Shown in pieces: positions 1 to 37,943 of a DNA stretch of 37,943 nt. This stretch comes from a virus: positions 1-37,943 of the IMG/VR virus record IMGVR_UViG_3300049203_000108. One strand, given 5' to 3'. Positions within the stretch are counted from its first letter, which is position 1. Each line of letters starts with the position of its first letter. The notes under the pieces are model-generated. The model was given only the letters and a program-made list of their open reading frames with translations, searched no databases and was not told the DNA's origin. The translations under genes were made by a program, and so were the position numbers.

Positions 1-127
1 GGAGCAGTTCCTTGAGACAGTAGATTTTGCATCGAGGGGGGATCAACGATGTGGAAGCTAAAAGACCTGCTTAAACGGGATGACGAACTAAACGAAATCA
101 AGCCTGGTTTCGACACGACATCAGAGC
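1..127. repeat. Left copy of the 127-bp terminal direct repeat (circular-assembly overlap)
   Basis: Bases 1-127 are identical to 37817-37943. An exact 127-base overlap at both ends is what a de Bruijn assembler with k=127 leaves on a circular contig, so this is most likely an artefact of linearising a circular molecule rather than a biological terminal repeat. The gene starting at 49 therefore continues from the right end. Confidence 0.9.
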
Positions 128-240
128 TCAATCAAACTCCGCCTAAGCTTCAAAAAGACAAATGGGTTTGGCTTAAGCCAGATGACCTTAGGCAACTCGA
201 CGAACCTAAACATGACTCGCAACAAGAGGCAGAACTGTAA
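49..240 (+). CDS. Small hypothetical protein upstream of excisionase (63 aa)
   Basis: This is a charged, soluble 63-aa protein with no recognised domain. A strong purine-rich ribosome site (GAGGGGGG) lies 7 bases before the ATG. The stop overlaps the next start as TAATG, so it is translationally coupled to the excisionase and integrase. Its first 79 bases are duplicated at the right end (37865-37943) because of the assembly overlap. Its place in front of xis-int suggests a role in, or co-regulation with, the integration module, but nothing in the protein itself shows this. Confidence 0.7.
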   Translation: MWKLKDLLKRDDELNEIKPGFDTTSELNQTPPKLQKDKWVWLKPDDLRQLDEPKHDSQQEAEL

Positions 241-452
241 TGGGCGCAAGAAGCATTAAAAACGTAACGCCAGAATATCTCTCGACCGGAACGATTGCGG
301 CAAAAATTGACCGCTGCACAGAGACCGTGCGTCGTGAGATCAAGTCGGGACGAATGAAAGCCGTGATGTTTAATGGCAATTACTTTGTTGAAGTACCTTG
401 GTTTGAGGAGTGGAAAGCTAAATATTTTAAGCCGGCTGGAGTAGATGTCTGA
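240..452 (+). CDS. xis: Excisionase / MerR-like helix-turn-helix protein
   Basis: This 70-aa basic protein has the shape of a phage excisionase. Residues about 16-35 (TGTIAAKIDRCTETVRREI) form a helix-turn-helix typical of MerR/AlpA-type DNA-binding folds, followed by a short wing and an aromatic tail (VPWFEEWKAKYF). It starts at TAATG on the stop of the preceding gene and ends 8 bases into the integrase gene, so the three genes are one translational unit. The expected role is to bend attachment-site DNA and steer the integrase towards excision. A simple transcription regulator is the alternative. Confidence 0.7.
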   Translation: MGARSIKNVTPEYLSTGTIAAKIDRCTETVRREIKSGRMKAVMFNGNYFVEVPWFEEWKAKYFKPAGVDV

Positions 453-1545
453 TCTTAAGAAGCACAAAGACAGAAAAGGCAACTCAACAGCGCATCTTTA
501 CCAAGATCAAAACACGCTGGAGTTTTGGGCCGTCATTCGCGTTAAAGACAAGGTTCGAAAGAAGAACCTACAGACATCCAATTACCTTGAGGCAATCAGC
601 AAATTACCTAGCGTACTAATCGAGCTCGGCAAGCCAGTTGATGAGAAGACCAAAAGCAAACTGCCAGCAAAGATCATTAAAGATTATTGGCTGGACTTAC
701 GAAAAGAAAAGGTCGCAAGAGAATATCGACCTGGAACATTGAAGGCGTTTGATACGAATGGGCGCGTTTTTATTTTGCCTTACTTTGGCAACATGCGCCC
801 CGACGAGATTCATTCAAACATGCTTACTGATTACCTGATTTGGCATAGGACCAATCATCAAGGTAAACAGCTTTTTAATATCTATAAGTACTTGCGCAAC
901 GTTTTAAAATTCATGCTTAAAGTCGGTGCTATTCAGCAAACTCAAATGCCTGAATTCATTTTACCGAAAAAAGAAAAGCAGCATCACGACAAGAAAAAGG
1001 GCCGAGTCCTTACGCCGACTGAACGTAAGGCGCTAGCAAAGCCCGGCAGCATCAGAATTAAACTTATCGTGGGGCTTGGTGATGATCTTGGTATGCGCAA
1101 AATGGAGATTGGTTGTCTTGAGAAAGAGCGTCTTAAGAAAGAAGATGGGCGCACATTTATTCACTTAAGCGAAGACGATACCAAGACAGGAATGGCTCGC
1201 GTGGTGCCAATACCAAGGCGCCTAGAGAAATTACTTGAGAAACAAATTGAGCTCTCAGGCGATAGCCAGTTTTTGTTTCCACGGCCTGATGGCAAAAAGC
1301 ATGTAAGTGATCGCTCGATTGATATTGAGTGGAACAAGGTAAAAGCAGAAGCAAAGATTCAAGGGCGCTTGCGCTTTCACGACTTGCGCCATTCGCGCGC
1401 TACAGAGTTTGCAAGAGCAAATATCAACCCAGCAATTGCCTGCACAATCTTAGGCATGAGCCTTCGCATGTATCAGAAGGTTTACTTGAATCTCTCTGGA
1501 AAAGACTTGGCAAAAGCCATTGATTCCATGGAGGCACGTAAATGA
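445..1545 (+). CDS. int: Tyrosine-family site-specific integrase
   Basis: This 366-aa phage integrase has an N-terminal arm/core-binding region (about 1-180) and a C-terminal catalytic domain (about 190-366). Visible catalytic residues are Arg218 (LGMRKMEI), the following Lys in DDTKTG, His312 and Arg315 in HDLRH, and the nucleophile Tyr347 (KVYLNL). The usual LGH box reads LGM, so the sixth conserved His/Trp position is Met338. Tyr343 lies close by and is an alternative nucleophile. The start overlaps xis by 8 bases (ATGTCTGA). It would integrate the circular phage DNA into the host chromosome at an att site. The 360-bp gap just downstream, with GTTACCC repeats, is the best place to look for attP. 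Confidence 0.93.
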   Translation: MSDLKKHKDRKGNSTAHLYQDQNTLEFWAVIRVKDKVRKKNLQTSNYLEAISKLPSVLIELGKPVDEKTKSKLPAKIIKDYWLDLRKEKVAREYRPGTLKAFDTNGRVFILPYFGNMRPDEIHSNMLTDYLIWHRTNHQGKQLFNIYKYLRNVLKFMLKVGAIQQTQMPEFILPKKEKQHHDKKKGRVLTPTERKALAKPGSIRIKLIVGLGDDLGMRKMEIGCLEKERLKKEDGRTFIHLSEDDTKTGMARVVPIPRRLEKLLEKQIELSGDSQFLFPRPDGKKHVSDRSIDIEWNKVKAEAKIQGRLRFHDLRHSRATEFARANINPAIACTILGMSLRMYQKVYLNLSGKDLAKAIDSMEARK

Positions 1546-1558
1546 TTATTGTTTATGC

Positions 1559-1578
1559 TGTTACCCAAAGTGTTACCC
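1559..1578. repeat. Two direct TGTTACCC half-sites, 12-bp period
   Basis: TGTTACCC occurs at 1559-1566 and again at 1571-1578. The same octamer forms each arm of the palindrome at 1754-1770. They may be integrase arm-type sites or secondary binding sites for the regulator that binds the palindrome. Confidence 0.6.
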
Positions 1579-1711
1579 CAGCTCTGTCAAAAACAGAACT
1601 AAAGTACGAGAATCATGAGGGTTTCGCAACTTGGTTACGGATTCCCTCCTGGACTACTAGGGTACTGAGGCTAACCTCTTGTACTCTTTATTTTATTCCT
1701 AGCGTTTGCAT

Positions 1712-1742
1712 TTGTGGCCTAAACCACATTTGCCACTATAAT
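1712..1742 (+). promoter_or_regulatory. Candidate early promoter for the replication operon
   Basis: A perfect TATAAT sits at 1737-1742, with a poor -35 (TTGTGG at 1712-1717, 19-bp spacer). The predicted transcription start lies a few bases before the palindrome at 1754-1770, so a bound repressor would block the start. The weak -35 suggests activation or a non-sigma70-like spacing. Confidence 0.45.
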
Positions 1743-1753
1743 CGACACGAGTT

Positions 1754-1770
1754 TGTTACCCAGGGTAACA
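1754..1770. promoter_or_regulatory. Perfect 17-bp palindromic operator
   Basis: TGTTACCC-A-GGGTAACA is a perfect dyad with a single central base. It lies 11 bp downstream of TATAAT and 136 bp before the first early gene, the position of a repressor operator. Either XRE regulator (35009 or 37416) could be the ligand. Confidence 0.65.
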
Positions 1771-1905
1771 TTTTTGCCGATTCGAGCGATTCCTGCGCTC
1801 TCAAGCCATCTTACCACAGTCAAAATCTTGAGCAAATAAACGAGCCAGACCAGAAGCACGGTCTAGGTCGATTTTTCACTACTGGACTCATCTCTGGAGA
1901 CATCA

Positions 1906-2745
1906 ATGGCTAAGCGATACACCGATACAGAACTCTACGACCAAGAATGGTTTTTAACTTTACCGCCACGCTTGAAATGCGCCTGGGAATGGCTTTGTAA
2001 ACGCTGTGATGTGATCGGACTTTGGCACATCAGCATGACCAAGCTTTCATTCGAGGTCGGCGAAACAGTTACGATTGATGAGCTAAAAACTCATTTCAAA
2101 GTTCAACTCATTGGCGATGACATGCTTTGGATTCCAGGCTTTGTGCCGTTCCAGTATGGCGATGAAGGCGGACGGCTTTCGTTAAAAAATAAATTTCACG
2201 TCTCTATCGCTGAGAAATTAAAAGCAAATGGCCTGCCCGAACCCATTTGGAAGCCTATTGCTATGCATACCGAATGCATTCCCAATGCATCAGACAGGGT
2301 GTCCGATGGGGATGGGAGTCCCCAAGGTAAAGGACAAGGACAAGGTAAAGGAAAAGGTAATAAAGAAGAAAGGGGTGTGGGGAAAACATCGGATGCGCAG
2401 CGAATGGAAAACACCATACGCTTTGATTACCGCCGCATTCTCGACATTTTCCCAAACCCGCAAAAGAAATCCAGGGCGCTTGCGCTTATGGCCGAAAACA
2501 TTGGCCAGCCTGAAACATTCGCAGAACTCGAGCGAGCAGTAAAAAACTACGACGAATGCTGCAGGCTTGAGGGCCGAGAGCTTAAATATATTTTAACCTT
2601 CCCAAGTTTCTTCGAAGAATGGCGCGATTGGATCGATTGGAAGCCAGACCTAGCTAGACCTACAGGTCCCACCGAAATGGAGAAGCTGATAGCCCGTATA
2701 GAACGCGACAAGCGTGATCGCGGGGAAGGAATGGCCGAGCAATGA
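1906..2745 (+). CDS. Phage replication initiator / replisome-organiser-like protein
   Basis: This 279-aa protein has three parts. An N-terminal domain (about 8-95) has the look of the winged-helix module of phage replication proteins. A Gly/Lys/Gln-rich linker (about 134-155, GQGQGKGKGNK) follows, then a helical C-terminal domain (about 165-260) ending in a charged tail. The three-part layout and its position as first gene of the early operon fit a lambda O / replisome-organiser role, binding the phage origin and recruiting the next gene's product. GGAG precedes the ATG at a good distance. Its stop overlaps the next start as ATGA. The origin may lie within this gene, as in lambda O, but no clear iterons are seen beyond the repetitive linker-coding DNA (2325-2365). 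Confidence 0.6.
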   Translation: MAKRYTDTELYDQEWFLTLPPRLKCAWEWLCKRCDVIGLWHISMTKLSFEVGETVTIDELKTHFKVQLIGDDMLWIPGFVPFQYGDEGGRLSLKNKFHVSIAEKLKANGLPEPIWKPIAMHTECIPNASDRVSDGDGSPQGKGQGQGKGKGNKEERGVGKTSDAQRMENTIRFDYRRILDIFPNPQKKSRALALMAENIGQPETFAELERAVKNYDECCRLEGRELKYILTFPSFFEEWRDWIDWKPDLARPTGPTEMEKLIARIERDKRDRGEGMAEQ

Positions 2746-3296
2746 ATCCATTTTTTCTAAAGCGCATTCAGCCAATCATTGACGCATGGGGCGCAAAATC
2801 TTTTCCGGTTGTCGTGATCGAGCGGATGGAAAAGCGCACTGGTGATTTGACAGAAAGTGAAATGAGTCAGCTGTGCAACATGCTGATCGATAACTGCGAG
2901 CGCGCACCCAATGTGCACAAAATCGTTGAGTATGCGCAGGTCGTACGCGGCCGTAGACGTATCGAGCAAGAGGAGCGTAAGGCCGATAAGCCCGATTGCT
3001 CTCATTGTTTTGATATGGGCGTTATCCAGGCAATCTCTCTTTATCCTGAGCAAGACTCAACACTCGTGCGCTGCACATGTAGGTCCGGATCAGAGCAAGA
3101 TTGGCGTCTTCCACAATGGATTCATGAATTCGGAGCGCTCTACAAAAAAGAATCATGCCCACTCGATTGGTTTGCGCCATCTAAGGGCGACCTCATCACT
3201 GAGACAAATAAAAAACGAGATGCTTGGCGTGAGCGTCTAAAAATTGCCGAGAAATTTTGGATGGCAGCAATTCCATCGCTGAAAGCTGGTGGCTAA
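2742..3296 (+). CDS. Zn-finger replication protein, probable helicase loader
   Basis: The protein has 184 aa. The N-terminal helical domain (about 1-70), with VIERMEKRTGDLTESEM and the helix around NCERAPNVHKIVEYAQ, resembles the loader-type domain found in phage replication proteins that follow an O-like initiator. A zinc-binding segment follows: CSHC near residue 87 pairs with CTC near residue 111. It is coupled by ATGA to the initiator gene, the same order as lambda O-P. I infer recruitment of host DnaB to the phage origin. No Walker motif is present, so it is not a DnaC-type ATPase. Confidence 0.5.
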   Translation: MNPFFLKRIQPIIDAWGAKSFPVVVIERMEKRTGDLTESEMSQLCNMLIDNCERAPNVHKIVEYAQVVRGRRRIEQEERKADKPDCSHCFDMGVIQAISLYPEQDSTLVRCTCRSGSEQDWRLPQWIHEFGALYKKESCPLDWFAPSKGDLITETNKKRDAWRERLKIAEKFWMAAIPSLKAGG

Positions 3297-3366
3297 ATGT
3301 CTAGAGAGCTTCATGTGACTTTTTACCGTTGTGATATAAATAGAGCCTGGACTCTATTCGGAGGTT
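3297..3366 (+). promoter_or_regulatory. Short gap with possible internal promoter
   Basis: The 70 bases contain TATAAA at 3335-3340 with no good -35, and GGAGG at 3359-3363 serving the next gene. An alternative reading frame starts with ATG at 3297, directly after the preceding stop, and runs to 3455 (52 aa), ending in an ATGA overlap with the RusA frame. Its second half is only a shifted reading of the next gene, so it is not called as a gene. Confidence 0.3.
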
Positions 3367-3582
3367 ATGCACATGCTGGATCCACAGCAGTCAGAGCTCT
3401 TAAAAAGTTTAGAAGACGAAGCTCAACAGCTGGCCAAGGCCGAGGCCGCGTATGAGGAAAACATACGCTACTGGCGCGGATTGCTCAGTCAAAAACGAAA
3501 CCGCAAGTATCAAGTCGAAGAGGACATTATCCGACTCAAACACGGACAACTCTCTTTCGACGATTACTGCGCAGCCCGGTAA
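3367..3582 (+). CDS. Small coiled-coil protein (71 aa)
   Basis: The 71-aa protein is almost wholly helical. Residues about 6-58 have heptad-like spacing (SELLKSLEDEAQQLAKAEAAY) and suggest a coiled coil. GGAGG lies immediately upstream. A second ATG at 3373 is possible and has slightly better spacing. It overlaps the RusA open frame by 131 bases in another frame. No family is recognised; its place between replication genes and RusA suggests a DNA-metabolism accessory role. Confidence 0.65.
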   Translation: MHMLDPQQSELLKSLEDEAQQLAKAEAAYEENIRYWRGLLSQKRNRKYQVEEDIIRLKHGQLSFDDYCAAR

Positions 3583-3961
3583 AGTACTTTTTTACTGCAC
3601 GATTCCCGGTCGCGCTGGCATTTTAAAAAACAGTAAGAAACTAATTCGCGTACGCGGACGCACTATCCCTATCTCAAACGACAGATACCGCGCCTGGGAG
3701 CGGCTTGCATATTCCTGTATCAAGCGGGCCGCTCTCGGGTGCCCCATTATCTTGGGCCCAGTAAATCTCAAGGCGCAATTCTATTTCGGCAATCGAAAAA
3801 ATGAACCTGATTTATCCAACCTTTACCAAGGCATTGAAGACGTTTTGCAAAAAGCTGGCGTCATCCAAAACGACAAACAAATTGTAAGCCACGATGGCAG
3901 TCGAAAGATTTTCGGCGAATCAGCCAGAGTGGAAATTGAACTAACCGAAGGAAGTTTATGA
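3452..3961 (+). CDS. rusA: RusA-family Holliday junction resolvase (start unresolved)
   Basis: The RusA fold is clear in the last 125 residues: a strand VLFYCTIPG, a basic region with KNSKK, then EPDLSNLYQGIEDVLQKAG and NDKQIVSHDGSRK. These match the D-x-D-N and D-D-x-Q-V blocks of RusA, with Ser at the second Asp position and Asn-Asp in place of Asp-Asp, as in some phage subfamilies. It would cut four-way junctions so the DNA can be packaged. The open frame begins with ATG 3452 but its first 43 codons are a shifted reading of the coiled-coil gene. No ATG, GTG or TTG lies near the expected start around 3575. An ATT at 3563 or a frame error are alternatives. Confidence 0.82.
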   Translation: MRKTYATGADCSVKNETASIKSKRTLSDSNTDNSLSTITAQPGKVLFYCTIPGRAGILKNSKKLIRVRGRTIPISNDRYRAWERLAYSCIKRAALGCPIILGPVNLKAQFYFGNRKNEPDLSNLYQGIEDVLQKAGVIQNDKQIVSHDGSRKIFGESARVEIELTEGSL

Positions 3962-4047
3962 TCTGCACCGAATGCGAGAAAGATGTTTGCGATTGCAAGC
4001 GACACAAGCGTTACCGGCCTGAGAAACAATTTTTGAGAGGGGCTTAG
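3958..4047 (+). CDS. 29-aa Cys-rich mini-protein
   Basis: ATG overlaps the RusA stop as ATGA, and the frame codes MICTECEKDVCDCKRHKRYR followed by a short tail. C-x2-C and C-x-C with following His suggest one bound zinc. It ends 2 bases before the next ATG, and its last codons carry the next gene's ribosome site (GAGAGGGG). The tight coupling supports a real gene despite its length. Confidence 0.55.
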   Translation: MICTECEKDVCDCKRHKRYRPEKQFLRGA

Positions 4048-4049
4048 AG

Positions 4050-4253
4050 ATGAACCTGATGAAGAGAGCAGAATTTAAAATCAGCGATACGCAGCTAAAA
4101 CAATTCGCACAAGAGCTTCTCATGTTCGGTCAGCAACACAAGCTAGAGCCACATGAACTCGCAATCGTTTTAAACATGGTATCTGACTTCATTGCTAAGT
4201 TCGTTGGTTTACAGAGCATAGAAACCAAAGTCACTACAGAGGAAACACCATGA
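4050..4253 (+). CDS. Small hypothetical protein (67 aa)
   Basis: This is a soluble helical protein with no recognised domain. It has a good ribosome site (GAGAGGGG) overlapping the previous mini-gene and an ATGA junction with the next gene. It belongs to the early accessory operon. Confidence 0.7.
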   Translation: MNLMKRAEFKISDTQLKQFAQELLMFGQQHKLEPHELAIVLNMVSDFIAKFVGLQSIETKVTTEETP

Positions 4254-4585
4254 ACCACCGCATAGCCAAGAAATGGATCGATGCACTGTGCTCGGGGGAG
4301 TATAAGCAGACTACTAGCACACTCAAAGACGCTTGTGGTTTTTGTTGCCTTGGTGTTCTGACTGATTTGGCAATCAAAGAAGGTGTCTTCTCTGGTTGGG
4401 ATGATTCTAGCGTTCAACGTCAGCGTGATGCCGTAGAGTTTGCTCCTGGAGAAGTATGTGAGTGGTCTGGTTTGAAAGTAAAAAATGGAGCGGTTTTCGA
4501 TAGATCTCTATCTAGCCTCAACGACACTGGCTACACCTTCGAAGAGATCGCGGGCGTCATCCAGTGCGCGGTGGAGGAATTGTGA
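4250..4585 (+). CDS. Conserved phage protein of unknown function (111 aa)
   Basis: The pattern NHRIAKKWIDALCSGEYKQ, GFCCLGVLTDL, WSGL and LNDTGYTFEEIAGVI is that of a widespread small phage family of unknown function. The family pattern runs K-x-W-x2-ALRSG-x-Y-x-Q, then FCCLGVL-x-DL, then LND-x-G-x-F-x2-IA-x2-I. The length is about normal for it. It is linked by ATGA to the upstream gene and GTGA to the downstream gene. Confidence 0.75.
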   Translation: MNHRIAKKWIDALCSGEYKQTTSTLKDACGFCCLGVLTDLAIKEGVFSGWDDSSVQRQRDAVEFAPGEVCEWSGLKVKNGAVFDRSLSSLNDTGYTFEEIAGVIQCAVEEL

Positions 4586-4755
4586 GAATAACTAAACTAG
4601 AATTATCAATGATCGCTGGACTGATTTTCATCGTTGTCTTCGTGGGTGCTCAAGTGTGGGCCAAGAATCATCTCTGCAAAACCTATTACTCGGACATGAA
4701 TCGGCTCGCTTGTTTCTTGAGTAGCTCAACACTTCCACAAAGGAGCAATCGATGA
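4582..4755 (+). CDS. Small membrane protein (57 aa), GTG start
   Basis: GTG at 4582 overlaps the previous stop (GTGA) and has GGAGG about 5 bases upstream, which decides this start over a longer in-frame reading from 4564. Residues about 9-27 (SMIAGLIFIVVFVGAQVW) form one transmembrane segment, followed by a short Cys-containing polar tail. The function is unknown; small early membrane proteins are often exclusion or inhibitor factors, but nothing specific is visible. Confidence 0.6.
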   Translation: MRITKLELSMIAGLIFIVVFVGAQVWAKNHLCKTYYSDMNRLACFLSSSTLPQRSNR

Positions 4756-5144
4756 CCCCGCAAAGCCCCGCAAAACCCGACAGTTCGTTTGCTGATTGGT
4801 TGAGAGAGAAGTTGGTGCCAAGTTCAGCGGCAATTGATGAACGAGTTAGAACCACTCCGCTTAGTTACTACGGCGCTGTACTTGAGCTTATTGAAGAACG
4901 CATCAACTCCCTCGAGGCCGTGAAGGTTTACATGGGAACGAATAAGACCTTCGCCACAACTAAAGAAGATCCAGGCGACACCCACAGCGCGTACCTCATA
5001 GGCATCCAACAAATTAAGAAGGGTGTGAGTAAGCGGGAGATAGAGCGCACTATTGAAACAACTTATGAGAGTAGCGGTCATCGTTCTCAAGCCTACGAGA
5101 AATTACTTAAACGTATTGATCAGGAAGGACTTGCACATGAGTAA
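4752..5144 (+). CDS. Hypothetical helical protein (130 aa)
   Basis: This soluble, mainly helical protein has no recognised motif. It starts in an ATGA overlap with the membrane-protein gene and has GGAG upstream (AAAGGAGCAATCG). Its stop lies 8 bases inside the next gene (ATGAGTAA). Confidence 0.7.
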   Translation: MTPQSPAKPDSSFADWLREKLVPSSAAIDERVRTTPLSYYGAVLELIEERINSLEAVKVYMGTNKTFATTKEDPGDTHSAYLIGIQQIKKGVSKREIERTIETTYESSGHRSQAYEKLLKRIDQEGLAHE

Positions 5145-5442
5145 GCCTAGAGAGTTTTGGATTCTGCCAGATTCAACCAATGACATAGATCAGCTGGTTC
5201 TTGATTACGAGCCACACAATTTCAATTCAGTTCACAATGAACGAATCCACGTCATCGAGTACTCGAGAGTCCAGGAGCTTGAGCGTGAGGTGGAGAAGCT
5301 AAGGGCTTTATCAATCATTGCCTATGCTGACGGTGTCTCAGATGGTGAGTCAGGCAATTACGAATTCGATGATCAAGAGCGCGATGAGATTAAGCGAGCC
5401 CGTGAACTGATCAAAACCACACACAACCAAAAGGCGGAGTGA
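5137..5442 (+). CDS. Hypothetical protein with coiled-coil segment (101 aa)
   Basis: Start ATG 5137 is chosen because it overlaps the previous stop (ATGAGTAA) and has AGGAAGGAC upstream. Residues about 42-63 (HVIEYSRVQELEREVEKLR) form a short coiled coil, a layout common in small phage proteins that begin with MSKP and contain a HVIEYS element. The function is unknown. Confidence 0.68.
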   Translation: MSKPREFWILPDSTNDIDQLVLDYEPHNFNSVHNERIHVIEYSRVQELEREVEKLRALSIIAYADGVSDGESGNYEFDDQERDEIKRARELIKTTHNQKAE

Positions 5443-5445
5443 AAG

Positions 5446-5658
5446 ATGAGTACACTCGGAACAATGAAACTAAAGCAAGAGACTGAGCCTGTTACGTGTG
5501 AGGCAAGACTGAGCTTATCGATGGACCCCAGAAATGATGGTGCGGGTGTTTTGATAATCATTTCAGAGCAGACTCCTCGCCAATGGATTCATTTCTATAT
5601 GTCAAAAGAACAGCTTGAAGACTTGTATGAAGAACTGAAGGTGAACCTTGGAAAATAA
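5446..5658 (+). CDS. Small hypothetical protein (70 aa)
   Basis: This beta-rich small protein has a helical end (MSKEQLEDLYEELKVNLGK). GCGGAG precedes the ATG by about 6 bases. No family is recognised. It overlaps the next gene by 11 bases. Confidence 0.65.
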   Translation: MSTLGTMKLKQETEPVTCEARLSLSMDPRNDGAGVLIIISEQTPRQWIHFYMSKEQLEDLYEELKVNLGK

Positions 5659-5944
5659 CCCAACCCCCACGCTAGAAGTAGCCATGCAAGAGCTGGAAGA
5701 GGCGCTTAAAATAAACCTTTGGTCAGGCCTCGATGACTATCGTGTCATCATTGAGAAATCGAAGGCCCTCCTCCAAGCGCTCAAGGGTGCTGAGTTCAAT
5801 GTAACAATTCACAAGCATCCAACTTTGCCGGGCTGGAACATCATCTATCATGAGCCAACTCCGATTGGATGGTTTGCGAGCATGCTTAAGCCAGATGAAA
5901 TGAAGGATGCGACTATGTACTTCAGTCCGAAAGCGGGTGGGTGA
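5648..5944 (+). CDS. Hypothetical protein (98 aa), TTG start
   Basis: TTG at 5648 is preceded by GAAGG at a workable distance and sits in the end of the previous gene. ATG 5684 is the fallback start. A helical first half is followed by a beta-rich second half (NVTIHKHPTLPGWNIIYHEP). No family is recognised. Confidence 0.6.
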   Translation: MENNPTPTLEVAMQELEEALKINLWSGLDDYRVIIEKSKALLQALKGAEFNVTIHKHPTLPGWNIIYHEPTPIGWFASMLKPDEMKDATMYFSPKAGG

Positions 5945-6138
5945 TGCCGAAGTTTATTGTTGATCTATGGCTTGATGGCTACGAGACAGACGAAGAATTG
6001 GAAAAAGCCTGTGAAGAGTTTATCTATGAGCAGCTCAATTTTACCGCGTCTTCTGTGAAGATAACAAAGCTAGAAGAACTAACAAAACCCCAGGGCGGTG
6101 ACACACGTAGTGCATCCGCAGGATGTGATGATGAGTAA
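5944..6138 (+). CDS. Small acidic hypothetical protein (64 aa)
   Basis: ATG 5944 overlaps the previous stop (TGATG). A GTG at 5941 is in frame directly before it. The N-terminal segment FIVDLWLDGYETDEELEKAC could form a small alpha-beta fold with an acidic surface. The stop overlaps the next start (ATGAGTAA). The function is unknown. Confidence 0.6.
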   Translation: MPKFIVDLWLDGYETDEELEKACEEFIYEQLNFTASSVKITKLEELTKPQGGDTRSASAGCDDE

Positions 6139-6343
6139 GTCAAAGGGACCTAACTTTATCGAAGATTATTGGCGAGAACGCCCTAGAGCTTTTGCTGCAA
6201 TTTGCGGAGAAAAGTCAGAGATGGTTCAGATTGTGCCCAAAGAAGGTAGCTATATCGTCTTAGCAAGTGATGACTGGAGAATCTTTGAGAACGGTTCTTG
6301 GCGTCCCATGACCACTGAAGAACAACTTGAGGCTTCGCTATGA
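6131..6343 (+). CDS. Small hypothetical protein (70 aa)
   Basis: Start ATG 6131 is chosen over a GTG at 6098 because it repeats the ATGAGTAAG junction used at 5137 and follows GCAGGATG. The protein carries a beta-strand pattern (IVLASDDWRIFENGSWRPM) but no known motif. Confidence 0.6.
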   Translation: MSKSKGPNFIEDYWRERPRAFAAICGEKSEMVQIVPKEGSYIVLASDDWRIFENGSWRPMTTEEQLEASL

Positions 6344-6876
6344 CCAAGCCAGCCCCTGAGGTGAGAATGGCGATAGCTGAGAAACTGGAGCACGCCGAGT
6401 ACATTCTTAAAGCCTATGCCGATTTGTCCGAGATGATCGACGAAGGTAATCTCTATTTCGCAGCCCATGCGTTCAAGGATGCACTCGAAGCTGCGCGCAA
6501 GGAACTATCTGAATTACGCAAGCACCTGGAGTTTGTCGAGAGCATGTATAAGCAGTGCAAGGAAACTAAAGACAATTGGGCCAAGGCTTGCGCTCAAGTT
6601 GAAAAGCAAAGAGATGATCTTCAAGACCAACTAGAAGCCCTATGGATGAGTGAGGACGTCTATTGCGACAAACACCCGAAAATAAAAATGAAAATTGGTG
6701 AGTGCTATCGATGTGGCGGCGACGGTTACACGGATTCTGATATTGATGAAATGAACGATCCTATGTCTTGGCATAGTGATGGGAACTGTTGGCAGTGTAA
6801 GGGAACAGGTCGAGGTTTCTTAGAATGTCACGTTTGCGAAATGGAAGCTGAAGAAGAACTAGAGGAGTCCACATGA
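6340..6876 (+). CDS. Coiled-coil protein with DnaJ-type CxxCxGxG zinc motif (178 aa)
   Basis: Residues about 10-110 are helical with a long coiled-coil stretch. Near residue 125-165 two C-x2-C-x-G-x-G units (CYRCGGDGY and CWQCKGTGRG) form a DnaJ-like zinc site. A third C-x2-C (CHVC) follows close to the acidic tail. The family is typical of phage early genes annotated as DnaJ-like zinc finger proteins, with no J-domain present. It probably binds a protein partner. It has ATGA overlaps on both sides. Confidence 0.68.
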   Translation: MTKPAPEVRMAIAEKLEHAEYILKAYADLSEMIDEGNLYFAAHAFKDALEAARKELSELRKHLEFVESMYKQCKETKDNWAKACAQVEKQRDDLQDQLEALWMSEDVYCDKHPKIKMKIGECYRCGGDGYTDSDIDEMNDPMSWHSDGNCWQCKGTGRGFLECHVCEMEAEEELEEST

Positions 6877-7193
6877 CCACTATGCCCGAAGCGTTGCAAG
6901 CGATGGTTGAGGAGAAGGCTGATGAACAAACTGACTGGGAAGATGATACCGGCATGAACGTTCACGAGCGACAAGCATATCGTTATGGCTTTCGATTTGG
7001 CGCAGAGTTTTACCACCAACTCCTTTTAGACCTGAGCGTGTTTGAGGCGCTAGAGTTTTATGCATCTAAGAAATCCTACGATAAGTGGACACTCGCCACA
7101 GATCCACGCCACACACAACATACAGATGTTGAATGGGATAAGGGTAACAAAGCCCGCGCAGTGATCGCAAAGCTGGAGGGAAAGAAGTCATGA
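6873..7193 (+). CDS. Hypothetical phage protein (106 aa)
   Basis: The second half (FEALEFYASKKSYDKWTL then VEWDKGNKARAVIAKLEGK) matches a small module common in phage early proteins: ALEFYA, a variable loop, D-x-G-x2-AR-x-AL. Its function is unknown. The N-terminal half is acidic and helical. It has ATGA overlaps at both ends. Confidence 0.66.
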   Translation: MTTMPEALQAMVEEKADEQTDWEDDTGMNVHERQAYRYGFRFGAEFYHQLLLDLSVFEALEFYASKKSYDKWTLATDPRHTQHTDVEWDKGNKARAVIAKLEGKKS

Positions 7194-7900
7194 GATTTAA
7201 CTATAGTAACTGGCCCCAAGTAAGGGAACGAGAGAAGTGTACCGAGTGCGGAAAAGGAATGCTTGGTACAACTGAGCTCGCTCCGCGCGTCCCGCATGGG
7301 GATAAGCCTTTTTGGTGTCAGTGTCCGGAAGCCGTTAGTAAAGAAGCAGGCCCCGCTCAAGAGAGTGAGAATGACTTCGATGCAGAAATGCAGTCACTCT
7401 CAGACTTCTTTATTGAACTCGATGAGGGAGGGTTTTTAACAACGGAACAAGTGTCTCGGGCGAATGAGCATTGGCACCGATTGAAAAAAGTGCGGTCCTT
7501 AGAAAGCCCCCGCGCCCAGAGCGTGAGTGATGAGGTTAAGTTCCTAAAACAAACTCTCAAAGATCTACGCCAAGCCATTGGTGCGAGTAACTCATGGGAA
7601 GACTTTATGTCGGGTGTCGAGGATGTTTGCGAAGAAATTGAAGCGCGCCTCGAATCAGCGCAATCTCGAAACCCCACGCCTCAGCCGGTCGGAGAGATGA
7701 CTCAAAGAAATAAAGAAGACATCGCCTTTGCTGAATCGGTCATGCTGGACTGGGATTACGCATCGATGGATGACGGCAAAATGTATGAACGCGCAAGCCA
7801 ACTTTATAAGGCATTACGCCACATGATTGCCGGGCTCAAATATCCCAGTGATGCCAAGTGCCTTAAGCTTACGGCTGATCTAGAGAGTGGGAAGAAATGA
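7190..7900 (+). CDS. Zn-ribbon protein of unknown function (236 aa)
   Basis: An N-terminal zinc ribbon is visible (KCTECGKGM near residue 16-24, then WCQCP near 42). A long helical, acidic region follows, with a probable coiled coil around residues 110-160. The C-terminal helix-rich part (NKEDIAFAESVMLDWDYASM) ends with a Cys. No known family is recognised. It is the largest gene of the accessory early block and is coupled by ATGA on both sides. Confidence 0.64.
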   Translation: MRFNYSNWPQVREREKCTECGKGMLGTTELAPRVPHGDKPFWCQCPEAVSKEAGPAQESENDFDAEMQSLSDFFIELDEGGFLTTEQVSRANEHWHRLKKVRSLESPRAQSVSDEVKFLKQTLKDLRQAIGASNSWEDFMSGVEDVCEEIEARLESAQSRNPTPQPVGEMTQRNKEDIAFAESVMLDWDYASMDDGKMYERASQLYKALRHMIAGLKYPSDAKCLKLTADLESGKK

Positions 7901-8238
7901 AGATCACGCAACGTTTTAAAAATGCGTGGCGAGCGTTCAAGGGTGACGTTTGGCCATACGAATCTCAACCTGTCGTGTATGTAACGTCTCGCTATCACCA
8001 ATGGTACACCGAACTTGTCTTCGAGGCACCGTGGGATAAGCCCGAATATCATAACCGCGAACTCAAGCGCACAAAATACGAAGTGCTGCAAAGCCTTATG
8101 GATAATGAATATATTTGGCACATTGATGAGCGTCCTGCCACTCGTCCACACTGTCGCAGCTTTAATGTTCGACTGAGCTTTTGGGTTCCAGAAAACAAGA
8201 TTAAATCCAAACCCAACCCCACAAGCGAGCGAAAATGA
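7897..8238 (+). CDS. Hypothetical basic protein (113 aa)
   Basis: The protein is basic and rich in aromatic residues (YVTSRYHQWYTELVF, FNVRLSFWVPENK), consistent with a small beta-sandwich. No family is recognised. It is coupled by ATGA to its neighbours. Confidence 0.65.
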   Translation: MKITQRFKNAWRAFKGDVWPYESQPVVYVTSRYHQWYTELVFEAPWDKPEYHNRELKRTKYEVLQSLMDNEYIWHIDERPATRPHCRSFNVRLSFWVPENKIKSKPNPTSERK

Positions 8239-8462
8239 CCGTAGCAGAACTTAAAGAATGGCTATCACATTGGCCCGACGATCACACGATAACCATCATT
8301 GGGAACGAGCGCGGCGAGACAGTCCACTACAGCATCGTTACTTTTGGTAAATCTAAAGAGTCTTTATTTGGGCCGGTTGTTTCTCTGTCAGCCGGTCGCA
8401 TTGTTAAGAACTTCGTTGCTGAATCCAAACCCCACGGCCAACCATTGAGGGGGAGTGAGTGA
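8235..8462 (+). CDS. Small conserved phage protein (75 aa)
   Basis: The N-terminus MTVAELKEWLSHWPDDHTI follows the pattern of a very common small phage family (M-T-V-x-E-L-x4-L-x2-x-P-x-D-x-x-V/I) whose function is not known. The gene at 14521 has a similar start pattern. It is coupled by ATGA upstream and GTGA downstream. Confidence 0.66.
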   Translation: MTVAELKEWLSHWPDDHTITIIGNERGETVHYSIVTFGKSKESLFGPVVSLSAGRIVKNFVAESKPHGQPLRGSE

Positions 8463-8614
8463 AAAAGCATTGGTTAGTCCGCGCATACGATCGTTATGTA
8501 GCTATCGAATTCTGTTGCGCAACTATGCGAGTGAACAAGTTTGCCTTGCCAGATGTGAAATATGACGTTTGCCCATGGTGTAATAGAACCCAGCCCAAAG
8601 GAAAAAGACAGTGA
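8459..8614 (+). CDS. 51-aa Cys-pair protein, GTG start
   Basis: GTG at 8459 overlaps the previous stop (GTGA) and is preceded by GAGGGGG. The product begins MKKHWLVRAYDRYVAIEF, then CC and, later, CPWC, which suggests a zinc-binding finger. The stop overlaps the next GTG (GTGA). Confidence 0.55.
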   Translation: MKKHWLVRAYDRYVAIEFCCATMRVNKFALPDVKYDVCPWCNRTQPKGKRQ

Positions 8615-8940
8615 GTGAATGTGCAAAACAAGGCCACTGTGCCCAGCTTGAGGATGACTTAAGAGAGTCGTGGAATAGTACAAAGTTAGCACTCGCCCAA
8701 GCCAAAGAACGCATCCAAGAACTCGAAGCCAAGCTAGCTGAACACGAAGAACAAGGCCTTAGGATCTACGGGCGGAAGATTGAGCTGTTCAGGGGGCAGA
8801 GAGATAAGTACAAGACCGCGCTCGAGAAGATCATTATTGTTGGATTGAATCTCAACGAAGCGGAAGGTGAAGACGAAACCACACTTGTTGATATCGCCAA
8901 AGAAGCGCTCTCGCAGAGCAATGTAGTTGAGAAAGGATAG
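8611..8940 (+). CDS. Coiled-coil hypothetical protein (109 aa), GTG start
   Basis: GTG 8611 lies in a GTGA overlap, with AAAGGAAAAAG upstream. The first two thirds form a long coiled coil (KLALAQAKERIQELEAKLAE), and the tail is acidic. No known family is recognised. Confidence 0.62.
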   Translation: MSECAKQGHCAQLEDDLRESWNSTKLALAQAKERIQELEAKLAEHEEQGLRIYGRKIELFRGQRDKYKTALEKIIIVGLNLNEAEGEDETTLVDIAKEALSQSNVVEKG

Positions 8941-8944
8941 GGCT

Positions 8945-9070
8945 GTGAAATTGCCACGAGTAGAAAGATCCAGAGTTGATAAGCGTTGGTGCGTCTACAC
9001 AGATAGATTTGAAGGGCTCTGTCCGCTGTGGCTAGTTCCAGTGATGTATATCTACGCGGTGTTTGCATGA
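8945..9070 (+). CDS. 41-aa hypothetical protein, last gene of the early operon
   Basis: GTG 8945 has AAGGATAGGG just before it, and the frame ends at 9070. The N-terminus is basic (MKLPRVERSRVDKRW) and the C-terminus hydrophobic (LWLVPVMYIYAVFA), so it could associate with the membrane. The call rests on its ribosome site and tight spacing only. Confidence 0.42.
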   Translation: MKLPRVERSRVDKRWCVYTDRFEGLCPLWLVPVMYIYAVFA

Positions 9071-9270
9071 CCCACGCGAGACTTGAGGAGAGTTTTGCGG
9101 TGATTTTCGTATAAAGGGCGGATCATGCCGCTAATTATTTTGGAAAATCTTTTTAGATCAAACCTATTGCTTTAAAATCCAGGTCAAAACCCGTCTAAAT
9201 TCAACTTTTTGCTACATACCTATTGGGGCTAATGGCAATCAAGCCATGCCCAACAACAGAAGGCATGTGC
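9071..9270. other. Non-coding end of the early operon
   Basis: No gene is supported; a 15-codon frame at 9067-9114 is too short to call. The stretch is AT-rich and contains a strong hairpin (separate entry). No classical T-run terminator is seen, so where early transcripts end is unclear. Confidence 0.5.
9226..9251 (+). terminator. Hairpin without T-run, possible terminator or RNA-stability element
   Basis: GGGC-(TA bulge)-ATGGC, loop AATCAA, then GCCAT-GCCC gives a 9-bp stem. It is followed by AACAACAG, not a T-run, so factor-independent termination is unlikely. It may protect or fold the leader of the short peptide at 9271. Confidence 0.35.
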
Positions 9271-9330
9271 ATGAAAAAAGCCAAGCTAATTTTAAAACTG
9301 ATCATCGTGATTCTAGATTACTTATCTTAA
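9271..9330 (+). CDS. Candidate 19-aa hydrophobic peptide
   Basis: The frame codes MKKAKLILKLIIVILDYLS: a basic start and one very hydrophobic helix. AGAAGG precedes the ATG by 7 bases. The size and character resemble type I toxin peptides such as Ibs, but there is no sequence family evidence. It overlaps convergently (3 bases) with the minus-strand ribbon-helix-helix gene, whose read-through transcript would be antisense to it. Confidence 0.3.
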   Translation: MKKAKLILKLIIVILDYLS

Positions 9331-9530
9331 GCCGTTTCGGCAGCTGATGATTTCAATTTATCCGCAAGGTCGCGAAGCGCTTTTGTAACGGCATCACGCA
9401 CGATTTGCGGCGTATCCCAACCGTTGCCTTTACCAAGATGATAGAGGTCTTCGATTTCCTTCTCAGGGTAAACCGTGATTTTCCCCTTCTCATGACAGCG
9501 CCGTAATTTTGGCAATTCATTTCTTTGCAT
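9327..9530 (-). CDS. Ribbon-helix-helix DNA-binding protein (67 aa)
   Basis: After a short basic arm, the pattern KITVYP (strand), EKEIEDLYHLGKGNGW (helix), DTPQIVRDAVTKAL (helix) is that of an Arc/MetJ-type ribbon-helix-helix repressor. ATG 9530 is preferred; GTG 9551 would add 7 residues, and neither has a strong ribosome site. It is the only minus-strand gene between 1 and 34 kb. Its upstream DNA contains an 11-bp-spaced ACGT array, so it probably represses itself and perhaps the rightward transcript beginning nearby. Confidence 0.65.
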   Translation of the reverse strand: MQRNELPKLRRCHEKGKITVYPEKEIEDLYHLGKGNGWDTPQIVRDAVTKALRDLADKLKSSAAETA

Positions 9531-9549
9531 ACGGGTAATTGAAACACAC

Positions 9550-9605
9550 ACGTTTTCAAAACGACAACACGTAATCTACACGTCTACATAACGTCCTAGT
9601 TACGT
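9550..9605. promoter_or_regulatory. ACGT-box operator array, 11-bp period
   Basis: ACGT occurs at 9550, 9569, 9580, 9591 and 9602; the last four are spaced exactly 11 bp apart, one helical turn. The array lies 20-75 bases upstream of the ribbon-helix-helix start and overlaps a minus-strand TTGACG (9603-9608), spacer 16, TAGACG (9581-9586). Such phased boxes suit cooperative binding by RHH dimers, as in MetJ. Confidence 0.6.
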
Positions 9606-9663
9606 CAAATCATCGCGGCTTCAATCATACCAGGTGAGCGGAGAATTGCGGCTCTGGTGGCCC

Positions 9664-9751
9664 AAATGCGGGCTACAGGGGTGTATGCGTGTAACCTTGG
9701 AGATGGCACACGTCACACCTCTCTCCTCTAGCGCATTTCAAATCAGGGAGA
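9664..9751 (+). ncRNA. Foldable leader RNA or small RNA before the packaging operon
   Basis: The outer stem pairs AAATGCG (9664-9670) with CGCATTT (9732-9738). An inner stem pairs GGTGT (9680-9684) with ACACC (9715-9719) and CGTGT (9688-9692) with ACACG (9708-9712). Its 15-nt loop contains CCTTGGAGATGGC. TCTCC at 9722-9726 can pair either with GGAGA in that loop (9699-9703) or with the next gene's ribosome site GGAGA (9747-9751). The loop plus one stem base is the exact 14-base complement of 25474-25487. Folding is by eye, not computed. Confidence 0.45.
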
Positions 9752-9758
9752 CATGTTA

Positions 9759-10031
9759 ATGCGTCTGCAAAGTAAGCTTACGGCAATACTTATTGCTCTA
9801 CTATTTGTGCTACTGGCTCTCAATCCAACATCAATGATGATTGCAGTAAGCTTGATTAGCACGGTTGCTCTGTTTGGGTTTATCGAGTTTTTAGAGCGAG
9901 CAAAGATTGATCAAATTGAAGAGCTTAAAACTCTTATCGCAAAGCACGGCGAATCAGTTGAAGACTCGATTAAGAAGACAAACGAGCGCCTTGATTCCAT
10001 TCGCTTAAGCAAAATCGTAGGTGGCCGATGA
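9759..10031 (+). CDS. Membrane protein with two hydrophobic segments and coiled-coil tail (90 aa)
   Basis: AGGGAG at 9745-9750 is 8 bases from ATG 9759 but only 2 from ATG 9753, so the later start is preferred. Hydrophobic stretches near residues 8-22 (TAILIALLFVLLALN) and 26-43 (MMIAVSLISTVALFGFIEF) are followed by a charged coiled coil. The layout could suit a holin-like or membrane-anchored phage protein. It lies far from the lysis genes and its function is unknown. It overlaps the ParB-like gene by ATGA. Confidence 0.62.
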   Translation: MRLQSKLTAILIALLFVLLALNPTSMMIAVSLISTVALFGFIEFLERAKIDQIEELKTLIAKHGESVEDSIKKTNERLDSIRLSKIVGGR

Positions 10032-10534
10032 TTGTACACTGCGCTCACACAGAGATGGTCGATCTTGATTTGCTAGTGCCTCACCCGCAGAACGCAAACA
10101 AACATACCGAGCGCCAAATCCAGATGCTTGCTAAGATAATGAAGCATCAAGGATGGCGGCACCCGATTACAGTCTCGAATCGCTCTGGATTCATCGTGGC
10201 AGGCCACGGACGGCTCATGGCTGCCAAACTTAACGGCTGGACACATGCGCCTGTAGACCGCCAAGATTTTGATACTGAAGCAGACGAGTATGCACATTTA
10301 ATCGCTGACAACAAAATCGCTGAGCTCGCTGAGACTGATCTTTCGATGGTCAACCTTGCGGTCATGGATCTCGGTCCCGACTTTGATTTAGAGCTCTTAG
10401 GTATTCCTGATTTTGTAGTCGAGCCAATCGAGAAACTCCCTGAAGTCGAAAACACATCGCAAGAGCTCAACGAATCAGACTTCCAAGATTTCCAGCACGA
10501 ATGTCCTAAATGCGGGTTTGAGTGGAATGATTAA
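10028..10534 (+). CDS. ParB/Srx-like domain protein with C-terminal zinc finger (168 aa)
   Basis: Residues about 10-95 carry the ParB-type core: LVPHPQNANKHTERQIQML, then HPITVSNRSGFIVAGHGRLMAAKLNGW, containing the G-x-GR-x2-A-x-K signature. The C-terminus has C-x2-C (HECPKCGFEWND), half a zinc site. Stand-alone ParB-like domains of this kind accompany DNA methyltransferases in many phages and are proposed to act on DNA or as nucleotide-binding partners. Here the gene overlaps the C5 methyltransferase by 8 bases, which supports joint action. It is not a partition ParB, since no ParA is present. Confidence 0.8.
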   Translation: MIVHCAHTEMVDLDLLVPHPQNANKHTERQIQMLAKIMKHQGWRHPITVSNRSGFIVAGHGRLMAAKLNGWTHAPVDRQDFDTEADEYAHLIADNKIAELAETDLSMVNLAVMDLGPDFDLELLGIPDFVVEPIEKLPEVENTSQELNESDFQDFQHECPKCGFEWND

Positions 10535-11579
10535 ACTTCGTAGAGGTCCCTGGAAACTATCTGAACTCATCGATGTACCAAAGAATGGACGCAAGGTTTT
10601 TTCGTGTTTCCACTGTGGCGGCGGCTCAACGATGGGCTACAAGCTCGCAGGATTTGAGGTCCTGGGCGGTGTTGAAATCGATCCGCAAATGATGGCCATA
10701 TATAAAGCCAATCATAACCCGAAATATTCCTATTTAATGGGCGTTCAGCACTTCAATAAGATTCCGCGGAACGAGATTCCAAAGGAACTTTTTGACCTGG
10801 ATATTTTAGATGGCAGCCCGCCTTGCTCGAGCTTTTCGACAGCTGGATCCCGGGAAAAAGCTTGGGGCACAAAAAAGAAATTCAGAGAAGGCCAGGCCGA
10901 GCAGGTGCTCGATGATTTGTTTTTTCATTTCATTGAAACGGCTCGAATCCTACAGCCAAAGGTTGTCGTTGCTGAAAACGTTAAGGGTCTCGTTATCGGC
11001 AAAGCCAAAGGTTACGTAAAACAGATTTTCAATCTATTCAAAGTTGCTGGCTATGACTGCCAGTTATTTTTGCTCAATGCGGCCTTTATGGGAGTTCCTC
11101 AAAGACGTGAACGCACTGTGTTTGTTGCGCGCCGCTCTGATTTAAAGCTCCCAAAAATAGAAATGAAATTTTCCGAAGATCCAATATCAATGGAAAAATG
11201 TTTTGTTGGTATTGATCCGCTTGGCAAAACACTTTCACCCGATCAGCTGAAGTGGTGGGAATTGTGTAAGCCTGGAAATGCTTTCTCTTCAGTACATCCA
11301 AAAAAACATTGGTTCCAAGCATTCAAGCTAGATCCGGGCGGAGTTGCGCCAACACTTACTGCCAGCGGCGGCAATTCGGAACCCTTTCATTGGTCTGCAC
11401 CAAGGAAAATATCAGATGCTGGAATGCTAAGGATTCAGTCGTTTCCAGACGACTACAACGCTGGAGAGCTAGGTGCCAAATACATATGCGGAATGTCCGT
11501 TCCGCCATTCATGATGCAAAGAATTGCACATCAAATCGATGTACAGCTTCTATCAAAAATTGGCGGCAAAAATGTCTAG
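10527..11579 (+). CDS. DNA (cytosine-5)-methyltransferase
   Basis: The 350-aa enzyme transfers methyl groups from S-adenosylmethionine to cytosine in DNA. Motifs in order: motif I FSCFHCGGGSTMGYKLAGF, a divergent AdoMet loop; motif IV DGSPPCSSFS with catalytic Cys100; motif VI VVVAENVKGL; motif VIII QRRERTVFVA; a target-recognition region about 215-290; and the closing RIQSFPDDY block. ATG 10527 is chosen in an ATGATTAA overlap. No restriction endonuclease is adjacent, so it is an orphan enzyme, probably protecting phage DNA from host restriction or marking it for packaging. Confidence 0.93.
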   Translation: MIKLRRGPWKLSELIDVPKNGRKVFSCFHCGGGSTMGYKLAGFEVLGGVEIDPQMMAIYKANHNPKYSYLMGVQHFNKIPRNEIPKELFDLDILDGSPPCSSFSTAGSREKAWGTKKKFREGQAEQVLDDLFFHFIETARILQPKVVVAENVKGLVIGKAKGYVKQIFNLFKVAGYDCQLFLLNAAFMGVPQRRERTVFVARRSDLKLPKIEMKFSEDPISMEKCFVGIDPLGKTLSPDQLKWWELCKPGNAFSSVHPKKHWFQAFKLDPGGVAPTLTASGGNSEPFHWSAPRKISDAGMLRIQSFPDDYNAGELGAKYICGMSVPPFMMQRIAHQIDVQLLSKIGGKNV

Positions 11580-11964
11580 ACCGCTCCTCGAAGTCGACAT
11601 GACAGAACTCCAAAAGCTCATGCAGTTTCGCCCGACGAAAAAGGACGCGGCGGCTTTCTTTAATGTATCTGAGGACACGATTGAGCGCAGGATTCGTGAG
11701 CTAGAGGACCTTACTTACGAAGAGTTTAAAGAGAAGTACTCGGTTAAGCGCAGGATTGCTCGTAGACAGAAGCTCGAAGAGATGGCGATGAAGGGAAATA
11801 TCGCAGCTCTTATTTATTTGGATAAAAAAGAAACTGGCGATCCGGATCAGCCGCCGCCAGCGGTGATTAATAACATGAATGTGACGCCTGAGACGCTAAA
11901 GGATTTAGTTAAAATCGCTCGCGGCACACCACAAGACGTAAAGGACGAAGAGGATCAAGGATGA
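11572..11964 (+). CDS. terS: Putative terminase small subunit
   Basis: The 130-aa protein has a helix-turn-helix near residues 18-42 (PTKKDAAAFFNVSEDTIERR), then a long helix (EKYSVKRRIARRQKLEEM). The segment MKGNIAALIYLDKKETGD is a form of the block seen in phage TerS proteins (A-x2-GN-x-A-x-L-I-x-L-x-K). ATG 11572 overlaps the methyltransferase stop by 8 bases. It would recognise the pac or cos site and load TerL. It is separated from TerL by 2.8 kb of other genes, which is unusual. Confidence 0.72.
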   Translation: MSRPLLEVDMTELQKLMQFRPTKKDAAAFFNVSEDTIERRIRELEDLTYEEFKEKYSVKRRIARRQKLEEMAMKGNIAALIYLDKKETGDPDQPPPAVINNMNVTPETLKDLVKIARGTPQDVKDEEDQG

Positions 11965-12743
11965 TCGGAGTAATTGGGATTGGTGTTGTAGGGCACGCGG
12001 TATATCAGGGCTTTAAGCAAGCTAAGATGCAGGTCTTTGCATACGACAAATACAAGCCAGAGTTTAATGAGCTATCAAAGATGTTCTCGGCTCGCGTGAT
12101 TTTCGTTTGCGTCCCCACGCCAACAGTAAACGGAAGACAAGATCTAACTGCACTCGAAGATACGTTTCAAATGCTCTCAGACATCGGCTTTAAAGGTGTC
12201 ATTTGCGTCAAATCAACGGTGCTACCTGGCACAACACAAAAGCTATCGGCTAAGTATGACTTGGTAAAAGTCGTACATAACCCAGAGTTTTTAACTGCGG
12301 CAAAACCGTTTGAGGATTTCATGAATCAACCGGCAGTCGTACTCGGCGGACATCCAAACTATACGCTTGATGTCGCAAATGCCTATCGCAGAGCGGGCTT
12401 TACGAACATCGTTGAGCTCCCTGAGGCCAGAGCATCTGAGCTTGTTAAGTACATGCACAATTTATTTTTGAGCGTGAAAGTGTCCTTCTTAAACGAATTC
12501 TACGACGCCTGTGAATCAATGAAGGTTGATTATGAGCTGGTTAGACACGTCACTACTATTTTTGGCGGCATTGGTCATGGTCACACTATGGTCCCTGGCC
12601 CTGATGGTAAGCGTGGTTTTGGCGGCATGTGTTTTCCGAAAGACACTGAAGCTTTTTCGACCTTCGCAAAAGACCGAGGCGTCAAAATGGATGTTCTAGA
12701 GGCTGCGATCATTGGCAATAAACGGAGACGCGATGATGTCTGA
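11961..12743 (+). CDS. UDP-glucose/GDP-mannose dehydrogenase-family protein lacking the C-terminal domain
   Basis: The 260-aa protein has an N-terminal NAD-binding Rossmann domain (GVIGIGVVGHAV at 3-14) and VCVPTP, KSTVLPGT and NPEFLTAA blocks. A central helix carries Lys163 and Asn167 (ELVKYMHN), and catalytic Cys224 lies in GGMCFPKD. These are the oxidation residues of UDP-sugar 6-dehydrogenases. Family members are about 390-450 aa; this one stops where the C-terminal UDP-sugar-binding domain would begin. It may act on another substrate or need a partner. It lies between TerS and TerL with a glycosyltransferase, suggesting a sugar-modification cassette. Confidence 0.82.
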   Translation: MIGVIGIGVVGHAVYQGFKQAKMQVFAYDKYKPEFNELSKMFSARVIFVCVPTPTVNGRQDLTALEDTFQMLSDIGFKGVICVKSTVLPGTTQKLSAKYDLVKVVHNPEFLTAAKPFEDFMNQPAVVLGGHPNYTLDVANAYRRAGFTNIVELPEARASELVKYMHNLFLSVKVSFLNEFYDACESMKVDYELVRHVTTIFGGIGHGHTMVPGPDGKRGFGGMCFPKDTEAFSTFAKDRGVKMDVLEAAIIGNKRRRDDV

Positions 12744-12918
12744 AAACGTGTGTGCATTTTTTGCGATTGTTGGAATTCTTGCCTTAACACTTGCCATATA
12801 TCTGCTTGGTGTTTTCGCGGCGGACGAGCAATACGAGAAAGAAATCGTGCGCGGCAATTTAATTATGGCTGAAGGCAATATGTATCGCTGTGAGCAAATT
12901 AAAGAGGCTAGCCGATGA
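12733..12918 (+). CDS. Small membrane protein (61 aa)
   Basis: ATG 12733 is chosen because GGAG lies 6 bases upstream. Residues about 8-30 (FFAIVGILALTLAIYLLGVFA) form a transmembrane helix, followed by a charged helix. It overlaps the dehydrogenase by 11 bases and the glycosyltransferase by ATGA, so the three are co-translated. It could anchor the sugar enzymes or be a separate membrane factor. Confidence 0.65.
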   Translation: MMSENVCAFFAIVGILALTLAIYLLGVFAADEQYEKEIVRGNLIMAEGNMYRCEQIKEASR

Positions 12919-13928
12919 CTGATGAATGGCAGCACGTACGAACGAAAGACGTAAAGCCTATCGATCTATCGAGAGTGCATGTTGTGACGATGATATCAAA
13001 CGTCGCACGTTTTCGCTCTCGCTATGATGCTTATCGCAGGTTTGCAAAACACATGCACGATAGTGGCGCACAGCTAACCACGGTTGAAGTTGCATACGGT
13101 AAGCGTGAGTTTGAGGTCACAGACAAAGACAATCCAAGGCACGTGCAACTGCGCACAGAGCATGAGGAGTTGTGGTTAAAAGAGCCAGCTTGGAATATTG
13201 GCCTAAGATCACTTCCTCAAGATTGGCAATACGTCATCTTTTTAGATGCCGATATTACTTTTACTAATAATCTTTGGTTATCCGAGACAGTGCATCAGCT
13301 GCAGACTTACATGGTCGTGCAACCATTTGCGCATGCGCTAGATATGGGGCCGCAACATGAAGTTATTCAAAAGCATAATGGCTTTGCTTGGTCGTATCAC
13401 CAGAACATGTTTCAAGCGCCGCAAGGAGCAGGCACTGGCGGTTACTATGGATCAGAGCCAGGCAGACCCTTTTGGCATCCTGGTTACGGGATTGCCTTTA
13501 GACGCGAATGTTTTGAGGGAGGCGGCCTTGAGGGCCTACTTACGACGGGAATCCTTGGGAGCGGCGATCATCACATGTGGCTCGCCCTCATCGGAGAAGC
13601 GCATAGAAGTTTGCCAGGAAAAATCAGTGATGGATATCGAAAGCAAGTCTTATCATGGCAAGCGGATGCAGAGAGAGTTGTTAAACGCGACATCGGCTAT
13701 ACTCCTGGAACGATACTCCACACCTTCGGCGGATCAAAGCGTAAGCGGTTCTACGTTGAGCGATGGTCGATTCTAGAAGAACAAGAATTTAATCCAGATA
13801 CAGACCTGCGAACTGATTGGCAGGGCTTACCTCAGCTTGTCGTAACAAACGATAGGCAGAGAAAGCTGCGCGATCTTTGTCGCGCTTATTTTAGAGCAAG
13901 AGATGAGGACAATCCGAATATTGATTAA
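12915..13928 (+). CDS. Glycosyltransferase-like protein, GT-A type (337 aa)
   Basis: An N-terminal nucleotide-sugar fold is suggested by VHVVTMISNVARFRSRYDAY and a D-x-D motif, Asp111-Ala-Asp113 (YVIFLDADITF), which would bind metal and nucleotide sugar. Downstream elements are WHPGYGIAFRRECFE, GSGDHHMW with a likely base, and ILHTFGGSKRKRFYVERW with the closing FNPDTDLRTDWQGL. This C-terminal block is typical of a family of phage and giant-virus GT-A proteins. Together with the dehydrogenase it may modify phage DNA, virion proteins or host surface glycans. The acceptor is unknown. Confidence 0.72.
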   Translation: MTDEWQHVRTKDVKPIDLSRVHVVTMISNVARFRSRYDAYRRFAKHMHDSGAQLTTVEVAYGKREFEVTDKDNPRHVQLRTEHEELWLKEPAWNIGLRSLPQDWQYVIFLDADITFTNNLWLSETVHQLQTYMVVQPFAHALDMGPQHEVIQKHNGFAWSYHQNMFQAPQGAGTGGYYGSEPGRPFWHPGYGIAFRRECFEGGGLEGLLTTGILGSGDHHMWLALIGEAHRSLPGKISDGYRKQVLSWQADAERVVKRDIGYTPGTILHTFGGSKRKRFYVERWSILEEQEFNPDTDLRTDWQGLPQLVVTNDRQRKLRDLCRAYFRARDEDNPNID

Positions 13929-14099
13929 CTGGCCTTGGGCATAATGTACGTGAAGGCGTCGTGCGGAGTGTAGCGATGGCAAGGTCAGTTCTAAACGACC
14001 ATTGTTGCACATCCTGACGTGTGTGTGAGTCCCCGAACACTCGAAATGTAACGACGCTATCGGGGCTACTTTGAAACGGAAATTAAAAGGAGATGAGTA
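13929..14099 (+). other. 171-bp structured intergenic region
   Basis: No gene is seen. CTGGCCTTG (13929-13937) can pair with CAAGGTCAG (13980-13988; one G-U), and CCCCGA (14031-14036) with TCGGGG (14060-14065). An AAAAGGAGATG ribosome site precedes 14100. No clear promoter or T-run terminator was found. It may be a leader or small structured RNA between the sugar cassette and the TerL block. Confidence 0.45.
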
Positions 14100-14543
14100 A
14101 TGAATGATTTAAAAATCCTGGTCGATAAAGAGATCGGTAACGACACAGAGCAAACGCGCATGAATATGCTCAAGTACGTAAACTACGGTCGACAATTGCA
14201 GCAACAAGAGTCTGGCCTCATGACCAAAGAGCAAGTTGATCTCATGCTTAAAATGCAGGCCGAGAATATTTTGGCAGAGATCGGCGTTGTCATGCTCAAG
14301 ACAGCCGAAGCTCAGCGCGAAGTTGAGATGGTTTATGAGGATCAGGCGTTTGAGAAAATTAAAACGCAAGGCTTCGATATTAACGGCGACAATATTTCGA
14401 TGTTGCTTGCTCAATTCGAAGAGCTACTTAAGACAACTGACGAAAAGCATACCGAGATCATCAAAACAATCCGCGAGCCAGGTCTTCAATCAATCCGTGA
14501 GAAATACTTAGGCGTACAAAGTGAAAATCAGCCAAGCGCTTGA
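14100..14543 (+). CDS. Hypothetical helical protein (147 aa)
   Basis: This soluble, almost all-helical protein (residues about 20-140) has a strong ribosome site (AAAAGGAGATGAGTA). It overlaps the next gene by 23 bases. Its position before TerL suggests a packaging-accessory role, but no family is recognised. Confidence 0.68.
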   Translation: MNDLKILVDKEIGNDTEQTRMNMLKYVNYGRQLQQQESGLMTKEQVDLMLKMQAENILAEIGVVMLKTAEAQREVEMVYEDQAFEKIKTQGFDINGDNISMLLAQFEELLKTTDEKHTEIIKTIREPGLQSIREKYLGVQSENQPSA

Positions 14544-14763
14544 GTTTTTAGAAGACTGCTTTGATGAATTTGGCGATCTCGACATCGTAAACCTTGCCTA
14601 CAATGAAGAGGGCGAGGTTGTTGTCGAGCATGGCTTTGGCTTTAATGCCATCTCGGTTGAGGATCTAAAAACGAAAAAGACGAGAAAGTTTGTAGCCTTC
14701 GTTAATGCTCTGGTCGGTGACGACGGCATTATCCCGGCCAGTGCACCCAGGGGTAAGCATTGA
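14521..14763 (+). CDS. Small conserved phage protein (80 aa), GTG start
   Basis: The pattern MKISQALEFLEDCFDEFGDLDIV is that of a common small phage family (short helix, then G-D-x-x-V strand). GTG 14521 lies inside the preceding gene, and its stop overlaps the TerL ATG (TGATG). The function is unknown. It recalls the gene at 8235. Confidence 0.62.
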   Translation: MKISQALEFLEDCFDEFGDLDIVNLAYNEEGEVVVEHGFGFNAISVEDLKTKKTRKFVAFVNALVGDDGIIPASAPRGKH

Positions 14764-16178
14764 TGTCATTAAACGCTGAGGAGATCGCAGCAAGAGAGAT
14801 TCTCTCGGCCAATGGCATTTACGGTCCATGGTATTTGCGACCATCGCAACTAGATATTTATGATTTACTGATTAGCGATAAAAACCCATTTATCGAGGCC
14901 TCGCGCCGTTTTGGTAAAACGACATCGATTATCGCTTTCGTAATGGAACAGCTACAAGCGAATCCAGGTTGGATTTGTCGATGGTGCGAACCATGGAAGT
15001 TTCAGGCGCGACAAATCGTAAAACCAATTATTGCAAAGATGCAGCGCTTTACGCCAAGAGATCGGCAATTTAAATGGACCACTGAGGATTCCGTCTACAA
15101 GCATCCAAATGGATCATTGTTTTATTTGGTCGGCGTAAACGACGATGGCGGTGAGTCGGCTCGGGGACCAGCAAGCAATATTATCGTCGCCGATGAGTAT
15201 GGCTCATGGAAGGATGCGCGATACATCATAAACGACATCTTGCGTCCGCAATTGCAGGGCCAAGAGGGCCGCTGGATGATCCGCACGTCGACGCCGCCAC
15301 CAGACTTGGATCATATCTTTTACGATGAGCGCGAGATTGCTATACGCAAAAAACGCTATATCAAAAAAATCATTTACGACAACGAGGCGCTTACCGAAGA
15401 GGAACTCTTAGAGATTATCGAGGAGTCCGGCGGCGCTGACTCTGAAACGTTTCGTCGTGAGTATCTCTGTGAGGATGTCATCGAGGCCAAGATGCAAGTC
15501 TTGCCTGAATACTCTGACACAGAAAACGTTGTGCCTGATGATTATCCTCGGCCACAGTTCTTTACGCCATACATCGCAGGCGACTCAGGCGCCGATGACA
15601 ATACGGCATTGCTATTTGGCTATTATGACTTCGAGAAAGACGAGATCGTAATTGAGCGTGAGATGATCGAAAATGGAATGACAACCAAAGAGATCATCAA
15701 AGAGGGAAAGAAAATAGAGTCTGAGCTTTGGGGAGATGTTAAGCCGCATAAGCGCGTCTACGATGCTCCAAAGCAACTCATCTACGATATATTTGTTGAA
15801 TACAAATGGGGCGTCATCATGCCCGACAAGGCCGATAAGACGGCTGCCGTGCACCTGCTAAGAAACCAAATTCAGTCGCGCAAATTTAAGATCAAAGAAA
15901 GTTGCACTGGTTTGCGTCGGCAGATGCGCGTTGGTCGTTGGAAAGACGAAAAGAAAACTGATTTCCAGCGCTCAGAAGGCCTAGGCCACCTTGACGCTAT
16001 AGCAGCAGGCATTTACTTTAATAGAGCAATTGACAGGAAGTTGAACCCTAGACCGCATAACTACGGGTACGACCGCGAAACACAAATGATTAACCCGCAC
16101 GCCATCTCGCGAGGTTCCACTGAAGACGCAATAGCGAAACTCTTCAGTGCGAAACTTAAAGCGAGAGGGCGGCGTTGA
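14763..16178 (+). CDS. terL: Terminase large subunit
   Basis: The 471-aa packaging motor has an N-terminal ATPase with Walker A at residues 47-54 (SRRFGKTT) and Walker B with Asp144-Glu145 (IIVADEYG). The C-terminal RNase H-like nuclease has Asp274 (AGDSGADD) and Asp411 (GHLDAIAAG). The length is normal for the family. ATG 14763 overlaps the previous stop; a TTG directly upstream (14760) is ignored. It docks on the portal encoded next and cuts concatemeric phage DNA. Confidence 0.93.
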   Translation: MSLNAEEIAAREILSANGIYGPWYLRPSQLDIYDLLISDKNPFIEASRRFGKTTSIIAFVMEQLQANPGWICRWCEPWKFQARQIVKPIIAKMQRFTPRDRQFKWTTEDSVYKHPNGSLFYLVGVNDDGGESARGPASNIIVADEYGSWKDARYIINDILRPQLQGQEGRWMIRTSTPPPDLDHIFYDEREIAIRKKRYIKKIIYDNEALTEEELLEIIEESGGADSETFRREYLCEDVIEAKMQVLPEYSDTENVVPDDYPRPQFFTPYIAGDSGADDNTALLFGYYDFEKDEIVIEREMIENGMTTKEIIKEGKKIESELWGDVKPHKRVYDAPKQLIYDIFVEYKWGVIMPDKADKTAAVHLLRNQIQSRKFKIKESCTGLRRQMRVGRWKDEKKTDFQRSEGLGHLDAIAAGIYFNRAIDRKLNPRPHNYGYDRETQMINPHAISRGSTEDAIAKLFSAKLKARGRR

Positions 16179-18232
16179 AGACTTACTTCGCAAACCTACC
16201 ATCAGACGAAATCGTCGATGCGCTAATTGAGAAGCAAAAACAATTTAACAACTACATTAACCGCAAGGGTTTGCGTAGGCGTTGGCAAACCTCTTACGAC
16301 ATGTATTACGGCCGCCATTTTGGCGAGGGTAGCGAAGAGGGCACATCGGGCGTTGAGCTCGTTGGCGAAGATGGTGAGCTAACAGCATTTGGCGTAAACC
16401 ATTATCGCAATCTCGTTCAACACATCTTAGCTCTTACTTGCTCACAAAACCCAACGGCCGATCCAAAAGCAAAGAACTCAGATCTTGAGTCTTTGCAACA
16501 GACACGGCTTGCATCAAACATCATCGATCATTATCGCACAGAAAAACGCATGAGCCGCCACATGGTAAGCGGAGCTGAGCGCTCGCTTGTTATGTCTAAG
16601 GGCTTTATTTACGCATTTTGGAATACCTCTCTAGGTAAACCACTCGTCCCGCAAATTGTCGTAGATAAAGATGGCCAGCCTCTTCTTGATGATAACGGCG
16701 AGCCGGTCGAGAAAATCCTACATGAGGGTGACGCTGACTTTACAGCGCTTAGCCCATTTGATGTTGCATACGATACGCACATCACGGATTGGACGAAAAA
16801 CAAATGGGTTAACCTAAAACCATTTAAGGAAAACAAATGGGATTTGGCAGCAAAATATCCCGAGCACGCCGAGCAAATAGTTGGGCTCACGGGCTCTGAT
16901 GAAATTGCAGAAGAGACGGGAAATAAAAAAGCGGTTGCTGATAAAGATGAAGACAGTGAGTCGGATTTAGTTCCGGTTTATGAGTTTTATCATCTTCGCA
17001 CACCTAGCTGTCCAAACGGACGCTATGTAAAATACTTATCTAGCGGCATCGTGCTCTACGACGGTCCTATGCAATATCCGAAATTGCCTGTCTTCCGCAT
17101 TACACCGGGGGAGCAGTTTGATTCGGCAGAAGGCTACACGCCTGCTTATGACTTAATTGTTTTGCAGCAGGTATTAAACGTCCTCTACTCAATTCCATTT
17201 ACAAATCAACAAGCGCTTGGTGTGCAAATGCTATGGCTACCTGAGGGCGTTGATCTTGCTGACTCAAGCTTTAAGGGACTTGCCATCTTAAAAGGTGGCG
17301 CCATGGGCTCTGAGCCAAAGGGCATTAACTTAACCTCGACTGCGGCTGAGGTATTTAAAAACATCGAAGTCGTCGAAGGTGCGCAAGAAAAGCTCTCTGG
17401 CATTAACTCAACCGTTCGCGGTGATCCAGAGCATAACTTAAAATCATCAGTTGCCTTGGGCCGCATGCAGGCTATTGCAATTCAATTTGCATCAGGCTTT
17501 CAGCGCTCATGGGCTGAGCTAAACGAAGACGTTTACACGTTCCTTTTTGATCTCATCAAACTATTTGCCAAGACCGAAAAGCTAATCGCCTTAGGCGGTA
17601 AGCACAATAAGGGCGCTATGGCATCGTTTAACCAAGACAAGGTAAACCAAATCGAGCGCGTCTCGGTTGATCTTGGTAATGCCCTTGCTCGTACGGCAGC
17701 GGGCCGCATGGAAATGGCAGATAAATTTTATGAGAAAGGCGACATCTCAGCTAAGCAATGGATGCAGGTCGCATCGACTGGCCAAATTGATACGATTTTT
17801 GAATCAGAAGAGTCAGAGCTTGAGCTCATTAGAAAAGAAAACGAGTCGCTCCTTGAGGGAAAACCGGTTAAGGCGCTAGTTGGTGACGCTCATATCTTAC
17901 ACGGCAGAGAGCACAAGACCGTTATCAATGATCCATTCATCCGTGATCTAGCCGCAAAGGGCGACGCTAGAGCGCTTGCGATTGTTGAGGCCGTTACCAT
18001 GCACATCCAAGAGCATGAAACTCTTCGCATGACGCAAACTCCGTTCTTTGGCGAAATCTCAGGTGAGCCGCCGCCACCAATGCCGCCTATGCCTCCGCCA
18101 ATGCCGGGCCCAGGCGGACCAATGCCACCTCCGCAAGATCCAAATGCTCCGCCGCCGCCCGCGCCAATGGGGCCTGAGGCGCAACTGCCAGAAGCTCCGC
18201 CGATTCCTCCAATGCCCGAGGGTGTTGCGTGA
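16175..18232 (+). CDS. Portal protein, P22-like (685 aa), TTG start
   Basis: The TTG start overlaps the TerL stop (TTGA), with GAGAGGG 6-7 bases upstream. The protein begins with a helical wing (LIEKQKQFNNYINRKGLRRR) and contains the core NHYRNLVQHILALTCSQNP, a pattern of P22-type portals. After about residue 630 the C-terminus is a Pro/Met/Gly-rich tail (PPPPMPPMPPPMPGPGG), probably disordered. Twelve copies would form the DNA channel. The position between TerL and scaffold supports the call. Confidence 0.88.
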   Translation: MKTYFANLPSDEIVDALIEKQKQFNNYINRKGLRRRWQTSYDMYYGRHFGEGSEEGTSGVELVGEDGELTAFGVNHYRNLVQHILALTCSQNPTADPKAKNSDLESLQQTRLASNIIDHYRTEKRMSRHMVSGAERSLVMSKGFIYAFWNTSLGKPLVPQIVVDKDGQPLLDDNGEPVEKILHEGDADFTALSPFDVAYDTHITDWTKNKWVNLKPFKENKWDLAAKYPEHAEQIVGLTGSDEIAEETGNKKAVADKDEDSESDLVPVYEFYHLRTPSCPNGRYVKYLSSGIVLYDGPMQYPKLPVFRITPGEQFDSAEGYTPAYDLIVLQQVLNVLYSIPFTNQQALGVQMLWLPEGVDLADSSFKGLAILKGGAMGSEPKGINLTSTAAEVFKNIEVVEGAQEKLSGINSTVRGDPEHNLKSSVALGRMQAIAIQFASGFQRSWAELNEDVYTFLFDLIKLFAKTEKLIALGGKHNKGAMASFNQDKVNQIERVSVDLGNALARTAAGRMEMADKFYEKGDISAKQWMQVASTGQIDTIFESEESELELIRKENESLLEGKPVKALVGDAHILHGREHKTVINDPFIRDLAAKGDARALAIVEAVTMHIQEHETLRMTQTPFFGEISGEPPPPMPPMPPPMPGPGGPMPPPQDPNAPPPPAPMGPEAQLPEAPPIPPMPEGVA

Positions 18233-18236
18233 TTCG

Positions 18237-18404
18237 ATGCGAGTTTACGGCAGTGATCTAAAGCATACGAAGGTCGTTTGTTCTGAGTGTGGGGAGACAA
18301 TCCTGCAAGGCAAGCGACCGCAAAATAAAAAAGTAACTTACTCAGTTTGCGGGAAATGCAGGCGAGACAAAGAGAATTCAATTCGGAGGAAAGTAGATGA
18401 GTGA
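18237..18404 (+). CDS. Small zinc-ribbon protein (55 aa)
   Basis: ATG 18237 begins 4 bases after the portal stop. The product carries CSEC and CGKC separated by about 23 residues, a four-Cys zinc ribbon, in a basic context. The ribosome site is weak; GTG 18222 is an alternative start. It ends 8 bases inside the scaffold gene. The function is unknown; small zinc ribbons next to portal genes are common in phages. Confidence 0.6.
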   Translation: MRVYGSDLKHTKVVCSECGETILQGKRPQNKKVTYSVCGKCRRDKENSIRRKVDE

Positions 18405-19449
18405 TTCAGTGAGCACAGGTGGCGGAGACGCTGTCAGCGTCGATACGTCGACAGACAATGCATCGGATAATTTCGATTCACAAGATCAGACAGGACAAGA
18501 GTCTGGTCATACATCGACCAATGGCGGGCAAACACAAGGCCAAGGTCGCGACGCTAGTGGCAAATTTGCAAGCCAAAAGCCTGGGGCACAAAAAACGCAA
18601 GAGCCAGCTACACAAGAGGAGCTAGAAGAGATCGCTCTGGGTGCAATTAAGGGAAAAGTCCCTAAGGCACTCGCAAAAGCGATTAAGGATTTTGAGCGTG
18701 GCGCACGCACAAAGCTCTCTGAGGCCGCACAAGAGCGAAAACTTTTGCAGCTTGCTAAAACTGATCCGGATAAATTCTTTGAAGTAACAGGAATTGACGC
18801 CGACACGTTTGCAGAACAGCGTTTAGCGAGAAAATACGAGCTCATGCAGATGAGCCCTGAGCAAAAACGGGCTATGGAGCTTGAGCAAGAGCTCGAGCAA
18901 TATAAGCAACAAGAGTTGCAGTCGAAATCGGGCGTAATTAACGACATCAAATCATTGCTCGGTGCCGATGCGCCTGAAAACCTTGAGCAATATGCAAAAG
19001 AAGACCTGCAAGCGTACCTTCAGCAACAGCAAGAGGTTGTGCAAAGAGAGCAGTCTGGACTTGAAAAAGAAGTTATCGAAGCTTGGAAGGAATCAGGTCT
19101 CCCGAAACACCGTCGCTTTGGTGCGATGATGTCTTATGAGATGCTCTCGCATCAAAAAAGAACGGGCGAGCCTTTACAAGCAAGCGAAGCTGCTGCTAGG
19201 GTTAAGTCAGCGTGGTCGAATGATGCTAAAGAGATTCTCGCGCAAATGGCCCCACAGGCCATCCACGAGCTTCTCGGTAAAGACACCATCCAAAAGCTAC
19301 GCGACTACGACATCGAGCGAGTAACCGCTAAAGCGGCCCCGCAGATGAACCAAAATAAGCGCCCTGGATCTAATCCAGCAAGCCAAGAATCCCGTAAACC
19401 GATGAATGAATACGAATGGCGCGAGCATATTCGTAAGATGAAAGTTTAA
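18397..19449 (+). CDS. Putative capsid scaffolding protein (350 aa)
   Basis: A low-complexity Ser/Gly/Gln/Asp-rich N-terminus (about 1-75) precedes long helices with coiled-coil character (MELEQELEQYKQQELQSKSG, then LQAYLQQQQEVVQREQS) and a basic C-terminus (EYEWREHIRKMKV). This is the usual composition and order of a scaffold placed directly before the coat gene. GGAGGAAAG precedes the ATG. It would guide procapsid assembly and exit. Confidence 0.78.
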   Translation: MSDSVSTGGGDAVSVDTSTDNASDNFDSQDQTGQESGHTSTNGGQTQGQGRDASGKFASQKPGAQKTQEPATQEELEEIALGAIKGKVPKALAKAIKDFERGARTKLSEAAQERKLLQLAKTDPDKFFEVTGIDADTFAEQRLARKYELMQMSPEQKRAMELEQELEQYKQQELQSKSGVINDIKSLLGADAPENLEQYAKEDLQAYLQQQQEVVQREQSGLEKEVIEAWKESGLPKHRRFGAMMSYEMLSHQKRTGEPLQASEAAARVKSAWSNDAKEILAQMAPQAIHELLGKDTIQKLRDYDIERVTAKAAPQMNQNKRPGSNPASQESRKPMNEYEWREHIRKMKV

Positions 19450-19458
19450 AACCAACTT

Positions 19459-19546
19459 TAGAGCGCGATTCCGCAAGTCTTAAGCTCTAGGGCCAAAACA
19501 AATTTTAACTTAAGTGCATTTGCCATCTCCATGCGCGCAATGGAGA
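19459..19546 (+). promoter_or_regulatory. Coat-gene leader with ribosome-site-masking hairpin
   Basis: TAGAGC (19459-19464) pairs with GCTCTA (19484-19489). Further on, TCTCCAT (19526-19532) pairs perfectly with ATGGAGA (19540-19546) around a 7-nt loop, burying the coat ribosome site GGAG. The TGCCATCTCC at 19521-19530 is shared with two other late leaders. Confidence 0.5.
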
Positions 19547-19552
19547 CCTCTC

Positions 19553-20776
19553 ATGGCTGATGTAGCTGAGAACCTAAACGCCTTACACAAAACCGTGTAC
19601 AATGATGGCGTACCTGAACTCGTTCCTAATATCGCAGTCCTTCAAAAAGACATTAAATTTGAGCCAGGCAAAAAAACTGGCGACTACTTCGAAGCAGCTG
19701 TTCGCTTGGCTCTGCCAAACGGCTTCACGCACGAAGTTTCAGACGGCACAGCTGGCGTTTACTCGTTAAACGACGCTAAAGCCGGCACACAAAAGAAAGC
19801 GAAAGTTTACGGCTACCAAACCGTCCTTCGCGATCAACTCTCTTACGATGACGCGGCAAAAGCAGCTGGCGGCAAGCAAGCATATAAAGAAGGAACATCG
19901 TTTTTCTTCGAAGGTATGCAGCAAGCAGCACGCAAGCGCGCTGAAACACAGCTCCTTTACGGTGGCTCATCAATCGGCGAGGTTTTGACTTACACTGGCG
20001 GCGATCCTTCAGTTGTAATCAAATTGGCTGAGTGGGCTCCTGGTATCTGGTCGGGCATGCTCGGCGCTGAGATCGACGTACACTCTGGCTCAACAAGCAC
20101 AGTGCGCGGATCAGTCACAATCGCAGCAATCGACATCGAAAACCGCAAGCTCACTTTGAGCGGCACAGTTACTGGCTGCGCAGCTAACGACAAAATTTAC
20201 TTCAAAGGCGCTTACGGCAAAGAGATGACTGGTGTTCACGGCATCCTTACCAACACTGGCTCTTTGTTCAACATCTCGGCTGCGACTTACGAGCTTTGGA
20301 AAGCAAACAACGTTGCCATCACTGGCGCGCTTTCTTTCAAAGCAGTTAAAAAGGCGATTGCTAAAGCTGTAGGTAAAGGCCTCATGGAAGACGTAAACCT
20401 TTACGTTAACCCGCTCGGTTGGGATGACTTGGCTGAGGACATCTCTAGCCTTCGCACGACTGATAAAGGTGACATCAAGCGCGTTGAAATCGGTCATGAG
20501 GAGATCGTCTACGTTTCTCAAAACGGTAAGACAATCATCAAGCCTCACGCGATGGTTAAAGAGGGTTACGCATACGGCTTGTGCATGCCTACATGGCACC
20601 GCATCGGCGCATGCGACTTCCAAATGGGTGTTCCGGGCGTGGACGAAGGAAACGTGTTCTTCCACTTGGCTTCTAAAGCAGGTTTCGAAGCACGCGGTTT
20701 CATGAACCAAGCGATCTACTCTGAGAGCCCAGGTAAATCGTTCTACATCTCAGGCATCGTTAACACGACAGCTTAA
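19553..20776 (+). CDS. Major capsid (coat) protein, P22-like (407 aa)
   Basis: Position after the scaffold, length and composition (few Cys, many Gly/Ala) fit a P22-type HK97-fold coat protein. The protein opens with MADVAENLNALHK, followed by VPELVPNIAVLQKDI. An inserted beta-rich domain is likely around residues 165-235 (IDVHSGSTSTVRG to KGAYGKEMTG), as the P22 coat has an insertion domain. GGAGA lies 6 bases before ATG 19553, which decides this start over an in-frame ATG at 19514. Codon choice here is noticeably more uniform (AAC, GGC, AAA), consistent with high expression. Confidence 0.85.
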   Translation: MADVAENLNALHKTVYNDGVPELVPNIAVLQKDIKFEPGKKTGDYFEAAVRLALPNGFTHEVSDGTAGVYSLNDAKAGTQKKAKVYGYQTVLRDQLSYDDAAKAAGGKQAYKEGTSFFFEGMQQAARKRAETQLLYGGSSIGEVLTYTGGDPSVVIKLAEWAPGIWSGMLGAEIDVHSGSTSTVRGSVTIAAIDIENRKLTLSGTVTGCAANDKIYFKGAYGKEMTGVHGILTNTGSLFNISAATYELWKANNVAITGALSFKAVKKAIAKAVGKGLMEDVNLYVNPLGWDDLAEDISSLRTTDKGDIKRVEIGHEEIVYVSQNGKTIIKPHAMVKEGYAYGLCMPTWHRIGACDFQMGVPGVDEGNVFFHLASKAGFEARGFMNQAIYSESPGKSFYISGIVNTTA

Positions 20777-20794
20777 TAATCCAAATTTTGCAGT

Positions 20795-20814
20795 GGGCGG
20801 AGGAAACTCCGCTC
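20795..20814 (+). terminator. Strong GAAA-loop hairpin after the coat gene
   Basis: GCGGAG-GAAA-CTCCGC (20797-20812) is a perfect 6-bp stem with a GNRA tetraloop, extendable by a G-U and a G-C pair. No T-run follows, so it may stabilise the coat mRNA or attenuate read-through rather than fully terminate. GACTC (20818-20822) and GAGTC (20843-20847) then bracket the next ribosome site. Confidence 0.5.
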
Positions 20815-20853
20815 CCTGACTCTAACCACTCTTAAGGCATAGGAGTCTTACAC

Positions 20854-21399
20854 ATGGGTTTATCCTTAATTAAAATCGAGCATCAAGACGCGCAAGTTGA
20901 TATGGAGCGCCAGCTTTTGGCTGACTCTGTAAACAACCGCTTCCAATTCGGCCAGCGCTTGATGGCTTACGTTCGCAAATGCATGGGCGGTCAAAAATCA
21001 GTAAAAATGGTTGTTGGCATTAACGCTCAAAAAGCATCCGGCACATTCACTGGCACATCAGTCATTGCAACAGATGCAATCTCAATCAACGGAGTAACAT
21101 TTACGGCTGTAGCATCTGGCGCAACTGGCAACCAATTTAATATTGGTGCTGATGACGCTGAAACAATGGCGAATTTAGCTGCGGCAATCAATGCATCGGT
21201 AACTGCACTCGTAAGCGGATATGTAACTGCATCATCTGCTCTGACTGTTTGCACGGTCACAGCTGCACTCCCTGGAATTTTAGGTAATGCGGTTACGATC
21301 GCAAGCGCTGATGCGACTATCGTGGCATCTGGTGCTCGCTTAACTGGCGGCGATCAGGGTGCGACTGAGAAAACTTACTACTTCGGCTCAGCATCTTAA
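20854..21399 (+). CDS. Putative virion protein with beta-rich repeat-like domain (181 aa)
   Basis: The N-terminus is helical (MGLSLIKIEHQDAQVDMERQ). Residues about 55-175 are Ala/Thr/Gly-rich (DAISINGVTFTAVASGATGN, then GARLTGGDQG), a module found in phage head or tail surface proteins. AGGAG lies about 7 bases from the ATG. Its position directly after the coat suggests a decoration or head-associated protein. Confidence 0.62.
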   Translation: MGLSLIKIEHQDAQVDMERQLLADSVNNRFQFGQRLMAYVRKCMGGQKSVKMVVGINAQKASGTFTGTSVIATDAISINGVTFTAVASGATGNQFNIGADDAETMANLAAAINASVTALVSGYVTASSALTVCTVTAALPGILGNAVTIASADATIVASGARLTGGDQGATEKTYYFGSAS

Positions 21400-21412
21400 T
21401 TAGGGGGCTTAA

Positions 21413-21814
21413 ATGGCTGGAACATTAACGGTCACGCGTGAGGTCCGAAAGGGCGATCACAAGGGTGCGAAGCTCATTCAAAAAATTAAAGTCGCGTGGA
21501 CATCGGACGCATCGGGTAACGCTGATACGTCTATCGAAAACCTCCACGGATTTTTAGTTAAGATGGTCACTGATCCAGATGGCTCAGCGGCACCGACAGA
21601 TAACTACGACATCACTTTAGTTGATGAGCTTGGTATTGATGCGCTTGCCGACGCTGGTCTTAACCGAGACACAGCAAACACAGAGCAGGTTTATCCAATT
21701 GCTACCGGTGCGCAAACGCCGGTGCTCTTGTGTGGCACGCATACGTTTACTGTCGCCAATGCTGGTAATGCAAAATCCGGTGTGGCGTACCTTTATATTG
21801 TTGAATCTCTTTAA
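21413..21814 (+). CDS. Putative virion protein (133 aa)
   Basis: This beta-rich protein has the segment GFLVKMVTDPDGSAAPTDNY followed by DITLVDELGID, a pattern seen in small structural proteins near phage coat genes. Its exact place in the particle is not known. AGGGGGC precedes the ATG. Confidence 0.62.
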   Translation: MAGTLTVTREVRKGDHKGAKLIQKIKVAWTSDASGNADTSIENLHGFLVKMVTDPDGSAAPTDNYDITLVDELGIDALADAGLNRDTANTEQVYPIATGAQTPVLLCGTHTFTVANAGNAKSGVAYLYIVESL

Positions 21815-21832
21815 TCGAAGAGAGGCACGAGA

Positions 21833-23848
21833 ATGACGAGAATTCCCAAGAGCGTTTTGGCCTTTGTCGTATCGGTGTATGCTGTCGCATCTCTTGCGGC
21901 AGTCACCGTTAACGTGAATGGCTCAAATCACACGATTCCACAGACAAACGAGAAGGGCTGGGGCGCAAACGTCACGGCCTGGATTCAAGCAATCTCTCAA
22001 TACACTCTGCAGCCATCGGGCGGCTCGTTTACATTAACGGCCGATACTGATTTTGGTGGCTCCTTTGGATTGAAGTCGATTTATTACAAATCGCGCGCAC
22101 TCAACCCGGCTGGCACTGGTGTTTTACGTCTTGGTAATACCGAGACAGTTGCATGGCGAAACGCTGCAAACAGCGCAAACTTGCCGCTAACGGTAAACGC
22201 CTCAGACCAGCTTACCTATAACGGTGTCGTGCTTTCGAGCTCAACCGGGCCAACTCATCAAGACTCACTTTTCAGCATTTATGACGATGGTGATGCGACA
22301 AAAAAGATCGCGTTTCAAGCAAGCGGCATCACAACAGGCACGACTCGCACGCTTACGATGGCTGATGCCAACGTTGATCTCGCTGATGTTTCAAACGCAA
22401 CAAGCGCTAATACAGCATCGAGAATCGTAAAGCGCGATGGCTCTGGGAATTTCTCAGCTGGCACTATTACAGCAACGCTAACTGGTAACGTAACTGGTAA
22501 CTTGACCGGAAACGTAACCGGCAATGCTGATACATCAACAGCTCTTGCGGCGAATCCAACCGACTGTGCCGCCGACACGTATGCAACGACAATCGGCGCA
22601 AACGGCAACCTTACATGCTCTACAGTCTCAAACGCTGGCCTTGCCGGATCGATTGCATGGTCAAAGATTGCAACTGGCAATAACTATCGACTTATCGCAA
22701 CTAATGGATCGGGCGCGGCGAGTGAAGCCTCAGCAATTACGGCGTCTCGTGCGCTTATCTCTGATGCCAATGGTATTCCTACTCATGCAACCACGACTGC
22801 AACTGAGATCGGGTATGTCAATGGTGTTACGAGCGCGATTCAAACGCAATTAGATGCGAAGGTCGCAAAATCCACACTCACGACAAAAGGTGATGTGTAT
22901 GTAGCTACTGGGGCAAGCACGGTTGTTCGTCAAGGTATCGGCTCAGATGGCCAAGTACTGACTGCCGATTCTGCGCAAACGAACGGACTTAAGTGGGCAA
23001 CGCCCGCTAGCGCTCCAAGCTCATCTTACGAATTATCAAACCTTGGCCTTGCGGCGAGTGTCGGCTCAAACGCACTAACAATCGCGCTAAAGGATTCATC
23101 TGGCTCTGATCCTTCTGCTGGTAGCCCAGTAAAGGTAGGATTCAGAAATGCGACATCAGCGACTGGACAATATGCGCAAGTAAGTACAACAGGCGCAGTA
23201 TCGCTTGTTATTTCTAGCGGATCGACTCTTGGCCACACGTCGGCTGTTGCTGAATACGTTTACGTTTATGCGATTAGCAACTCGGGAACCCTCGAGCTTG
23301 CAGCATCAAGCAATCTCTACGATGACGGCTCAATCGTAACTACGACAGCCGAGGGTGGCGCCGGCGCTGCCGATTCTCGCACGGCGATTTACTCAGCGAC
23401 TGCTCGTTCAAATGTAGCGCTAAGACTCATTGGAAGGATTCAATCTACTCAGGCGACGGCTGGCACGTGGGCGACGGCGGTATCGGAAATTAGTCTTTAT
23501 CCATTCGTGGCCGACAAAATAGCCTCAAGCTCAACTGCGCCAGAGCGAGTCGAAAGGGTCGTTATCAATAATAACGGTTCGGCGTGTTCTATCGCATCTC
23601 AGTCTGGAAACTGGGCATCATCACCAACAAGAAATGGAACTGGAAGGTGCCAAATTACAATTGCGACCGGATATTTTACCGCCGCTCCGACCTGCGTTTG
23701 CGTTCCGCTAAATTCTACATCGGCTGGCGCATCTTGTTGGCTAGATAACGGGCTATCGTTGTCCGCGACACTCATGGGATTCAAAACAGCTGCAAACAAC
23801 GCAGTTGCAGATATGACAATGTATGTAATCTGCATGGGGACGCGATGA
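21833..23848 (+). CDS. Tail fibre/adhesin-like protein with Sec signal peptide (671 aa)
   Basis: Residues 1-23 (MTRIPKSVLAFVVSVYAVAS plus LAA) look like a cleavable Sec signal peptide, rare in virion proteins. A low-complexity, Ser/Thr/Ala/Gly/Asn-rich beta structure follows. Four near-identical short units sit near residues 217-232 (TGNVTGNLTGNVTGNA), and a LAANPTDCAADTYAT to GANGNLTC segment resembles trimeric fibres. A Cys-bearing C-terminal domain (RVVINNNGSACSIASQ to the end) could be a receptor-binding knob. It sits among head genes rather than after the tail genes. It could be the host-recognition fibre or a protein exported to the lysogen surface. Confidence 0.68.
   Translation: MTRIPKSVLAFVVSVYAVASLAAVTVNVNGSNHTIPQTNEKGWGANVTAWIQAISQYTLQPSGGSFTLTADTDFGGSFGLKSIYYKSRALNPAGTGVLRLGNTETVAWRNAANSANLPLTVNASDQLTYNGVVLSSSTGPTHQDSLFSIYDDGDATKKIAFQASGITTGTTRTLTMADANVDLADVSNATSANTASRIVKRDGSGNFSAGTITATLTGNVTGNLTGNVTGNADTSTALAANPTDCAADTYATTIGANGNLTCSTVSNAGLAGSIAWSKIATGNNYRLIATNGSGAASEASAITASRALISDANGIPTHATTTATEIGYVNGVTSAIQTQLDAKVAKSTLTTKGDVYVATGASTVVRQGIGSDGQVLTADSAQTNGLKWATPASAPSSSYELSNLGLAASVGSNALTIALKDSSGSDPSAGSPVKVGFRNATSATGQYAQVSTTGAVSLVISSGSTLGHTSAVAEYVYVYAISNSGTLELAASSNLYDDGSIVTTTAEGGAGAADSRTAIYSATARSNVALRLIGRIQSTQATAGTWATAVSEISLYPFVADKIASSSTAPERVERVVINNNGSACSIASQSGNWASSPTRNGTGRCQITIATGYFTAAPTCVCVPLNSTSAGASCWLDNGLSLSATLMGFKTAANNAVADMTMYVICMGTR
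22481..22528 (+). repeat. Four tandem 12-bp units in the fibre gene
   Basis: ACTGGTAACGTA, ACTGGTAACTTG, ACCGGAAACGTA and ACCGGCAATGCT encode TGNV/TGNL/TGNV/TGNA. This short array could vary in length by slippage, changing the fibre stalk. Confidence 0.7.
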
Positions 23849-23991
23849 AAACAATATTTCTTTTAGCATTCATTCTCGCGGGAGTTTTGTTTCTCACGTC
23901 ATGCGCAACAACGCATGTGATGAAAGACTGCGAACAGGTCAATGGCGGCACGTATTTCTTCTGCAAAAGACAGTACAAGGTTTGGAATTAG
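23845..23991 (+). CDS. Small lipoprotein (48 aa)
   Basis: The start overlaps the fibre stop (ATGA). The product begins MKTIFLLAFILAGVLFLTSC: a type II signal peptide with lipobox L-T-S-C20. The mature part is 29 aa with two more Cys and no Asp at +2, so it would go to the outer membrane. In a phage this size of lipoprotein can be an o-spanin; the next gene has one membrane helix plus a coiled coil. Confidence 0.62.
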   Translation: MKTIFLLAFILAGVLFLTSCATTHVMKDCEQVNGGTYFFCKRQYKVWN

Positions 23992-24015
23992 AAACGCCAT
24001 GGAGGGCGTAAAGTT

Positions 24016-24276
24016 GTGAGCAATAAAGACGTATCAAACTGGAAAATATCGCTACCGAATTTGTTGGTTTTAATGAGCATGGTAGTGGGCGTCACAACTT
24101 GGAGCTTTCAGACGTTTCAATCCAAAGAGGTCGCACACCGAGAGCATGCGCAGTTTGATGCAAGAATTCAGGCTGCCGAGGGTGAGATTAGAAACATGCA
24201 CAGCACGATAAGCGATGTTGCAAAAGATGTAAGTTATATTCGCGGGCGCCTAGAGCCTCGCGTAAAAGGGGAATGA
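24016..24276 (+). CDS. Single-helix membrane protein with coiled coil, holin- or i-spanin-like (86 aa)
   Basis: GTG 24016 follows GGAGGG by 9 bases. Residues about 12-34 (LPNLLVLMSMVVGVTTWSF) span the membrane and residues 40-80 form a coiled coil (ARIQAAEGEIRNMHSTISDV). The layout recalls XhlA-type holin accessories and i-spanins. The adjacent lipoprotein makes an i-spanin/o-spanin pairing possible. It ends in an ATGA overlap with the next frame. Confidence 0.55.
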   Translation: MSNKDVSNWKISLPNLLVLMSMVVGVTTWSFQTFQSKEVAHREHAQFDARIQAAEGEIRNMHSTISDVAKDVSYIRGRLEPRVKGE

Positions 24277-24278
24277 GA

Positions 24279-24506
24279 ATGATGAACAACAAATTAGGCC
24301 TTCGCCAAAGATTGCTTGAGAAGCTTCTCGATGTTTTCGCTGAGTTGCCAGATGCAGAAGAGGCAAAGCCAGAAGGCGCAAGCCTTGAGGTTATGGCTGT
24401 AGAGGGCGAGCAACCTGAGGGTGACGAGCTCGATCTATCGAGCGAGGGCGAGACTGAGATGCCTGAGGGTGAGTTGCCAGAGAAACTTAAAAACTTGAAA
24501 GGCTAA
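24279..24506 (+). CDS. Acidic low-complexity protein (75 aa)
   Basis: A basic helical start (KLGLRQRLLEKLLDVFAE) is followed by a Glu/Gly/Pro-rich acidic tail with repeated PEG(E) elements. ATG 24279 is preferred because AAGGGG is 7 bases upstream; ATG 24273 and 24282 are also in frame. No family is recognised. Confidence 0.55.
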   Translation: MMNNKLGLRQRLLEKLLDVFAELPDAEEAKPEGASLEVMAVEGEQPEGDELDLSSEGETEMPEGELPEKLKNLKG

Positions 24507-24512
24507 TAAGCC

Positions 24513-25448
24513 ATGTCGGTTTTTACTGAAGACTTATTTGAAGAGGCAAAAAATCGGTCGTTTGCGCCAATTTCGCAGCAAACATTTACGACCGAGAAGC
24601 TAAAGACAATTGCCAATGCTGAGTTGAGCTTAAAGCTTGTTAAAGACATCTTTGGAGTCAGAGAGGATTTCTTTGAGGCCACAAAAGATGTTGCTCTGCC
24701 AGCCGGAACGGCGCGAGTCGCTATTCCAAAGCGTGCTATTGCCTCAACCTTTAGGTCTATTTGGTATGTTTCTGGCGGCGAGATCCAGCATGAGCTTGAC
24801 CGCGGTGATGACTCTGATTTCTCGCGCTACGCTGGCCAAACCGGCACACCTGAGCGCTTTGTTTTAGTAGGAGATGAGGTTTACCTTTTACCTCGCCCCG
24901 CTGACTCAAACGGCAGCATTCGGTTTTTCTACTATGCAAGGCCAAATAAGCTCATTGAAACCTCAAGCTGCGCAAAAATCACTGGCATTACAACCGTAGG
25001 CGATACGACAACACTTGATGTCGATACCGATTTGACCGAGAGCCTAGAGGTTGGCGATGAGATCGACTTTTTGGCGTCGACAAGCCCGTTTATGCTTTGG
25101 GCCGAAGAGGTTGAGGTTTTAGCGATCAGCTCAACGCAAATTCAGGTCGCAAAAGCCGATATTGTCGATGAGGTTAGCACTGTCGAACCTAGGGTTGATG
25201 ATTACATTTGCCCGACAGGCTATTCCAATATCCCTATGGTACCGATTGAGTTTCATCCAGTGCTTGCGCAAATGGTTGCAGCAAGAATGCTTGCGGCACT
25301 CGGAATGAACGATAAGCTTGCGCTCGCAAAGGGTGAGTTAAAAGAGCTACGCGATGAGGCAAAAGGTTTAATTAAAAACCGTGTCGAGTCCAAACCAAAG
25401 TTGCTAAAATCAGGGCGTCGCGGTCTCATTGCAGCGTTTTCGAAGTAA
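24513..25448 (+). CDS. Head-tail adaptor, P22 gp4-like (311 aa)
   Basis: An N-terminal helical part (NAELSLKLVKDIFGVREDFF), a central beta region (RFVLVGDEVYLLPRPADSNG) and a C-terminal helical part (IPMVPIEFHPVLAQMVAARM) match the pattern of podovirus adaptor proteins that bind under the portal ring. The gp10-like gene follows directly, as in P22-like gene order. Confidence 0.68.
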   Translation: MSVFTEDLFEEAKNRSFAPISQQTFTTEKLKTIANAELSLKLVKDIFGVREDFFEATKDVALPAGTARVAIPKRAIASTFRSIWYVSGGEIQHELDRGDDSDFSRYAGQTGTPERFVLVGDEVYLLPRPADSNGSIRFFYYARPNKLIETSSCAKITGITTVGDTTTLDVDTDLTESLEVGDEIDFLASTSPFMLWAEEVEVLAISSTQIQVAKADIVDEVSTVEPRVDDYICPTGYSNIPMVPIEFHPVLAQMVAARMLAALGMNDKLALAKGELKELRDEAKGLIKNRVESKPKLLKSGRRGLIAAFSK

Positions 25449-25473
25449 AAAATAAATCTTGTCCCGCAGTTTT

Positions 25474-25497
25474 TGCCATCTCCAAGGCTTGAGATAA
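25474..25497 (+). promoter_or_regulatory. Leader element TGCCATCTCCAAGG with hairpin before the gp10-like gene
   Basis: ATCTC (25478-25482) can pair with GAGAT (25491-25495), placing AAGG in the loop. The whole TGCCATCTCCAAGG (25474-25487) is the exact complement of 9695-9708. Confidence 0.5.
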
Positions 25498-27993
25498 GTG
25501 GGCGATAAGATAACAAAATGTCTGGGGCTTGTTTCCCAGTACAATCCGCTAACGGTGGCGCCTGGTGCGCTACTTAAGGCGAATGATTGCATGATCCGCA
25601 GGGAGCATATCCTTGAGGATCGTCGCGGTCATAAAGTCTATGCCGAGCTCTCAAACGACATCACGCAGTTTTTAACTTACCAAAATAAAGTCATCGCACA
25701 TGAGGGCACAGCCCTTAAATACGATGATGGCGCAGGTACATTTGCCGCTTACAGCGGCTCTTATTCAGCGCCTACAAATTCTCGGGTTAGATTTGCTGAG
25801 GCATTCTCAAACCTCTACGCCACAACAAGCCTAGGCGTAAAAGTATTTTCAAACGTCACGGGCACAGCCGGCCGCTTAGCCGGCGCACCTCGCGCACTTG
25901 ATCCAAGCTACTCTCTTACCGGCGTTGCTGGATTTTTAGATAATAACGAGCAATGCGCGTATCGCCTTTTAATTCAGCGAACCGATGCTAATGACAACGT
26001 AATTAGGGGCTATCCTTCGCAGCGTCTTTGGGTTGTAAACTCAGCCGGCGGCGCAAGAAACGTCATTCTCACCATGTATTTGCCAAGCGAGTGCATAGCG
26101 GGTGACGTAATTAAGGTTTATCGCACTGAAGCCCAAACTGGTGTTGCGTCCGATACCTCGGGCGATGAGATGGGCCTTGTCTACCAATACGCTGCCACAT
26201 CGACCGACATTTCAAACGGCTATGTGAGCTTCACTGATTCAGTAACCGATGATTTGCGTGGCGCGACTATTTACACAGCGCCAAGCCAAGAGGGTATCGC
26301 GCAAGCAAACGAGCGTCCGCCTTTAGCTAAGGACGTTGCGCTCTATAAAGACAATTTCCTCATTTATGCAAACGTTCAGACAAAGCAGCGCTTATTTATC
26401 TCACTTGTCGGTACATCGGGCCTATCGGGCCGCACGATTACTTTGGGCGGCGTAACTTACAACTTTGGCGCATCTGAGATTCTATCAGGCGGCGGAAGTC
26501 CGCAAGTGTTAGTGAGCGCAACAGGCGTTGCGGCAGTCGACATTGACGAAACCGCACGCTCGCTTGTGCGAGTCATCAATCGTTATGCATCGAACACGAC
26601 TGTTTATGCATACTACTTAACTGGCCCTAGTGATTTGCCAGGTCAAATCATGATCGAGGAGCGCGGCGTGGGTGCTGCCGCATTCACTGTGCAATCATCT
26701 GACACGACGATTGCTGGAATGTTCTTCCCATCTCCGCCAGTGAGCCCTGCGACGAATTCAGAATCAACGAGCACAAATTCAATTCAGAAAAACGCGCTTT
26801 ATTTCTCTAAGTCCAGAGAGCCCGAGCATGTGCCGGCACTCAATTACGTTTTTGCTGGCAGCGCGAATGCTGAGATTTTACGCATTATAGCCTTAAGAGA
26901 TTCTGTCATTATCTTAAAAGAGGACGGGGTTTTCCGTTTAACTGGCGAGACGCCGCAAAGCTTCTCGGTCGTAAAGGTCGACGATACTGTTTTCTGTGCA
27001 GCCGCAAATTCAGTCGTAAAGCTTGCGAACCAAGTCTTTATGCTCTCAAACCAGGGCGTTGTTGCGATCTCTGAGAGCGGGGCTGAGGTCATCTCTCGTG
27101 AGATTAGCCCGAACGTCTTGCCTCTACTTACTGTGACTGATCTTGCCGATATGACGGCAGCTTTAGGCTATGAGTCTGAGGGCTGTTATTTCCTATCGAC
27201 CATTACGGCGCTCACCGATGAGGTTGCAACGCAAACTCTCGTTTACAACATTTATACGCGCACATGGGTTCGCCACACATATGCATTTGTCGCAGGCATT
27301 GTGGAAAAGCGTGTAGACAAAATGTATTTCGCAAAGCCCGATGAGTCGACAGTCTACATTGAGCGCAAATCCTTTACCGATGCTGATTACGCCGATCCAG
27401 AGTCGAGCATTACGATTACCGCAATCGATGGCGAGACAGTTGATTTTACTATCGCTGGCACAACGCCATCTGTCGGCTGGACAATCGCACAAGGTACCAC
27501 AGAGCTTGCAATAGCAGAGATGGTTTCAATCTCTGGCGGGTACCGCGCAACACTTGAGGCGTCTTTACCAGATGATTGGGCAGTTGGTGCGGCAACAATC
27601 TATCCGCCGGTCGGAATGGATGTTGAATGGCATGCGATCACAGGCGGTGCTCCAGACCAAATCAAGCAATGCCCGGTTGCGGCCGTACTTGGCGACGATA
27701 CGTTATCAGACAACTCAGCTACTCAACTGACTTTTACTTTTAGAACCAATTTCGATTCTGAAATTGATGAGGTCAGCATTGTGCAAGATCGCGCAAGCTG
27801 GGGTTCTGCATGGGGCACTAGCCCCTGGGGCGGCGGTGCGGATCCAGTCGGTTATCCAACGTACGTGCCACAAAATAAGCAGATGTTTACGCGTCTCACT
27901 TTCGGCGTGAAGCATATTTATGCACGACAAAAAGCCGTCATTGCGGGCTGCGCATTTGAGTATGCGGGAGCTGCGACAAGGATTGGTCGATGA
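25498..27993 (+). CDS. Tail stabilisation protein, P22 gp10-like (831 aa), GTG start
   Basis: An in-frame TAA directly before GTG 25498 fixes the earliest possible start. Beta-propeller-like repeats are suggested by alternating strand patterns, for instance LNYVFAGSANAEILRIIALR followed by DSVIILKEDGVFRLTGE, the signature of gp10-type tail proteins. Residues about 290-400 hold an inserted module (GRTITLGGVTYNFGASE), and 650-700 another beta insertion. P22 gp10 is about 470 aa, so this protein is much longer. It is expected to close the portal channel and carry the fibre or needle. Confidence 0.75.
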   Translation: MGDKITKCLGLVSQYNPLTVAPGALLKANDCMIRREHILEDRRGHKVYAELSNDITQFLTYQNKVIAHEGTALKYDDGAGTFAAYSGSYSAPTNSRVRFAEAFSNLYATTSLGVKVFSNVTGTAGRLAGAPRALDPSYSLTGVAGFLDNNEQCAYRLLIQRTDANDNVIRGYPSQRLWVVNSAGGARNVILTMYLPSECIAGDVIKVYRTEAQTGVASDTSGDEMGLVYQYAATSTDISNGYVSFTDSVTDDLRGATIYTAPSQEGIAQANERPPLAKDVALYKDNFLIYANVQTKQRLFISLVGTSGLSGRTITLGGVTYNFGASEILSGGGSPQVLVSATGVAAVDIDETARSLVRVINRYASNTTVYAYYLTGPSDLPGQIMIEERGVGAAAFTVQSSDTTIAGMFFPSPPVSPATNSESTSTNSIQKNALYFSKSREPEHVPALNYVFAGSANAEILRIIALRDSVIILKEDGVFRLTGETPQSFSVVKVDDTVFCAAANSVVKLANQVFMLSNQGVVAISESGAEVISREISPNVLPLLTVTDLADMTAALGYESEGCYFLSTITALTDEVATQTLVYNIYTRTWVRHTYAFVAGIVEKRVDKMYFAKPDESTVYIERKSFTDADYADPESSITITAIDGETVDFTIAGTTPSVGWTIAQGTTELAIAEMVSISGGYRATLEASLPDDWAVGAATIYPPVGMDVEWHAITGGAPDQIKQCPVAAVLGDDTLSDNSATQLTFTFRTNFDSEIDEVSIVQDRASWGSAWGTSPWGGGADPVGYPTYVPQNKQMFTRLTFGVKHIYARQKAVIAGCAFEYAGAATRIGR

Positions 27994-28376
27994 AGCTGGG
28001 ATTAATTAGTCGCATTACAAATGAATCTCTCGGCAACGCTAAAGACGTGCCGAAGTGGTTTCAAATGTCGCTCGTTGTGCTCAATGACTTTATCGAAAAA
28101 GTCGGCAAGGCACTGCTCGGGAATCTCACGTTTGCAGATAACTTCTACTGCAAAACGGTAACGCAAGAATTTGAGAGCGGCGTTGAAGCAGAAGTAAGTC
28201 CTAGGAGAAATCCCGGCGACTCGGTTCGCGCAAGCGGCGTGCTCCCACTTAATTGCGGCGGCTTAACTTTAGATAAATTTAAATGGCAGAGAAAAGATAA
28301 CGGCAACGTTGGCGTGACTTTCACTTTCGATGGTGGCGGTACGGCAACTTGCTCGATTTTGATTTTATTGGAGTAG
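27990..28376 (+). CDS. Putative virion protein (128 aa)
   Basis: The pattern VPKWFQMSLVVLNDFIEKVGKALLGNLTFADNF (given here as two blocks, VPKWFQMSLVVLNDFIEKV and ALLGNLTFADNF) is typical of a small protein found after tail genes in podophages. The C-terminal half is a beta-sandwich-like domain (VGVTFTFDGGGTATCSI). It overlaps gp10-like by ATGA. Confidence 0.6.
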   Translation: MKLGLISRITNESLGNAKDVPKWFQMSLVVLNDFIEKVGKALLGNLTFADNFYCKTVTQEFESGVEAEVSPRRNPGDSVRASGVLPLNCGGLTLDKFKWQRKDNGNVGVTFTFDGGGTATCSILILLE

Positions 28377-28378
28377 AC

Positions 28379-29392
28379 ATGGCTTTTATCAATGATGATG
28401 ACAAGCTCTTAGAGAATCAGCAGAACGACCCGCAAAACTCATTAGGCGGCGGATCTGCATTCGTTGGTGCATCGGGCGGTGCTGATGTTGGTGGCGGGCA
28501 AGTCTCGCATGCAGGCGTCGGTAAAGGCGGAACGGGCGGTTGGACGAATATCCAAAGCTATCTCAACGCAAACAAAAACAACAACTCAACCGCGAACACC
28601 ATCAATAGCCAATACGGCTCGGCACTCGCTGAGGATGAGTCAAAAATACAGAACGAATCAACAAAGGCAAGATCGGATGCTGAGGGACAGCGCAATTCAA
28701 TGCGCTCACTCTCTGATAACCTTAATAATAATATCAGCACAGCAATGGGTGGCGATCAGCAGACCAAAGATAGTATTGCTAATCAGTACCGCACAGCTTT
28801 TAGCCAAGGTTACCAGGGCCCGCAAAGCTACTCGGCACAAATGAGCTCCAAGTCGCAAGATTACGGCTCTGATTTAAAGAAAAACTTTGGCGACTTCCTT
28901 GGTTCGTTCTACAGCCGCGCAACCAACGGCGCGAACATGTCGACGGGCCAACGTACTTTGCAGAATCAGCTTGATACAAATAGCGAGTCAGCTGCGAATG
29001 CATACAGCGACCAGGCTGCTCGCTACAGAGCTTTAGAAAATCTAGCTCTATCAAAGAACCAAGAAACCAACGACGCGATCAACAGCGCTCGCACTGATTA
29101 TCAGACAACTCACGACACGCTAAAGGGTGATCTTGAGGCGGCATCGAGTTTGACTGGCCCCAAGGTTGACATAAATCGCACGAATACGATTCGCAGCTTC
29201 CTTGGTCTTGATCCGATTGCAGCGCCAGAAAGCTCATCAACCGGCAATTTACCGCAATGGTGGGATTTCCAAGGCCCTAGTTACACACAAAATATACGCA
29301 ATCAGGACCTGGTTAACGGAACAGTTACACCAGGAAATGAAGCGGCAATTGATTCGCTCTACGAAGAAACTGGCTTAAAGAGGGTTAAATAA
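28379..29392 (+). CDS. Putative ejection/internal virion protein, Asn/Ser/Gln-rich (337 aa)
   Basis: A Gly-rich N-terminus (GGADVGGGQVSHAGVGKGG) is followed by long Asn/Ser/Gln-rich helices with few hydrophobics. The composition is typical of ejection proteins that leave the particle with DNA. GGAG lies about 6 bases before ATG 28379. It overlaps the next gene as TAATG. Confidence 0.6.
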   Translation: MAFINDDDKLLENQQNDPQNSLGGGSAFVGASGGADVGGGQVSHAGVGKGGTGGWTNIQSYLNANKNNNSTANTINSQYGSALAEDESKIQNESTKARSDAEGQRNSMRSLSDNLNNNISTAMGGDQQTKDSIANQYRTAFSQGYQGPQSYSAQMSSKSQDYGSDLKKNFGDFLGSFYSRATNGANMSTGQRTLQNQLDTNSESAANAYSDQAARYRALENLALSKNQETNDAINSARTDYQTTHDTLKGDLEAASSLTGPKVDINRTNTIRSFLGLDPIAAPESSSTGNLPQWWDFQGPSYTQNIRNQDLVNGTVTPGNEAAIDSLYEETGLKRVK

Positions 29393-30204
29393 TGGGATTA
29401 TTTGGACGCAGCAAGAGCGAAAAACAAGCGATGGCTCGTGCGATGCAAATTGCCGAGGATAACGCCGCCTACATGAAGGGCCTTGAGCTCCCAGAGCTTG
29501 AATGGCGTAACTTTACGCCCGAAGAAATGGAAGCAACGACCATCTCTGAAGATCCAGCGTTAAGACAAATTCAACTTCGCGCTCTAGAGAAAATGTCAGG
29601 CCTTGCCGAAACCGGATTGTCAGCAGAAGACGAGCTTGGCTTTTTCAAAGCTCGCCAAGTTGGCGATCAGATGGCTCGCGCCGGAACACAGAACGCGATT
29701 GAAAACGCAGCCGCTCGCGGCGTGGGTGGCTCAGGTTTAGAGTTTGCAATGCGTGAATCAGCAAGCCAAGGCGGAGCACAAAGGGCACAAGAGGCAGCTT
29801 TAGAGCGTGCAGCAGTGTCGGCAAGAGAGCGTGCGCTTGCTAACCAAGCTTATGGTCAAGCGGCTGGCGGTGTTCGCTCGCAAGACTTAGGTGTAAATCA
29901 AGCCAACACGAATATCATTAACCAGTTTAACCAAGCCAATACCACGGCTCGCAACAATGCTCAGATGTACAATCGCGAGCAGGCGAATGCGACGAAGCAA
30001 CAGAATTTCCAAAACGATTTCCAAAAACGTGGCGCCGTGACTGGTGCAAATCAGCAAGTAGCACAAAACTACTTAGCTGATGCAGCCAGCTCAGCAAGCA
30101 ATCGCAATGCAATGATTGGCGCTGGCATTGGCGCAGGGACAGCGATAGCAACTGGTGGCGCAAGCTTATTTGGTGACGCGGCTAAAAAGAAAGCGGGGAC
30201 GTGA
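29392..30204 (+). CDS. Putative ejection/internal virion protein, Ala/Gln-rich (270 aa)
   Basis: An Ala/Gln/Asn-rich helical body (ERALANQAYGQAAGGVRSQD) ends in a Gly-rich hydrophobic segment (IGAGIGAGTAIATGGASLFG), as in membrane-active phage injection proteins. The start overlaps the previous stop. It recalls P22 gp7/gp20 in order and composition, not in recognisable sequence. Confidence 0.62.
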   Translation: MGLFGRSKSEKQAMARAMQIAEDNAAYMKGLELPELEWRNFTPEEMEATTISEDPALRQIQLRALEKMSGLAETGLSAEDELGFFKARQVGDQMARAGTQNAIENAAARGVGGSGLEFAMRESASQGGAQRAQEAALERAAVSARERALANQAYGQAAGGVRSQDLGVNQANTNIINQFNQANTTARNNAQMYNREQANATKQQNFQNDFQKRGAVTGANQQVAQNYLADAASSASNRNAMIGAGIGAGTAIATGGASLFGDAAKKKAGT

Positions 30205-30205
30205 G

Positions 30206-31333
30206 ATGGGTTTCGAGTATGATCCAGAAGAACTAGAAAACGAAGCACGCAAAACGCGTTTACAGAAAACCGCACTTAGCTCTTTAGGTGATGCGGTTAA
30301 CTCGCTTACATCACGTCGCTCGGCGGCTGAGATTTTACTTAATCAGCCAGTGCAAAAATCAACTGCTGGCGATTCTCTAAAGACTTTCGCGCAAAACATG
30401 GAAGATCCATGGGAGCGTCAAAAGAAAACTTACGAGAATTACATCAGTGCGAAAAACGCTGGAAAACTCGAGCGTGAGGATGCTGAGTACTCAGAGAAGA
30501 AAGATCCTAACTCTAAATCATCTAAAGCGCTTCGTTTGCTTGCGCCTCGTTGGGGCATCGCGGTCACTGATGATATGTCTGCACACGATATCGAAAAGAT
30601 GATCGATCCGAGAAAGATGATGGAAACTGAGGCGATTCGTGCGGCTGATAATGCTGAATGGGATCGGCGCTTCTCCAAAGAGTCAGCAGAAAAAGCAAGA
30701 GCTCGCGCCGCTGAAGCGGCAGCAAAAGAAAATGGCCGCACCGAAGGCACTAAGGCAATGGATAAGGATTATGCCAAGGAATATAACGATTGGGTTTCGA
30801 GCGGTAAAAGTACCGTTGAGAAAAACCTTGAGCGCCTACGTAACGCTAAGAAAGTTCTCGAGTCAGAGACTGGTGCTGATTATTCGGGCGGCTTTGTAGG
30901 TCTTGTGCCTGATAAGCTTCGAAAAATTACAAATCCGAACGCAATCGCCACACGCGATGACGTGCGGGCGGCTGCACAGGGAGCGCTAAAGGCAACGCTT
31001 GGTGCGCAGTTCACCGAAAAAGAAGGTGAGCGCATCATGAATCAGGCTTACGACGAGCAATTGCCTCCTGCTGAAAACGCTAAGCGCATTCAAGCAGCAA
31101 TCGACGAGCTCACGAAAAACCAAGGCGTTAATGATTCTCGCGCTCGATTCTGGGAGCAGAACAAAACTCTTAACGGCTTTGAAATGGATCGCGCTCGGCC
31201 AGTACTTGCGGGAACGAATGAAGGCAAAAAGATCAAGAAGACGCAAACGAATCAAAAGACTGGCGAAAAGCGAGTTATTTACGAAGACGGTTCGACCGAA
31301 ATCATTCCCGGCAACGCTACGGCAAGCAGGTAA
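30206..31333 (+). CDS. Putative ejection/internal virion protein (375 aa)
   Basis: ATG 30206 starts 2 bases after the previous stop. The protein is highly charged and helical. The segment LGAQFTEKEGERIMNQAYDE followed by QLPPAENAKRI is a recurring block of podophage internal proteins (A-L-G-x-x-F-T-x-K-E-G). The C-terminus carries a small strand motif (GEKRVIYEDGSTEII). Confidence 0.62.
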   Translation: MGFEYDPEELENEARKTRLQKTALSSLGDAVNSLTSRRSAAEILLNQPVQKSTAGDSLKTFAQNMEDPWERQKKTYENYISAKNAGKLEREDAEYSEKKDPNSKSSKALRLLAPRWGIAVTDDMSAHDIEKMIDPRKMMETEAIRAADNAEWDRRFSKESAEKARARAAEAAAKENGRTEGTKAMDKDYAKEYNDWVSSGKSTVEKNLERLRNAKKVLESETGADYSGGFVGLVPDKLRKITNPNAIATRDDVRAAAQGALKATLGAQFTEKEGERIMNQAYDEQLPPAENAKRIQAAIDELTKNQGVNDSRARFWEQNKTLNGFEMDRARPVLAGTNEGKKIKKTQTNQKTGEKRVIYEDGSTEIIPGNATASR

Positions 31334-31336
31334 TAA

Positions 31337-33220
31337 ATGAGCGATTGGGTTGATGATCCAGAAATTGAAATAGAGACCGAAGAAACCGATTGGGTTGATG
31401 ACAAAGCTCCCGTGCCTCAACCAGAAGAAAGCACAGGAAGGCAACTTGTTCGCGGCGCAATCGATACGGTTGTGCCGGCGCTCGGCGCGATCGGTGGCGG
31501 AGTACTTGGCGCTGGCGCTGGGCCCATCGGCGCGGTCGGCGTAGGCGCTCTAGGCTATGGAATGGGAAAAGAAGGCGCTCGCCATTTAAAGAAACTCATT
31601 CTTGATGATGACACCGATGCAAAAACATACGGTGAGCTCGTTACGCGTCCGCTTGGTGATATGGCTGAGGGTGCGACGTTTGAAATTGGCGGACAAGCTT
31701 TAGGTCAAGGCATTCAGGCGGCAGGCAAAGGTTTTAAGACTGCTGGCGAGGCGCTAGCACCACGCCTTAAAGGCAATGCCGATGACATCATTGCAGCAGC
31801 CAAGCGCCTGGGATTTACGCCGACGCCCGGGATGATCAAAGAGGGCAAAACCCTTCAGGGGCTAGAGTCTACTTTGCAGCAATCGCCTGGTATGGGCGGC
31901 TGGCTTGTTCGTAGACAAACTAAAAAAGCAGTCGAGAAAATGGATGAAGTCCCTCGCTTGCTTTTAAAAGACTCAACGTCTTTAACGCCGCATGAGCTTG
32001 GAAATAAAGTTAAGACCGGCATCGAGCAAACGGTATCAAAGCGCTTCGAGCCACACAGAACGGTCTTTAAAGAGCTAGCCGAGAGTACTCCGCATATTCC
32101 TGTCGGCGAGAAAAGCTTAAGCCGTGTGGCAAAAAATATTGGTGGCTTCGATGAGGTAAGGCTTTTACCTGGCTCGCCAGCGGCAGCGGCAGCAGAAAAA
32201 TATGCTGGCTCACTTGCTGGCGTTCGGTCTGTTAAAGACTTACAAAAAATACGTCAAAACGTAGGCACACGCCTAGGTGATCCTTCGGTTTCAAACGAAG
32301 AAAAAGCTGTGCTCAATGAGATTTACGCAAGGCTTACGCGCCTAGAAGAGAATTCTCTACAGCGTGGCGCGATCGATACCATGCGCGGCTTTGCGCAAAA
32401 GCCTACCGGCAAAACTGGCGACGCATTGGCAGGTGAGGGCGAAGCTCTTGCTAAAGAGTTGCTTGATAAAATGCGTGGTGCAAAAAAAGGCTTCTCGACC
32501 GGTATGGGTGAACTCCGAGAGCTCTCTGGCAACGCTCGTATTCGTGGTAAACTCCACGGGCCGGATAATTTCGTTGAGAAAATCGATGACATCCCAAGCG
32601 AAAAACTAGTCGACCGCCTGTTTCCAATGAATGATCAGCGCTTGCTTGGCTCTGTCGAAAAAACATTCCCAGAGCAGTTTGCTGATTTAAGGCAAGGTAA
32701 GCTTGCGCAAATCCAGCGCGGCTCACTTGATATTAACGGTGTACCGTCATCATCGAAGTTTCTCACTCAGACAAATAAAATTGATCAGTATCCAGAGAGC
32801 ATGAAAATGCTCTTCGGTGATGAAGGCGCTCAGAAGTTCGCGGACTTCAAAACGGCTCGCAGCGCATTCCCAGAGCGGATTGGGCCGAGCGGAACACCGC
32901 AAGGAAATGCATTCTTTAACTTCGCAAATCCGGCAACGCACATAAAAGATGCTGGCAATTATCTCGCATATAAAGCGCTCGACTCAAAGACCGCTGAGAG
33001 GGTTGCTAATTTCCTAATGCGCTCACCAAAGTTTGCAAAAATGGCGCAGGAAAACCCACAAGCGTTTCAGGCTGCCGTAATACAGTTTGGTCAAAAGGTG
33101 CATCCATCTGGTGCGGCCCTACCAAAGGCAGCTGGCACAGAGCGCGGACAAGAGTCGATTGCATCGCAAGAACCAGTTTCAGAAGAGGACGCACAGAACG
33201 CATTTATTGAAGGTAATTAA
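31337..33220 (+). CDS. Large ejection-type virion protein, P22 gp16-like in size (627 aa)
   Basis: An acidic start with a DWVDD repeat is followed by a Gly/Ala-rich hydrophobic segment (about 45-75, GGGVLGAGAGPIGAVGVGAL) that could enter membranes. A long helical body rich in Lys/Glu and a disordered tail come next. P22 gp16 is 609 aa and also ends the ejection set; no sequence signature was recognised. It would help carry DNA across the host envelope. Confidence 0.58.
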   Translation: MSDWVDDPEIEIETEETDWVDDKAPVPQPEESTGRQLVRGAIDTVVPALGAIGGGVLGAGAGPIGAVGVGALGYGMGKEGARHLKKLILDDDTDAKTYGELVTRPLGDMAEGATFEIGGQALGQGIQAAGKGFKTAGEALAPRLKGNADDIIAAAKRLGFTPTPGMIKEGKTLQGLESTLQQSPGMGGWLVRRQTKKAVEKMDEVPRLLLKDSTSLTPHELGNKVKTGIEQTVSKRFEPHRTVFKELAESTPHIPVGEKSLSRVAKNIGGFDEVRLLPGSPAAAAAEKYAGSLAGVRSVKDLQKIRQNVGTRLGDPSVSNEEKAVLNEIYARLTRLEENSLQRGAIDTMRGFAQKPTGKTGDALAGEGEALAKELLDKMRGAKKGFSTGMGELRELSGNARIRGKLHGPDNFVEKIDDIPSEKLVDRLFPMNDQRLLGSVEKTFPEQFADLRQGKLAQIQRGSLDINGVPSSSKFLTQTNKIDQYPESMKMLFGDEGAQKFADFKTARSAFPERIGPSGTPQGNAFFNFANPATHIKDAGNYLAYKALDSKTAERVANFLMRSPKFAKMAQENPQAFQAAVIQFGQKVHPSGAALPKAAGTERGQESIASQEPVSEEDAQNAFIEGN

Positions 33221-33346
33221 ACAGCAGTCCAGTTGACGGTATGCCATATGCTTTCGTACGCTGGATTTCTCAAAAATAGCTCTAAAGGCTTCCGCAAAAG
33301 CCATCTCCTTTTTTCAACCCCCCAAACTTTGGGAAAAGGAGATTTC
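33221..33346 (+). promoter_or_regulatory. Lysis-region leader with 10-bp ribosome-site hairpin
   Basis: ATCTCCTTTT (33303-33312) pairs perfectly with AAAAGGAGAT (33334-33343), hiding the whole ribosome site of the gene at 33347. A small inner CCCAA/TTGGG stem sits in the loop. GCCATCTCC (33300-33308) is shared with other late leaders. TTGACG at 33233-33238 could be a -35 box, but its -10 is poor. Confidence 0.55.
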
Positions 33347-33637
33347 ATGTCAGAACAAATCGGCATTAAAGAAACAAAAGAGGCAGTAGAGGCCGTTCTT
33401 GCTATCTCTAAATTCGTTGCAGCCCGCGCAAAAGATGGCGTTGGTGCTGATGACGGTATTGCACTCGTTCAAAAGCTTCTCACCGACGAAGAGTTTAAAA
33501 AAGTTCTTGAGGCTGGCGTTGAGGGAGCAAAGCAAATCCCTTCGGAAGTAAAAGACCTATCTTTAACTGAATCAGTTGAGCTTATCGTCATGGGCGGCAA
33601 AGCGGTTGTCGAAATCGTTGGCGAGCTTCGCAAGTAA
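33347..33637 (+). CDS. Conserved phage protein near lysis genes (96 aa)
   Basis: The pattern IGIKETKEAVEAVLAISKFV, ARAKDGVGADDGIALVQKLL, EFKKVLEAGVEGAKQIPSEV and KDLSLTESVEL belongs to a small helical phage family of unknown role found near lysis or structural genes. Its ribosome site is sequestered in a 10-bp hairpin. The stop overlaps the next ATG (TAATG). Confidence 0.65.
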   Translation: MSEQIGIKETKEAVEAVLAISKFVAARAKDGVGADDGIALVQKLLTDEEFKKVLEAGVEGAKQIPSEVKDLSLTESVELIVMGGKAVVEIVGELRK

Positions 33638-33837
33638 TGGTCTTAAAAGTAATCACCGCGATTATGGCGGTAAGAGACATTCTGAAATACGCACGGGAAC
33701 TGTGGGATCTTGCAAAACGAATGCGGGAAAACGACCAAATTCGCAAAGACGAGCAGGCAACACTCGAGAAATTAAAAAACGCAAAGACAGCAAATGAGGT
33801 TGAGGATGCGGCTCGCGATTCTCTTGGCGGTTTCTAG
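33637..33837 (+). CDS. Small basic helical protein, possible i-spanin-like partner (66 aa)
   Basis: A weakly hydrophobic N-terminus (VLKVITAIMAVRDILKYA) leads into a long charged helix (ENDQIRKDEQATLEKLKNA). The next gene, a lipoprotein, starts inside it in another frame, the arrangement of Rz/Rz1 pairs. The N-terminal helix is poor as a membrane anchor, so the spanin call is tentative. Confidence 0.5.
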   Translation: MVLKVITAIMAVRDILKYARELWDLAKRMRENDQIRKDEQATLEKLKNAKTANEVEDAARDSLGGF

Positions 33838-34096
33838 TCTCTTGGTTTCATGTGTGAATCGTCCAAAGGGGCTCATCTGTTTGGTTGATGCCCCCGAGGA
33901 CCGCTCACGCTCACGCCGTATTTGCTTTGATCTAGAAAAAGACTTCGATAACGAAGGTAACGTTTTGAAATCGGCAACGCCAAAGATTCAAGATGCGTGG
34001 ACCACGTTTGATCTAAACAAGCACACCTGTTTTGACCCAGACACATGGGCCTCTGTGAAAACCTACCTACGTCAAAAATCTAAGAGTTGTAAATGA
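33806..34096 (+). CDS. Outer-membrane lipoprotein, possible o-spanin (96 aa)
   Basis: ATG 33806 is preferred, with GAGG 6 bases upstream; ATG 33794 would add four residues. The signal peptide MRLAILLAVSSLLVSC has lipobox L-V-S-C16, and +2 is Val, consistent with outer-membrane sorting. The mature 81-aa part is charged, with three further Cys. It overlaps the preceding frame by 32 bases and the endolysin by ATGA. Its place in the lysis cassette suggests an o-spanin, although it is not Pro-rich like Rz1. Confidence 0.62.
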   Translation: MRLAILLAVSSLLVSCVNRPKGLICLVDAPEDRSRSRRICFDLEKDFDNEGNVLKSATPKIQDAWTTFDLNKHTCFDPDTWASVKTYLRQKSKSCK

Positions 34097-34452
34097 GCTA
34101 TAAGTACAGTCAGCGCTCAATGAAAAACCTCTCGCAGTGTCATCCTGATTTGCAACGAATCGCATTCGAGCTCATCAAGGAAATGGATGTCGTGGTTATC
34201 TGCGGTCATCGCGGCGAAAAAGAACAAAACGAAGCTTTTGCTAATGGCACATCGAAGCTTAAATTTCCAAAGAGTAAGCACAACAAAACGCCAAGTCTTG
34301 CAATGGACGTCGTGCCTTATCCGATCAACTGGGAGGCGCGTGCTAAGTTCTTAGAGATGCGTGAGAGAATGCGAGCAATCGCAAAACGCCTAGGCATTCC
34401 AGTGCGTTTTATCTCTTGGGATCTTCCGCATATCGAACTCACAACGAAGTAG
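34093..34452 (+). CDS. Endolysin, M15-family L-alanyl-D-glutamate peptidase-like
   Basis: The 119-aa enzyme is a single peptidase M15 domain without signal peptide. The zinc ligands are seen in SKHNKTPSLAMDVVPYP (His63, Asp72) and WDLPHIEL (His113), with Asp110 and Glu115 nearby. It cleaves peptide stems of peptidoglycan in the periplasm and so needs a holin for release; the holin is not clearly identified. T5 endolysin is the nearest known type. Confidence 0.9.
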   Translation: MSYKYSQRSMKNLSQCHPDLQRIAFELIKEMDVVVICGHRGEKEQNEAFANGTSKLKFPKSKHNKTPSLAMDVVPYPINWEARAKFLEMRERMRAIAKRLGIPVRFISWDLPHIELTTK

Positions 34453-34861
34453 GCGAGTAGGTCGAGCAATCGGAATTATGGCAAAGCCTGTAGTTATCAC
34501 CTTGTTTGGTATAGCTATAGGTGCCATTTAGCGTTTCGCATTGCTCATCATCACCATCGCCCCATTCGGTGCAAAACATTGCTTCAAACGTGCCGCTTGT
34601 TGAGCTCGCGCTATTGAACGAAATATTGCAAAAGCAATCGTTCTGCTCGCGTCCAAAGCGATAATAGAAAATGAACCATGTATCGGGCCGAGGGCACCCC
34701 ATGACTTCGGTTGAGAAAACGTCGCCGGTTGATGAATCAGCATAAGGGTTAGTGAGCTCGTCTCCGAACTCGTCCGCTTGCTGAGCGGAAACGACCGGCT
34801 CTCGGGCGCAGCCGATACCAAGTAATATAAAAATCACGCAAGCCAGCTGCGCAAATTGCAT
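34439..34861 (-). CDS. Cys-rich lipoprotein on the opposite strand, probable lysogenic-conversion gene (140 aa)
   Basis: The N-terminus MQFAQLACVIFILLGIGC is a type II signal peptide with an imperfect lipobox ending at Cys18. The mature part is acidic, rich in Ser/Thr/Tyr, and has seven further Cys (for instance NDCFCNISF and LCHNSDCSTY) that could form disulfides in the periplasm. It stands alone on the minus strand between endolysin and repressor, overlapping the endolysin tail by 14 bases. This is the place where prophages carry genes expressed in the lysogen. Superinfection exclusion or surface change is inferred only from position. Confidence 0.68.
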   Translation of the reverse strand: MQFAQLACVIFILLGIGCAREPVVSAQQADEFGDELTNPYADSSTGDVFSTEVMGCPRPDTWFIFYYRFGREQNDCFCNISFNSASSTSGTFEAMFCTEWGDGDDEQCETLNGTYSYTKQGDNYRLCHNSDCSTYSPTSL

Positions 34862-34989
34862 TCAAACCTCAATTGTATTTATCGGGATTTATTGAGGTCT
34901 TGTTTACTTAAGAAATCTTAAATCAAGTTAATTTGATATTGCCCCGATCAAAAGACGTACAGCACGTTAGCGTCTAAAGGTGATACATC
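34862..34989. promoter_or_regulatory. Gap with two inverted repeats upstream of the lipoprotein gene
   Basis: TTAAG-AAAT-CTTAA (34908-34921) and TCAA-GTTAAT-TTGA (34923-34936) lie back to back in AT-rich DNA, 47-75 bases before the minus-strand lipoprotein start. They are candidate operators or promoter-flanking sites. No confident -35/-10 pair was found. Confidence 0.35.
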
Positions 34990-35008
34990 GTGAGCCCAAA
35001 AGAACGGC

Positions 35009-35443
35009 TTATTTTTTATCTTGCTTCTGCTTTAGAGATTCTCCTAGACGAAGACTCTCAAACGCTCGCCGAACAAGCGACGAAGCGTCTTGTTGACGAG
35101 ATAAACCAAGAAGCGAAAAAACCTTCTGCCGATCGGCAGGTTTTGCCCTTTCGAAAGCGAGCATCACGGCGGCGCACTCTTCGAGACTAGGGCGATCATC
35201 TATTATCGGCACCACTTCTTGATGATTTTCCGGTGCCACATAAAACAGTTCAGCTGGCGTGCAGCCGATTTTTTCACAAATAGTGTTAACTGACTTGGAC
35301 GTGAATCCTATTCGGCCCTTCTCTAGGCCAGATAAATAAGACTGCTTAAAACCCAATTTGGCCGCAAATTCGCCCTGATCTGCTCCTGATTTATCACGCA
35401 GGCGACGTAAATTTTGGCCAAAAATCCTTTTAATATTAGACAT
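35009..35443 (-). CDS. CI-like repressor, XRE-family helix-turn-helix (144 aa)
   Basis: Residues about 8-66 form an HTH_3 domain (LRRLRDKSGADQGEFAAKLG, then FKQSYLSGLEKGRIGF). The rest is a helical extension, not a LexA/CI peptidase domain, so it would not self-cleave on RecA induction. It is divergent from the Cro-like gene and shares a 59-bp operator region with it. This is the lambda-like immunity switch of the phage. A CACAT-N3-ATGTG dyad lies 3 bases upstream of its start codon. Confidence 0.82.
   Translation of the reverse strand: MSNIKRIFGQNLRRLRDKSGADQGEFAAKLGFKQSYLSGLEKGRIGFTSKSVNTICEKIGCTPAELFYVAPENHQEVVPIIDDRPSLEECAAVMLAFERAKPADRQKVFSLLGLSRQQDASSLVRRAFESLRLGESLKQKQDKK
35126..35139. 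repeat. Perfect 14-bp palindrome inside the repressor gene
   Basis: CTGCCGATCGGCAG reads the same on both strands and is followed by GTTTT on the plus side. It could form a terminator-like hairpin for rightward read-through or be chance in coding DNA. Confidence 0.4.
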
Positions 35444-35446
35444 TTA

Positions 35447-35459
35447 CACATCCAATGTG
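35447..35459. promoter_or_regulatory. Operator dyad CACAT-CCA-ATGTG
   Basis: A perfect 5-3-5 dyad lies just upstream of the repressor start, 13 bp long, like the second operator at 35480-35492. It is likely bound by CI-like or Cro-like dimers. Confidence 0.6.
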
Positions 35460-35467
35460 AAAATGCG

Positions 35468-35496
35468 TTGACTTTGTATAACAATGGTTGTTAAAT
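35468..35496 (+). promoter_or_regulatory. Rightward immunity promoter, predicted leaderless
   Basis: TTGACT (35468-35473), 17-bp spacer, TTAAAT (35491-35496). The predicted start is near 35503, the A of the Cro-like ATG, and no ribosome site precedes that ATG. The mRNA is probably leaderless, as lambda cI mRNA from PRM. Confidence 0.65.
35479..35493. promoter_or_regulatory. Operator dyad TAACAA-TGG-TTGTTA in the promoter spacer
   Basis: A perfect 15-bp dyad fills the spacer and covers the first bases of the -10 box, so occupancy would exclude RNA polymerase. Confidence 0.65.
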
Positions 35497-35502
35497 AGCC
35501 GT

Positions 35503-35724
35503 ATGGACTTCAGAGAAGAAAAGAAACGTGTTGCTAGAGAATTTAAGGACGCGATTGAGGGCGCGGGCATTAGCCAGACCTCGATGGCAAAGCGCCTTAA
35601 CTTGAGCGTGCCGTATTTAAATAGGGTTCTGAAGGGTACGCAGGTACCGTCGGATGACCTTATCAACGAGATGTCTCGGCTAACGACGGCAATCAAGGCT
35701 AGTGGCCTCACGGCAACAGGTTAA
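35503..35724 (+). CDS. Cro-like XRE regulator (73 aa)
   Basis: One helix-turn-helix is visible at residues 24-46 (GISQTSMAKRLNLSVPYLNR), preceded by a basic helix. It is divergent from the CI-like repressor across two dyads. ATG 35503 coincides with the predicted transcription start; a TTG at 35488 lies inside the promoter and is unlikely. It is expected to bind the same operators and favour lytic growth. Confidence 0.75.
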   Translation: MDFREEKKRVAREFKDAIEGAGISQTSMAKRLNLSVPYLNRVLKGTQVPSDDLINEMSRLTTAIKASGLTATG

Positions 35725-35743
35725 TACGTAAACATTTATAAAC

Positions 35744-35771
35744 TTTACACGCCCTAGGGCGAATTTAAACT
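35744..35771 (+). promoter_or_regulatory. Candidate promoter with palindrome in its spacer
   Basis: TTTACA (35744-35749), 16-bp spacer, TAAACT (35766-35771). The spacer begins with the perfect 12-bp palindrome CGCCCTAGGGCG (35750-35761), a possible operator. It would drive the RecT-like gene. Confidence 0.4.
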
Positions 35772-35831
35772 GTTTGGCTATATGCGTCAAACGTAATGGA
35801 TTTTTACGCAATCTTTACAGGAGAAGAGTGC

Positions 35832-35864
35832 ATGAAAACGAATTTAAGAGGTGCTCAGGCATGA
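35832..35864 (+). CDS. Possible 10-aa leader peptide before the RecT-like gene
   Basis: ATG 35832 has AGGAG 8 bases upstream and codes MKTNLRGAQA, ending in TGA that overlaps the RecT-like ATG (ATGA). It might couple translation. It may equally be chance, since GTG near 35828 could extend the main gene. Confidence 0.25.
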   Translation: MKTNLRGAQA

Positions 35865-36874
35865 GCAACCTACCTGCTTTAAAGAACTCATTCCCGAGTC
35901 CGCAAGAATTCACGGCGATTAAGGAGCTCGGCGCTATGGCCGTTAAGTCGGGCCTACTTCCGACTTCGGTCAATACGCCCGAAAAAGCGGTCATCATCAT
36001 TCTTAAAGGTCGCGAGCTCGGTATCCCACCAATGCAGGCCTTTTCATCAATCGCGGTCGTAAACGGCAAGCCTACGATGTCGGCAGAGCTCATGGCTGCG
36101 ATGATCTACAAGAACGTGCCCGGCGCGATCATCAACTATCTCAAGTCAGATAATAACGAGTGTGTAATCGAGGCTCAGCGACCAGGCGGAAAACCAACAC
36201 GGTTTTCATTCTCAATGGAAGACGCTAAGCGCGCAAATCTCGTTGGTAAGGGGCCTTGGCAAACCTATCCAGCTGCCATGCTCCGCGCTCGTTGTTTGTC
36301 GGCAATGGCAAGAGCAATGTTTGCCGACGCCTTAAGCGGTGTTGTGTATACGCCAGAAGAGTTGGGTGCCGAGATCGATGACGACGGAAATGTGCTAAGT
36401 GTTCCGCCAGAAGTCGATGCTCCGCCGGTCGTTGATGTGACGCCTGAGAGCTTTGAGCCGCCTCACAAGAAGTCCGCAACGTCTGTGGACTTAAATGTTC
36501 TTGGAGATTTCCGAGTATCATTTGGAATTCACAGCGGTAAGCGCCTTAAGGATTTGTCCGTTGGCGAGTGGGTCAGGTATCTCGAGAAGCTTGAGTACTT
36601 TGCCGAGAAAAATGGCGAGCCCCTCTCGGATCAAGCCCATTATTTTAAAGTCGCGCTCACTCGTTACCGCGCAGCGCGTGCAGGCGAGTATGTCATTCCA
36701 TTTGGAACACTCAAAGACCTTCGCATTAAAGAAGTTGAGCTAAGTCAGCTCACGGAAGTTGCGGAGAAGGTTCAAAGCGACGCCCTTAAAAAATCTGGCG
36801 AGCTATCAGAAGACGAAAAGAATTTCCTGGCTTGCGTCGGTATCATGCAACTCGCGCACGAGGTCGGTATCTAA
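35861..36874 (+). CDS. RecT-like single-strand annealing protein with ExoX-C-like domain (337 aa)
   Basis: The N-terminal region (about 15-175) has the RecT-related block: KAVIIILKGRELGIPPMQAF, VVNGKPTMSAELMAAMI, GKGPWQTYPAAMLRARCLS and GVVYTPEELG. After a Pro-rich acidic linker (about 180-205), residues about 220-270 read FGIHSGKRLKDLSVGEWVRY, like the small C-terminal domain of exonuclease X-type proteins. It would anneal single strands during phage recombination. ATG 35861 has GAGGTG upstream. It lies just after the Cro-like gene, so it is an early function. No partner 5'-exonuclease was found. Confidence 0.68.
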   Translation: MSNLPALKNSFPSPQEFTAIKELGAMAVKSGLLPTSVNTPEKAVIIILKGRELGIPPMQAFSSIAVVNGKPTMSAELMAAMIYKNVPGAIINYLKSDNNECVIEAQRPGGKPTRFSFSMEDAKRANLVGKGPWQTYPAAMLRARCLSAMARAMFADALSGVVYTPEELGAEIDDDGNVLSVPPEVDAPPVVDVTPESFEPPHKKSATSVDLNVLGDFRVSFGIHSGKRLKDLSVGEWVRYLEKLEYFAEKNGEPLSDQAHYFKVALTRYRAARAGEYVIPFGTLKDLRIKEVELSQLTEVAEKVQSDALKKSGELSEDEKNFLACVGIMQLAHEVGI

Positions 36875-37101
36875 TGGGCTGGGTGCGAATCGGCGCCGCT
36901 GATGGCGAAACAATTTATGATTCTCGTGAGGATGACTTATCCGAGAGCGATGCCGATTACATCGCACAGCTAAAGAATTTCACAAATAAGCAAACTGATC
37001 CGGCCGTAAAGAAACATGCAGAAGAGTTAACCGAAGCGGCACTTGCTCGAATTGAGCAAGAGAAATTTGAACGAGAGCTTGGAGTTGATTTTTATGATTA
37101 G
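36874..37101 (+). CDS. Small acidic hypothetical protein (75 aa)
   Basis: ATG 36874 overlaps the RecT-like stop (TAATG). It is an acidic helical protein with two helices (DADYIAQLKNFTNK, EELTEAALARIEQEKFERE). The function is unknown; coupling suggests a recombination accessory. Confidence 0.6.
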   Translation: MGWVRIGAADGETIYDSREDDLSESDADYIAQLKNFTNKQTDPAVKKHAEELTEAALARIEQEKFERELGVDFYD

Positions 37102-37306
37102 CAATATGCCAGAAAAAAAGCTTAAGAACTTTGACGAATTAAAAGCAGAAATGGAATCGAAAGGTTCTCTCACAAAAGACGAAATCAATATGTACATGCA
37201 CCTAGCACACCAGGCCGGCATGCGCCTTGGATCTAAGGTTGTGTCTGAATCATTTAATGAGCTTGTCGATGCTTTGCTTAAGCCAAGCGAGCGGGAAACT
37301 GCGTGA
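37094..37306 (+). CDS. Small helical hypothetical protein (70 aa)
   Basis: ATG 37094 overlaps the previous stop by 8 bases (ATGATTAG), with GGAG about 10 bases upstream. Helical pattern NFDELKAEMESKGSLTKDE, then INMYMHLAHQAGMRLG. No known family is recognised. Confidence 0.6.
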   Translation: MISNMPEKKLKNFDELKAEMESKGSLTKDEINMYMHLAHQAGMRLGSKVVSESFNELVDALLKPSERETA

Positions 37307-37319
37307 CCAGTTGAGTGAA

Positions 37320-37377
37320 CCGCGTCGGTCGCTCGTGGGCAATAATGCGCTCGAGCTCTGTTGAGAGGCCGACGTGG
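37320..37377 (+). promoter_or_regulatory. Nested stem structure before the XRE regulator
   Basis: CCGCGTCGG (37320-37328) pairs with CCGACGTGG (37369-37377; one G-U) and encloses GCTCG (37331-37335) paired with CGAGC (37352-37356). The T-rich stretch comes only at 37397. It may be an attenuator or the 3' end structure of the upstream operon. Confidence 0.4.
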
Positions 37378-37415
37378 CTCCCTGAGTTGGCAACAATTTT
37401 TGTTTAGAGGAAAAC

Positions 37416-37646
37416 ATGGTAGCAGTAGCAAATTTGGTTAGAGAAGCGAGAGTTAAAAGCGGATTGAGTCAGAAGGACGTAGCTAGGAAGTTCGGCTGGA
37501 CCAGTGCACAGTTCGTATCGAATATTGAACGAGGTTTGGTTCGTGTTCCTGCTGATAAAACAAAAGCCTATGCAAAGACAATTGGTTTATCTCACTCAGC
37601 GCTCGTTGACGCCATGATTTCGGAGTATCGAAAAACTTTGACTTGA
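37416..37646 (+). CDS. XRE-family helix-turn-helix regulator (76 aa)
   Basis: The helix-turn-helix covers about residues 16-43 (SGLSQKDVARKFGWTSAQFV then SNIERGL). AGAGGA precedes the ATG. It lies between the RecT block and xis-int, so it may control the integration or early promoters, for example by binding TGTTACCC sites at 1559-1770. Confidence 0.78.
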   Translation: MVAVANLVREARVKSGLSQKDVARKFGWTSAQFVSNIERGLVRVPADKTKAYAKTIGLSHSALVDAMISEYRKTLT

Positions 37647-37667
37647 TGATGTGCGATCATCCGTGTG

Positions 37668-37686
37668 GCCCCGAGCGTTTCGGGGC
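37668..37686 (+). terminator. Hairpin terminator candidate after the XRE regulator
   Basis: GCCCCGA (37668-37674), loop GCGTT, TCGGGGC (37680-37686), followed by GTTTG. A strong 7-bp GC stem with a short, weak T-tract. Confidence 0.5.
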
Positions 37687-37864
37687 GTTTGAATGAACTG
37701 CTTCATATCAGCTGGCGTGGAGTCGGCTGGTGGCAATACGGCAAAGGAATAACACCGAGACCGTCCGGCTTAGAGCCGGGTAGCGCTCACAAGGGTTATA
37801 GTCCCCGTACGATGCTGGAGCAGTTCCTTGAGACAGTAGATTTTGCATCGAGGGGGGATCAACG
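37687..37864 (+). other. 178-bp leader before the xis-int unit
   Basis: No gene is supported; a frame from 37665 crosses the terminator hairpin and is rejected. CCGGCT-TAG-AGCCGG (37765-37779) is a perfect 6-bp hairpin. A 19-codon frame at 37693-37752 lacks a good ribosome site. The region presumably carries the promoter for the gene at 37865/49, but no confident box was found. Confidence 0.4.
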
Positions 37865-37943
37865 ATGTGGAAGCTAAAAGACCTGCTTAAACGGGATGAC
37901 GAACTAAACGAAATCAAGCCTGGTTTCGACACGACATCAGAGC
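37817..37943. repeat. Right copy of the 127-bp terminal direct repeat
   Basis: Identical to bases 1-127. It contains the ribosome site and first 26 codons (from 37865) of the small gene annotated at 49-240, so this copy should be trimmed when closing the circle. Confidence 0.9.

Follow-up and report, generated by a model that had tools for sequence, protein, structure and literature searches.

A predicted phage hairpin whose loop matches tags in several late-gene leaders, a candidate antisense riboregulator

The window, by which we mean the whole stretch of 37,943 nucleotides analysed here (IMG/VR virus record IMGVR_UViG_3300049203_000108), represents a phage from an uncultured group, in which the head protein, the terminase and the gp10-like/connector protein match PHROGs. 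On its + strand, at 9677-9722, lies a predicted hairpin (MFE -20.2 kcal/mol, z -2.6; 2 of 200 shuffles fold equally well) that carries GGAGATGGC in its apical loop at 9699-9707 and is a putative riboregulator, as a small RNA or as a processed late leader. The gene of a small membrane/coiled-coil protein (9759-10031, + strand, with an in-frame ATG also at 9753) follows directly 3' and served as our synteny anchor, with orthologues in the related genomes and contigs G1, G3, G4, G5, L081, L089, L093 and L103; a protein of this type, located before terS/terL, is kept far beyond the tag-bearing phages described below (HMM matches in L048, L154, L141, L118 and others). The interval from the membrane protein to the terminase genes (10028-12743) has ORFs that by eye resemble a ParB-type protein, a C5 DNA methyltransferase and a sugar-nucleotide dehydrogenase. 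Neither a sigma-70-like promoter nor a terminator was seen around 9677-9722, where the host's transcription signals may differ from that consensus, no Rfam covariance model matched the window above its gathering score, and the window has no tRNA gene, unlike G1.

The complement of the hairpin loop, the 9-mer GCCATCTCC, is found on the + strand at 19522, 25475 and 33300 and on the - strand at 9699, and these are exactly the four copies in the window (0.24 expected; 0 of 100 shuffles reach four). All of them lie outside credible genes, the ORFs covering them being spurious GTG/TTG extensions. The three + strand copies, which we refer to as tags, precede the major head protein (coat) gene (tag at 19522-19530; gene at 19553-20776, + strand, starting with ATG, PHROG 14242, E 1.4e-13), the gene of a gp10-like virion/connector protein (tag at 25475-25483; gene at 25498-27993, + strand, starting with GTG, PHROGs 511, 3287 and 578) and the first gene after the 31337 ORF (tag at 33300-33308; ATG at 33347). 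The pairing seed in the hairpin, CCTTGGAGATGGCA (9695-9708, + strand), extends the exact complementarity to 11 bases for the coat leader and 14 for the gp10-like leader, with 9 for the leader of the 33347 gene. When 56 window leaders were compared, 9699 was the sole genome position with a 9-mer complement in three gene leaders, and it also ranked first (z -7.5, the next at -4.5) when every position was scanned blind against four late leaders by nearest-neighbour duplex energy. The initial annotation had reported the four copies and their match lengths of 14, 11 and 9 bases, placed all of them in non-coding DNA and one in the apical loop of a predicted hairpin, and considered such a set unlikely by chance; the whole-window count, the shuffles and the fold bear this out throughout.

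Around the tags, the window leaders are otherwise unrelated in sequence to one another. In the coat leader, the tag enters a 7-bp stem, TCTCCAT/ATGGAGA (19526-19546, + strand), which masks the Shine-Dalgarno GGAGA, and in the leader of the 33347 gene a 15-bp hairpin (33303-33343, + strand; -16.1 kcal/mol, z -2.8) masks AAAAGGAGA, leaving the Shine-Dalgarno with an unpaired probability of 0.01. The proposal that each tag sits in or beside a stem that pairs with the ribosome site thus holds clearly for these two leaders and more weakly for the gp10-like one, where the Shine-Dalgarno, weak in both the window and G1, pairs poorly.

Two partial contigs retain the same tag. In L003 (coat 86% identical), GCCATCTCC stands before the terminase, scaffold and coat genes, with the coat copy at 8400, and in L079 (coat 67%) it stands before coat. 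Beyond the tag, stem and Shine-Dalgarno arm covary, reading TCTCCAT/ATGGAGA in the window, TCTCCGG/CCGGAGA in L003 and ATCTCCT/AGGAGAT in L079. The tag begins with GCC, which most leaders leave out of the stem and which is nevertheless kept, as expected if it paired with the GGC of the hairpin loop. A search for the window hairpin at the DNA level found no match in G1 or L003, as would be expected if only structure and pairing were kept. The L003 contig begins just 3' of the expected hairpin position, and we predict that an L003-like phage should carry GGAGATGGC in a hairpin before its membrane-protein gene. At 3512-3520 of L003 the tag precedes the large terminase gene, and likewise in L082; the window terminase has no such leader.

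Further relatives were collected from IMG/VR and are given here with their gp10 identity to the window phage: G1 (3300037423_002659, 68%), G4 (3300049846_000660, 66%), L103 (3300021061_000047, 57%), G3 (3300028569_002826, 53%) and G5 (3300032308_001441, 53%), in addition to shorter contigs. A search of genome contigs returned no relatives that could give a host or prophage context. The sole annotated relative, a Silvanigrella phage (CP017838.1), was unusable for the pairing test, with 24-28% protein identity and an AT-rich, repeat-rich genome.

In G1, G3 and L103 the architecture recurs with other letters, the loop/tag sequence being GCCATCTCC in the window, CCGGCTCC in G1, TCACACCA in G3 and CCAGCTC in L103, and the hairpins of these three genomes, at 4839 in G1, 4983 in G3 and 5767 in L103, are syntenic counterparts of that in the window. 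None of the G1 leaders has GCCATCTCC; instead, CCGGCTCC occupies the window's three places, namely the leaders of coat (tag at 14598), of gp10 (20612) and of the next gene after the homologue of the 31337 ORF (28445), and its complement GGAGCCGG has a single intergenic copy, in the hairpin directly upstream of a tRNA-Gln gene and the membrane-protein orthologue. This tRNA gene is located at 13716-13791 of L076, between hairpin and membrane-protein gene. The scaffold, coat and gp10 genes of G3, and its counterpart of the third target (tag at 27275), are each preceded by a Shine-Dalgarno hairpin with TCACACCA in the loop, and one TGGTGTGA lies in the hairpin just 5' of the membrane protein, terS and terL; the G3-like contigs L106-L108, from other samples and 99% identical, share this source site as well as the tags before scaffold and coat. 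L103 has TCCAGCTC, found nowhere else in its 21.8 kb, before scaffold and coat and CCAGCTC before gp10, with the complement in the hairpin before the membrane protein. The gp10 leaders of all three thus carry their own tag in the place equivalent to that of the window. Elsewhere in G3, at 2599-4008 in gene orientation (near 2.6-4.0 kb of L105), a 469-residue protein is encoded that is rich in short AQV-type repeats (RAQVGAQV, YAQV).

Every position of each genome was given a score, the total of its exact complement (length over 5) across the scaffold, coat, gp10 and lysis leaders. The genome maximum was 19 in the window, 13 in G1, 15 in G3 and 10 in L103, exceeded at no position in any of the four and falling each time in the 200-nt stretch 5' of the membrane-protein gene. 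Equally good 200-nt windows made up a fraction of 0.0055, 0.0056, 0.0060 and 0.0093, respectively, and the product of the fractions for G1, G3 and L103 (window left out) is ∼3e-7, a value to be read knowing that the phages are related and that the location was learned from the window and G1; the complement scan of G1 likewise came after the discovery in the window and was not fully blind. Complementarity was specific to each phage: leaders set against another phage's region scored 2-5, compared to 10-19 for its own, with same-sense and reversed controls at 1-8 and random 60-mers at 6-8 at most. In duplex energies for the window, G1 and G3, a genome's own loop beat those of the other genomes for 9 of 10 targets. 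A MAFFT alignment of three of the hairpin loci was poor and was left out. What is present in each case is a short complementarity to distant mRNA leaders, 8-14 nt exact, to three or four leaders and from the best site genome-wide. With sequences that differ between the phages, the match cannot be put down to letters inherited from a common ancestor, whereas kept base pairing can account for it; the comparison of the four genomes supports that loop-tag complementarity was maintained through sequence change. The initial annotation had proposed a small RNA or leader acting on late leaders, and had named conservation of the complementarity in relatives among its tests; loop and targets changed together in G1, G3 and L103, at orthologous genes and from a syntenic place, which speaks strongly for that model at the level of sequence.

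The tag has a limited distribution among the relatives. G4 and G5, with the same gene order and at similar distance, have neither a shared tag nor a complement and score 1 and 4 in the syntenic 200-nt region; compared with the tagged relatives, they would point to loss or gain of the system as a whole. No shared tag was found in the leaders present on the L093 contig, in coat relatives at 31-44% identity (L004-L070), whose leaders are plain where the coat start could be read, or in the portal relatives L104-L170 other than the G3-like L105-L108. A k-mer screen against an order-0 background gave no useful signal in AT-rich phages.

We propose that the hairpin at 9677-9722 acts as an antisense riboregulator encoded by the phage, and that its loop pairs with the late-leader tags and thereby turns on the translation of several virion genes, a reading to which we assign a probability of roughly 0.7. 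The hairpin RNA would be a small RNA or the processed 5' leader of the late operon, and its loop would base-pair with the short tag in a few late-gene leaders, in the window those of coat, of the gp10-like gene and of the first gene of the last cluster, to which the relatives would add scaffold or terminase. Most of the tags found in the window, L003 and G1 would form the 5' arm of a hairpin masking the Shine-Dalgarno, so that pairing with the loop would free it and allow several virion genes to be translated jointly. We infer that the hairpin RNA is made, accumulates, acts in trans and activates rather than represses; in G1, processing of the tRNA-Gln would free it.

The sign of the control was considered from predicted folds. 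Shine-Dalgarno sites are more buried in 16 tagged leaders (median unpaired 0.13) than in 104 other leaders (0.42; p 6e-5). With the tag held unpaired, as if bound, their accessibility rises from 0.04 to 0.35 in the window coat leader, from 0.01 to 0.55 in that of the 33347 gene, from 0.04 to 0.75 in L003 coat and from 0.15 to 0.42 in G1 coat, and the G1 lysis leader opens as well. In G3 the gain is small, and only partial melting is expected there, since the tag is mainly in the leader loop; in L103 the value decreases, the scaffold and coat sites being unburied and masking of the tag opening neither. In most tagged leaders of the window, L003 and G1 (and also in L079) the tag itself masks the ribosome site, so pairing should activate translation, and both the burial in tagged leaders and the opening upon release favour activation, which the folds make the probable outcome of hairpin pairing. 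Where the initial annotation had left it at opening or closing of masked sites, opening is thus favoured by the window, L003 and G1 folds, with the negative change in L103 as exception.

The same pairing could have the opposite sign, the hairpin RNA repressing the late leaders by blocking initiation or recruiting RNase until late mRNA titrates it, in which case virion protein synthesis would be delayed until that point. In L103 the scaffold and coat tags lie 5-7 nt upstream of an open Shine-Dalgarno and unpairing them lowers accessibility, in G3 a kissing complex with the tag loop could stabilise the closed leader, and the phage antisense RNAs sar, OOP and PAK_P4as15 are described as repressors in the part of a 2025 review considered here (PMC12197685). 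Repression is the chief competitor of activation; we nevertheless regard it as unlikely, since pairing would remove the mask in the window, L003, L079 and G1, where the tag mostly provides the masking strand itself, and the loop stops short of the Shine-Dalgarno in these leaders. A somewhat less unlikely possibility is that the hairpin acts in cis, as the 5' leader of one long late transcript that pairs with its own downstream leaders as a structural or pacing device. The hairpin shares its strand with the first gene in the window, G3 and L103 and lies at most about 40 nt ahead of it, and the window shows no terminator near it; a single hairpin per transcript, however, could not hold three or four leaders simultaneously, and the tRNA gene interposed in G1 would release it upon processing.

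Explanations that dispense with RNA pairing fare worse. A short motif common to intergenic regions might be the site of a DNA- or RNA-binding protein, such as a late promoter, operator or translational repressor site shared by the leaders and the operon start, an alternative raised in the initial annotation that is now much weakened and seems very improbable to us: the operon-start copy is the reverse complement and in a hairpin in 4 of 4 genomes, at least three changes of specificity would be needed with every site following, nothing promoter-like is conserved upstream of the tag in the window and L003, the leader flanks differ, and a direct-repeat control stays below the antisense score in the hairpin region. 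Chance combined with a generic anti-Shine-Dalgarno sequence has some basis, in that TCTCC is needed to pair with the local GGAGA, GGAGATGG is a Shine-Dalgarno-like word and complements of Shine-Dalgarno words recur in leaders of AT-rich control phages. It can hardly account for the GCC, which is kept and matches the loop from outside the stem in most leaders, for the G3 and L103 tags, which are not anti-Shine-Dalgarno sequences, or for a complementary site that is syntenic in 4 of 4 genomes, with cross-phage leaders scoring 2-5 against 10-19 for own ones, and we consider it extremely unlikely.

Activation by a trans-acting hairpin RNA has precedents in DsrA and RprA acting on rpoS and RNAIII acting on hla, where pairing with the masking strand of the leader frees the ribosome site; the phage system would share this anti-antisense activation, and differ in addressing the phage's own late genes and several targets with one tag. 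Changes of specificity with a preserved target match are known from the antisense hairpin loops that control plasmid copy number, ColE1 RNA I and R1 CopA, which are encoded in cis opposite their target, whereas the phage hairpin is encoded 10-24 kb away from several targets. The closest functional match is found in engineered riboregulators and toehold switches, in which the ribosome site is masked by a leader hairpin and exposed by a trans RNA with complementarity to the masking strand, also in orthogonal pairs (PMC9071393); in contrast to these, with their long toeholds, the phage system is natural and would use one RNA with an 8-14 nt loop seed for three or four leaders, and the G3 and L103 tags are placed differently. 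Among phage-encoded base-pairing RNAs, the portion of the 2025 review considered here covers VpdS, PreS, sar, OOP, aQ, IsrK, 24B_1 and PAK_P4as15, whose targets are host genes, the lysis-lysogeny switch or single or overlapping genes, and describes none of them as a one-loop hub for several structural-gene leaders (PMC12197685). In the open-access literature, we found no such hub RNA, and we file the hairpin/tag system under trans-acting antisense regulation, outside any named family.

The timing of phage late genes is usually credited to transcription, through antiterminators, sigma factors and phage polymerases. There are, in our judgement, even odds that these phages possess a natural late-gene riboregulon, in which one trans RNA with a fast-evolving loop switches the translation of capsid, scaffold, tail and lysis genes by a code private to each phage. 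If true, the control of a set of virion genes by one RNA through base pairing would be a new layer of late-gene control, and a private code might, for example, avoid cross-talk with co-infecting relatives. Engineered riboregulators would then also have a counterpart in nature, and orthogonal RNA switches, four of them here, could be taken ready-made from phages.
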